Of a DNA stretch of 64,000 bases, positions 1-64,000 are shown one piece after another. Below the pieces are notes generated by a model. The model saw nothing but the letters and a program-made list of their open reading frames with translations, made no database searches and was not told the origin of the DNA. Origin of the DNA: Chrysaora quinquecirrha (Eukaryota > Cnidaria > Scyphozoa > Semaeostomeae > Pelagiidae); contig JACTAT010000013.1 in NCBI GenBank assembly GCA_014526335.1, positions 1,027,987 through 1,091,986 of the forward strand. The letters run 5' to 3'. The position numbers and the translations under genes were made by a program. Numbering within the stretch: the stretch's first letter is position 1; each line of letters begins with the position of its first letter.

Positions 1-416
1 ACACTCTGGGATGATTGCAAAAGGTTTAAAAATCAGAACTGTGATGAAACTGTACTTTTACTTCTGTAAGTGCTTTCTTATGATAGCAAGCAGCATTTCA
101 CCTTGAAATTAACATCTTGAAATCAAAAGATATATTACATTACAAGAAAATATTACATTACAAGACAAACTTAGCTGCCTCCAGCAACAGCCACATCATA
201 GGACCTAACTTTAGGCATATATAGATTACCTTGAGGTCTGAATAATACCTACAGAACTGGCAGAGCGGCAAAATCAATTCAAGTAAGGGCACACCATACA
301 GTGCACATTTGATATCAGTCTACTGTAATGCATCTAGTAGGTCAATGGCACATCTCATACAGAACTTAGAGCTTACGTTAAATACTTTCTTTCCATAAAG
401 TAGTTTCAATAAATGT

Positions 417-1676
417 ATACCTACCAAGCAAGGACGGTGTTAGTAACACTCTTGTGATATTATTATCTTTTAAAAACTTCAGAAGCAGTGGAGGATCATA
501 GATGATGGAATCTGGTATGACATACATGGGTATGCCCTTAAGCAGTGGACGTAGCATTTCCCATGTGAAAAAGACATTGCAAGCAACTCTGTCATCTTTC
601 TGGAATGGGTAATTAATATGCCTCCAACTGTATGAAAAGACTGCACCTCTATGTGGACACATTATACCTTGAAAAGAAAAGTTTCTTATTAAATGATTGG
701 ACATTTAGCTATCTAGTATAATCAGAAGAAAAGAATATGACAGTGAAAGAAGAGTGAGACATCTTTGGTCATACTGAAAAGCTTTTTTCACCTGACACTC
801 CTTAGAATACAAGCATCAAACACAGACAGCTAGCAAGGCGAAATCTATACAAAGAAGTGGATGGAAATGCACCAATCAGAAAAGTCAAGTTTATTTGGTG
901 ATTGCATTGTAACACCAATCAGCAGGAAAACCAATAGAAATTGCAAGAAACAGTGAATGTCTGGACATGTAAGGTTTTTCCCATCTGACACTCTGCAGAG
1001 TGTAAACATCAGAAACAGATGGGAACAATTGACTAAAGATGAAATTTAGATCCAGGTGCGGATTGAAATGCACCAATCAAAGACCAATAGAATTGATTGA
1101 AGAGTTCAAGTGAGAAAACAATATCTCTTTCAAGATAAGAATAAATTATATGCAAATACACAAACCTTTTGGTTTTCCTGTAGTTCCTGAGGAATAAACA
1201 ACATAGGCAAGGTCATCAAGTTGTGATGATGCTTTTGTTACTTTCTGCTCAAATTCTGCATTCTCTTTAGCCAATGTTTCTTCCCAACCATCTTCAATAC
1301 ATATTATTTTAACATTTTCTGGCAGCCATTGCTTGTTGCTTGGATTTGTAATGACTGCGACTGGCTCTGCATCTTCTATGACGGATGTTAACAATGGGAC
1401 AGGATATGATAATTCAATCGGGAAGTATGCTCCTCCAGCTCTCAGAATAGAGATATAGGCAAGGGAGAATTCTATGGATTTTTCAATGTATATTCCAACT
1501 ACTGAATCTCTTGTGCAACCATGATGCCTTAAATTTTCAGCCAAGATATTGGATGCTTTTTCCAGCTCTTTGAATGTCAGTTTTCTCCCATCATGAGAAA
1601 CAACTGCAACATCATCGCCTGATTTTTTAGCTTGTTCTTCAAACTGAAAGTTCAAGCACTTCAATGATTCATCCAT
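417..1676 (-). CDS. NRPS-like adenylation-domain protein, N-terminal exons (partial at window edge)
   Basis: Two exons of an ANL-superfamily adenylation domain, which activates a carboxylate with ATP and loads it on a carrier protein. Exon 1 (1166-1676) starts at the ATG at 1676. It carries the A1-like LTFKEL, A2-like GGAYFPIE and the P-loop-like A3 core SSGTTGKPKG, cut by a phase-1 GT donor right after KPK. Exon 2 (about 417-667) continues as IMCPHRGAVF and runs to TPSLL, the usual mid-A-domain order. There is no signal peptide, so it is probably cytosolic. The rest of the A domain and everything C-terminal lies left of position 1. The same enzyme class (A-T-reductase-SDR) is represented at 29-34 kb, so this may be the front of a paralogue. 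Substrate cannot be read because the specificity residues lie outside. The exon 2 donor is uncertain by a few bases (two GT options). Confidence 0.8.
753..1105. repeat. Family D dispersed repeat, two degenerate copies in tandem
   Basis: Lies in the first intron of the adenylation gene. Two related blocks share the words CTGACACTC, then a run ending in CATCA(A/G)A and AATGCACCAATCA. The same words recur at 6858-7160, about 39430-39600 and 45010-45105. Probably a non-autonomous TIR element family; no coding capacity. Confidence 0.5.
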
Positions 1677-1831
1677 CTTGATCTAAAAAAGTGAAAAGCT
1701 CAGCCTTGCATATATTCTAAAGATCACGATCTGCAGAAATGCATATTCTAAAGATCACGATCAGGGGTGCCTGTCATCATGTCAAAGAATGCTGCTACAC
1801 AGAAAAAAAGAGACAAATTAAAACAACTAAA

Positions 1832-2202
1832 ATGATGATGATAATTATGATGATGATGATCAATGATGATGATTATGATGATGATTATGATGATGATTGA
1901 TGATAATGATGATGATGACACTGATAACGATGATGATGAGGAAGATGATGATTAAGATGATGATGACAATGATGATGATGATGATGCCCTATAATCATTA
2001 TTATGATACAACAATCAACAATGCTGATGCTGACAATGATGATTATCATTATGATGTTGATGATTAAGATGATGTTGTTGATGATGATTATGATAATGAT
2101 AATGTTGATGATGAAGCAGAGAATGATGATGATGATGCTGGTGATGATTATGACAATGTGAATGATGAAGATCATGATAACAATGAAGACAATGAAGAAT
2201 GA
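1832..2202. repeat. Imperfect (GAT)n microsatellite
   Basis: About 370 bp of GATGAT with interspersed GATTAT and GACAAT triplets, just upstream of the adenylation gene start. The open frames across it (His/Asp- or Ile-rich) are repeat artefacts. Confidence 0.9.
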
Positions 2203-3408
2203 TGGGGATCCCATTTTCCTTCAAACTTACCACATTTTTACTCATCCTTAATACTTTCAAACGCATTGAAGCTAGTGTAAAATCTTCGGTCAAGATATTA
2301 TGTTGGAGTAAACATTGAGGCATGTTTTGGGAAATTCTATCTAGTCTCATAGAACAATGAGAATATATACACGTGTTGGGGGCCAGTGACAAGGCCAATC
2401 TAGACTGATTATAACTTCCCTTTTCTACCCCGTCAGGCGCTGCAAAATTCGACAGCACAATTAAGAGAAAATTCAAAAATTGTATTACCTCAGATAAATT
2501 CCAAGATTCAAAGTCAAATCACTGCGAGAACGGACACGTTTCCAAATCCACCTTCTGAGCTTTGTCTTTCTTGCTTGCTGTGTCGGTCGGGCTGAAATGA
2601 TAAGAAGAGGATCAGAGAAGCAGATGGTGTTAGATTCAGAAGTTCATCAATATTTAAAACTAATTATACATTAATAAGTAAATTTCACCTAATAAACGTA
2701 CCTTTTACAGCTTTTATAAGAGTTGCTGATGGTTCTAAATTATTGATCTTTGTTTTGTGATCGAACCACGAGAACCTTTGTACTTCACGTGAGAATTCCA
2801 GCACACATCATTTGCTGACATCAGCATTAGTCAGGCATCGAAATGAGGCCAAATAGCTAAGGAACGTTTTGTGATTTTCCGAATTTTCCTTTGCTGGTAT
2901 ACGAAATCCAGAAGGTGCCTCCCTAGAAAACAGCTGATATCGCAGTCAAATAAGGAAATTAATCGCAAAATTCTACTAATCTTTCCGCTGCCATTGAAGC
3001 GATTGCTGCAGTGTGAAGCTCATATGCTATCCGGGCCGGGCATGCCTTGCGATTCATTATACACAGTGACAGCGTGAATTCATTGGCAATCATTGCTGAT
3101 CAATACTTGGCTTGCACTTTTTTCAAATCTGTATGACCATCCCAAGTCACCTCAGACAATCAGAAAGTGCGTGGTTGGAATAAAAATCGCTTATGGCCTC
3201 ACGCAAAGCGACCAAGCAAAACTAATTTATTTATTAGGAATGAAAAATTGCAAGACTGAAAATTTTTTCAAAAGAAAACTTCAGTAACTAAAGGCATAAT
3301 ACCAATGTGCAGATTTCATCTATTACAAGTCAGATGACATCTGAGAGTTTTACATCTTATGATGGTTTTAATTCTGTTCCCTACAGTACAAAAGCATTGT
3401 TCAAATGA
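2203..3408. other. Spacer between the adenylation gene and PAICS
   Basis: No protein-coding gene is recognised. A minus-strand CTGAG|GTAATA donor near 2490 could end a 5' untranslated exon of the adenylation gene, whose ATG at 1676 follows a pyrimidine-poor region. The two short plus-strand open frames at 2871-3287 resemble nothing known and are AT-biased by chance. Confidence 0.4.
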
Positions 3409-4956
3409 CTAAGAGTCCTGAAGTTTCTTGTCAGCATCCATAAGCTTCAATGCATTATTCAGACGTTTAGCTCTCAGACGGCACCAGATCACATGATCTG
3501 TCATACCTAGAACCTGGGCAGCAGCAATGGCAGCACCTTCTGCATCAATGATTGTAGTGCATCCCAAACCAGATGGCAAGCGGAGTGATGACCATATATC
3601 ATGTGCACCCCAATCAGCTTTTATAGGGGGGCAGTTGATGACAGGATATGCTGTGTTGCCAGAAAGCACTGGACCTAAGCCATTACTTCTTCCAGCAATA
3701 GCAATGAAGACGGTTGGGATATTGTGACCTTCATATTGACGGAGGATTCTCAGGGTCTCTTCTGTTCCTTTATGAGCAGAGCTTACTCTTATGTCTGATG
3801 GAACACCAAATGTCTCAAGTTGTTTCTGGATCTTTTTGCCATGTTCCAAGTCGCTTGGAGATCCCATCATGATAACAGCTCTTGCAGATGGCTTTGAAAG
3901 CAATTGCTGAGCTTGATCACTCACCCATTTGTAATTCTTCTTAATCTCTTCCATGGCTTCAACAGTGACTTCTTTCAAATTACGGTAGACTTGCTTGTCT
4001 CGCATCAGTCGCTTGTCACCAGCCTGCCATAATCTCCAAGAATCATTATCAATCACATCTGCAACAACAATTTCTTTTGTTTCAACATCAACACCAAACT
4101 CAATCTTCATATCAACCAATGCACAATTTCTACTGGCCCATGCTTTTTCTAAAATCTCAAAAATGGCGATTGCACTTTCACCCATGTGATCTAACTCTGG
4201 ACGCCCAATTGTCACACCAGCAAAAGTCAGACCTGCTTCCAGACATTGCTCACGAGACCATTGAGGATCATGGTTTGCATCATCTTTGAAAAATGTTTCC
4301 AAGAGGGGTGGAGAAAATCGGAAGCCTTCTTTGACCCCTTGATTTCTTCTGAAGAAAAGACCCAGTTGCTATGCGACGTGTGACTACCTCCAGAGGTATC
4401 ATCTCACAATTCTTACCAATGAATGACGTACTCGTGTGACGTTTCACAAAATGGGTTTTGATACCAGATGCATTCAGGAATTCAAAAATGGCAGCAGTTG
4501 TTGAGTTACTGAGTGCAGCTTTTCCTTCTAGATCGTCCATTCTTGCTCCATCACCACACGAGATTTTATCTTTTGACTGAAGCAGAACACAACCTTTCTT
4601 TTCATATTCTGGCAATTCATACACAATTTTCGTTTTTCCCTCGATTATCACTTTTCCAAGCTTCAGATCTGAAAAAAGGTGAAAAATGTCAGACAAGAAG
4701 AAAAATAAATGAAATAGGCCTAATTAAAGTTGAAAAAGATTTGTTAAAGAATATATAGATTAGCTAAAAATTCTTCCCAATGCGGGATCAAAATTACGAA
4801 ATGGGTTAGGCCATCTCTAACCGCAAGCATCGGAATTCGACAAGCATGCTTTCTGCCTCGATCACTAAAGAAGCACGTGATTTTCAGAAGAAAGAAATAT
4901 AGAGCTTAGAAAAGCAATAATCAAAGTTACAAAATCTCACCAGTTGGACTCGCCAT
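3409..4956 (-). CDS. PAICS: Bifunctional SAICAR synthetase / AIR carboxylase (PAICS), with a 1-bp frameshift
   Basis: Bifunctional purine enzyme: AIR carboxylase (class II PurE type) plus SAICAR synthetase (PurC type), steps 6 and 7 of de novo IMP synthesis, cytosolic. Exon 1 (4941-4956) encodes only MASPT plus one base; exon 2 (3409-4668) holds all the rest. Visible motifs: [31 protein letters not shown] and RRIATGSF, then [20 protein letters not shown] (SAICAR synthetase). The C-terminal half has [27 protein letters not shown] and SGNTAYPV (PurE). Near 4351 the frame must shift by one base: RRIATGSFL ends in one frame, and [10 protein letters not shown], matching the family, resumes in another. 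The rest is intact, so a sequence error is more likely than a pseudogene. Head-to-head with PPAT. Confidence 0.96.
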
Positions 4957-5361
4957 TTTGATTCTGGTTAACCTTTTTGCCAAGAGATTGGATCTTCAAG
5001 ACGATCAGCAATTCCCTCCAAAAAAATTCTGGAACATGTGACTACTGAAGTTTCCCGCTACTTGGATGAATGCCAAAATTTTCCCACAATGCAAAGCGCA
5101 GAGCTAAAATCTCAGTTTGGCTCCAGATAATAATTGTTTCATCGGAGCATTTTCTTTCAAAGAACAATGAAATTATACACGTGACTCTCATCATATCCTT
5201 AAATGGGCTGGAGCAACTTTCCGTGATGAAAGTGGCCTAGGCGCTAGTCATTCATGTTTAAATTTTTTTGTCTTCCAGATCGCAAAAAGATCTTCCTGGC
5301 CTAAGCCCTCGCGAATATTTTCAGAAGAGCTGAAAGCGAATTCTTTCCAGTCCGTCGAAAT
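4957..5361. promoter_or_regulatory. Bidirectional promoter region between PAICS and PPAT
   Basis: Only 405 bp separate the two divergent start codons, so both transcripts must start here. A palindromic E-box CACGTG sits at 5178-5183. Two more lie close by, at 4874-4879 in PAICS intron 1 and 5420-5425 in PPAT exon 1. In vertebrates this gene pair has a shared promoter and is a MYC target; use of these E-boxes here is inference. Confidence 0.7.
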
Positions 5362-7681
5362 ATGGAAGAAGAGGGAGACATTCTTCGCGATTCCTGTGCT
5401 GTTTTCGGCTGTGTCACAACACGTGAAAGTGCAGATTTTGTCAGCCTGCCAAACATCTTGTATCAAGGGTTAATGGCTCTACAACACCGGTAAGTTTAGA
5501 CATTGTATAGACTAGATACCATATGTAGCAACTCATGCAGTTTTTGATTTCTGATTGACTGATTCAAGTGTTTAAATCTCTTTATAAATTTCACACAGTC
5601 TATTGCTGCATGGCCCTACCGTGCAGCTTAGCTAATCATTTGAAATCTGTTCAGTGTCGATTCATTTTTCTCTTACTGTGTTATAAGTTGAAACTTTTCT
5701 CCCAAGGGGTCAAGAAAGCTGTGGGGTAGTAACTTCCGATGGTGAAAATATGCACGTGAAAAAAGGAATGGGCTTGGTATCAAATGTCTTGACCAGAGAG
5801 TCAACAAAGGATCTAGTTGGTCACATGGGTATCGGACACAATAGGTATTCAACTGCTGGCAAATCAGAAATGGTCAACTGTCAACCTTTTGTTGTCGATA
5901 CAATGCACGGTAAGATCGCTGTAGCACATAATGGTGAACTTATGAACGCGAAGTCGCTGCGCAAGAGAATTCTAAAACACGGAATCGGGTTATCCTCTGA
6001 GACTGACAGTGAATTGATCACTCAGCTGATGGTAAGTGAACCCCCCTGTGGGGAACCAAATGGACCAAGATGGGGTGAAAGAATCAAGCATCTCATGTCA
6101 TTGGCTAAATGCTCATACTCTATTGTTGTTTTAACAAAAGATGGTCTTTACGGATTCCGAGATCCGTATGGCAATCGACCACTTTGTATTGGAAGATTTG
6201 ATGCTTCTGCCCAAATTGACACGGAAAATGGAAAGAAAAGATTATCTGAAACCACAGTTTATATTTTGTCATCGGAGTCATGCGCCTTCCATTCAATTGG
6301 TGCATCTTTTGTGAGAGAAGTCAAGCCAGGTGAAATCGTACAAGTCACCGAAAGTGGTGTCATTTCATATGATATCGTCACTCGAGAGCAAGAAAATTCC
6401 GTCCCAGCTTTCTGTATTTTTGAGTATGTTTACTTCGCAAGAGCCGACTCAGTTTTCGAAGGACAACTTGTTTATGAAGTGAGAAAGAATTCCGGTCGAC
6501 AATTGGCGTTAGAAGCTCCCGTTGAAGCCGATATTGTCAGCACTGTTCCCGAGTCAGCAACGCCGTCCGCGTTCGGTTACGCCGAAGTATCGGGAATTCC
6601 TTATGTGGAGGTTTTCGTGAAAAATCGCTATGTCGGTCGTACCTTTATTCAGCCGAATACCCATTTACGAAAACTGGGCGTGTCAACGAAGTTTGGTCCA
6701 CTGAAAGAGAATTTTAAAGATAAAAAGATCGTTTTGATTGACGATTCAATAGTAAGAGGGACAACAATGGGACCGATTGTGCAGTTATTGAAAGCTTCTG
6801 GTGCAAAAGAGGTTAGTCTCTCTAACTGTAAATAGTTTTGGAGTTTTACAAAACTCTAGAATAGCGATAGCGGAGACATCTTTGGACATAGATAAACTTT
6901 TTTTCGTCTGACACTCCTCAGAGTATTAACATCAGAAGCAGACTGAAACAATTGAAAAAGGCAAAATTTATACCCAAATGACAAGCGAAATGCACCAATT
7001 AGAAAGTGGTTGATGCATTTCGCCAATTCGGCTTCACTTTCTGATTGGTGCATTTTGATCCACATCAGGGTAGAAAATCCACCTTTAAGGTAGTCAGTTG
7101 TTACTAAGTTAGTCAATTGTTTCGGTCAGTTTCTGATGTCCGAAGATGTTATCGCTATTACTCACAATTCTGACGTTATTATAACCTTCCGAGGTTGCCA
7201 GAGAGCTGAGTCAACGAGTATTGTCGTTTTCACAAGTCACGCTATTTTGCCTTCTGTTTTTAGAATTCTTCGACACGTGTGGATCTTCCCATCAGAACAT
7301 TTTGAAAGCTAAAACAAATATGCCCTTACTTGTGGCTGTTCGGTCTTTTACCAGTGCTTATTCTTTTATCACCAGGTCTCCTGCTGTATCTTATCTCTTT
7401 TGTTGTTCTGCGTTTTACAGGTGCACATTCGGGTGGCGTCTCCACCAATCAAACATCCTTGTTTCATGGGAATCAACATCCCAACAAAAGATGAACTCAT
7501 CGCCAACCGCATGGACTCACAACAACTCGCAAAGCATGTCGGCGCTGACAGCCTCGTTTACCTCAGTATCGATGGTCTCAAAAAATCAGTTCAGCAAGGC
7601 ATCAAGGGTAAAAATGAAAATGAGGTTGGACATTGTACTGCTTGCCTCACGGGAAATTACCCTGTTTCATTAGAATGGTAA
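5362..7681 (+). CDS. PPAT: Amidophosphoribosyltransferase (PPAT)
   Basis: First committed enzyme of de novo purine synthesis: PRPP plus glutamine gives phosphoribosylamine. Three exons: 5362-5489, 5707-6811 and 7421-7681, all with GT-AG junctions in phase. The start [11 protein letters not shown] precedes CAVFGC, whose first Cys is the Ntn glutamine-amidotransferase nucleophile, so a short propeptide is expected to be removed. The glutaminase domain shows GHNRYSTAG and AHNGELMN. The phosphoribosyltransferase domain shows [27 protein letters not shown] and the PRPP loop [13 protein letters not shown]. The C-terminus [17 protein letters not shown] matches animal PPAT, with Cys residues consistent with the Fe-S cluster ligands. 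The frame is intact, about 500 codons. Divergent with PAICS from a shared promoter. Confidence 0.97.
6858..7160. mobile_element. Family D TIR element in PPAT intron 2
   Basis: The left end ATAGCGATA followed by GACATCTTTGGACAT is mirrored at the right end by ATGTCCGAAGATG then TTATCGCTATT, giving imperfect terminal inverted repeats of about 28 bp. The interior has a second inverted pair around GCACCAATTAGAAAGTG. It is 300 bp, non-coding and MITE-like. Confidence 0.65.
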
Positions 7682-8084
7682 CAAGCAAATCGAACATTTT
7701 AGGCCTTTTAAGGAACAAAATAAAAATTTATTTTTCTTAACTTCTTATAACTTCATCCTTAATTTATTTCCAGGATAATTATCAACTTAAACAGTAGACT
7801 GTAGGCTCAAAGAGTTATTTTCATTAGCAAACTGAACATGATATAAATTTTTAATATTAAGTAGGAACAAGCATATTTAATAGATATAATTTCTTATGTT
7901 AGAAATTTATTTCGTTCTTGGGTAAAACAACTCTTATTTTTACGGTAGATATTGTATTGAAATGGAATGCCAGTATCTCAAAAAACTACTATCTATCTTA
8001 ACTTCTTTAGCAAAAAACTGCTACTAGAGTACTCACATCGATGAGTTTCGGACGATGAATTTAGTGCGATGCATCGGGTATTCA

Positions 8085-8200
8085 GAAGAAGAACCGTGGC
8101 TGGGGCTCGAACCTCAACCTCACTGAACTCAGTGACCAACACAAGCCAGCTGGATTAGACCGAGATAAGACTATACGATGGCACAGCATATTCGTAGCCT
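8085..8200 (-). mobile_element. tRNA-derived SINE, copy 1
   Basis: On the minus strand it contains a box-B-like GGTTCGAGCCCC preceded by a box-A-like TCCAGCTGGCTTG region. The same backbone occurs at 38085, 46025, 46748 and 51835. Short and degenerate. Confidence 0.55.
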
Positions 8201-8204
8201 TAAT

Positions 8205-8456
8205 CCTGGCCAAACGGTCAAGCATTGTTTGTTAAGCATTTGAAATTTGCTTGTCGAGCAAAATTTTGCCTTTAGGTCACATTGCAAAACAATTCTCGTC
8301 AATTCTCGTAATGTTTTTAACTTCTTTAAAAAATATCTTGTAGCAAACGTGCTTATTTTTTCCTATTAAACAGATGTGGCCAAACGTTCAAACATTGCTT
8401 GATGAGCAAATTTTCAAATGTTTGACAAACAATGTTTGATCGTTTGTCCAGGGCCT
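8205..8456. mobile_element. Family M foldback MITE, copy 1
   Basis: Left end CCTGGCCAAACGGTCAA and right end TTGATCGTTTGTCCAGGGCC form inverted termini. The interior repeats CAAACATTGTTTG-type palindromes. Similar sequence CCTTAA flanks both sides. Confidence 0.75.
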
Positions 8457-9172
8457 TAAGACAGCTTTGAGCACGTTAAATCTTAAACCATTCTCGTCTT
8501 CGTCTGTCTTCTGTTAGAGTGTGAAGCATCATAAACAGACTTCAGCGGTAGACCATGGACTACACAAATATACTGTATAAACTTTAACCAATGTTAGGAG
8601 GACCGATATTAACCAATCAGAGCACGGGAAAGTGCTAAAAATAGAAAGAGCAACAGTTCTAACATTAACGCGTTTTTCAAAACATCGTTTTGTCACAGGT
8701 TTCGGATAAGTTACAACAATTTCTTATGATAGAAAAAAGAAAAATAAACTAGAAAAATTTAGATCCAAAATAACTTACCACTCATAAACTATGATTGAAA
8801 TGAGAATTATGTTGATGATTTCGTCTTAAATTATGGAACTAACAAGAAGCTCACTATTAATAAATTAGTTATTATTTTATATAAATTAGTAACATATAAT
8901 GTTAATGTTAAACATACACTCAAATCTCTGTGAAAAAATAAGATTTTTCTTAAATTAGAACACGTCTATATTCGTTAGATAAAACCAAAGATATTTCTAA
9001 TCTATGTAGAACAATAAATTTGTACAAAGTTAATCATTTATTTTCTATGTTATATTAAGTTAAAAAATATATTAGTTTTATAGCTACTACATCTATATCA
9101 TAAATATCTTAAAGAGAAATACATTGAATCAATTTATAGTCTGACATGTGAAATGAAAGACCTGCAATGTAA

Positions 9173-9433
9173 AGCCCTGGCAAAATGATCAAACATTGTT
9201 GGTCAAACATTTACGATTTGCTTTAAATGCAATGTTTGAATGTTTTAGCGACGTCGCAAAGCATTGCTTGAAAAACCAAACTCGCTTAGCAATGTTTTTG
9301 AAACTCTTAAAATATCACAAGAAAAAATTTTTGACCGCACTCTTTGCGACGTGGCAAAACAATCAAACATTTTGTCTGAAAAAAAACACAAGCTAATGTT
9401 TGACCAACAATGTTTGATCGTTTGGCCAGGGCA
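9173..9433. mobile_element. Family M foldback MITE, copy 2
   Basis: Left end GCCCTGGCAAAATGATCAAA and right end TTTGATCGTTTGGCCAGGGC. Same internal palindromes as the other family M copies. Lies at the same relative position as copy 3 at 13130, so it predates the duplication. Confidence 0.75.
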
Positions 9434-10569
9434 GGGCAAAAGAGTCGAATACTCAAGAATCAAATATTATATTTACATCAAATGTAGCTATCGGTAAAAT
9501 ACTGTATTGTCAGAGAGTGTAACATCTTCGGCAATTTCCATTCTAAAATCCGGCTAAGAGCTCCAACTCCAATATACACGCTGCTAAGATACGTTTTCAT
9601 TTTGTTGTGTAACTTCACCTTTCCAAGAAAACACCTTTTCTAGAATACACCAAGGAACAATTCATTTTAATATCATAAAGTTTTAGATAGATGCTATCTT
9701 CAACAACTCAACGCTTTCTTCTGATCTTTAAAATGTCATGTCCACTCTGTTACATCACTTCCAAATAGCTAATTTTCAGAATCTTTTCATGTTTGTACCA
9801 CAAAGCTAATTCAGTCTCTGAGGAAGTTGTGATTTTCGTCTTTCTTCAAAGAGTCAGACAGTTTGTTTAAAGACGCAACCTTATTTGAGAAATTTCACCA
9901 GTTAGTCAAGTTTTTAGTCACATCATTTAACTGCCATGCCTTTGTAGCAAGTTAATGCAAAAAAAAGCTACGACTATGATACAACTGCTTGACATGGAAA
10001 ACGCCTAGGACTCAAACAAGACTCAAGCCCTAAGTTCCAATGCAACTATGCCCCAAGCATTAGTCATGAAAAACTTCGGGGAAAGGAGAGAGTTTAAAGT
10101 GGATAGAAGAGACTAAAGATTTTTTGATTTTAGGCTTTGTTGTCAAGAGACTGTGCTCATTGAAGTTTATCTTTCCTATCAACTTCTAAGTCAACTGTTA
10201 GGTGTTGCTATATTTTCCTTGACTTTCAGTCTTGCACTGACTAAAAAATCATTCAGTCAAATTTGTTCCACAGTCAAGCTACTTTACAACAATGCTATAC
10301 AACAATAGAATTTCACAAGACACATTTACAAAAATTTCACTTCAACATAAACATAATTCACGTACGAAAAACATTTTCAAATACAACACTTTGTTATAAA
10401 AATTTGGTAGCATGGAAGGTGTAAAATTAATTTAGGCTATAAATATATTAAATTTTGAGTTAAAAAATAAATATCTATAAAATATCTATCTTGGAAAATT
10501 GAATATTTTACAAAAATAATAAAATGAATGTGAAGAAATAAATAACAAATAATAAAGATGTATTTTTTG

Positions 10570-10791
10570 TTAAAAAATTTCAGGGAAATCAACTGAAACC
10601 GTAAAGGCCCTTGGCCTTATTTGGTCATAATCAGCAGTTTCCTTAAAAGGCGAATCATATTCGCACCAGTCCTCAATGGATCCTTCTGATTGGTTAGTTT
10701 GATTAGTATTGTTATGGTTAGCTTTTGCAAGCCATGCTTGCTCCTCAGAACATGATTGGTTAATAAACTCCTTAAAAAGAGGAGATAGCAC
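10570..10791 (-). CDS. Unidentified 73-codon open frame, copy A
   Basis: Runs MLSPLFKEFINQ to TVSVDFPEIF then stop, and is preserved in both copies of the duplication (see 14537-14758). Five base changes separate the copies, three of them replacements, so divergence here (about 2 percent) is lower than in the flanks but not clearly under protein-level selection. It could be a terminal exon of an unrecognised gene or element protein. Not recognised. Confidence 0.25.
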   Translation of the reverse strand: MLSPLFKEFINQSCSEEQAWLAKANHNNTNQTNQSEGSIEDWCEYDSPFKETADYDQIRPRAFTVSVDFPEIF

Positions 10792-11096
10792 AACATTAAT
10801 ACACTACAGACATTAACACAGTTACATAAAACGAGACATTTTCAAGGTTTTTTGTGACTTCGAAACGACGAAGACGACGTACATTTTCAAGTTATGTCTT
10901 GTTTGAGGCCCCGTTAGGGGGTCAGAATAACCATAGTCATGGAATAATCTACATGACCCAAACAATTTTTCCGTACATATCCGATGTCCCCTTTATGATT
11001 TCTCACAATATTTCCCCTTTATTCCAAAATTCAACAGAAAACATCCCAATATCCCTTTTTATTTTCACCTATAGAATCATCCCAGATTCCGAGTAC

Positions 11097-11812
11097 CAGG
11101 GGCGGCGGACAGTGCTATTAATGCTATTACTTTAATAGCAATTTTTCAGGCAGTTAAATTATAGGTTTTTTAAATAAAATCCGAATAGAATTGTGTAAAA
11201 TAAGGTGGAGAATCTGGCCTGTTTCTGTCTCCAGCATTCCGCGTTCCACGATTCCACACTAAGGATATTGCTCCTCATATTATAATCCTTTGAAAGGATG
11301 CCGCCGACATTCTTTTCTTTATGAGATAATAGCCGATAATAGGTGCCCTCAACTTTTGGCCACGCTATTAGTCTAGTCTTCTCCATAGCATTTGAGGAAA
11401 AAACAATGCAAAATTCTTTCTGTTTGTGACGTATTTGCCTACTGATTCATTCGCTGATGACGTACCATGCTATGCATTTATGAAAGCTAATAGCGCGGGC
11501 CCTCAAATCTAGCTTCGACATCAGTAAGTGAACACGCGTCAAATAAGAAAGTTAAAAAACGACTGAAAAATGAATCTGGGTGTATCAGGGAGTGTAAGAT
11601 GGGGTGTTTCAAGATCTCTTCTTTTTTATCTACTTAAAATGATAAATTAACCTATGAACAGCGTCTTCCTCTCAAAGACGATGGACGGCCATATCCCCAT
11701 GTTACTATTAAGAATCGTTCCTGTGAAGCTGTGAAGCTGTGTGAAGAGAAGAATACATATTTTTGCTGGCCATGTCTTGTAATCACTCAAAGGTGAGAAT
11801 AATCAATGTATT
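11097..11812 (+). mobile_element. hAT-like transposon 5' end with zinc-finger exon, copy A
   Basis: Begins with CAGGGGCGGCGGACAG, typical of hAT terminal repeats. A frame near 11640-11810 reads KDDGRPYPHVTIKNRSC and later YFCWPCLVI, resembling the N-terminal TTF/ZMYM-type zinc-finger region of hAT transposases, and ends at a CAAAG|GTGAGA donor. Copy A has an in-frame TAA near 11637 where copy B has CAA. No matching 3' TIR is seen before 12533, so it is a truncated relic. Confidence 0.5.
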
Positions 11813-13129
11813 TGAAATTGAATTTGATTCTGAATTTGGTAAACTTCAACTTTACATTATTTGAAACGATTTGACTACACATATGTACACACACATCGAT
11901 AAACTTTAAAGGAAAGCATTTATTAGAGTAAAGCACTTAAGCATTTCAACGAAATTTCATGTTGATTTGATTAGTATCTGCCTTTCCTCTTCTTCGATGA
12001 AGGAAACGTGTTTAAGAATTACTTCGCCTGCCCTCATTTTGCAATGGCTGACAATAGCGGCCAATTGTGGCCATGCTACTAAAATACTGAAGTTAATAAC
12101 ATGGGGGTTTGAAATCAGGGCTTACTGCCGCTACGGCTATAAAGCTCGCCATTAAAGGCCGTTGAAGCTTAACCCCAGACATAAAAAAATTGAGTGTAAC
12201 GGCTTATCTCTTTTTGGTTGGCACTCAAATTTGAGCGAAGAAAAGTTAAAAGGCTCTGAGCAATCGACACTCAGGGTTTAAAAAAAACTACATCAAAGCA
12301 ACAGAACTCAAAAACCTCATCTCTTTCTTCTTTCTAGATGACAAGCGTTTGCTTCGTGCAACCAACTGGTTTTGTGTCATCGGGAAGAAACCTTTGGAGC
12401 AATGCTCCAGGAGCATTTTTTTTGTTGTATTTATTTAATTTGTTTCTATTCATTAACATTTTGTTAAAAGATATTATATCAGAGAAAAAGCAATTTCTGA
12501 AATTTTTCTTGCGTATGTAGGGTAGCTAGCTACTAACGCATTTTTAAAACATTGTTTTGTCACAGGTTTCGGATAAATTACAACAATTTCTTATGATAGA
12601 AAAAAGAAAAATAAACTTAAGAAATTTAAGTCCAAAATAAATTACTTTTTGAAACTACTCATAAACTATTACTGAAATGAAAATTTTGTTGCTGGTTTCA
12701 TCTTAAATTATGAAACTAACAACCAAAAAATATATTAATAAATTAGTTATTATTAAAACATGATGTTAAACATACACACAAATCTTTTTGAAAAAATAAG
12801 ATTTCTTCTTAAATTAGAACACGTCTATATATAACACGTCTATATTTATAACACGTTTCTATATATAACACGTCTATATATTCGTTAGATAAAACCAAAG
12901 ATATTTCTACTCTGTGTAAAACATTTGTAGTTTGTACAAAGTTATATTAATATATAATCTTGACAAAAGCAGATATACTACGTCTTAAGAAATCATTTAT
13001 TTTCTATGTTATATTAAGTTAAAATTATATTAGTATAACTACTATATCTATATCATAAATATCTTGAAGAGATATACACTGAATAACGTTCTAATCTGAC
13101 ATGTAAAATGAAAGACCTGCAATGCAAAA

Positions 13130-13371
13130 GCCCTGGCCAGATGATCAAACATTGTTTGTCAAACATTTAAGATTTTCTTTAAATGCAATGTTTGAATGTT
13201 TAAGCTAGGTCGCAGAGCATTGCTTGACAAGCAAACTTCGCTTAGCAATGTTTTTGAAAATTTTAAAACATTATAAGCAAAAACGTTTTGCGACGTAGCC
13301 AAACAGTCATTTCGTATAAAAATCTCATCTCCAAGATTTTGACCAACAATGTTTGATCGTTTGACCAGGGC
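13130..13371. mobile_element. Family M foldback MITE, copy 3
   Basis: Left end GCCCTGGCCAGATGATCAAA and right end TTTGATCGTTTGACCAGGGC; duplicate of copy 2. Confidence 0.75.
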
Positions 13372-14536
13372 TAAAGAGTCAAAGATTCTAGTATCAGATA
13401 TTATATTTACATCAAATGTATCGGTAAAATACTATATTGTCAGAGAGTGCAGCATCTTCTTCGGCAATTTCTATTCTTCTAAATGCAAAATCCGGCTAAG
13501 AGCTCCAATATACATGACGTTGCTAAGATACGTTATCATTCTGTAGTTTAACTTCACCTTTCCAAGAAAGCACCTTTTTTAGAATACACCAAGTAACAAT
13601 TGACTTTAATATCATAAAGTTTTAGATAGATGCTGTCTTCAACGACTCCACGCTTTCTTCTTATCTTTAAAATGCCATGTCCACTCTGTTACATCGCTTC
13701 CAAATAGCTAATTTTCAGAATCTTTACATTTTTGTACCACATAGCTGATTCAGTCTTTGAGGAAATTGTGATTCTCGTCTTTCTTCAAAGAGTCAGACAA
13801 TTTGTTTAAAGATGCAACCTTATTTGAGAAATTTCACCAGTTAGTTAAGGTTTTAGTCACATCATTTAACTGCCATGCCTTTGTAGCAAGTTAATGCAAA
13901 AAAACCTACGACTATGATACAACTGCTTGACATGGAAAACGCCTAGAACTCAAGCAAGACTCAAGCCCTAAGCTCCAATGCAACCAAGCCCAAAGCATTA
14001 GTCATGAAAGACTTCGGGGAAAGGAGAGAGTTTGAAGCGGATAGAAAAGACTAAAGTTTTTTTTTTTTATGTTAGCCTATGTTATCCAGAGACTGTGCTG
14101 ATTAAAGTTTATCTTTTCTGTCCACTTCTAAGACAACTGTTAGGTGTTCCTATATTTTCTTTGCCTTTCAGTTTTGCACTGACTAAAAAATCGTTCAGTC
14201 AAATTTTTTCTACAGTCAAGAGTCATGTTGCTTTATAACAATACTATACAACAAATAGAGTTTCACAAGACACATTTACAAAAATTTCACTTCAACATAA
14301 ACTTAATTCACGTAGCTACGAAAAACATTTTCAAATACAACACTGTGTTATAAAAATTTGGTAGCATGGAGGGTGTAAAATTCATATAGGTTATAAATAT
14401 ATTAAATTTTGAGTTAAAAAATAAATACCTATTAAAATATCTATCTTGGAAAATTGAATATGTTACAAAAATAATATAATGGATATGAAGAAATAAATAA
14501 TAAATAACTATATAAATAATAAAAATGTATTTTTTG

Positions 14537-14758
14537 TTAAAAAATTTCAGGAAAATCGACTGAAACCGTTAAGGCCCTTGGCCTTATTTGGTCATAATCA
14601 GCAGTTTCCTTATAAGGCGAATCATATTCGCACCAGTCCTCAATGGATCCTTCTGATTGGTTAGTTTGATTAGTATTGTTATGGTTAGCTTTTGCAAGCC
14701 ATGCTTGCTCCTCAGAAGATGATTGGTTAATAAACTCCTTAAAAAGAGGAGATAGCAC
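14537..14758 (-). CDS. Unidentified 73-codon open frame, copy B
   Basis: Same open frame as 10570-10791, with Cys to Ser, Phe to Tyr and Phe to Leu changes and two silent changes. Function unknown. Confidence 0.25.
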   Translation of the reverse strand: MLSPLFKEFINQSSSEEQAWLAKANHNNTNQTNQSEGSIEDWCEYDSPYKETADYDQIRPRALTVSVDFPEIF

Positions 14759-15039
14759 AACATTAATACGCTACAGACATCAACACAGTTGCATACAACG
14801 AGACATTTTCAAGGTTCTTTGTGACTTTGAAACGACGAAGACGACGTACATTTTCAAGTTGTGTCATGTGTCATTAGGGGGTCAGAATAATCTACATGAC
14901 CCAAACAATTTTCTCGAACATATCCGACATCCCCTTTATGATTTCTCACAATATTTCCCCTTTATTCCAAAACTCGACAGAAAACATCCCAATTTCCCTT
15001 TTTATTTTTAGCTATAGAATCATCCCAGATTCCGAGTAC

Positions 15040-15647
15040 CAGGGGCGGCGGACAGTGCTATTAATGCTATTACTTTAATAGCAATTTTTCAGGCAGTTAA
15101 ATTATAGGTTTTTTAAATAAAATCCGAATAGAATTGTGTAAAATAAGGTGGAGAATCTGGCCTGTTTCTGTCTCCAGCATTCCGCGTTCCACGATTCCAC
15201 ACTAAGGATATTGCTCCTCATATTATAATCCTTTGAAAGGATGCCGCCGACATTCTTTTCTTTATGAGATAATAGCCGATAATAGGTGCCCTCAACTTTT
15301 GGCCACGCTATTAGTCTAGTCTTCTCCATAGCATTTGAGGAAAAAACAATGCAAAATTCTTTCTGTTTGTGACGTATTTGCCTACTGATTCATTCGCTGA
15401 TGACGTACCATGCTATGCATTTATGAAAGCTAATAGCGCGGGCCCTCAAATCTAGCTTCGACATCAGTAAGTGAACACGCGTCAAATAAGAAAGTTAAAA
15501 AACGACTGAAAAATGAATCTGGGTGTATCAGGGAGTGTAAGATGGGGTGTTTCAAGATCTCTTCTTTTTTATCTACTCAAAATGATAAATTAACCTATGA
15601 ACAGCGTCTTCGTCTCAAAGACGATGGACGGCCATATCCCCATGTTA
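15040..15647 (+). mobile_element. hAT-like transposon 5' end, copy B (runs into gap)
   Basis: The TIR at 15040-15055 is identical to copy A. The reading frame FKISSFLSTQNDKLTYEQ is open here, without the copy A stop, up to the first N. Copy B may be the less decayed one. Confidence 0.5.
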
Positions 15648-16147
15648 NNNNNNNNNNNNNNNNNNNNNNNNNNNNNNNNNNNNNNNNNNNNNNNNNNNNN
15701 NNNNNNNNNNNNNNNNNNNNNNNNNNNNNNNNNNNNNNNNNNNNNNNNNNNNNNNNNNNNNNNNNNNNNNNNNNNNNNNNNNNNNNNNNNNNNNNNNNNN
15801 NNNNNNNNNNNNNNNNNNNNNNNNNNNNNNNNNNNNNNNNNNNNNNNNNNNNNNNNNNNNNNNNNNNNNNNNNNNNNNNNNNNNNNNNNNNNNNNNNNNN
15901 NNNNNNNNNNNNNNNNNNNNNNNNNNNNNNNNNNNNNNNNNNNNNNNNNNNNNNNNNNNNNNNNNNNNNNNNNNNNNNNNNNNNNNNNNNNNNNNNNNNN
16001 NNNNNNNNNNNNNNNNNNNNNNNNNNNNNNNNNNNNNNNNNNNNNNNNNNNNNNNNNNNNNNNNNNNNNNNNNNNNNNNNNNNNNNNNNNNNNNNNNNNN
16101 NNNNNNNNNNNNNNNNNNNNNNNNNNNNNNNNNNNNNNNNNNNNNNN
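15648..16147. other. Assembly gap of exactly 500 N
   Basis: Placeholder gap, same length as the one at 34703-35202, so its real size is unknown. The open frames that cross it are artefacts. Confidence 0.99.
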
Positions 16148-16643
16148 CCCCTGATGCCATCTTTTTCAGAATTGTCTTTTGGAGGGGCAACTGCCCTCCT
16201 GTGCCCCCTGCCAACACCACTGTATGTCTCATAGAATATACTAGGGATCATACAATATCTGGGAGATCATTACTCCTCTTATCAACCAATCTAAGCAGAC
16301 ATCAGCATGATACTGCTCAGATTGCATTTCATGTGCTATATGTCAAAGAGCACCAAAGTTGAAGAGCATTCTTCTGTTGCTGTATCCTTGGAATGGCATA
16401 CACATGAAATGCATCATGGCAATCTGCAAAAACCGGAAAAGCAAGATCAGATTGCAAATTTTGGCAAATGTGCAGACAATTTAATGCTATCTAATGATTG
16501 ATGCACAGCTTCTGTCCCACCACAGTTAAAAAAACAATAGAATTGCAAGGTAACATTTTTTAACGCAAACTGCAAAGAAAATTGGTGCTATCTCTCTTGT
16601 TTGTGCAAGCCAAAATGTGCAATTTGAATAGCAAACAACTCAC
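16148..16643. other. Sequence between gap and FG-nucleoporin exon
   Basis: The first 100 bp read, on the minus strand, GGCAGGGGGCACAGG then CAGTTGCCCCTCC, as in the leading ends of hAT-type elements. The rest is the start of the nucleoporin intron, with no exon recognised. Confidence 0.4.
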
Positions 16644-17155
16644 GCAGTGGAAGTAGGTACTGCATTAGCTGCAACAGTGGTTGTAGCTGTCCCTAACGAC
16701 CACAGATTACCACTTTGGGTTTTAGCAGTATTCAGTTGAAAAGCTGATGTTGCTGCTGTGCTGGCAGGCTTGGAAAATAAATTTTGGCCAAGACCAAATC
16801 CTGTAGCAGTACCAGATCCGGCTGAAGAGAGAGTACCAAAACCAAGCTGTTGTTTTGGTTGGGATGTTGTTGTCACTGAGAAAGCACTGACACTTGCTGC
16901 CGGTTTACTGAATGCGAAAGCAGAACCAGTTGTCGTTTTAGATGAACCTGAAGAATTCCCAAAACCAAAACTTAGGCCAGTTGAAGTTGTAGCTGCAGCA
17001 GTTGTTTTTGCCAAACCAAAACTAAAACCTGATGATGTAGACTGTGCTGCAGTCGATGCTGTTCCAAAAGCTGGGAATGCACTTGCAGTTGTCTTTGTAG
17101 TCGAGCCAAAAACCCCTGAAGAACCGCCAAAAGTAAAACCAGAAGCTGTCGCCAT
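16644..17155 (-). CDS. FG-repeat nucleoporin, first coding exon (partial)
   Basis: ATG at 17155 opens 170 codons rich in Ser, Thr and Ala with FG, GFG and FSFG motifs (GFTFGG, VFGS, GFSFGL, LSFGFG, LGFGTL, GFGLGQ), then a phase-2 donor GTGAGT at 16643. FG repeats form the permeability barrier of the nuclear pore. Low complexity, short length and an N-terminal position suggest a channel nucleoporin of the Nup58, Nup54 or Nup62 group; the coiled-coil part that would decide lies in later exons. These must lie toward lower coordinates, where the sequence enters the 500-N gap and then an unrelated repeat, so the gene is cut by the assembly. Confidence 0.75.
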
Positions 17156-17404
17156 TTTGGACTCGTGAATGTGGGAAGCACTAGATGCAAACGAGGCTCT
17201 ATTTGTAACTGCCAAGCAAAAGCAAAAACATATGATCCGGTGCTGAGATGGATGCTCCCCACTTGCAGCCACAATGCCGAGACAGTGTGGCTGAGGCGCC
17301 GCATCTTATAACGGTGACCATTACGCCAATCGCTATTCTCCATGAATCTTCCGCCAGCCTACCGGGGGAGGGAATATCCGGCTCCCATACCATAATTGGA
17401 TATC

Positions 17405-18230
17405 CAGGGCCGTCCCTACATTGGGGGTGTTGGGGGTGAGACACCCCCCCCCTTGAAAAAGGACCAGTCGACAAATCTTTAGTTTCAGTCGGTGAAATCA
17501 ATATTTTATGCATTCATGGATCATTTATACAGAGTAAAGGCTAAGGAAAAACAATGGGAAATAAAACAGAACTAGTGCAAAAGCATGGAGCATCTATTTG
17601 CTTGACAAGGGAGGGCCGACCAAACGAAGTTTACACTAATTGATTTCCATGCTACAGATCAAAGTTATACAATCAAAATTTTCCAGAATATGCCATATTT
17701 TTTCCAATTTCAACGTTTCACCGACCACGATGCACCAGAGCAACAATTTTGTAGATCCATTCATTGCATGTACTGTAATGCAGTATCAATTAGATACTGC
17801 ATTACGGTACATGCAATATAGCAAGCAATACTATTTGTCAATCCTTCGGATTCGTTTAGAATTCAGACGTTCTAAGATGGTTCAGCTTTTGACTACAATT
17901 TTGTAGCACTCAAAGACCATAAGAATTCCGTATGAATTCCACGATAGAGTTGAAAGAAAATTGCATTTTAAGAGTTCGGAAAGGGCCGTTAGAGCGATTC
18001 TAGCTTCAGGTTTTCCCAAAATTTTCCGGGGAGCACACCCCCAGAACCCCCTAGCAGCGTGCACCTTCGGCGCATGTTCTAACTCAACGCCCGTTTTAAT
18101 CATGTCAATCAAAGTTTAAGTACCCTCCTAAGTCCATTTGATGATGTCTAAAAAGGGGTTTTCAGTTGGGCTCTAGTCGGCAAATCGAGACGGTCACACC
18201 CCCCCCCCCCTTGAAAAGGCAAGGAAGACA
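17405..18230. mobile_element. Decayed hAT-type element
   Basis: Starts at CAGGGCCGTCCCTACATTGG, a characteristic hAT end. Inside are GACACCCCCCCCC plus TTGAAAAAGG, repeated at 18195-18225, and CCAAAATTTTCCGGGG near 18015, words common in ZMYM-type hAT leaders. Coding frames are broken. Lies between the nucleoporin and cellulase genes. Confidence 0.45.
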
Positions 18231-18431
18231 GTTTTAATCAATTTCACCAGTTTTAATATCAGCTAAGACAATAAAGCGACATTTCCAAGCAAAATGTTAA
18301 ATATAATCAACGAAAAGAACTACGAAGTTAATAATTATCTAGAAAAATTAAAGAATATGGAATTTTTTCACTCATTCATAAGATTTCGGATGAATTATTT
18401 GTTCTACAGTTCAAAATAAGTTATATAAGTT

Positions 18432-23834
<5,403 letters not shown>

Positions 23835-26738
23835 TTTGCAGTGAGCAGCTCAGTTCTTCAGACCTTGCGAGGCAAAATCTGAAATGGCAAATCTAAGCGT
23901 TAGGCTTCAAATTTGTTAAAATTATACGTGGGTGTTATACGTGGGTAAACACAAGTTTTAGAAACATAGTTACTGTTTTGCTTTGTTCCACACCACAGAT
24001 GCTGTTTAAACAATTATTCCATCCCACTTGCATATCGGAAAACCCAACTCTCTCGTGGTCTAAGAAACAAAAACAAACATTTGTGCATTAAAATACATTA
24101 TAACAATCTTAACAGTAGATGTCCACGTTTTATTATACGAAAGCACTCACCCAAGGTAATTTGCATACTCAAGTTGCATAAGGCGGATTCCAAGATAAGG
24201 AATATTCCAAAGGAAAGAAGATAGGATTATAAAAAAGATTGTTGTTTGTTGTGATGGACTATGTTTTTATAACTATTGAAATTTCTTCAATATTGCGGTC
24301 TTACGTGCATTTGTTATACTTCCATTTTCATTCATTCCTTTTATTTACTGTAATACAAATTGTGGGCGCAACTGTTTGCCAGTAGTTATCGTAGTTTTGG
24401 AGAGTAATTGTTACCATGGAGGTTTCAAACCCCGCTAATTCTTTCGATATCCCTGCCTTTGCTGTAAGATGTTCTTGAATCGTGATGGTAAAACATTAAT
24501 TTGAGAGAAAAAATATCAAGAACTTGTTTCCATGTGCCAGAACATGTCCATGTGTGGCTTAGTTCCACTCGGGAAATTTCTTCTGAAGGGAAAATTTCCT
24601 GTTTAGAGCATACGTTCAAAGATAGCGTCATACTCTGGTAATTTTCAAGAGCAAGCTTGAAACAAATAAATCTAAGATTTCGTCTACAACTTTCTAAGGC
24701 GTTTCCGGAGATAAATAAATATGCCATACCAGCTAAGGCTTCCCTGCTTTGAGAAACTCAAAAAATGTAAGAAGTAATAATAGGATTTCCTACAACATTT
24801 GCTACAGTCATATTTGCGCAATCACAAGATAGGGGAAGCCTCCTAACGAATCTTTTGACTCTGAAACTCTTGCCAACGTTTGCAAACAGAAAAGTGTATA
24901 AGAATAAGAGTGTATAACTTAAGTATGAGAGCATGAAGGACGTTCTTGGGTCGACGGGTTACACAAATGTCCAAGGACACGGCATATCCCTTGGCTGTTG
25001 AAGTCAAATTAGGCCTCTGTTGAAAACAAGCATAGGTCTGGCAAGTTGTGAAGGCCTTCTTAACTTTATACTCCAATAATCAAACATCCTCAAAGTAAAA
25101 AAACAAGTCGAGAACAAGTAGAACCATCTCGTGTACATCAGCTCTAATACCGAATAGTTACGTTGGCGGGGTTTCGAGATACCTACGAGAAATAAAGAGA
25201 TACAAAGACAAAGTTGCAAGGAAAGAAAGAAGCAACGATAGAGAGATTAGACACAGAATCACTAAGCAACATTAACAGGAGAAGCAAGGATCTCAGTAGC
25301 CAAATAATTTAGATAACTTTCCATCCTCATGTTGGAAGTGTGGCAATATTGATTAAATAGTCAGTTTAAATTAATTTCCACTAAATTTCATCTCAAATGG
25401 TTTGCTCAACTTTGAAGGATTATGAATACATACATTAAAAGGCCCCACCCCCTAAAATTAAATGGCGACTGAGATTTCTTGAGTCTAAAGATTCGAGACT
25501 GCGGATAAAAAAATGTTTTAAAAATTAGGCCATAAGATATTTCGCTTGATCTCTTTTCGTCTTTGTGGGTCAACGCCTGGATCAGGTTAGACTTATTACA
25601 TTCGTCGTAGTCTACGCTCCTCCACACACCACCATCCTGTTTCCGAAAGAGTGGGAGGAAGGTAATAAGTCTAGGATCAGGCAGCTAAAAACAGCCGAAA
25701 AACAAATGTAGTCAGATCTTCATGAAAATATGCGCAATGGGTAATTTTGGCAAATATAATTCAAATCTGATAAAATTTTTTCAAAATTTTTTATTGAGAG
25801 CTCAAGGGTATGGTATAAAACAGGCTTTTCGGACTCGTTTATTCAGGGTACACTCTTTTTTTTAAATAAGCAACTTGACTTTCGTCCAGCCCTCAAAGTT
25901 GCTTAAAATTTTAGACATTTCAGCCCTCAAAGTTGCTTAAACGTTGCTTAACATTTTTAGTACCTACTAACCACCCCTGACTTCCCGGGTCAAAATCGTC
26001 ATCTGTTAGGCCTACAACATGACTTTTGGGAGGCAGTAAGTTGAAAAACGTTAGCTAACGAACTTCAACATGCAAAACATAAGAACGAAGAACAATTTCC
26101 TAACACAAGAAAGAGAATAAGCTTGGTTGTTTGACTTCTTAGTTGCTTACAGTTATTCAATTGAGCCCTCAAGTTGCTTAATGTTGAGGCCAATTCAGCC
26201 CTAGTTGCTTATTGAGCGGTTGCTTATAAAAAAAAGGGTATGGTAAAAGATAGGCGTTTCTGCTATACATATGGTATGTGATTTCCCGGGTCAGTTTGAT
26301 AGCACTTTAAGGACATAATTCTCTCCATTAAAAAACACAATAAGTATTGGCAAGTGTAAGTAAAAGCGTTATCTCCGTTCTGGCTTCAAGTTAATTCCAG
26401 ATTCAATAAGAAGTGAGCTGTAGCAATGAAAAGTTTGTATATTAGCGGAACTTCCCTGTACCAAATTGACTTGACGATTAATGATGAAAACTTTTCGCTT
26501 GCATATTTGAAAATATTGATCTTTGAATAGTGAAATCATCGGTTTCAACAGTAATTTCCACGTCGGTTTTCTTGATATAGTAAGTAGTATTTAGATAAAA
26601 TTTATCTATAAGGTCCACGCAGCTGTATTGTTTCACAGCCGATCTCAATTTCAACAGTATAAAAGAGAGATGGATGAGAAAACGCGAAGTTACAAGCTAG
26701 GCCTAAGTTTGGTTTGCATGCTTGATTTTAGGTCAAGG
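23835..26738. other. Spacer between the two divergent CBM2-bearing genes
   Basis: 2.9 kb with no recognisable gene. It holds a family K element at 25849-26240. Flanking that element, AGGGTATGGTA plus AAA and AGGC words occur at 25804 and again at 26235. The promoters of the cellulase gene (left) and the four-CBM2 gene (right) should lie here. The short open frames at 24425-25627 look random. Confidence 0.6.
25849..26240. mobile_element. Family K element K1 (keyword GTTGCTTA)
   Basis: The left end TACACTC plus T-run and AAATAAGCAAC mirrors the right end GGTTGCTTATAAAAAAAAGGG. Inside, GTTGCTTA occurs about seven times, always with G as the variable base, next to repeats of CAGCCCT. Non-coding. 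Related to the elements at 55912, 57049 and 58640. Confidence 0.75.
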
Positions 26739-28337
26739 ATGAGTAAGATAACTCTCATTGCGTTAATTGCACTATTGTGCATTTGCTGCAGTTCAGCAGA
26801 GGTATGCGATGCATACATCAAGATATCTAATCGATTCCCGGATGGGTATCGAGGCATCATGAAAGTGCCTGTGCTGGCTGCTCAGAATGGATGGAATCTT
26901 CTGCTGCAGTTTGATAAGAACGTGAAAGTCCTTGATGTTCCGAATGCTAATATCCAAAATGGCATTAAAAATGGATCTCGTTTCATCCTGACCCATTTAC
27001 GACACAACATGCACTTGCCAGCAGGGAGAAATCTCACACAGGAATTCGTGGTTCATTTCACACGCAACGAAAGGCCAACACCAAAGATTAACAGGATGCA
27101 ACTGGGAGCATTTGTATGTGAGCCGGCAACAGAAATAGACAATACAGGACAGAATAGCCATGAACAATGCGTATCAAACATTCCGACACCCCAAATACCT
27201 GACTGCATTGACAATTCAAGAATTGTAAGTCAATGGTCTGAGGGATTCAAAGTAGAGCTAAGCATTCCAGTCCCAAGAGCAGTGCCTGCATGGAAAATGG
27301 TCATCTTCTTTGATGCGCCAGTAATGGTCTTGACCTTTCCACATGGAAATATTCTAACCAACAGAAACAATACGGAGTTCGTCATTGGGAACAAAGACTA
27401 CAACGCAAGACTTCAAGCTGACAAAGTATTCAAAGTTGAACTCACTGTGCGTTACTTTCGCAGCAGCAATGCAAGAATTCAAGGCATAATTTTTGACCCG
27501 GCGAGGTTTATTTGCGGCGGTCAAGATTTCGGGAAGAAAATGTCTGAGAGATACAGTAGAGAAGGGCTTATTGTGGCTCAAAAACACAACAGTTTTGACC
27601 GAATTTGCGAGGACGATTTAAGATATCTGAGCAGGTTTCCCGATGGTTTTAGGGCTGAGTTGAAAATGCCTGTCACACGAGACATGAACGGTTGGAAAGT
27701 TAGAATTGAATTTGATGCGTATGTGAGAGTTTTAGATGTCCCTGATGCAGATATAGTTGGTGGGAGCAAATCTGGAAAGGTTTTTATCTTAAAGAACAAA
27801 AGACACAACAGTAATCTACGAAAGGGTACGACATTGAGAATAGAATTCACAGTTCACTATCAAAGAGGTTTGAAATTGAAGATCAAAAATGTTCGATTTG
27901 AGACATACTCATGTGAAGCAGCCGAGGAGGACACGTGTGATAATATCATGCCGATTGGAGCAGACTGGTTGACATGCCCAGAGCCAACAACACCACCACC
28001 ACACCCTGATTGCAGCAGATTTTTCAAACGTTCATCATTGTGGCCTGATGGTGAACAGGGGGTAATAAGGATCCCAATTAAAGAAAACAAGAATGGCTGG
28101 AACGTAACGGTGAGATTTGACAAGGCAATATCTGTTTTGGATGTGACACAGGCAGATAAAGTCAAAGAAAAAGATGGCATCTTCTTTGCATTCCGCAACA
28201 AGGTTTACAATGCGAGGCTGAAGTCAGGTGTCGTTTTCAATTTTGGCGTCACTATGCACTATCGCCGTGGCTTGAATCCGAGGCCAAAAATTTCGCTGGT
28301 GATATTCGACAACAATGTGGTCTGTCTGGGAGTCTGA
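26739..28337 (+). CDS. Secreted protein of four tandem CBM2-like domains
   Basis: Single intronless frame. The ATG at 26739 is preferred over the upstream Met at 26628 because it begins a clear signal peptide (MSKITLIALIALLCICCSSA). Four domains of about 110 residues follow, each opened and closed by Cys. Each has the pattern FPDGYRG or WPDGEQG, then NGW plus a beta strand (NGWNLLLQFDKNVKVLDVP), then HN(S/M) or YNARL, then a (V/M)HY(R/Q)RG-like strand. This pattern matches family 2 carbohydrate-binding modules (beta-sandwich; W..GW and N-x-x-L spacing). No catalytic domain and no membrane anchor. Probably secreted and binds cellulose, chitin or another beta-glycan; the ligand is inferred. Divergent from the GH9 gene, whose two modules are of the same type, so the two genes probably exchanged or share modules. 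Confidence 0.8.
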   Translation: MSKITLIALIALLCICCSSAEVCDAYIKISNRFPDGYRGIMKVPVLAAQNGWNLLLQFDKNVKVLDVPNANIQNGIKNGSRFILTHLRHNMHLPAGRNLTQEFVVHFTRNERPTPKINRMQLGAFVCEPATEIDNTGQNSHEQCVSNIPTPQIPDCIDNSRIVSQWSEGFKVELSIPVPRAVPAWKMVIFFDAPVMVLTFPHGNILTNRNNTEFVIGNKDYNARLQADKVFKVELTVRYFRSSNARIQGIIFDPARFICGGQDFGKKMSERYSREGLIVAQKHNSFDRICEDDLRYLSRFPDGFRAELKMPVTRDMNGWKVRIEFDAYVRVLDVPDADIVGGSKSGKVFILKNKRHNSNLRKGTTLRIEFTVHYQRGLKLKIKNVRFETYSCEAAEEDTCDNIMPIGADWLTCPEPTTPPPHPDCSRFFKRSSLWPDGEQGVIRIPIKENKNGWNVTVRFDKAISVLDVTQADKVKEKDGIFFAFRNKVYNARLKSGVVFNFGVTMHYRRGLNPRPKISLVIFDNNVVCLGV

Positions 28338-28429
28338 AGCCGTGTGAAGGACGCTAAAGTTGCTACATTAGACCAAAACTTATTGATTTTTTGAGTGATA
28401 CCAAATTGGAATTGCTATTGGTATTTGAG

Positions 28430-28462
<33 letters not shown>

Positions 28463-29377
28463 ATTAGAGTTAGAGGGAATTGAAATGGGGGAATAACTTG
28501 AAGCGTATTGGTCGCATGATAGTTGCAACCAAATAGTATAATCTAGCGACACATTTCTGTCTTGTGTTGAGCCTCTATCGATATAATATGCTTATATAAC
28601 CTTGTGTGAATTTAGCAAAAGGAAACAGAGAAATTTCATCGAAAATTTTTGACTCACTATCTTGGTTATTCTGTTCTTGATTCTCGGCAATTCCTTTTGA
28701 AAGAAACAAGCTTTTTGAGCTGATCCATTCTCTAGAACTAGAAATACGAACTTATAATGCATAAAAGGAGAAAACGACTGTAAAAAACAACAACTTTTGC
28801 CATCATATAGCAATGATTTTCTTTCAACAAAACATATAATCTAAACTAAAGTTATAATTTTTACTTATAGCAAACTTAAGACTCTGTTATACATTAGTAA
28901 ATAGTCATAAATTTATTTTCTTCATTAAAGATTATTTGTAATTCATATTTCGTCAAATATTACCAAATTCACAAAGGGTGTTTTACCCCTTTATCGATTA
29001 ACTCTGTATAACGTAAATTCCTCGAATGACATTGTTCTGTAGCCTCTTTATCATAACTTAAGAGTCCAGTAGATACCTCTCTCACTTATATATTTTTTTA
29101 TATGATTAATCGATCTATACAATATAAATTCGCATAATAATTTCTATAAATTAAGACACTTCTTAAAGATATTTTAACAGTTATCTACGTTAAGTGTTAT
29201 TACTGATAATATCAATCCCAAAATCTTAAATTTTAAAGCTAATAACTTAAATCGAAATTATCAAAATCCAAACTTTAGAATTATGTTAATATCTTCATAA
29301 GATTCAACTCGATTCAGTCAGAGATTCAGTCTTCATACGATTAATTCAATTTAGTAAGAGATTCAATGGAAAAAAAC
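28338..29377. other. Spacer after the four-CBM2 gene
   Basis: Contains a (TTGA)n microsatellite at 28434-28467 and very AT-rich sequence. Convergent 3' ends of the CBM2 gene and the R-SDR gene meet here. No gene seen. Confidence 0.6.
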
Positions 29378-32300
29378 TTAGCTTGGAGCTTGACGGGGTT
29401 CCACAAGGATCTCGTTAATGGCACAATATTCAGGTTGTGTTGCAGCATAAAGAACAGCATTGGCAATGTCAACTGGTTCCAGAATTTTCGGAGTCTTTTC
29501 ACTGCAGTCAAAAAGGTCCTTTGCCTGAAATTTAAAAAAACATGAATAGCAGCATAGCTTGTATCAAATTGATATATAACAATACAAATAAATATGATGT
29601 TAAAAGTTCGACTGAATGTTATCTTGTTCAGAGTATTCAGTGATGAATGTAAAAAATTCCTGCATAGCATGCTTATTACTCTGCTTTTTGCAGCAAAAAC
29701 AGACCTTTTATTGGGGAAGAAGACAAACCTAACCAAAACCTGGAGGAATCAGCGAATCCTCTTACAATGTGACAAATTCCAGCTAAGTAGGAAATCTAAA
29801 TTTTCAGGCTTTTTAGACCTACAATCTTGGATAAGATATATTAGAACAGCCTAAATAGTTCTGCTATTACCTATGATTTCCCTCTGCTCCACAGCTACAA
29901 TGTTGTTTCGAAGAAAAGTTATCTTGCTCTACTACCAACATTGTTTTGGGAGTAAAAGGGGAAGAATTGGAGTTCTGAAAGTAGAAAATCGATAGAGTAG
30001 GCCGTATTCCTTGGAAAGAAGGTCTTGTTTCAAATATTTTGTCCAAGACTGAAGGTAGTTTTACCAACATTACTGGTATTTGTTTTGTGAATCAAAACCT
30101 TGATATACGGGGAAAAGAATAAGGCCATATCAGCAGATCATTGAGGGAACCTCTAGGACAGAAGACATGCAAACGTTTTGTTATTTCTACATATTTCGTA
30201 ACCAACCTCTTGATCCGTTGTATGTTGAACTAATTCTGTTCGTACGTCACCTAGAAGAGTGTTACGAAGATAGAGATTGAGAGGAATAAACGATGGGCAA
30301 AAAAGATATAAAATGCTACAAATTTAAACAAAAATATAATACAATATTTGATTTGTAAAATGAAATTGTTAACTACTCTAAGGTGCCAAATAAACGGGGG
30401 TCGGGAAATTTTTCGAAAATTTAATAAACGGGGAGTTCTAATAAGGTTCGGGGGTGGGGAAAATTTAATAAACGTAGTTAAATCCTTTCACAAGTGAAAT
30501 TTTTACTTCCAAAATTAATAAACGGGGGGTCCTAACAAGATCCGGGGGGTGGGGGAAAAACTCATATCAATAAACGGGGGGCACGTTTATTTGGCACCTT
30601 AGAGTTATTACAGACACAAACATAACCCTTGATTTACATTTCGAATTTCTCATTTGTTCTCATGGCAGTCTCCGCAATACACTGGTTCGCTTTCTACCTC
30701 GGCCGGAGCAGCACTCCCTTTTAACAAATATATGCTACAACAATGAAATCACCTGGTTGTATTGTTGTGACTTTGATACCAGAATCAGCAGTTTCAAGAC
30801 GCAAGCCTTGTGCAACAGCTTCGACAAAGAATTTACTTCCAGAATAAACAGACAATCCAGGGAAAACCTGAACATCAAAAACAAGAGAATTCAAAAAAGT
30901 GTGCATTAAAATATATTGCAGTGATTTGTGCAAGAAGCAGAACATGTAGATAAACAAAATAATCACAATATTATTAGAAACAAAATTGAAAAATGAAGTT
31001 GTTTCAGATAGTTTCAGGTGAAATTTGAAACGAATTTGTTAGCTGGAGTGTGAATGGCCTGAAACAATTGAAATCGTTTCAAATCGTGCTAAACGAAGCG
31101 ACCCCTAAAAGCATGCCTAGATCCATCAAATATGCTCCAAAATGTACCCCTCTCCCAATTGCTGCCTCAATCTGTTTTGAAATGACACGTAATACACTTC
31201 TAAAGGACGGAACAGCCTCAACTTAGATTATTACATTCTACACCATTATTCTTTCTCATGCAAAATAAGATCACAAGAATATTCATAGTTTTAGCAGACA
31301 GAACACAAATGGAATTTCTCTGTTAAGTTCTATTCATTAGACTACACCTTCCAGTAATCATCACAGCCAAATGTATTCTATATTTTTTTCTTTACTTATG
31401 TGAAACCTTGAGATCAACTTATTTATCATGTAACTACATGCCCGAATAAAAAATTTCTCTGCATATTTTGATATCATGTCAAGAACATCATTCACGTAGA
31501 AATCAATGAGATTAATTCCTTTAACGACTACAAACCTTTCTGCCAGCATCAGAAGAGATTATAATGATATGACCTTTTCTTCTTTTTAACATTCCAGGCA
31601 ACACAGACGAAATGCTGTTCAAGACGCCCTAAAATCGATCAGGATTTAAGAGATAAGGAAAAACAATAGCACGAAACTCTCAATAATGAGAAATTAACTT
31701 TAAGTTCAAAAAAAAAAGCACTGAAACAACTGGAAAGCTAAAATAATTTTGATAGCATTTTCATTTCCAATAAACAGCAAAAGTAATCATGAAACACTCA
31801 CTTTGCAATTAATATCGACAGTTCTTTCCCATTCACCCACATGTAGGTTCTTCATCATTGTGTAGTACATTACACCAGCACAACAAATCATCATGTCCAC
31901 AGGGCCTAGTGTATCCTCAGTCTGTTTGACCAAGTCTTCCATCTAATAGAAAAACAAAAATAGTGTAATTAATAAGACAAAAAACTGAAGTTTGACTAAC
32001 GGATGAATTCTTTTCATATAGTTTCCGTAGGTTTTCAGTAAAAAAATCTTAAACAAGATACCAAGGTACGCAACTAGCGGCAAAAGCAAGTGGGAAAGTT
32101 GTAGCTGCAAACTAAACTAACAGCTTAAAGCACGACTTGGGAATTCAGCTACCGACGATTTGTGATACTGTAGACTGAGGAAAAAAGGCCTGTAATCTTA
32201 ATACCATAGGCTTACTCGTTGAAGTGACAGAGCAATAGAACGACAAAAAGTGGGATGAATTTAGAGAAGACGAAAGTAGGATCATTCAGCTTACGTTCTG

Positions 32301-34425
32301 TCTATTGACAACATCAGTCTTAACCGCAATAGCGACATTTCCATCTTGTACGATGCTATTTCGAACTTCCTCTAATCTAGTAAAACAATAAATCAATGTT
32401 AAAATGAATTACAATATACAAACATGAATATATGAAGCTACCTATACCCATAGCAGTAGATTGCACACCCATAGGCTGAAAAGAACATACTTGCAAAGGA
32501 AATGCCTACCTATCAAGTCTTCTTGCGGCAATGGCAACTGATGCACCAGATTCGGCAAGTTTTCTTGCAACTGCCTCACCAATGCCACTTGAAGCACCAG
32601 TGACAGCTGCAACTGTACCACTCAGCAATTTCTTTTCTAAAAATAGAACAAATGGCATTTTGAAAGGTACTGTCTACATACTGCATTGCATCAAAATTGA
32701 ATTTGATTTGAAAAGCAAGACAAACATAAAAAATCAGAATTGATGCAGATATATATCCGAGGGGAAATTCACTTCGTAGAATCTCGTACATCCTCAGCTG
32801 GAATCTTTATCGTTTTTGTAGGAATCCTGTAAGAATCCTTTCATTTCAACATGAATCTGGGTCCGCTTCTTCCAGGAGTGAAATGCCCCTCAGATATATT
32901 TTGGCGCTTTATATCCAACCAGCTAAAGACCTTGATACAATTACAAAATGAAACTAGCATTTGACATTTTATTAGTTTCTCGCGGAAGATAAGATGGTAA
33001 TTATTAGGCACTGCATCAAGGCAAAACACCATTTGTTTGAAAATTACACATCTTAGCAAAAAGCTCTATCACAACTTTAGACTCTGGCGATTTCAGAAGA
33101 ATTTTGTTGTGTTTATTTTACTAAAAGGAAGCATATATTAGCGACAATCTTAAACAGATTTTGAGGTTAACCTTTTCTGCTAGCGAAATAGCCAAGTTAA
33201 AATCCTTTTTTGCTGAACGATGTTTAAAACGAAATCGAAACAAAGTAAGGAAAATAATAGAAAGTATACCTTTTATAGGCATCTTTGGTTGCTGGATGAC
33301 TCCACGTGACGCAAGGCATTTCGTGTAAGTTTCTAACAATGCAACATTTGTAGCTGGGTATGCAGAGTCGAGATAAACTTTAAGAAACTTCTGGAATTTT
33401 CCATTTTGATAAGTACTCAGTTTTGGGAAGAAATCTTCATTCCTAGAAAAAATAAAAAGTGTTACACCAGTTAAAATGCAAATTGAAAGATAACATAATA
33501 AGTAATTTCGAAATAAAAACAACAACTTCTAGTAAATATATGTTCCCAACGTTCTGATGTTCATCTTTAGTTCAACTAATTCAAAATATAAAACAAAAAC
33601 CCTAAATAATCTAAATAGTGATAATGAATTATAAAACGTGTTAAAGGCATTAAAGATACGTATAAGTTACATTAAAGATACAATACTTGTTTTCACTATA
33701 CTGACAATTCACTTACCCCACCATAGTATCAAGCAGCTGCAGAAGCAGTCTGAACGAACTGTCATTTTTCTTGAATTAAAATCACGCAAGCTGCAAGGAA
33801 AAAAGGTTTAGGTTTAGATCAATTACATACAGGAATGCTTGGGGTGCTATGTAATGAAGAGTCAACGTAAGGGAAATTATGTAGGTTTCACACCTGTTAT
33901 GCCACTCACTAAAAGGAACGATTTTCAGTGGGTATCCATGGGTCGAGATCCATTCAAATAAAAGCCTGAAATGAGCAAAACATAATTATTCTGCACAACA
34001 TGACAAAATGATTGAGGCATTATCACAGCATGTTCACTAAATGTACCAAATATTTAGGTAAATTTCTACCAAGGTTTATCAATACTCTTACTTTGAATCT
34101 ACAGGCTTTGAATTTATAACATGGAATGTTTTCCCCAATGACCAAGAAATTGCCTGGTGAAAGACAAAGCATTACTACAAAAAAAGGTAAAATAGAACGC
34201 CAGAAAATGATCTAAGAGTGTGAATAGAGTTGATATCTTTAATTCGATTTATAAGACCTACTTGTGTTAGGTGCACAATAGATTTGCTAACAAAGTCAAC
34301 TGGTGTCATTTCAACCAGCCAATCAACGTTAGGAGCAGTTCCAGTTGCTATGCATCCAAGGATCATCAGTAAGTTGAAATCAAGTGGGTTCCAGTGCCCA
34401 GTTTTGCTTTCTCCAGACAAATTTC
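29378..34425 (-). CDS. NRPS-like thioester reductase fused to a short-chain dehydrogenase, C-terminal exons (5' part missing)
   Basis: Twelve exons from 34262-34425 to 29378-29524. The first five encode the end of a thioester-reductase (R) domain: [52 protein letters not shown] and [13 protein letters not shown]. Next (32510 downward) is an NADP-type [27 protein letters not shown], the catalytic Tyr-Lys pair in VYSGSKFF, then TIQPGDVRTEL, ending RQAPS. R domains release carrier-bound acyl groups as aldehydes; a following SDR could reduce these to alcohols, as in the fungal A-T-R-R glycine betaine reductase. An A and a T domain are expected upstream, in or beyond the gap. A 1-bp deletion in an A run (33765-33769) breaks the frame in exon 33717-33790. 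Cytosolic; substrate unknown. Confidence 0.85.
30369..30608. mobile_element. MITE with CTAAGGTGCCAAATAAACG ends and internal AATAAACGGGG repeats
   Basis: The left end CTAAGGTGCCAAATAAACG is mirrored at the right by CGTTTATTTGGCACCTTAG. Five AATAAACG-type words, mostly followed by GGGG, lie inside. 240 bp, in an intron of the R-SDR gene, non-coding. Confidence 0.8.
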
Positions 34426-34702
34426 CTGAAATGACAAAAATAAATGCTATGATCAGCATTGTGGAAGACAAAGAAATCAATGGCATCCAATTTAAGAAGA
34501 AGTGAGCAGAAATTTCAATTCCCAGCAGTTAAAAATCAAATTACAATGCGTAGATAAGAAACGAATTCACTGCAATAGACTTATTACACTACTTCCGGTT
34601 ATAGCAGCTACCATCTTTAGTTGTTGTTGTTATCAGAGAGCTGCTAAAACTGTGTAGCGAATTGCTGTTATTGTTCGTCTAGATTTTATGAGCGGAACTG
34701 AG

Positions 34703-35202
34703 NNNNNNNNNNNNNNNNNNNNNNNNNNNNNNNNNNNNNNNNNNNNNNNNNNNNNNNNNNNNNNNNNNNNNNNNNNNNNNNNNNNNNNNNNNNNNNNNNN
34801 NNNNNNNNNNNNNNNNNNNNNNNNNNNNNNNNNNNNNNNNNNNNNNNNNNNNNNNNNNNNNNNNNNNNNNNNNNNNNNNNNNNNNNNNNNNNNNNNNNNN
34901 NNNNNNNNNNNNNNNNNNNNNNNNNNNNNNNNNNNNNNNNNNNNNNNNNNNNNNNNNNNNNNNNNNNNNNNNNNNNNNNNNNNNNNNNNNNNNNNNNNNN
35001 NNNNNNNNNNNNNNNNNNNNNNNNNNNNNNNNNNNNNNNNNNNNNNNNNNNNNNNNNNNNNNNNNNNNNNNNNNNNNNNNNNNNNNNNNNNNNNNNNNNN
35101 NNNNNNNNNNNNNNNNNNNNNNNNNNNNNNNNNNNNNNNNNNNNNNNNNNNNNNNNNNNNNNNNNNNNNNNNNNNNNNNNNNNNNNNNNNNNNNNNNNNN
35201 NN
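34703..35202. other. Assembly gap of exactly 500 N
   Basis: Second placeholder gap. The R-SDR gene (transcribed leftward) and the WHAMM/JMY-like gene (transcribed rightward) both lack their 5' exons at this join. Confidence 0.99.
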
Positions 35203-35362
35203 CAAAGAACATTTTTTTTGAACTTTTTCAAAACATCACGCCATAAATTTTGTTACTTTTCTTGTCAAGTAATGTTTTTGGACGTGGCCAAACCCTCAAA
35301 CATTTTTTGTAAAGCAAATTTAGAATGTTGAACCAACAATGTTTGATCGTTTGACCAGGGCC
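35203..35362. mobile_element. Family M foldback MITE, copy 4 (right part only)
   Basis: Ends in TTTGATCGTTTGACCAGGGC; the left part is lost in the gap. Repeat sequence at a contig end helps explain the break. Confidence 0.7.
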
Positions 35363-35456
35363 TAACCCTCTTTGTCAAAATGGTGGAAGAAGCCCCTAAA
35401 TCTCAGCAAACCATCTTAATCAAATGTGAATCATTAATAATTTTGTTCATTTTCAG

Positions 35457-36658
35457 AGAAAATGCGAAGAAGGTAGAAGAAATAAAATCAGCGCTAAACA
35501 ATCAGTTGAAGACAATTACAATTTGCATCACAGAATTCAACAAGTGAGTTAATTTTATGATTAGTTATTATCTGAAGCCTTTTTGTAACTTTTTATATTC
35601 CAGAAATGGACTCCGGAAAACTGCTTTCATAGGTCTTGCTTCTATTGTGCTAGTATTTACTATGCTAGTTTATTATTCATTTGTATTCTGTTTTACTTTA
35701 TCTGTTCATTCATTTATTTATTTTACTCCAGAAAAGAGATAAAAATAAGCAAGAACTGGAGGAGAAAAAAGAGTTTATCCACGAAATGAGGCAAAAAACT
35801 ATCGATCGGTTAAAACTGTTTAAAAAAGTAAGTCCTGACTACTTTATATCGATTCCTATTTTATTTCATACACGTCTGCAGTAACTGTTCTAACTAATTC
35901 TTTGCCTTCTATCGTAGAAATACCCAGACCCTGTGATAAAAAGACCGCCGAGATATCTACCGCCCGTCCGTCGAACTCGAAGCGGCAATTTGCAGTCCGT
36001 TGGTAAAGAGCGAAAAGAATCCGTGCTTCAAAAGAATGAAAACAAAACGAACAGGAGGCCTAGCTCATCAGCCGAAAGAAAATCAAAGGATGAAAAACAA
36101 GAAAAAGTTGTAGAAGCTACAGAAAATAAGAATAATGTGGGGCCTACCCCAGCTGCCCTTCCATCTCCCCCACCTCCTCCACCCGTCCTTCCCCCACCTC
36201 CGATTCCCCCTCCTCCACCCTCCTTGCCACAGACATTTCCCCAAGCTCCGCCTGTACCTGCTGCCCCACAAGGCTCTAACCTCGGAACATTTGTTTTGAA
36301 AAAACCCAAAGTTGCAAAAGTCAAAGAGAGCAGGCCCTGTGCGAATAAAAATCAACAAGGAGAAAGCAAAATGTTGGACTTGAATGCTATCATCTCAGCG
36401 AGGCAGAATTTAAAGACTAGTTCTGTTGATGGCGAATCCAGCACTAGATCAAGTGGAGATTTAAATAATGACATGTTGTCGTTCATAAGAAGCGGAGTTA
36501 AGCTAAGGAAAGTTGACAGGACGAGACGTGACAAGGAAGAAAAGGGCCTATCATCTGATACAGCTACAATTTTGAAGAATGCGCTGGCGAAAATGAGTAA
36601 ACATATTGCTGATTCGTCTGATGAGGACAATGATGAATACGGAGATGATTTTGACTGA
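35457..36658 (+). CDS. WHAMM/JMY-like Arp2/3 activator, C-terminal exons (5' part missing)
   Basis: Three exons: 35457-35543, 35737-35827 (acceptor after AAAAG keeps the frame) and 35918-36658. The first two encode coiled coil ending FIHEMRQKTIDRLKLFKK, then KYPDPVIKRPPRY, matching the WHAMM/JMY segment where the coiled coil gives way to the effector region. A proline-rich stretch (PSPPPPPPVLPPPP and more) binds profilin in this family. A WH2-like segment LDLNAIISARQNLK, a canonical WH2 MLSFIRSGVKLRKV and a C-helix ATILKNALAKMSKHI follow. The tail is acidic, ending DEYGDDFD. Such proteins nucleate branched actin at ER-Golgi membranes or in the nucleus. Unusually, the acidic tail lacks the conserved Trp; Phe stands near that place. 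The N-terminal part should lie left of here but meets the gap. Confidence 0.82.
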
Positions 36659-37701
36659 TTCATAACTTATTAATCTAAAAAGACTTTTCTTTTGACACTT
36701 TAAGGGTGTATGTGTTTTTGGAGTTATAAGCCTACCAAATTCTGAAAATTGTAGACTTCCTATAGTCCCAATTAAGCCTATCGTAACCTTTTTTGGTAAA
36801 GGGTCCACTTTTGTCCTAAGGAGAATCTATACTGGGTTTACCAGAAATTTTTTGAATGGAAAGTTAAAAAAGACCTTTCTAAGCCTGCCAATCCTATAGT
36901 TTTCGGAATTCAGCGCTTGAAACACAAATTCCAAATCTACCAGACCTAGCGATCTCAAAATCGGTCTCAATCAAACACAACCTTAGAATTCTCTATTCAA
37001 AAAACCCTCTTGCATCAAAATTTTTTAGTAGAAACGTTGAGTATATATTAATTCACATTTCGCTTTGTTTATTAAGTAAACAATTAAATAAACAATGAAA
37101 TAGTAGATAATTGTTTAGCAAAGCTGCATTATTAATGCATCTAATCTTTAAGTAATTTTTCCGTGTTTCGCGGTAGCGTTCTTGTATTGTGCAATTTGGT
37201 ATTAATCTTGCATTTGCTTGTAGCTCTTACTCTCAAATATGGCGTACCTTTCAAAATCTCCCCTCTGGATAAGTAGCACAGAAGAAAATGCTATGTTTAT
37301 AACGTACTTTCCTTATAACATTCCAAATAGTATAGCCTCTTAGGCCAGGCCTATGTCGACCTACAATACGACAGAACTAACGCCAATTAGTTTTAAATGC
37401 TAACTTATGTAGACATATACATCATCGTCACTAACGGAACGTATAGGATACAGCTGTTGGTGATAGCAAGAGCGCTCATGTCGACTGCGACTGACGGAAC
37501 TCAGTTGTCAGCTAATGGCAGAAGTAGCTATAACATGGCCAAGTCTCTGAAACTGTGCGCCGAATAGTTGTCGTCAAAGACGAACTAGTTGACGGATAGG
37601 TTATGTCGACGTGTTAGCTGCGATTAAATTGTTTTAAAAAATCGCTGATTAGCAGTCGACAACTTGTTCTGACTGTCCGCAATGTCCACATAAGCTTGGC
37701 T
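36659..37701. other. Spacer between convergent WHAMM/JMY-like and KCNMB-like genes
   Basis: AT-rich 3' flank, then a GC-richer patch at 37360-37660 with repeated GTCGAC and GACGGA-type words that may be a decayed element. No gene seen. Confidence 0.45.
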
Positions 37702-38721
37702 TTATAGTTTGTTATTAGTTACAGACTTGCTACCTTGCAAGAAACGGCAACCCCTTCTTGTCGTAACTTGCAAATACAAACTTCGAGCGAAAAACAGAAA
37801 AATCAATTGACAAACAATAATAGAAGATACCATTACAATGATGCCAGTTGACAGACGCATTGTTCTTCTTTTGTTTATAATCAATTGCCATTGGTTGAAT
37901 TTATTCACGTGACATAACCATGGTTTGTTGATGACCAAGGTTTTCAGGTATTCTTCTGCTTCGGCGCGGTTAGTTTCTTCGTTCAAGTCGCAAGTTGGAT
38001 AGTATGAGCACTAAAAGCAAAATGAAAAGAAAAATTTTATGAATTTCTCTCTTAAACTGCAAAAGGCATAAATCTTATCGGTCCGAGCGAGAACGGTGCC
38101 TTTTCTTCGGTTGAAGGTGCATACAATTTAGCGCCAGTCACTAGAACCTCAGGAGTAGATGAAATAACGAGACCTCGACGTCGATCCAGACGCCACGAGC
38201 GAGCTGGATTAGACCACGATTTCACATTTGCCCATAACTATTATGCGTGAGCGTGAATCCGTGAATCTGAGTTCCTAAAGGATAGAGTACTCTCTGGTAG
38301 GGTAGTTCCAAGCACTTTAAAATGACTTTTTGCAATCCGTCTTTGCTGAAAAGATAGCAGTTAAAAATATAAGGAAGCATATAAAAAATATCAGTAATAA
38401 CTTACTCACCTCACTATTTCTTCCAATCGAAAAATATCCATCAATTGCCTTTTCTATCCGCAGTGCACCAGTTACCAAATCACGAAACTCAACAAAAACG
38501 CTTAGACATGGAAACCTTGATACACAATCTTCACCGCAATCGCAATTTCGGATCGTTTTTCGGATTTCCACAACTTTGCATTCAGTGGGTTCGAAGTCTT
38601 TCGTTTTCCACGCGGGCAAAAAGACCAGAATTGATAGTAACAAGGCTATAAACAAAACTGCAGCTAAGCTTACGAATAAAATTGTCGGACTGAAAGGAGT
38701 GGCTTCAACACGTTGTGACAT
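37702..38721 (-). CDS. Two-TM BK-channel beta (KCNMB)/TipE-like auxiliary subunit
   Basis: Two exons (38410-38721 and 37702-38010) joined in phase 0 give about 206 residues. A short N-terminus precedes a first membrane helix (FVSLAAVLFIALLLSILVFL). The extracellular loop has the Cys pattern of this group: ECKVVEI, NCDCGEDCVSRFPCLSVFVEF, SECSYYPTCDL and WLCHV. A second helix (STGIIVMVSSIIVCQLIFLF) leads to a short C-terminus. PCL-x-V-(Y/F)-V and C-S-Y-x-P-x-C are hallmarks of slo beta subunits, with insect TipE as a distant relative. Expected at the plasma membrane, tuning a potassium or sodium channel. Orthology to a given KCNMB is not claimed. Confidence 0.7.
38085..38222 (-). mobile_element. 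tRNA-derived SINE, copy 2
   Basis: In the intron of the KCNMB-like gene. Shares TTTAGCGCCAGTCACTAGAA and GAGCTGGATTAGACCACGA with the copy at 46748, in the same orientation. The box-B region is degraded. Confidence 0.6.
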
Positions 38722-39164
38722 TAGGCCGCTTTGCGAGAGATGTCGTGCCGAGTTTCAAAACTTTCAAATGGATTTTAAATTAAAAATAGATAACTAATTT
38801 GCTTTTCACTCGCGTTTTGCCTCTCATGAGGGTTGCAAGACTCGCGGACGGGGGTTCCGCATGTCTAGCTCGTTGTTTCTTTAATTAAGGAGGATGAAAC
38901 ATTGAGAAATTGCAGAAATTAAGCGCCAACGGAATGATTTATTTCAACATGCTTTGGAAGTTAAAAGCCAGAAATAAATATTCGTTTTATAGAAAGACGC
39001 ATGTGAAATTTATTTCGCATAAACCAACGAAATGTTCTAGCGAAATTACGCTCGCAGTCATTTGTGCACCCCCCTGTTTTCGTTCAGGACAGATTCAGCA
39101 AATACCAGAAAGCTGCTAAAACAACTTTTGGACAATGTTTAAATAACTAGTAGTAGTACCTAGG

Positions 39165-39393
39165 ATCTGGCCAAACGATAATAAATAACCGTTTTGCAAC
39201 GTTGCACCAAATTGCTTGTAAAACATATTCTATTTGTGAAAAGAAGGAAATCTTTTCGAAGTTTTTCATAAACATTGCAATGTAAATTCTGCTTGTTGAA
39301 ACAATTTTTGGTGACGTGGTCAAACAGTCCAAAATTGATTGTAAAGCAAATCTCAAATGTTTGATCAACAATGGTTGATCGTTCAGCCAGCGC
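39165..39393. mobile_element. Family M foldback MITE, copy 5
   Basis: Left TCTGGCCAAACGATAATAAA, right GGTTGATCGTTCAGCCAG; degenerate. Confidence 0.65.
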
Positions 39394-40060
39394 TTTCTAA
39401 AGAACTGGGTCGCATTCTCTGGATAAACTGCATGGCACTGAAAGCTTTCCTAATGCTCTCTTCAGAGAGTTGAACGTCAGAAATTGGTAGAATTTAAACC
39501 TGAAAAATCAGTACACTGATGTGAACACCAATAAGCGCGCAGCAAGCAGTCGGATAATCAATCAGATTTGCTGATTAGTATGAGCGAGAAGACGAACTTT
39601 TTCTGTCCGCAAAGGACCGATGGATTTCAGCGAAACATCAAACTGACAGGCATCGCTTTCGAAGAGGATCTGTAAAAGGAACGGGTGTTGCGACAACCAA
39701 AATAGAGAGCGGAACATTGAAAACCTCATTATTTTAGGCAGATTGACAATTAGTAAGAATGCAAACTATAGCTATAACGCTCAGCGTTAATTAATAAACA
39801 ATTATATATCAAAATTTTACACTTTTATTATATAGTTATACATCATCATTCATCAATTTCATTAATCAAATATCTGAGTCAATATTTCGAAACGTAATTT
39901 GAAAATATGTTTAATAACTACAAAGCATCGAACAGAGCTTCTTCACAGAGGTGTGAAACTAAAACAGAAATTATTCTGTTTGTGTTTCGCACACTTTTCA
40001 AAAGCAAAGTGTCTTATTAATTACAAGGATAGAATGTCCAAATAATGGTCAAGGATTAAA

Positions 40061-40350
40061 TGTCCCTGGATAATCGATCAATCATTGTTGCTCAAACATT
40101 GGAGATTTGTTCTACAAGAAATGTTTGATACGTCACAGAACATTGCTTCGCTCACTAATGTTTTTAAAACTTCAAAAACATTCTATGCCTATATCAAGCA
40201 AAAATGTTTGACGAGCAATGCAAACATTTTGTGCCTATATCAAACAACAAATGTTTGACGAGCAATGTTTTGTGATGTGACCAAACATCGTGTTTAACAA
40301 GCAAAACTCGAATGTTTGACAAACAATGTTTGATAACTTGGCCAGAGCCT
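40061..40350. mobile_element. Family M foldback MITE, copy 6
   Basis: Left CCTGGATAATCGATCAATCA, right AATGTTTGATAACTTGGCCA. An internal duplication of AATGTTTGACGAGCAATG makes it longer than other copies. Confidence 0.65.
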
Positions 40351-41272
40351 AATTGCCAGGGGTACCAATGCTCAATGCCAAAACAAAAACATTTTAGCAC
40401 CAGTCTGGAAAAAACTTGTTTCGATTTCACACATCTGTGGAACATTGAACCAGTTCGTTCCACCGTTTGCTTCAACAATTCAAGATGTTTAGCTATCTGA
40501 TTATGTTTTTAAGAATATACAATCATAGGCTTTTGTAGACAGCACAATCTGCTATTTTACTTTATCTATTTAAAACAAGCTGAAGAAAATATGCTAAAAA
40601 TAAAATTAACATGATATGACTTAAAGTGCTAAAAACATACTAATAAAGCAGGGAATGAAATCAACCAAAATCTGCAATGTATTTGAATCTTGTCGACATA
40701 TACAGTAGATACAATTAAAGAAATCAAATTGAAGAAAGAGGGTATTGTAAGAGGATCTATGCCCGGGTGTCTCGTGCAGGTATTTTTTAGTACCCCTTCA
40801 CATGACATTCACATCCCATTTTAGAACTCATGTGCTGTGCTTGCAAATGAATACCTTGAGTGAAAGGAAGGACTAAGGTTTTCTTAAACCTTATGACCAT
40901 GCTTAAACCTCTTCTTTGGTTCTAAATTCAGTGCAAACTACATTAGTTTTGAAAGACATAAACATTAAAACCACTCCAAAGTATAGAAGAGCGTTTATGG
41001 GCATATAATCACTGGGAAGACTATAAGCAATAATAAGTTACAAAAAGACTTATGGACAGAGAACAGAAAACAAGAAAACACCAAACAAAGAAGGAAACCA
41101 AGCGACCAGAAACCCCATGACAGGACAAAATATAATGAGACACTCCAAAGCAGGATCAGAAATAAAGAAACCAGAGATAGATTGAGGCGGGGGTGTAAAA
41201 ACAGAGTTTCAATTAGTCAAAAATGGTCAAGACAGAATTGAGCCTTCATCTTTCAAGTCCTTTAATTGTAGT

Positions 41273-44200
41273 TTACAAAGTAGTGGTTGATGCCGATGGT
41301 GTAACACCCTTTTCTTCCAAAATCATTTTATCGTCGACAACGTGCTCCTTTTCATCATTTCCACTGTAATCGCTGTACTTGTAGAAGCTCGCCATGACGG
41401 CAAACACGATAGAAATGGCTGCCATAAGACCACCATAGAGGAACATCTCTTTCTCCTAGAAATGAAACAATCTTTTCAGTCATGAGATTCACACCGTCTA
41501 TCTTTCGTAGAAAGATAACTCTCATGCTAGAAATGATTTAAACTTGTTCCCTCTTGGCCAAATGTAGTGGAAAAGTGTCTATTTAGAACTAATTTGAAGC
41601 TTTCCTTAGCTGAAGTGTAAGTAGGCTACTGTTGCAGCTTGCTATCTTTCAAACAACTAAAGCAAGAAAATTACAGTGGGCTCTTTCCAAAACTGGTTTT
41701 TTTTGCCTACACATGTTCTTACCAAGTATTTTAAAGATTGGTGTTTTTGCCTACACATGTTCTTACCAAGTATTTTAAAGATTATGAAAGCTTTTACATT
41801 AAATCTACAATAAAGCTTATTCACTACTCTTATGCTTCCCTAGTCCAAGAGTCATGCCTTCTAGTTGTATTTATTGGTTACCTTATAACTATGCTATAAA
41901 AGGCACGAGAAAAAAAAGACTGTAGACGATGCCAATACATATACTTACAACTCCCTTGACAGGCTTGACTTCAGAAAATATGACAACAAGCAAATCTCCA
42001 AAAGCAACTGTCAGCAACCAACAAGCTTGCAGCACAGATTTCATGCTACGTGGGGCCTGTAAGAAAAGGAATATGACAGGAAAAACATAATTTTTGGCCG
42101 CAATTTTTAACCCTGGTGATACATTCAGTGATACAAAGACATTTGTTTTTGCAGTCAAAATGCTTTTGTATATAAGGTTTCCAGCTCGAGTAAGTCTTCT
42201 GGAGATGATTTCCCTGAGGCTCCTCTAACCAGTATTTTCTTACAAGGCTGACAAGTGCCAAAGATGAGCTTAAGATCCCCTGAAGAGAGACTTAAGGACT
42301 TATATTGAAGACGAAATAATGTTTCTTGTTCCTTAATTGAATACCGTAGCTCTTTTTATTCCCCGGTTCTCATTTGATTCTGGGAGTTTTGAGGGGGGGA
42401 CTTATTTTGAGAGGGGGCTTATTAGAGAGGGTATTTTATAAATTGATTAGCATATTTTCCTTTTTATTTTTCAAAACAAATGAGCTTAATAGAGCTTTTA
42501 CAGTAGGTTTATTTCATTCCATTTCTGGGTTCAATTTTTCGTGAATACGTATTTTTACCTGCGAGTAAGCAAACTCGAGACCAGTAACAGAGAACATAAC
42601 TTCAGCAGCAGTAAGAACAACATATTGCGGTAGTTGCCAGATTCTATGAACTGAGGTACTCTGAATATCTTCAAAATACTTTGCATACATCTAAAAAAAA
42701 AAAATGATGAATATAATCATATTCATGACATTTATTAAAGTTTAAAACAATACAGCATGACCCTGTACCCTCCTAGATAGGTGCACCTTCAGCCCACGTG
42801 TCTCATGTAATATGTACGACTGTACGTAATTATCAGAGACTGCTACTTTCTACAAACCATGGAGTCAAAAAGGTCTTAGAACGCCACTGAAGCTACTAGA
42901 AGTGGAACAAAACCATGATTCATTACCTTGTACTCTTAACAGGGTCCAGCAGTTTGATGCTAACCGGGTTCAGTAGCATACAGACCTAGCTCTTCCATAA
43001 GGGAATTTGGTCCTCCTGTGGGTTTGAACCACTAGTCAAACTGACTTAAAAGATGCTCTGCCTTGGAAATCTCGTTCACCGTTGCTATTGCTATAAATTC
43101 TATTGATTTCATGGAAATCCTTGGGAAATCCTTTTGTTTTAGCGGGAATCTCAAACCCCTTTTTAAAGAGTGAAATCCCCCTTAACAATTACTGTTACGT
43201 TAGAGAGGAATGGTTGTTGCCATCACTCACCCCTGAAGAAGAATCGTTGCTATGGAGATTTCTCATTATGACGACAGTATAAGCTCCAAATGTACCAAAC
43301 TTCATTTTCTTGTTGCTCAGCTGTAAGAAAAAATTTAATACAAAAATCAGATTTAAAATGGTAGATTTCAAAGAAACTTGGAAATTTTCAATTAACTAAG
43401 AGTAAGCATTTTTGTATCAGAAACTTTCCCTCTACCCAAGAATAATTCCTTTGCTTTTAGGAATTTAATACTCGAAGTTTCTTTAATTTTCGTGGCAGAA
43501 AGCTGCAATAGCACTTAAAATCAACTCTCATGTTATTTTATATTACAACAAGCTTAAATGATACAGGGTTTTCCGATTATCACAGGTGGTAAATGTGACA
43601 TGATTTTTTTTCTTTATTGCACATAAACAATGCGAAGTTCCTCAACTTTTCTAAACCAATACCGTACTCAGTGTTTCTTAACAGTATGGCTTTCTTTAGT
43701 ACTGAGTTTCAGTGAAAAATTTCTTATCAAAATTGCGTGATTAAAAAGAATTTTCACCCAACTCACCGTGAGTTTGATGTCTTTTCCACCAACGTAATTC
43801 AATTTCAGGCCATACCTGAAAGAATTTGTTTCATTAATTTCCGAAAGCGTTTTAAACAGAGATAAACGAATTAGTAGCTAGCAAAGGGAAACAAAGTTTT
43901 CTAGTGAGCAATCATGACACTTGTATTGCATGACGTCACAAAATTAAGTTATTCTTGTCGCAATGAAAAGTAAAATAGGCAACTTCATCACAACTGGCTC
44001 GGAGCTTCAAGATCGGTTAACGATAACCGAGTTGAACTAAATAGCTATAGATACATGATTCAGTGGTGTTGCATTTTTTTAAATCTTGTTAGAATGATGT
44101 TTTCGTTTAAAATAATGACGTATTGATGACGTCAAAAATAAAATTATTTATGATGCAATGATAGATGTCATATAAAAAAGCATTTTCTTGTTGGCCAACA

Positions 44201-47200
44201 ACCCAAGTGCTAAGAGTGAAAGCTGACATGGCTTCGTCGTAACTAAAATAGCAGGTGACGTAAGAATGACGTATAAATGACGTAAGAATGACGTATATAT
44301 GACATAAGAAAGACTTATAAATGACGTAAAAATGACGCAAGAATTACGTATATATGACGTATATATGACATTAGAATGACGCAAGAATGACGTAAAAATG
44401 GCGCATATATGACGTAAGAATGACGTATAAATGACGTATCAATTATGTAATAAAATGGCTTACTCATCCGCAGGAAGTTCGTGAGTGACAATCTCATTGC
44501 TTGAAGATCGATTTGTGAATGCGATATTCTTTTTCTTTTCCACCACATGAGTAAGTGTGACGTCAACAAGCTTATCATTGTCACCAGGAGCGTAGACGAT
44601 TCTGCGAGAATTAAGAAAAAATAATCATTAAGGATCTTATCCAAGTGCTCAACATTTGTTGCTTGTATTATGAACAACAGCCATTTAACAACATTGTTGA
44701 ACGATCTGCTATGCCTACACTTAAAGCTAAATCTAGAAGGCGTTAACATTAATAACATGAAAAATTAATCGACAGAGCAAGACCTTAGTTTCATTTAGGA
44801 GCTTTCAAATCCGCCGATTCTCTGTAGACAGCAGGAGTTCGTTTTCTCATCTGATATCTTCAATTAATTCTAAAGGTCTTGTCACAGTATCCCAGCTAAG
44901 TTAATGTTCAAAACACAAAACCAATTAAGCCACACTTTTCTGCTTGCTGCATCTCGACCTGCATCTGGGTTTATTTTTATTTAACCCTTAGCTGTTTCAG
45001 TTCCCCCTTAGCTGTTTCGGGCTGTTCAGATGTTTATACTCTGAAGAGTGTCAGACCAAAAAGGCTTTTAAGTATGCTGAATGATGTTGTCGCTAATAAA
45101 TAGTAAAAAAATGTTTCATTATTTTTTACCTTGCACTACTGTATGCTGTCGTGATGTCAGGACTTGAAAAGGTTCGATTGAACTAAAAGAAATAAAATGA
45201 AAATAACAGTTAAAAACTTTAAGGCCCTGGCACTGGCAACACGATCAAACATTGTAAGTCAAACACTATGTTTCACTGTTTGGCCACGTCATAAAACATT
45301 GCTTGACAAACATCTTTTGCTTCCGATGAGCAGAAACAGTTTATGAAATTTATCAAACATTGTCTAGCGAATACTGCTTGTAAAGCAATGGTTTCTGACG
45401 TGCCCAAACGGATAAACATTGTTTGAGGCCGATCAAACGATCAAACATTGTTTGTCAAACATCTGAAATTTGCTTGTCCAACAAATGTTTTATCGTTTGC
45501 CCACGTTGCAAAACAATGCTCGTCAAACATGTTGTGCTTATAAGAGCAAAAAATATCTTGAATTTTTCAAAAAATTTATACATTTGTACAACGATTCCCA
45601 CTTAATTATACATATTTATCAAGCAATGCTTTGTGACGTGGCAAAACGTTCAAACACTGATTAGAGAGCATTAAATGTTTGGTTAACAATGTTTAATCGC
45701 TTGACCTGGTCCTAACTATGTTTAAAAATGTTAAAGGTCTTAAAAAACATTGTGATACTTACTACAGATGCCGTAACATTTCCGTTTAGGCCCAGAACAA
45801 CTGTCTGATAATCCTGCATCAATTTAAGTGTTAATTTCCTTTCAAAGACTGTGTTTTGATTTTTAAAACAATTGCTCATCTTTACTCTGAATGTATTGTC
45901 ACCTGATTGACCAAATATGTTAGCTGATCTCTGAAAAAGAAGAAACATAACTTGAACTCAAAACTTTTTGTTTGATTTTCGCACTCGGAATTATCTCTCA
46001 GGTCTCGAACAGCAGACCATGAAGCTGTTGTAGCCTCGTGGTGTATTAGGTCTTTTCCAGCTAAGTCGTGGTGTCAGGAGCTTAGTGAGTCGGGGTTCGA
46101 GCTCCAGCTAAGGTAGAGGTTACTGCTTCCGAGATCCTAATGACAGGCGCTAAATACACTTTTTCCTTAACCTTCACCTTCCACTATGAATTTCTGGAAA
46201 GCTTTCCTCCCTCTAAATTTCCATCATACATTGGTTATTTTAGCCATAATGTAAACATTAGGTGATTTGCTATCAAAACACCCTTACAATTAAATTTACA
46301 GCTTTCCATTGCACACAAACTTCCCTCAGGGTTAATGTCTAAATTTGGGAAATACTACGTTTCTGAACTAGGCAACCAGACATTGTCCCCAGTTTTTGTG
46401 AAGACATGGCTTGACACAGAAATGTCTGCTGTTAGAAAAAGTAGCTGTCGTCAAATTTATACAAGATTCTGGTAAGAATTTCTCTCAATCGAAGAAATAA
46501 TTGCATGCATACACTTCAAGACTTTCAAACATTTTGGTACTAACTTCAACATTTTGCTTCATAATACACTTGGTTGAGGACTTGCCCTAAGTCTATTTCT
46601 CTATTTCTTTCTATTCGTATCACTCATATCATCATTCTGGGTCATTCTGCGAGGGAACAAAGAGAGAGGAGAGCTTTTCTGCCATTGCCATCATTGTTTG
46701 TTCTTTCAAGGAATCTTAAGAGAATGATATTGGTGAAAGTGAAATGGTGTATTTAGCGCCAGTCACTAGGATCTGAATAGCAGGTTAAATAATCGAAACC
46801 TTGACTCTAGCTATCGCAGCAGGGGCTCAAACCCCGATCTCGCTGAGCCTCTGACACCACGAGCAAGCTGGATTAGGCCACGACGCCAGAGCACCTCCAT
46901 ATTGAGAAATAAGCTTGGGGCAAGCATTCCTTACTTACGGATCAACAAAATAAGAATAAAGAGATGCAATTACCTCAGCGTATCCAAGGCTGACTTTAAA
47001 GAATGAATTTGGTTGGATTTCGACTTTTCCACAAGGTGATACATTAATAAACTCGACACTTGTTTGCATAGCAGTTGGTGCAGGCGGTGGAGGGTTCACA
47101 GTCTGAAAAAAGGAACGACAAATAAATATAGACGTAGGGAAGATAAACGATAATAGAAGATCAAGTGGGCGCAAACTCGTAAAGTTGAAAAGAGGGTGGG

Positions 47201-50200
47201 GGTAGCTCCTATAGGGGTTGGTATACGTGTGCCTACCCGGCTTATGGGTCATGGGTACGCTACAATAAAGATTTGCCCAATTTATGGGTAAGTGTTAGCT
47301 GTTTAGTGCAGCAGTGAGTGAGATATCTATTCTATTTGTTATCTGTTCTGTAGCTGACTACTCGTTAATGCCACATTAAAAATGGTACATTAAGCTCTCT
47401 TTCCGCCATGGTGCATATAGTAGTCTCAAAAGAGTCCTTTGAAAATTTGTGCGCTGATCATGGGTGATGTTCCCAAGACAAAGCCCTATTTATGGGGTTA
47501 AATATCGTGCTGGTTATGGATTCATCCTCTGTATTCTCAGAGGCAGATGTGAACTACCCCCAAATAGGAGTTACTTAACCCTCGAAGTGGTGTGGTCGAA
47601 TGGACAAGGCGATGAGCCACCATCGGCAGGTCACCATCAAGCTCCCCACCAGTTAAGAGACTAAGTAAGTTAGTAAGTATTTACTTCTAAGCGAAAACTA
47701 TATAACCATTACTGTTATCGCTTGACAGTCTCGTATATCTGTTTATATTTCACACACCTGGTTACAATCTACATAAGACGGTTAAATGATATATTTTAGA
47801 AGAATAACAACTATCTACAACACATACCTGGATCTTAATTTGCACAAATCCACACACTGCAAAAGCAACAGCAGCAAGAACCATACCACCAGCCATCTTC
47901 TTCAATGGACTGAATAAAAACAAAACGAAGAAAACAGTGATTAGGCCTGGTTCCGACATCGCGCCAAAGTCGTACCGTGCGGCTGACTCACCACACGAGT
48001 TTCTAGTTTGCGCTCCCCTTATTTTGACTTGTCACCACACTGAGCGATTGTAGAAAACAACAACAACATCGAGCGAAGTAGTGGGATTTACGTAGTGGGT
48101 CTAAAGTGCGGCAGTAGCACCAAATCAGAATCAATCAGTGACTTTAGCTCGATCTTCGTGCCTAAATTTTGCCATGCCGCACGGTAGTGGCTCGACATTA
48201 ACACGACATTCATTCAGGCGTCAGGCAACTGCTGTGTCAGAACTTGCCAAGTGGAAACTTTTTGTGCTTTGAGCTTGTCATCGATATATTGGCAAGTGCT
48301 TTTAGGCAACACTTTAACAGAGCAACAGCATCGCAATGAGACTGGGCACCGCACGACGGGCAACGACAGAGCACGACACCTAAATAAATAGTCGTGATAA
48401 GTGTCAATGCAAGTGCCGTGTCAGAATTTTGTTTCCGCGACGCGACTTTGTCTTGACGACTGAACAAGGTCTTATTGGTAACGTTTGTAAAAACAACGTA
48501 AATTTCAAAAGTATAGTTTGAATTACTAACGATAGTCCACATCTGCATCTTTCAAAGATAGGATAAACAACAGCATCATAGAATGGAATCAATATCAAGA
48601 CCAGAACTGGGTTGAAAAACTAGAAAAGTTAAGAAACAAATGATGAACAATTGGCTACAAAGAATTTAATCCCATATACATATAATCAAGATTAACGTTA
48701 TATTTTTGTTTTCAACAAAGCCTCGTATAAAAGTGTTTTTCTGGTCATTACCTGAATCTGATCAGACCTCAAAGTACCAAGGGAACCCTAGGAAAAAATA
48801 AAATTAATAATAATAATAATAGTCAAAAGAGTAGCAAAAATAGTTAGAAAACTACTCAGATTATATCTAATGATTTGCCTAACCAATAAGTACCAAGAAA
48901 AAATGTTTGAGAACAAATAAAATTGCATTGATTTTACCAAATCGCCATCCATTTGTTCAGCTTGAAGAGTCCAACTCGATCCCTGACAAGACAAATTTAT
49001 GCAATTGATTTTACTTGATTAACATCACAAGTCATAAAACAGAATATAAAACAGAATTTGCATTAATATACCTGTTGATGGAACAGTGCCCAGAAAACAG
49101 GAAGTGGGATGTACAAGACGAGAACTTTAAGCAATGCTTGCACATCTTGAATCTCTTGCATCTATGGACAGGTAGAGTATAGACGATCAGATAATCAATC
49201 TTTATGCAAAAAGCTTACGGCGAATATCTTCGCACTTGTAACGGCTCTTTCTATCGCCGTGTTAGACATGATAATCACGGCTTATCGTGAAAAGCCTTTG
49301 ATATTTATTAGAGCAACTTTTCGGGAGAGATCCGTCTCCTATCATCGATCAATGAAGAAATGTGGTTCTTCTCCTATTTATGACGTTCATAGGATAGAAC
49401 TTCATTGCAGAAGAAGCCGATTGTGGGAGATGAAGCTCTCCCGCAACGTCACCCCGACGAAAAGGTTTATGGTGTTAAAAAGGTCCAAGACGATGCTTCA
49501 GGACGATACTCTAGCACCATTTCTATTCATTCATGCTCTGGATTACTCGATGAGAACGGCAATCGATGGAAATGAAGAGCTAGGATTTACGCTCATTGAT
49601 TGAAGACTCAGAGATGAATGCTGAAGAATTGAAGAACATGATGAAGGACAGGGTGGAATGGAGGAGATTCATCAAGCTCAGTTATAAAGATGGGTTTCTT
49701 TATCCACATCGAGTTATGCTTCGAAAAATTAAAACAAAAAATATAAACCAAAGGTAAAAAAATGAGAATCATATAGCCTGATGTCTGTAATTATATTATG
49801 AAATAATTTGTAAAGTTACCGCGTATCTATCTTGTGCATGGTGAAGCCAATGTTCGTGCTTGATTCCTCTTTTACGATTATCAAATCCTGCGCCAATAGC
49901 ATGCTGAAAAAAAAACAAAAATAAAATAATAAATACTAGGACGTGAGAGGACTAGTTCTTACAGTATTCACGCCCCCTTCATTTCGACAAGGCTTTCGAA
50001 AAGGCGTCAAAATGTACCTAAATTAAATTTACCACTTAGGCCTTCACCAAACGATCAAACATTGTCTGTCAAACATTTGCAATTTGTTTCACAAAAAATT
50101 CTTTGACCTTAGACCACAAAATATTAACATTACTCGTCAAACAATTTAAGCTTGATGCAAGGATTAAATGTTTTTGAAGATTTTAAACATGGCGGGGCGA

Positions 50201-53200
50201 CTTATGCTTATCAAGTAACAATTTAGCACGTGGCCAAATAATCAAACGTTACTTGTAAAGCAAAGCTGAAATGTTTGACCAACAAATGTTTGATCATTTA
50301 GCCAGCTTTCTCCTCGACCATAGTTTCACAACTGATCTTTAGAAATGGCTTTATAAACAATTGCAATAACCTTGCTAATTATGACGTCGAGTTCAGGAAT
50401 GGTAGGGCACGAGTTTTGACACATGTTCATGTAAACTCATTTCATTTCACCCAAATTTTCTGAAACAACAACTACGCCGTCAAACAACCACAAAAATCTG
50501 ATCAATATTTTATAGAGTGTAGCGGAGTGAGGCTGGGGGTGGGGGTGGTGGTGGTTAGTAGAAACTACGACGAATGCGATAGATAAGTCTAATGTTCACA
50601 AAGTTCTACTTGGAGCAAGGAAAGTAACCAAATCTTTGTTACCAAAGAACAATCTACCACATGGTGGGGAAAACATTAGAGAAATAGAGCTTGATTCGTT
50701 TGTTGGACAAGCATTGGGTTACTAGCCTAATTAGTGATGCATCTAACTAAGACAATCTGACAAATACAGCAAAACTTTTCAATAATAAATTAAAAAACTC
50801 ACTCCGATGATTTTGAATACTCTGATCATCATGTTTCCTTCAGGCAGCTTTTTCACATACATTCTCGAGGCAGCCAGGAAAACAACTGTAAAAATAATAA
50901 CACGACGAAATGAAGAATTTTGCTCAATAACAGACACGCATGTGTAGAGAAGTTCAAGAGGAAAACCCTCACCATATGAGCGACAAGTTTAGTGCAGTAG
51001 CTAAGACCCCGTAAACAAGAAACCAGATTTTTAGTAAAAGTATTGTTTTTGTTCAATAGGCCATTGTTTCCTCCATTGTCTTTTATAATAGGCTATTGTT
51101 TTATTTATTGTCCTATACAAAAGACGATTGTTTCATCCATAGTTTTATATAATAAGTCATTGTTTCACACATTGTCTGTTTCACATATTGTTTAATTAAT
51201 TGTCTTATACAATAAGCTATTGTTTTATCAATTGTTTATATAAAAGGTTATTGTTTTATCCATTGTTTTGTACAATAGACTATTGTTTTATTAATTGTCT
51301 TACGAGAGAAGATTATTTCATCCATTGTCTTATATAATAGGCTACTGTTTTATCCATATTAATACAATAGGCTATTGTTCTATCCCTTATTTGGTCCGTA
51401 TCTGAGAGTTAGCCTGAAGTAGACTCGCTACACAAGTCTGTTATGCTCCTTAGATCTGATAGGTCGCTAATAACGGTGGCCCTCTTCCTAAGCTACACTG
51501 AACAACAACAACAGCAATTACAGTGAGGGGGAGGGACTGGTGTAGCCAATCTAAGCCTGGAATTTCTTTTATGTCAGTTTTCTTTTTTCTGGACTTACTG
51601 TACTCACACACAGTAAAGCACACCCACCCTCAAACCTAGACTGAGAAAATGCCACGTGGTACTGACCTGTTCCAACAATGATTAGGACAGTTGGCACACC
51701 AAATGTAACTGGATAGCAATCACCATCGAAGCAACGAATATCAGCTATAAAACATTTATGAAAGTAGTAAACAGCTTGAATTAAAGCAAAACGCAAGGCT
51801 AGAAATATGAGAGCTACGTGTTTTAAGATGAAGATGCTGTGGTGTAACGGTCAGTAAGGTCGGGATTCGAGCCCAAGCTATGGTAGCGTCACAGCCAGGG
51901 TCAACGTCTCGTTAATCCATTTTCTTCTGAGATCCTGGCGACTGGCGCTAAATACACTTCAAGAACGACCGCCAGTCAACGATGGCAAGATTAGGGGGTT
52001 GGGTTAATAGAAAAGGGGCTTGTTTAAAACTTTTGCTTAAAAGTGGGGGCTTAATAGAGAGGAGGATATTCATCCTTTAAATGCATAAACATTTAAATGC
52101 CATTGGAAATATAAGATAACTTGTTCAAGAAAACCTGCACCAGCACCCCATGATGTAGCTAAACGCGAAGAAAATTTATAGCGCGAATAATCCAACTTCC
52201 CACTGTATCCGATATCTTACTTTTCAAATATATTTTGTTCATAAGCGAAAAAAAAGGGGAAACTTATTATCTAAGGCGCTAATTTCCTATAAGGTATATC
52301 AAAAGTAAAAAATTAATTGAACCTACTTCTCAGCATGGGCACAAAAATCATTGAAAATGTCGCCCCAACATTCACGGACATATAGAACATGGAGAAGAAT
52401 TTCGAGATGAGAGAAGTCTGTAAAAAAAGGAAAGAAAATTCGAAAATAAGATGAATAAGATTAAGCAATTAGAACTGAGAGAGAAGAAATTTTCAATTCA
52501 GAGATACCCACGTCTTTCTGATTGAACTGATCACCACCAAAAGCTGCCAGACATGGTTTGATATTTCCACAGGCAATTGCTGTTACAAACAAGCTGATCA
52601 GAGGCAAAAAGCTGAAAGGCAGAGAAAATTAACGTGAAATCTATATCACTGGATGTAAGTGATTGAAAGAAAAGGAGAATTGCAAATGTAATAGGAAAGG
52701 CTGAAAGCCATGCATTGAGTCGCCTTCTCTCATGCACCGATCCTCTCATACACAGGTCCTCCTCTACCAAGAGAGGAAAGCAACCGATCTTCCCTTTGCT
52801 AGAAACGCGAACGGACTTTCCCACATCAGAAAACCACAGTGGCAGATGTTATCTTCACAATCGCTCCAATTTCCCCTTACCAACAACATTTTACGATAAA
52901 TTTACAAAGGATCAAAGCGACAAACAAGTTAGGCGCTTAAAACACTGAAAGGACAGAGCACTGGCTTTAGGTTCTCGTCTCTGCTTCCTAGAGACGCCAG
53001 TAACAAATTTTATGGTAATAAGCATATATCAAAGCCTCGAGTCTCGTTTACTACTTAGCCTACAACTATCCTCAATGAAAGTTTTGCAACAGATTTACGA
53101 AGGATCAAAGCCACAAACAAGTGAAACGTTAAAAAAACACTGAAGAAAGAGGGACCAGGACCACCCGATTTTAGTTCTTGTCTCTGCTTCCTAGAGACGC

Positions 53201-54922
53201 CAAAAACCCATTTTCCGGTAGTAAAACCTGGGAATGAACAGCATATATCATAGCATGGAGTCTCGTTTGCTACTTAGCCTTCATCTATCCTATCCTCAAT
53301 GAAAGTTTTGCAACAGATTTTTGAAGTTTGGAAGTCACAAACAAAACTGGTCATATAGTTCAATACAATTCAGAAATAAATATACGCAAAAATTCTACCT
53401 TTGTTTTCGGCCTATTGCAGGCACACACGTACCAGTCAAAACCATTTCTGCAATACTGTACAATACCAATGAAATGCCAATTGTTCTAAAAAGAAATAGA
53501 AGAATGAGAATCAGTCATGTACGATTACTTCAGATCAAGAAAGGTAAAGTAAAGATAAGTCAGCTCAGCTCAGATCAGATCAGGTCAGGTCAGGTCCAGT
53601 CAGATCACGATGGATCAGATCAGATCAGATCAGGTCCTGTCAGGTGAGGGCTAGTCAAGTCAATCCAAATCAAGTCACGTCAAGTCAGCTCAGCTTAAGT
53701 CAAGTCAAGTCATTGGTAAGGTCAGGTAAGGTGAGGTCAAGTCAGGTCAGGTCAGGTCACGTCACGTCAGGACACGTCAGGTCAAGTCAAGTCAAGTCAG
53801 GTCAGGTCACGCCAGGTCAGTTCACGTCAGGTAAAGTTAAGTAAATACCGAGTAGTCAAGTCGAATGAAATGAAATCAGAGTGATAATAATCAGACAGGA
53901 TTATAGCTTACTTGAATTTGCCGAGAAAACTGTCAGCTATCATTGCACCCAAAACACCAGTGAAATAGCTCACCATGCTGAAAGCATGATAGATGGATTT
54001 GCCACGATATTTATCAAACATGAGATCTTGCGTCAAATAAAGCACAAGCACGGCTGCAAAGAAGAGCAAATTATGATTTAAGTAGTGCTTTAGTCAGAGT
54101 AGCGTAATACTGAAGGTCAGAACACAGGCAGATAGATATCTTAAATAACATAGTTTAGATGTTAAGAAAATTAGTCGTGTTTTGGAATTCTACCTTTTAT
54201 CCCATAGTAGGAGAATCTTTCACAAAGCTCTACCAACAGAACAGGCCATGTTTGACTGGGCATTCGCTAAAAAAGAAAGAAACAACTTCAAACCTCTCAA
54301 ACGAATAGACATAGTGGCTCGCTTTTCTAGATTCTCCAAGCTTTTTGAAGATAGCTAGCTCAGAAATTGGCTATAATGAAAGAAGATACAACGAACGACC
54401 AACTAATGCTAAGACGCAATACAACAACAAAAAAATGGAAAATATTTTTACCCTCATCTGACCGACGCAAGATTCATGCGATTCTTCACTGGGTTTTTCA
54501 TTCTCGATGATCACTGAACAAGAAAAAATTATTTATCAATTACAAATTAAGAACAGAAACTTAGTAATGCCCGTTATGCTACATCATGGCACCAAAGATC
54601 AGAGGACGAGTTGACTGATTAACTAGAATCCCTGAAATGACGTCACCTGAGTCTCGGAGCCCAGGCTTCTTGCTGCGACGAATGTATCTAGATTTTTACA
54701 ATAACAATTTTACAAATTGCTGTGATACTAAAAAAGGTAAAGGCTTCAAAAATCTATGCTTAGACTGTTTCGTTTGTTTGCTTTGTTCCTTTGCTTTCTA
54801 TCTAACACCAGAACAAGTTAGGTCAGCGAAAAAGTAGTGTTATTGTCATAAAAAGCGAACAGGTTAATACCTCGAAAAGTTATTGCAAGCTGCTAAAACT
54901 ACCAACCTTTTTTGGATCTCAT
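41273..54922 (-). CDS. Proton-coupled oligopeptide transporter, SLC15A1/A2 (PepT) type
   Basis: POT/PTR family proton-driven di/tripeptide symporter of the plasma membrane. I place 24 coding exons with GT-AG junctions, about 722 codons, close to the usual 700-730. Exon 1 (54907-54922) encodes MRSKK. Helix 1 carries the ExxER proton-coupling motif in VELCERFSYYG (54194-54266). YHAFSMVSYFTGVLGAMIAD is at 53912-54053. The PTR2 signature NIKPCLAAFGGDQF is at 52512-52611, IPLPVFWALFHQQGSSWTLQ spans 48982-49161, and NPVLVLILIPFYDAVVYP is at 48531-48619. Exons from 47102 to 43231 encode the large extracellular domain between helices 9 and 10, typical of PepT1/2. PQYVVLTAAEVMFSVTGLEF (42559-42690) and the last helix (41273-41455) close the protein. 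No frameshift seen. Introns are packed with repeats. PepT1 versus PepT2 cannot be told apart. Confidence 0.94.
42345..42440. repeat. G-rich element trace with GGGGGCTTATTAGAGAGG
   Basis: In an SLC15 intron. The phrase GGGGGCTTATTAGAGAGG recurs at 52042-52065 as GGGGGCTTAATAGAGAGGA. Small dispersed repeat built from GGGG and CTTATT words. Confidence 0.4.
44232..44455. repeat. Minisatellite of TGACGTA(A/T) units in an SLC15 intron
   Basis: About 16 units of 12-15 bp, ten of them carrying TGACGTAA or TGACGTAT, the rest variants such as TGACGCAA. Full palindromic TGACGTCA sites occur nearby at 43931-43938 and 44127-44134. TGACGT is the core recognised by CREB/ATF bZIP factors. Confidence 0.85.
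45010..45105. repeat. Family D repeat fragment
   Basis: TGTTTATACTCTGAAGAGTG then TCAGACC, the reverse complement of the family D end seen at 940-1030. In an SLC15 intron. Confidence 0.5.
45223..45713. mobile_element. Family M foldback MITE, composite copy 7
   Basis: Starts AAGGCCCTGGCACTGG. A second left end, GATCAAACGATCAAACATTG, occurs at 45430, so it is a nested or tandem pair. Ends near TTAATCGCTTGACCTGGTCC. Confidence 0.65.
46025..46165 (+). mobile_element. tRNA-derived SINE, copy 3
   Basis: Box-A-like TAGCCTCGTGGTGTATTAGG and box-B GGGTTCGAGCTCC sit at tRNA spacing. The conserved tail GATCCTAATGACAGGCGCTA then AATACAC follows. In the same SLC15 intron as copy 4, in the opposite orientation. 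Confidence 0.7.
46748..46890 (-). mobile_element. tRNA-derived SINE, copy 4
   Basis: On the minus strand: GCGTCGTGGCCTAATCCAGC, then GGGGTTTGAGCCCC (box B), ending in ACTGGCGCTAAATACAC. The best-preserved copy for comparison with copy 3. Confidence 0.7.
49200..49745 (+). mobile_element. Decayed non-LTR retrotransposon fragment
   Basis: The frame includes MLQDDTLAPFLFIHALDY, close to the LQGDTLAPYLF segment just before the catalytic motif of LINE reverse transcriptases. MKDRVEWRRFIK, resembling the C-terminal end of such proteins, follows shortly after in another frame. The region between is deleted, so the copy is dead. Lies in an SLC15 intron, antisense to the gene. Confidence 0.6.
50038..50306. 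mobile_element. Family M foldback MITE, copy 8
   Basis: Left AGGCCTTCACCAAACGATCA, right ATGTTTGATCATTTAGCCAG. SLC15 intron. Confidence 0.65.
51048..51375. repeat. Minisatellite of about 32 bp (AATAGGCTATTGTTTTATCC type)
   Basis: About ten imperfect units alternating ATAGGCTATTG with TTTTATCCATTGTCTTATAC. Each unit contains the short palindrome CAATAGGCTATTG. SLC15 intron. Confidence 0.8.
51835..51965 (+). mobile_element. tRNA-derived SINE, copy 5
   Basis: GGTGTAACGGTCAGTAAGG, then GGGATTCGAGCCC (box B), ending in GATCCTGGCGACTGGCGCTA and AATACAC. SLC15 intron. Confidence 0.65.
53560..53845. repeat. Pentanucleotide (GTCAR)n array
   Basis: Imperfect GTCAG/GTCAA repeats with ATCAG and GTCAC variants, in the SLC15 intron between exons 4 and 5. 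The open frames across it are artefacts. Confidence 0.9.
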
Positions 54923-55345
54923 TTTGATGTTAATTTAAGCCCCTTTGAAATTTCTCAATCGAATTCTAAATCCAGAGAGGGTCTCTGCAAGGCTGATTAG
55001 ATTTTGTTCGAAATCCAAACCAAACTACAGAGATTTATTTACGTAAAGGGCAGGTGGTAGAAATGACACAGGCATGGGATGAAACACATTCGAACGTGTT
55101 CTAGATGAATTTTAACAAGCCTGAGCAAATATTCAAATGTTTAAGGAAATATTTAGAGTCTTAGGACAAAGACACGCTTTCATAGGAGCAAAGTCAAAAG
55201 GAGGGATGACGAAATTTCGTCGCTTCGTCGCTATAGATTAGTGGAGCTTCAAATTCTTGTTGGTATGTTCATCATTAAATCACTCATTGTTTAATGGGGA
55301 CACTGAATTATCGGTTGTTTCCGGGGGTTCTCCGAATATTCGAAT

Positions 55346-55708
55346 GTGATTTCGATTAAAAGGTCGTTTGCGAATAGCGAATGCCGATTCAAGTGGAAAT
55401 CGGCTTTCCCCGACTCCTCGTACCTAGACCTGCAAAGACTTTCCGCTATACCACCCCCTACGTCATCTAAATTTGCCGCACTCCCAGACCTCTTGCAAAT
55501 AGTTTGTTGTTTGGAAAAACCACGCAAGAAAACCATCCAGGAGGAAAATACGCAAACCATTCCTGGACGGAAATACGAGATTCAGTTTAAGCCCCCCATT
55601 TTAAAGGACAGAAAATTCAGCCACTGCACCCTGTTACCACCAACCATAAATCTGTGGGCAGAAATGCACGTTTTTGCTGGGCATCAATCTGCAACACTTG
55701 TTTGGTAG
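55346..55708 (+). CDS. Unidentified open frame of 120 codons
   Basis: Starts MISIKRSFANSECRFKWKSA and ends SATLVW. No signal peptide, membrane segment or known motif. The GC-richer base composition differs from the surroundings, and a GGGGGCTCGAGGGGGCTGG run follows, so it may be part of an old mobile element. Listed with low confidence. Confidence 0.15.
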   Translation: MISIKRSFANSECRFKWKSAFPDSSYLDLQRLSAIPPPTSSKFAALPDLLQIVCCLEKPRKKTIQEENTQTIPGRKYEIQFKPPILKDRKFSHCTLLPPTINLWAEMHVFAGHQSATLVW

Positions 55709-55911
55709 ATTATCAAGGTAAGGGGGCTCGAGGGGGCTGGAGGGGCTTGCTGGAGGGCATGCTGAAGATTAAACTATTAAAAAAGTTTCTCCTAAACAGT
55801 GAATAAGTGACGAAACTCACTCCGAACCAAATGGATGGCTTCAAATTCTTAAAACATGACAAAATTCAATTCGGGTTTCGAAGAGATAATACGCCTTCTT
55901 GCCCTGGGCAT

Positions 55912-56270
55912 TACACTCTTTTTTTTATAAGAACCAGGAAATTTTGATCGAGGCTGGCTGTTCTTAAAATTTTGACGTTTTTGAGACTGAAATGTTCTTA
56001 ATCTGTTCTTAATTCCTTGGTTACTTAATATCTATATTTTTCAATAAATGTCTGGTGTGGTAGTAGATTGGTGTGACAATGCAGCATCCTTGTCCATTTC
56101 TTGGTTTGCTTGCTTTTACATTCATTCTGACTGTCTTACTCACATATTTTGCTGATATTCTCAGGGCATTTGAAAAGGCCAGCCTCAGCTTGTTCTTATT
56201 TTGTTCTTAAAATCTGGGCAAAATCCAGGCTCGTGTTCTTATAAAATTGTTCGTATAAAAAAAAGAGTGC
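55912..56270. mobile_element. Family K element K2 (keyword GTTCTTA)
   Basis: Left TTACACTC plus T-run and ATAAGAACC; right GTTCTTATAAAA, then TCGTATAAAAAAAAGAGTG. About seven internal GTTCTTA words with no inserted base, plus one GTTACTTA. A CCAGCCTC/GAGGCTGG inverted pair lies near the ends. Confidence 0.8.
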
Positions 56271-57048
56271 AAAGAGAATATTTTTCATAAATTTATAGCT
56301 CTACGATATATTTGAAAGATTTAAAACATCATAAACTAAAAAACCGTTATAAATTCGTATTACAGGCAAACTTGTGTTGTTACGGCAAAATTAACTCTTC
56401 GTGGCTCGTACCCAAATTATTTTCCGTTGTCCAACCCAACACTTGTGGAAAAACGGCAAAGCCGAGGCATGGCAAAAAGGCATAAAGGGGCTTCTTAAAA
56501 GGGGTAACAAAGCAATCAATAGAAAATATATACTATTAATAACAAATCTGGTTATTTTTTATAACTCGTATATACAGTATCTCAAAAGTTTTATAACTTC
56601 TATACCTGGCGCAGGGGAAGATTGTGGTTCCGTTTCCATTTGAATGAACCTTTATTTCAAAAACAAAATTTTCCAATCCTTACCAAACAGCAAACCGTAA
56701 ATTCTCAAAAAAACAGCTGAGATTGTGCACCGTATCAATAAACTGGCTTTTCTCCTTCGGAACTTCGACACACGAATTTAATGATATCGTCTAAAAACTA
56801 TTCAGTTTCAATTGAATGAAGTTCGGCTTGAAATGATATCTGAAATGGCCTAAGTTCAAGAAGAAAGGTTACGAACTCTCATTCGTTTCTCATTGTTGAG
56901 TGTCGAATAACATACAGTTGTCTGTGTAGGAAGAATTGCCAGTTGTACTATTAAAATACAGCTTTTTATCACGTGTTTAAGTGTAGTGTTTGACTATTAT
57001 TTCGTCATCTAATACCTTGGTTGCGACCGAGTTCCTTGAGGAGGAAGC

Positions 57049-57458
57049 TTACACGCTTTTTTTTTATAAGGAACCTACCTCAAGGCCTAGTTCTTAAAGT
57101 TCCTTATTTTTGGACCTCTTTTGAGGCAATTGTAGTTCCAAAAGTTCCTTAATAGTTCCTTAATTTTAACTGCACATACAGTGGTCATAACAATAAAAGA
57201 GAGACACTTGCATGTGAGCAAAGCTCGAGACTACTCAAGGAAACATTTGACACATGTTTAACGTACAATTCATGTGATTTTCGACTGCAAATGAATGGAA
57301 CCGGCTTTCTAATTCTTGATTATTTGCAGTGATAAAACTATTCAACAATAAAAAGTTCTTTAGTTATTTTCTCTCTAGTAGTATGAGTTCTTTAAATTTT
57401 CGGGCCTTTTACATGTAGCTTCCTTATAAAGTGGTTCCTTATAAAAAAGCGTGTAATG
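57049..57458. mobile_element. Family K element K3 (keyword GTTCCTTA)
   Basis: Left TTACACGC plus T-run and ATAAGGAACC; right GGTTCCTTATAAAAAAGCGT then GTAA. GTTCCTTA occurs at least four times inside, with C as the variable base, plus one GTTCTTA. The terminal variant ACACGC/GCGTGT also matches at both ends. Confidence 0.8.
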
Positions 57459-57899
57459 GTTGGTTTCCTGGGCGCCAAGAAGAATTAAACGGGGCAGAGA
57501 AAATTATGATTTATAGGTAATGCAACTGAATGGAACTAAGGTAACATGGACACATTCCCTTTTAAGTGCAGCGGGTTAAGTAGCAGCGACCGTACACAGC
57601 AACAACAACAACAACAGCGAAAAGCCAATCTACGTGAAGCCCTGCGATACTATGATGGTTTCCAGAAAACGTCATTTGAAATCAAAATATCGAAATAGCT
57701 ACAGCCTGAACTCGCAACCTTCACGTCCCGTCCCTATTGTTCTGGAATTTTCAAACGTGCACGCTGATCACACACCTCCAACACTCTAACTCAAGTGCAG
57801 TATTGTATGATCAAGGAAGTGCTGAAAGAATGGATTCGACTTTCAACACTCCATCCAGCATCATCCAGGAACGTACTAGCGAAAGTTGACATTCTGAAA

Positions 57900-58563
57900 A
57901 GTGAGTGAGACAGCACAACCTTTTGCCCATTAAAACTCCGTGGAAAAAAGCTTTGATAGTAAGCTAAAACTGTGTGGGAACTCTACTCCAGGGCAAACAA
58001 CAAAGTCTTAGTAGAATACATTGTAATACTGCTAGAATTTTGCGCTTGCGCACATGCGTTTGGTGCTTGCATTCGTCTTAGGGAATCCCCCTATTGCACT
58101 TGCATCAGATTGTTCCGCTTTGCTTACTCTTTGTTATCGAATTACTTTTCTAGTAGGATTGCGTTAGTTTTGCTGAATCACGATTACTGTAGAATCTTCT
58201 AGTGTATTCTCGTGTATTATGTTATTCCTATATGTATTTTTATTTCATCAGTCACATTTTATGCATCGTCATGCTTACCCATTTTCTCTTGATATATATT
58301 CGTATGTAATCTTTAGTTAGTTCAGTCTTGTCTTGGTTTCAGTCTAGTCGTTTACACTTGGTACTTGAGAAAGATCAAGTTGTAGACTAGGTAATTTGTG
58401 ATATACGTTTGAGAAAACTATATCTTGTGTGTATTCTTTTGTGTGAATTCTACCGCTCATCCTGCCGTAAACTGGAAGCAGTTTACAATATTTAGTCCAT
58501 AGTGGAATTCAGATCGGGTACAAAACGGATTCTCGCATTATCACAGGGTCACTACAGAATTCT
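57900..58563 (-). mobile_element. Possible solo LTR (minus orientation)
   Basis: On the minus strand the stretch starts TGTAGTGACCCTGTG and includes a TATATATCAAG box. A 73-bp start segment (58491-58563) recurs at 60083-60155. No internal retroelement genes are seen. Left boundary not defined. Confidence 0.3.
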
Positions 58564-58639
58564 TTTGCATTTAATTGTGTAGGCAACATGGTTTTGAAGT
58601 CAGCGCATGTGTTACCAACCCCCGCTCACTTCAGTACTG

Positions 58640-58902
58640 GCACAATTTTTTAGTTTCTTATAAAAAAATACGTGCAGTAGAAGCAATGCAATGCACGCTT
58701 GCATGAGCTGTTGTTTTGTAAAAATAGACACTTAACATGTAACAAAAGTTCGTTTCTCGAGCCTATATTTCTAATTCTAAAGATTGCTGAGACCTGCGAG
58801 TTTCTTACCATTTTGGGTCGAGTACTGAAAGTTTCTTAACCAATATTGATCTCAGTACTGAGTTTCTTATAAACAAGTTTCTTATAAAAAATAGTGTAAT
58901 TT
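58640..58902. mobile_element. Family K element K4 (keyword GTTTCTTA), imperfect left end
   Basis: Right end GTTTCTTATAAAAAATAGTG then TAATTT. GTTTCTTA occurs about five times, with T as the variable base. The left border contains GTTTCTTATAAAA in the same rather than inverted orientation, so the copy is rearranged or two copies are fused. Confidence 0.6.
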
Positions 58903-59728
58903 ATGAATTTTAGGGACTGGGCACAATTTCTTCGTATTCTCCAATAAGATGGCGCGACTCAGGGAATAGGCGAATAGGGGTCTTAATAAGGTCGGCGCTC
59001 AACGACTCCATGACGCATTTCATTTGTATATATTTACATTTCTTATCTTTATTATGTCTTCTCCGTTTCTTTTTTTCATTGATAAAAGAAACCATTTCAT
59101 TTGATATCAAAACCAAAGAGACATGGAAACATCTTAAGAGAATCAAATAAAACATGTCTCTCGGTCAAGAGAGCACTCGAAACAATCAAATAAAGAAAGA
59201 CATTCATTGATTGAATAGGCCTTCATAGAAACATTGGATTCTGGGATTCCAATGTTAGCAAGGAGGAAAAAACGTTTGCGTATGACATCGCAGACATTGT
59301 GATTGCATTTCATCATTTTATAACAACTTTTGCCAAATATATTACCGTACGCCTCTTGTTCTTGAAAACAAAAAAACCCATAAATCCCATTTTAAAAAAC
59401 GATTTTAGTCCGTAGATCTGGTAGATACAGTAGTTTTCATGCTGTGCGAACAAATTTCGGTCAAACTCGTTGACTTCCCAGTAAACTAAGGGCAAAGATT
59501 GCGAATTTTTATTTTAGATCGCAAACAATAAAGGTTAAGATCTGTTTTCTGGGAGGACATCGCTGACAGAAAGTAGAACAAATTCGGGTAAAAATTAAAA
59601 TCAGATTTTGCACGCCTTCGTTATCGTTTCAGCTCGACGTGGTACGCGATCGGCATTACGCAGCTGGCTGCGTTGCGTTTGGATGAAAGAAAACTGGAAT
59701 TCAAAAAAAAATATTTCTAGAATCTTAC

Positions 59729-59777
59729 CGGCATCTTTAGCTTGTTGGTATTGTATTTTAGCATCTTGTTTGCCCAT
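59729..59777 (-). CDS. Candidate first coding exon of an unidentified gene
   Basis: ATG at 59777 in a good context (CAGGATGG) opens MGKQDAKIQYQQAKDA and ends at GCCG|GTAAGA. About 115 bp upstream is ACCGGAAGT (59893-59901), an ETS/GABP-type site common in housekeeping promoters. The Gly at position 2 would allow N-myristoylation. Following exons, toward lower coordinates, were not recognised, so the protein is unknown. Confidence 0.35.
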
Positions 59778-60082
59778 CCTGAAGCTGTTCTTTTGCCAGC
59801 CTGCTTGCTCGAATCTTTCTCCACAACCAGGCTGAACGTTTACGTTTGCATAGAGCAGAAACCACCTCAAAGAGAGTAAAACACGACTCCAAACCGGAAG
59901 TAACTGTGCGGCTAAAGGGTAATAACAGAGAAAATTTCATAATAATTGTTTAATGACAATGGATGGATTAAGAAACAATCATTTAATCAATCATTAAGTG
60001 GTGATGAAAGAAAGGATTGCAAACACTACTCCTTTTCATCACTAACTGTCTGCAGAAACTTTTAAATTTCAAATTTTGGAGA

Positions 60083-60155
60083 TTTAGTCCACAGTGGAAT
60101 TCAGATCGGGTACAAAACGGATTCTCGCATTATCACAGGGTCACTACAGAATTCT
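60083..60155. repeat. 73-bp copy of the LTR-like start at 58491-58563
   Basis: Both begin TTTAGTCCA(T/C)AGTGGAA and end CACTACAGAATTCT. One mismatch was seen over the length; similarity stops abruptly on both sides. Confidence 0.75.
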
Positions 60156-60282
60156 GAATTTTATCATCATGTTGCACAATAATATGTATTTGCCTCCAGT
60201 GTTCTTTCTTTTCTGTTAACACACTTAGGCAGAACATAATTTCATCCTTAGTTCTCTACCCCTTTCCTCTTTGAAATTTTTG

Positions 60283-61597
60283 AAAGGTGACAAGATCAAA
60301 CTGTCTCTAAAAGGTGACAAGATCAAACTGTCTCTAAAAGGTGACAAGATCAAACTGTCTCTAAAAGGTGACAAGATCAAACTGTCTCTAAAAGGTGACA
60401 AGATCAAACTGTCTCTAAAAGGTGACAAGATCAAACTGTCTCTAGAAGGTGACAAGATAAAACTGTCTCTAAAGGTGACAAGATCAAATTGTCTCTAAAA
60501 GGTGACAAGATCAAACTGTCTCTAGAAGGTGACAAGATAAAACTGTCTCTAAAAGGTGACAAGATCAAACTGTCTCTAAAGGTGACAAGATCAAACTAAA
60601 AGGTGACAAGATCAAACTGTCTCTAAAAGGTGACAAGATCAAACTGTCTCTAAAAGGTGACAAGATCAAACTGTCTCTAGAAGGTGACAAGATAAAACTG
60701 TCTCTAAAGGTGACAAGATCAAATTGTCTCTAAAAGGTGACAAGATCAAACTGTCTCTAGAAGGTGACAAGATAAAACTGTCTCTAAAAGGTGACAAGAT
60801 CAAACTGTCTCTAAAGGTGACAAGATCAAACTAAAAGGTGACAAGACCAAACTGTCTCCAAAAAGTGACAAGATCAAATTGTCCCTAAAAGGTGACAAGA
60901 TCAAACTGTCCCTAAAAGGTGACAAGATCAAACTGTCTCTAAAAGGCGACAAGATGAAACTGTCTCTAAAAGGTAACAAGATCAAACTGTTTCTAAAAGG
61001 TGACAAGATCAAACTGTCTCTAAAAGGTAACAAGATCAAACTGTCTCTAAAAGGTAACAAGATCAAACTGTTTCTAAAAGGTGACAAGATCAAACTGTCT
61101 CTAAAAGGTGACAAGATCAAACTGTCTCTAAAAGGTGACAAGATCAAACTGTCTCTAAAAGGTGACAAGATCAAACTGTCTCTAAAAGGTGACAAGATCA
61201 AACTGTCTCTAAAAGGTGACAAGATCAAACTGTCTCTAAAAGGTGACAAGATCAAACTGTCTCTAAAAGGTGACAAGATCAAACTGTCTCTAAAAGGTGA
61301 CAAGATCAAACTGTCTCTAAAAGGTGACAAGATCAAACTGTCTCTAAAAGGTGACAAGATCAAACTGTCTCTAAAAGGTGACAAGATCAAACTGTCTCTA
61401 AAAGGTGACAAGATCAAACTGTCTCTAAAAGGTTACAAGATCGAACTGTCTCTAAAAGGTGACAAGATCAAACTGTCTCTCAAAGGTGACAAGATCAAAC
61501 TGTTTCTAAAAGGTGACAAGATCAAACTGCCACTAAAAAGGTGACAAGATCAAACTGTCTCTATAAGGTGACAAGACCAAACTGTCTCTGAAAAGGT
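60283..61597. repeat. 27-bp minisatellite, about 48 units
   Basis: Unit CTGTCTCTAAAAGGTGACAA followed by GATCAAA. Because 27 is a multiple of three, long open frames arise on both strands (KGDKIKLSL repeated, or SLILSPFRD repeated). Some units lack one A, and two carry truncated AAACTAAAAGG joints. A block of about 236 bp (60442-60606) is repeated at 60678-60840, showing higher-order duplication. The central run 61090-61430 is almost perfectly homogeneous. Confidence 0.95.
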
Positions 61598-64000
61598 GTA
61601 AGGCTTTCTGAATTTGCTCTTTCTCAGAATCAGCAAATAGACAGGAGACAATAAAACACTATTTTATCATTTTATCTTTGACACAAATTGATAAACTCAC
61701 AATCCCAACAAAAATCTACAAGACATTTTGTTTTAAACAACATTTCCATAATTACCCTATCTACACATAATTGCATTATAAATAAAGTGAACCCCGAGAA
61801 AACTATCAAAATGTAATAAGAAAATTAAAGATCTTATATATTTCATACGCTATTTGGTTATAACTTCAGTTAGTTTAGTCTTTAGGTTAACAGTAATTTG
61901 TAGTTTTGTTGAGCCCGCAGTACTTTACTAAACATGGTGAAGGTTACACAAAGACTTAATTATAGACCATGAAGTTTGACTTGCACATACGCTTGCTATT
62001 ACTACAAGGTATGGATTTCTGTGCTTAGCACAGGGGTAGACTGAAAAGCACAAAGCTATTCTTAGAAGTGGAACCCTAGTCCTTTCTCTTAATGTGATCA
62101 TCTAGTGATTCGTTTTGCCTGAAATTACTGGCGATGGCAAGCATCCATCCTCACTCTTCATGGTTAGTCTTTCCTTAGTGGGGATCGAGCCAACAATCAC
62201 AGATTTTGAACCAGAAGCGCTCTCCACTTGGCCATTCTCGTCACAATCAAAACATGAATGTGGAAGTTATGTATACAAAGTCCAATTTAAAACCATAATG
62301 TATACCAGCCCCAATTTCAAACTATGATAACCAAAAATAATAATTAAGTAACATATGAAATATGGTAGATGTGTTAAAGACATAAAAATATTTAACCAAC
62401 ATAGAATCGATCGAAAACAAGTTTTAGGCCATGGCCAAACAATCAAACATTGTTTGCTGAGCATTTGAAATTTGCTTATTAAGTAACGTTTGAGTGTTTT
62501 GCGACGTCACAAACAATTGCTTGACAAGCAGATTTCACTGGGCAATGCTTTTGAAAAAAATTGAAACAGTTTTTCTTGATGCAAGCAAAAATGTTTGACG
62601 AGCAATGTTTTACCACGTGGCCAAACGGTAGAACATTTTGCATGACAAGAAAACTTCAAATTTCTGACCAATGATGTTTGATCGTTTTGCCATGTCCTTA
62701 AACAGGCGAAAATTAGCTCTGACAAAATTCAGTTATAGATTAAGAGTTTCTGTTGTTTTACAGTGGGCTAAGGAAAGGACAATGTCATAAAGAGACCTCG
62801 TTAGGAATCTGAAGTTGTGAGCCTTATAGCAGACTCTTCAACTGTCTGATGCATTAACTAAGCATCACGTTTAGTCTTAAGCAATTAAGTACCTCAGTAT
62901 AATCTTAACAACTCCCAGCCCCTCCAAGACCCAAAAATTTACCCCATGAAAAACTAACACCGTTTTAAAAAGCATCTTAACTCCTGAAAGACGTTGACTT
63001 GATTTAACTTAAGAGTTAGCAAAAATACTTTGTTAAGAAATGGCAGGTAGGAAAATAATCTCTCTAAAACTAACAGCATCTACAAAGCCAGGAAAGAGGA
63101 AAAGAGAAGCAACAAGCATTCTATCAGCAGATGAAAGCCAACGAAGCAATTTGATCAAAATACAGTATCACAACTAAGTAAGGTATAATTCATTAGACAA
63201 GTTATAGTTCTCGCTATTGAATCGAAATGTTAGGTGGCTCAAAAGCAGACAAAAATTCTGGACCTTGACTAATCCACCATAAGATCGATTCGATAGCCAT
63301 AACTAAGACTCGCGTCCAAACAAGGTCCAAGGCATGAACTATCCCATAGTCAAACCAATTAATTAATTCAGCTTTGCATTTTTTCTTTTTCTTAATACTT
63401 ATTGTTATTTACTATTTTTATATTTTTTAAATATCAATGAAGCTTTGATTAAAGAAATCTCTTCAAGACGTATTGTGTTTTTATATTTATTTTTGCATAG
63501 GATGGTTACAGATACGGGAGAATGGGAGAAACTATCAGAGTTCAACCCCTGACGTTCGTTATTGCTACTGTCAGGGTTCGAATCGTAGTGTTATAGTTAG
63601 GGTTAGGGTTACTGTTAGGGTTATTAAGCTTTTTAAGCAACAGGACGCGACTGCCAATGAGAAAGCCGTCTTTAGGTACCATAGCGTCTTGATCAAGATT
63701 TGTAATTTAGCACTGGGAGGCAACGACGCCTCCATACCGGTGTAATAGAGCCTAAGTGGAGGACTATCTACAGAACTTAGCCCAATATTTGATTCTGAAT
63801 TAGCTTTTGCGCGGTTGTTACGATAGGCCCTTATAACGATAGCGAAATTCAACGTTAAACCGCAATTCTTAGCTGGTTTGGCTGCAGGATTTAATATTGC
63901 AGCTTCCAGAAAAATGCAAAGCTTTGGCATTTTCATGAGAATGTTAAAACAGCCGAGGCCGAGATGACGTTATCCTCACCGCATCGAATATCAAGACGCA
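61598..64000. other. Right-hand end of the window
   Basis: Contains a family M element at 62425-62700 and short telomere-like TTAGGG words at 63596-63625. A 121-codon minus-strand frame (63571-63936) has no recognisable motif. No gene assigned. Confidence 0.5.
62425..62700. mobile_element. Family M foldback MITE, copy 9
   Basis: Left AGGCCATGGCCAAACAATCA, right GATGTTTGATCGTTTTGCCA. Same internal GACGTGGCCAAACG-type block as other copies. Confidence 0.7.

What the first reader, a model, noticed from the sequence alone, without database searches (positions are those of the whole stretch)
25849..58902. TIR elements with a copy-specific keyword GTT-N-CTTA shared by the termini and many internal sites
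Four elements (K1 25849, K2 55912, K3 57049, K4 58640) share an end of the form TTACAC-T(n)-ATAAG-N-AAC. Each is studded with a short word that also forms the inner edge of its termini. The word is GTTGCTTA in K1, GTTCTTA (no base) in K2, GTTCCTTA in K3 and GTTTCTTA in K4. Within a copy the variable base is nearly constant over 5-7 sites, between copies it is always different. Independent point mutation would not change all sites together. This suggests subfamilies whose internal sites and ends co-evolved with transposase or another binding protein, or a templating process that homogenises sites within an element.
Basis: partly seen in the sequence, partly recalled or inferred. Interest (0 to 1): 0.8.

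Follow-up and report, generated by a model that had tools for sequence, protein, structure and literature searches.

The report
MITE families with family-specific site words
An animal genome, probably of a cnidarian, is littered with short jumping elements whose ends carry about eight copies of one short word, and two related families differ at every copy of that word at once, as if a whole set of locks had been re-cut to fit a changed key.

Summary
K1-K3 are full copies, and K4 a broken composite, of a group of 316-520 bp elements with ends TA|CAC...T(6-9)ATAAG-N-AAC and a TA target. At least 11 families share one layout: about eight keyword sites at fixed offsets and orientations. The word is nearly constant within a copy. 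In the 328-Mb genome a two-site right end occurs 5,389 times (reversed control 0); of the 100 listed, 98 carry the same letter at both sites (35% expected). Families A and J align end to end (70% identity), yet 7 of 7 A words are switched C to G in J, with 1 change at the other 49 word positions.

Correction: the letter belongs to a family, not a copy, and different families can share it.

Best reading: the words are binding sites for a transposase or accessory protein, sites and protein co-evolving, as proposed for plant CACTA subterminal repeats. No transposase was found and several searches did not complete, so binding is inferred and the superfamily is open (CMC-like or Tc1/mariner-like). 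Templating is unlikely, because only the word, not its flanks, is uniform. New variant of a known kind.

The parts
25851..26241 (+). K1: D-family element, ends CACTCTTTTTTTTAAATAAGCAAC ... GTTGCTTATAAAAAAAAGGGTA (right tip decayed)
   Evidence: sequence; 94.6% to an L020 copy over 392 bp
25867..25874 (-). K1 outermost left keyword GTTGCTTA (inverted)
25898..25950 (+). K1 left array: GTTGCTTA at 25898, 25932, 25943
26142..26226 (+). K1 right array: GTTGCTTA at 26142, 26173, 26204, 26219
55914..56269 (+). K2: E-family element, keyword GTTCTTA at 55928(-), 55960, 55994, 56005, 56192, 56203, 56235; decayed GTTCGTA at 56249
   Evidence: 88.3% to an L017 copy over 273 bp
57052..57453 (+). K3: A-family element, keyword GTTCCTTA at 57067(-), 57099, 57144, 57155, 57434; CTTCCTTA at 57419; GTTCTTA at 57090; GTTCTTTA at 57355 and 57387
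   Evidence: 94.1% to an L015 copy over 408 bp
58685..58897 (+). K4 main part: one half of a K-family element (with its right end), GTTTCTTA at 58800, 58831, 58862, 58877
   Evidence: 86.4% to an L026 copy over 214 bp
58630..58674 (-). K4 left piece: fragment of an F-family left end, GTTTCTTA at 58653
   Evidence: 89% to an L010 copy over 46 bp

Best explanation
These are non-autonomous, TA-inserting DNA transposons (MITEs) of at least 11 related families. Each end carries an array of about four copies of a family-specific word, in part preceded by a second short half-site (AGnnCT, found in 7 of 11 representatives). The layout is fixed: an inverted word about 16 bp from the left tip, direct words at about 48, 82 and 93, and on the right mainly at about 15, 30, 61 and 91 from the tip; common spacings are 11, 15 and 30-35 bp. 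The arrays are most simply read as binding sites for a transposase or accessory protein supplied in trans, which pairs the two ends and cuts beside TA. When the specificity of that protein changes, only elements whose whole array matches go on moving, so all words of a lineage shift together; that is how one element body exists both as GTTCC (A) and GTTGC (J). Shown: layout, TA target, within-copy uniformity, the A/J switch. Inferred: protein binding, selection, and the arms-race reading in which an autonomous element escapes its MITEs by changing the word.
For: Shared layout of 11 families although their interiors do not align above shuffled level for most pairs; spacings 11 (11 of 42 under 60 bp), 15 (8 of 42), 30-35 (17 of 42). 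Within-copy uniformity. A/J: 397 columns at 70.3% identity, 7 of 7 A words switched C to G, 1 change at the other 49 word positions, background C/G exchange 0.079, P about 2e-8 if independent; four J copies hold 29 GTTGCTTA and no other GTTnCTTA; J has 616 strict ends, control 0. TA target: clean empty sites for a D copy and for an A copy nested in a B element, and one match for another A copy. Published parallel: CACTA subterminal words differ between families and were thought to be paralleled by diversity of the binding protein (PMC2613891, passages).
Against: No transposase or autonomous copy was found. 30 of 204 sites depart from the family word. The A/J comparison is one pair, noticed before it was tested, and P assumes independent sites. 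The half-site was defined after looking: agreement 0.55 against 0.22 (87 of 20,000; 20 pairs), and 4 of 11 representatives have no AGnnCT half-site. Of the six flank pairs inspected, three (L022, L025, L028) have no clean TA at the junction of the paralogous site. No binding data exist.
Confidence: 0.72

Rival explanations
1. The words are sites for a host protein (a regulator or chromatin factor), not for the transposition machinery, and the switch reflects host factors or silencing escape.
For: Nothing here shows that the binding protein is a transposase; no autonomous element was found.
Against: The outermost words sit next to both tips at fixed distance in all families aligned, and words differ between families of one genome, more natural for element-specific than host-specific recognition.
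Confidence: 0.1
2. Templating: short-tract gene conversion or a guide-directed process copies one word over all sites of an element.
For: Uniformity within copies and a complete switch between A and J.
Against: Only the 8-base word is uniform; bases on either side differ from site to site and diverge between A and J, where 1 of 49 other word positions changed against 30% of all columns.
Confidence: 0.07
3. The words are read by proteins of the Rep/helicase/DDE tandem units found in the same genome, one of which has iterons GTTGCTTACCC.
For: The D/J word GTTGCTTA lies in the iterons of one unit family, and other DDE_3 families also have family-specific words.
Against: Of 41 genome-wide triple arrays GTTnCTTA at 11-bp spacing, 13 are these units (all G); none with another letter lies in a unit; the single GTTCC hit is on C534 and was not read. 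The other five iteron words are not MITE words.
Confidence: 0.04
4. Four unrelated repeat families with their own low-complexity words.
For: Interiors are mostly unalignable between families.
Against: Common layout, tip and TA target, thousands of copies against near-zero controls, end-to-end homology of A and J.
Confidence: 0.02

Closest known systems
Subterminal repeat arrays of plant CACTA/En-Spm elements (TNPA/TNP1 regions)
   Same: CAC..GTG type termini, short words repeated in both subterminal regions, two-part words, word differs between families; the En-1 word contains TCTTA (PMC2613891, passages).
   Different: Plants; 3-bp duplication; no report in the passages read of one element body existing with two complete sets of words. 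Here TA duplication, MITEs, fixed layout of about eight words.
CMCT lineages, ESTA in particular (EnSpm-like with TA duplication, fungi)
   Same: CA..TG termini in most cases, 2-5 bp duplications, ESTA with TA (PMC12730594, passages).
   Different: Defined by a transposase with C(2)C and H(3-4)H motifs, not found here.
Tc1/mariner-type MITEs
   Same: TA duplication, short TIR elements in high copy number (recalled).
   Different: Arrays of about four words per end are not a defining feature (recalled); no matching transposase found here.
Coral CMITE
   Same: Cnidarian MITEs in several families with differing tips.
   Different: TTAA duplication, about 100 bp, piggyBac-related, conserved middle (PMC2872659, parts 1-2 of 4 read).

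Membership tests
MITE (general) | short element with TIRs in high copy number | tested here: met
   27 assigned copies of 316-520 bp; 5,389 two-site ends
MITE (general) | no coding capacity | not tested
   too short for a transposase; no homology search of the copies was run
Tc1/mariner | TA target duplication | tested here: met
   empty sites, with three of six inspected cases unclear
Tc1/mariner | DDE_3 or DDE_1 type transposase inside copies with these ends | tested here: inconclusive
   3' flanks (901 b) of 20 of 150 listed DDE_3 hits and 3 of 81 DDE_1 hits read, none has these ends as its own; PF01359 did not complete
CMC/CMCT (CACTA, Mirage, ESTA) | CA..TG termini and 2-5 bp duplication | tested here: met
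   CAC..GTG and TA
CMC/CMCT (CACTA, Mirage, ESTA) | transposase with C(2)C / H(3-4)H motifs | not tested
   PF02992 search did not complete
ISL2EU | AT duplication, GG termini | tested here: not met
   TA and CAC; definition from PMC4482050 passages
piggyBac-type MITE / CMITE | TTAA duplication | tested here: not met
   TA only

The most novel reading that the evidence does not exclude
A single MITE lineage has re-cut its whole array of about eight recognition words at once with its body kept (A/J), and the many families on one scaffold record a series of such switches, driven by autonomous elements escaping their MITEs: a set of mutually exclusive site/protein pairs within one genome.
Probability: 0.45. 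Interest if true: 0.75.

Novelty: new variant of a known kind. Interest (0 to 1): 0.62.

Why it matters
How a multi-site recognition system changes specificity without passing through a dead state is an open question for transposases and other array-binding proteins. Here one genome holds at least 11 families on the same scaffold, thousands of copies, at least one switch with the body conserved, and a mixed copy that may be an intermediate. Matching words to transposases would give natural protein/DNA pairs and a direct test of whether MITEs drive their helpers to change specificity.

Tried and rejected
CMITE/piggyBac and ISL2EU were rejected on target and termini. Tigger/pogo as partner: the best DDE_1 hit (L030) lies between its own inverted ends, beside an H-family end. 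Long J-flanked elements as autonomous copies: of the 100 listed J ends, four pairs lie 1.1-3.9 kb apart; three were fetched and all are J MITEs interrupted by other sequence; the fourth (C101) and a wider pair (C121, 8.5 kb) were not fetched. An A-element neighbourhood with a 1.6-kb pair of ends (L029) is an A element plus a tandem array. A 6.45-kb tandem segment with extra J words (L058) has ORFs that look by eye like reverse transcriptase and polymerase pieces and appears to carry a J-like MITE (no domain search). The Rep/helicase/DDE units as partner are not supported by the triple-array test. A first guess of a coral host was dropped. Ten paper searches found no description of these elements or of a whole-array switch; only listings were seen except for the four papers named with their passages or parts.

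Full report
WHAT IS IN THE WINDOW. The four places exist as described. K1 (25851-26241) carries eight GTTGCTTA, one inverted at the left tip. K2 (55914-56269) carries seven GTTCTTA and a decayed eighth. K3 (57052-57453) carries five GTTCCTTA, one CTTCCTTA and three degenerate words. K4 is a composite: a 45-bp F-family left end (58630-58674) beside one half of a K-family element (58685-58897), both with GTTTCTTA. A search of the window with copies from elsewhere gave these four places only.

GENOME CONTEXT. The window lies in an unnamed 328-Mb assembly of 740 contigs. CTTATAAAAAAN{0,6}GTGTAA occurs 3,266 times, the reversed control 5 times. Twenty 10-kb stretches chosen around such ends plus the window gave 31 listed elements. 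I assigned 27 by eye to families A-F and H-K. Four were set aside: composites in L012, L021 and at the window's K4, and a degraded copy in L020. A G-family end pair was taken from the right part of L021; a further family was seen in L009. Because stretches were picked for strict ends they say nothing about density.

INSERTION. Flank-joining and inspection of six cases showed a paralogous empty site with a single TA for a D copy in L026 (against L022, L019, L023; window 49223-49381 also aligns, with one base changed next to it), for an A copy in L027 nested in a B-type element, and in one of several matches of an A copy in L015. In the other three inspected (L022, L025, L028) the paralogue lacks a clean TA at the junction. 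Almost all listed copies have TA outside CAC and GTG on both sides; K1, K2 and K4 are decayed there.

LAYOUT. Left ends of 11 representatives align with few gaps: inverted word about 16 bp in, direct words at about 48, 82 and 93; A and J have about 11 more bases before the second. Right-end words lie mainly at about 15, 30, 61 and 91 from the tip, in E and H at about 60 and 72. Of 42 neighbour spacings under 60 bp, 11 are 11, 8 are 15, and 17 are 30-35; that these are near whole or half helical turns is my inference. Interiors are at the level of shuffled sequence for most pairs. In 7 of 11 representatives some words are preceded by AGnnCT, whose middle tends to agree within a copy (0.55 against 0.22; 87 of 20,000; 20 pairs; motif defined after looking).

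UNIFORMITY. One copy per family: 84 sites, agreement 0.784, permuted maximum 0.245. In 27 copies 174 of 204 sites carry the family word. The two-site right end GTTNCTTATN{5,6}GTTNCTTATNAAAAA occurs 5,389 times, control 0. The 100 listed all lie on contig C1: 98 agree (C 41, G 34, T 23), 2 do not; expected 0.35. As distinct letter-spacer-letter strings 28 of 30 agree. This pattern cannot see families without the variable base (E, H) or with another first letter (G, I).

THE SWITCH. A (majority of seven copies) and J align over 397 columns at 70.3%. All seven A words have G for C in J; 1 of the other 49 word positions changed; C/G exchange elsewhere is 7.9%, so independent change has P about 2e-8. 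It is one pair, noticed before testing. Three more J copies were fetched; the four hold 29 GTTGCTTA and no other GTTnCTTA. J has 616 strict ends, control 0. A copy in L021 has a J-like body with GTTCC at the outermost word, GTTGC at two and GTTAC at one: a possible intermediate, or a later mutant. It is also one of the two discordant ends.

WHAT IT IS AND HOW IT WORKS. These are MITEs whose ends are arrays of recognition words. That a trans-acting transposase or accessory protein reads them is inferred from layout, placement at the cut sites, constraint and concerted change. The nearest described case is the plant CACTA subterminal repeat (PMC2613891, passages). CAC..GTG with TA also fits the CMCT lineage ESTA (PMC12730594, passages), while Tc1/mariner also gives TA. 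Membership stays open: DDE_1 gave 81 matches (3 fetched), DDE_3 listed 150 of 251 candidates (3' flanks of 20 read), none with these ends as its own; PF02992, PF01359 and PF13359 did not complete.

HOST. Of 433 matches to the window's PAICS exon (120 listed), the best named is Hydractinia (74%), then Hydra 66% and Nematostella 64%; unnamed ones reach 93%. A medusozoan cnidarian is likely, not proven.

Noticed in passing
L056 (G000:C368:1979000-1983060), L050 (C368:1983056-1983956), L042 (C2:3814698-3815598): Tandem unit of about 3.86 kb with the end of a Tc1-like DDE_3 transposase, a Rep-like ORF (PF23343, E 0.0012) and a helicase-like ORF (PPV_E1_C/Parvo_NS1, E 0.00066 and 0.0074), all under Pfam's cut-offs, and a palindrome of 11-bp iterons GTTGCTTACCC. 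The helicase-like ORF has 321 relatives at E below 1e-5 (120 listed), two of the named ones from echinoderms.
   Followed up: partly
L044, L046, L045, L051, L047, L048, L053 (3' flanks of DDE_3 hits): Other DDE_3 families also end in palindromes of 11-12-bp iterons, each with its own word: GGTTAACCGTAC, GTGTTACGCGTT, GAGTCACCAAC, GTGTAACCAAC, TTGCTGACYCG. Whether they have Rep or helicase genes was not tested.
   Followed up: partly
G000 C386, C211, C620, C247, C190, C282: DDE_3 matches recur at regular steps of about 3-4 kb, so more such tandem arrays are likely.
   Followed up: no
L029:1199-1960 (G000:C2:5374500-5377500): A tandem array of roughly 105-bp units, about eight, each with the first 25-30 bp of an I-type end plus flank, running into an I-type element.
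   Followed up: no
G000 C326, C383, C384, C518 (L058): A 6.4-kb segment repeated in tandem that carries four J-type words at 11-bp spacing.
   Followed up: partly
window 60283-61598: A 27-bp tandem repeat of about 49 copies, open in one frame on each strand.
   Followed up: no
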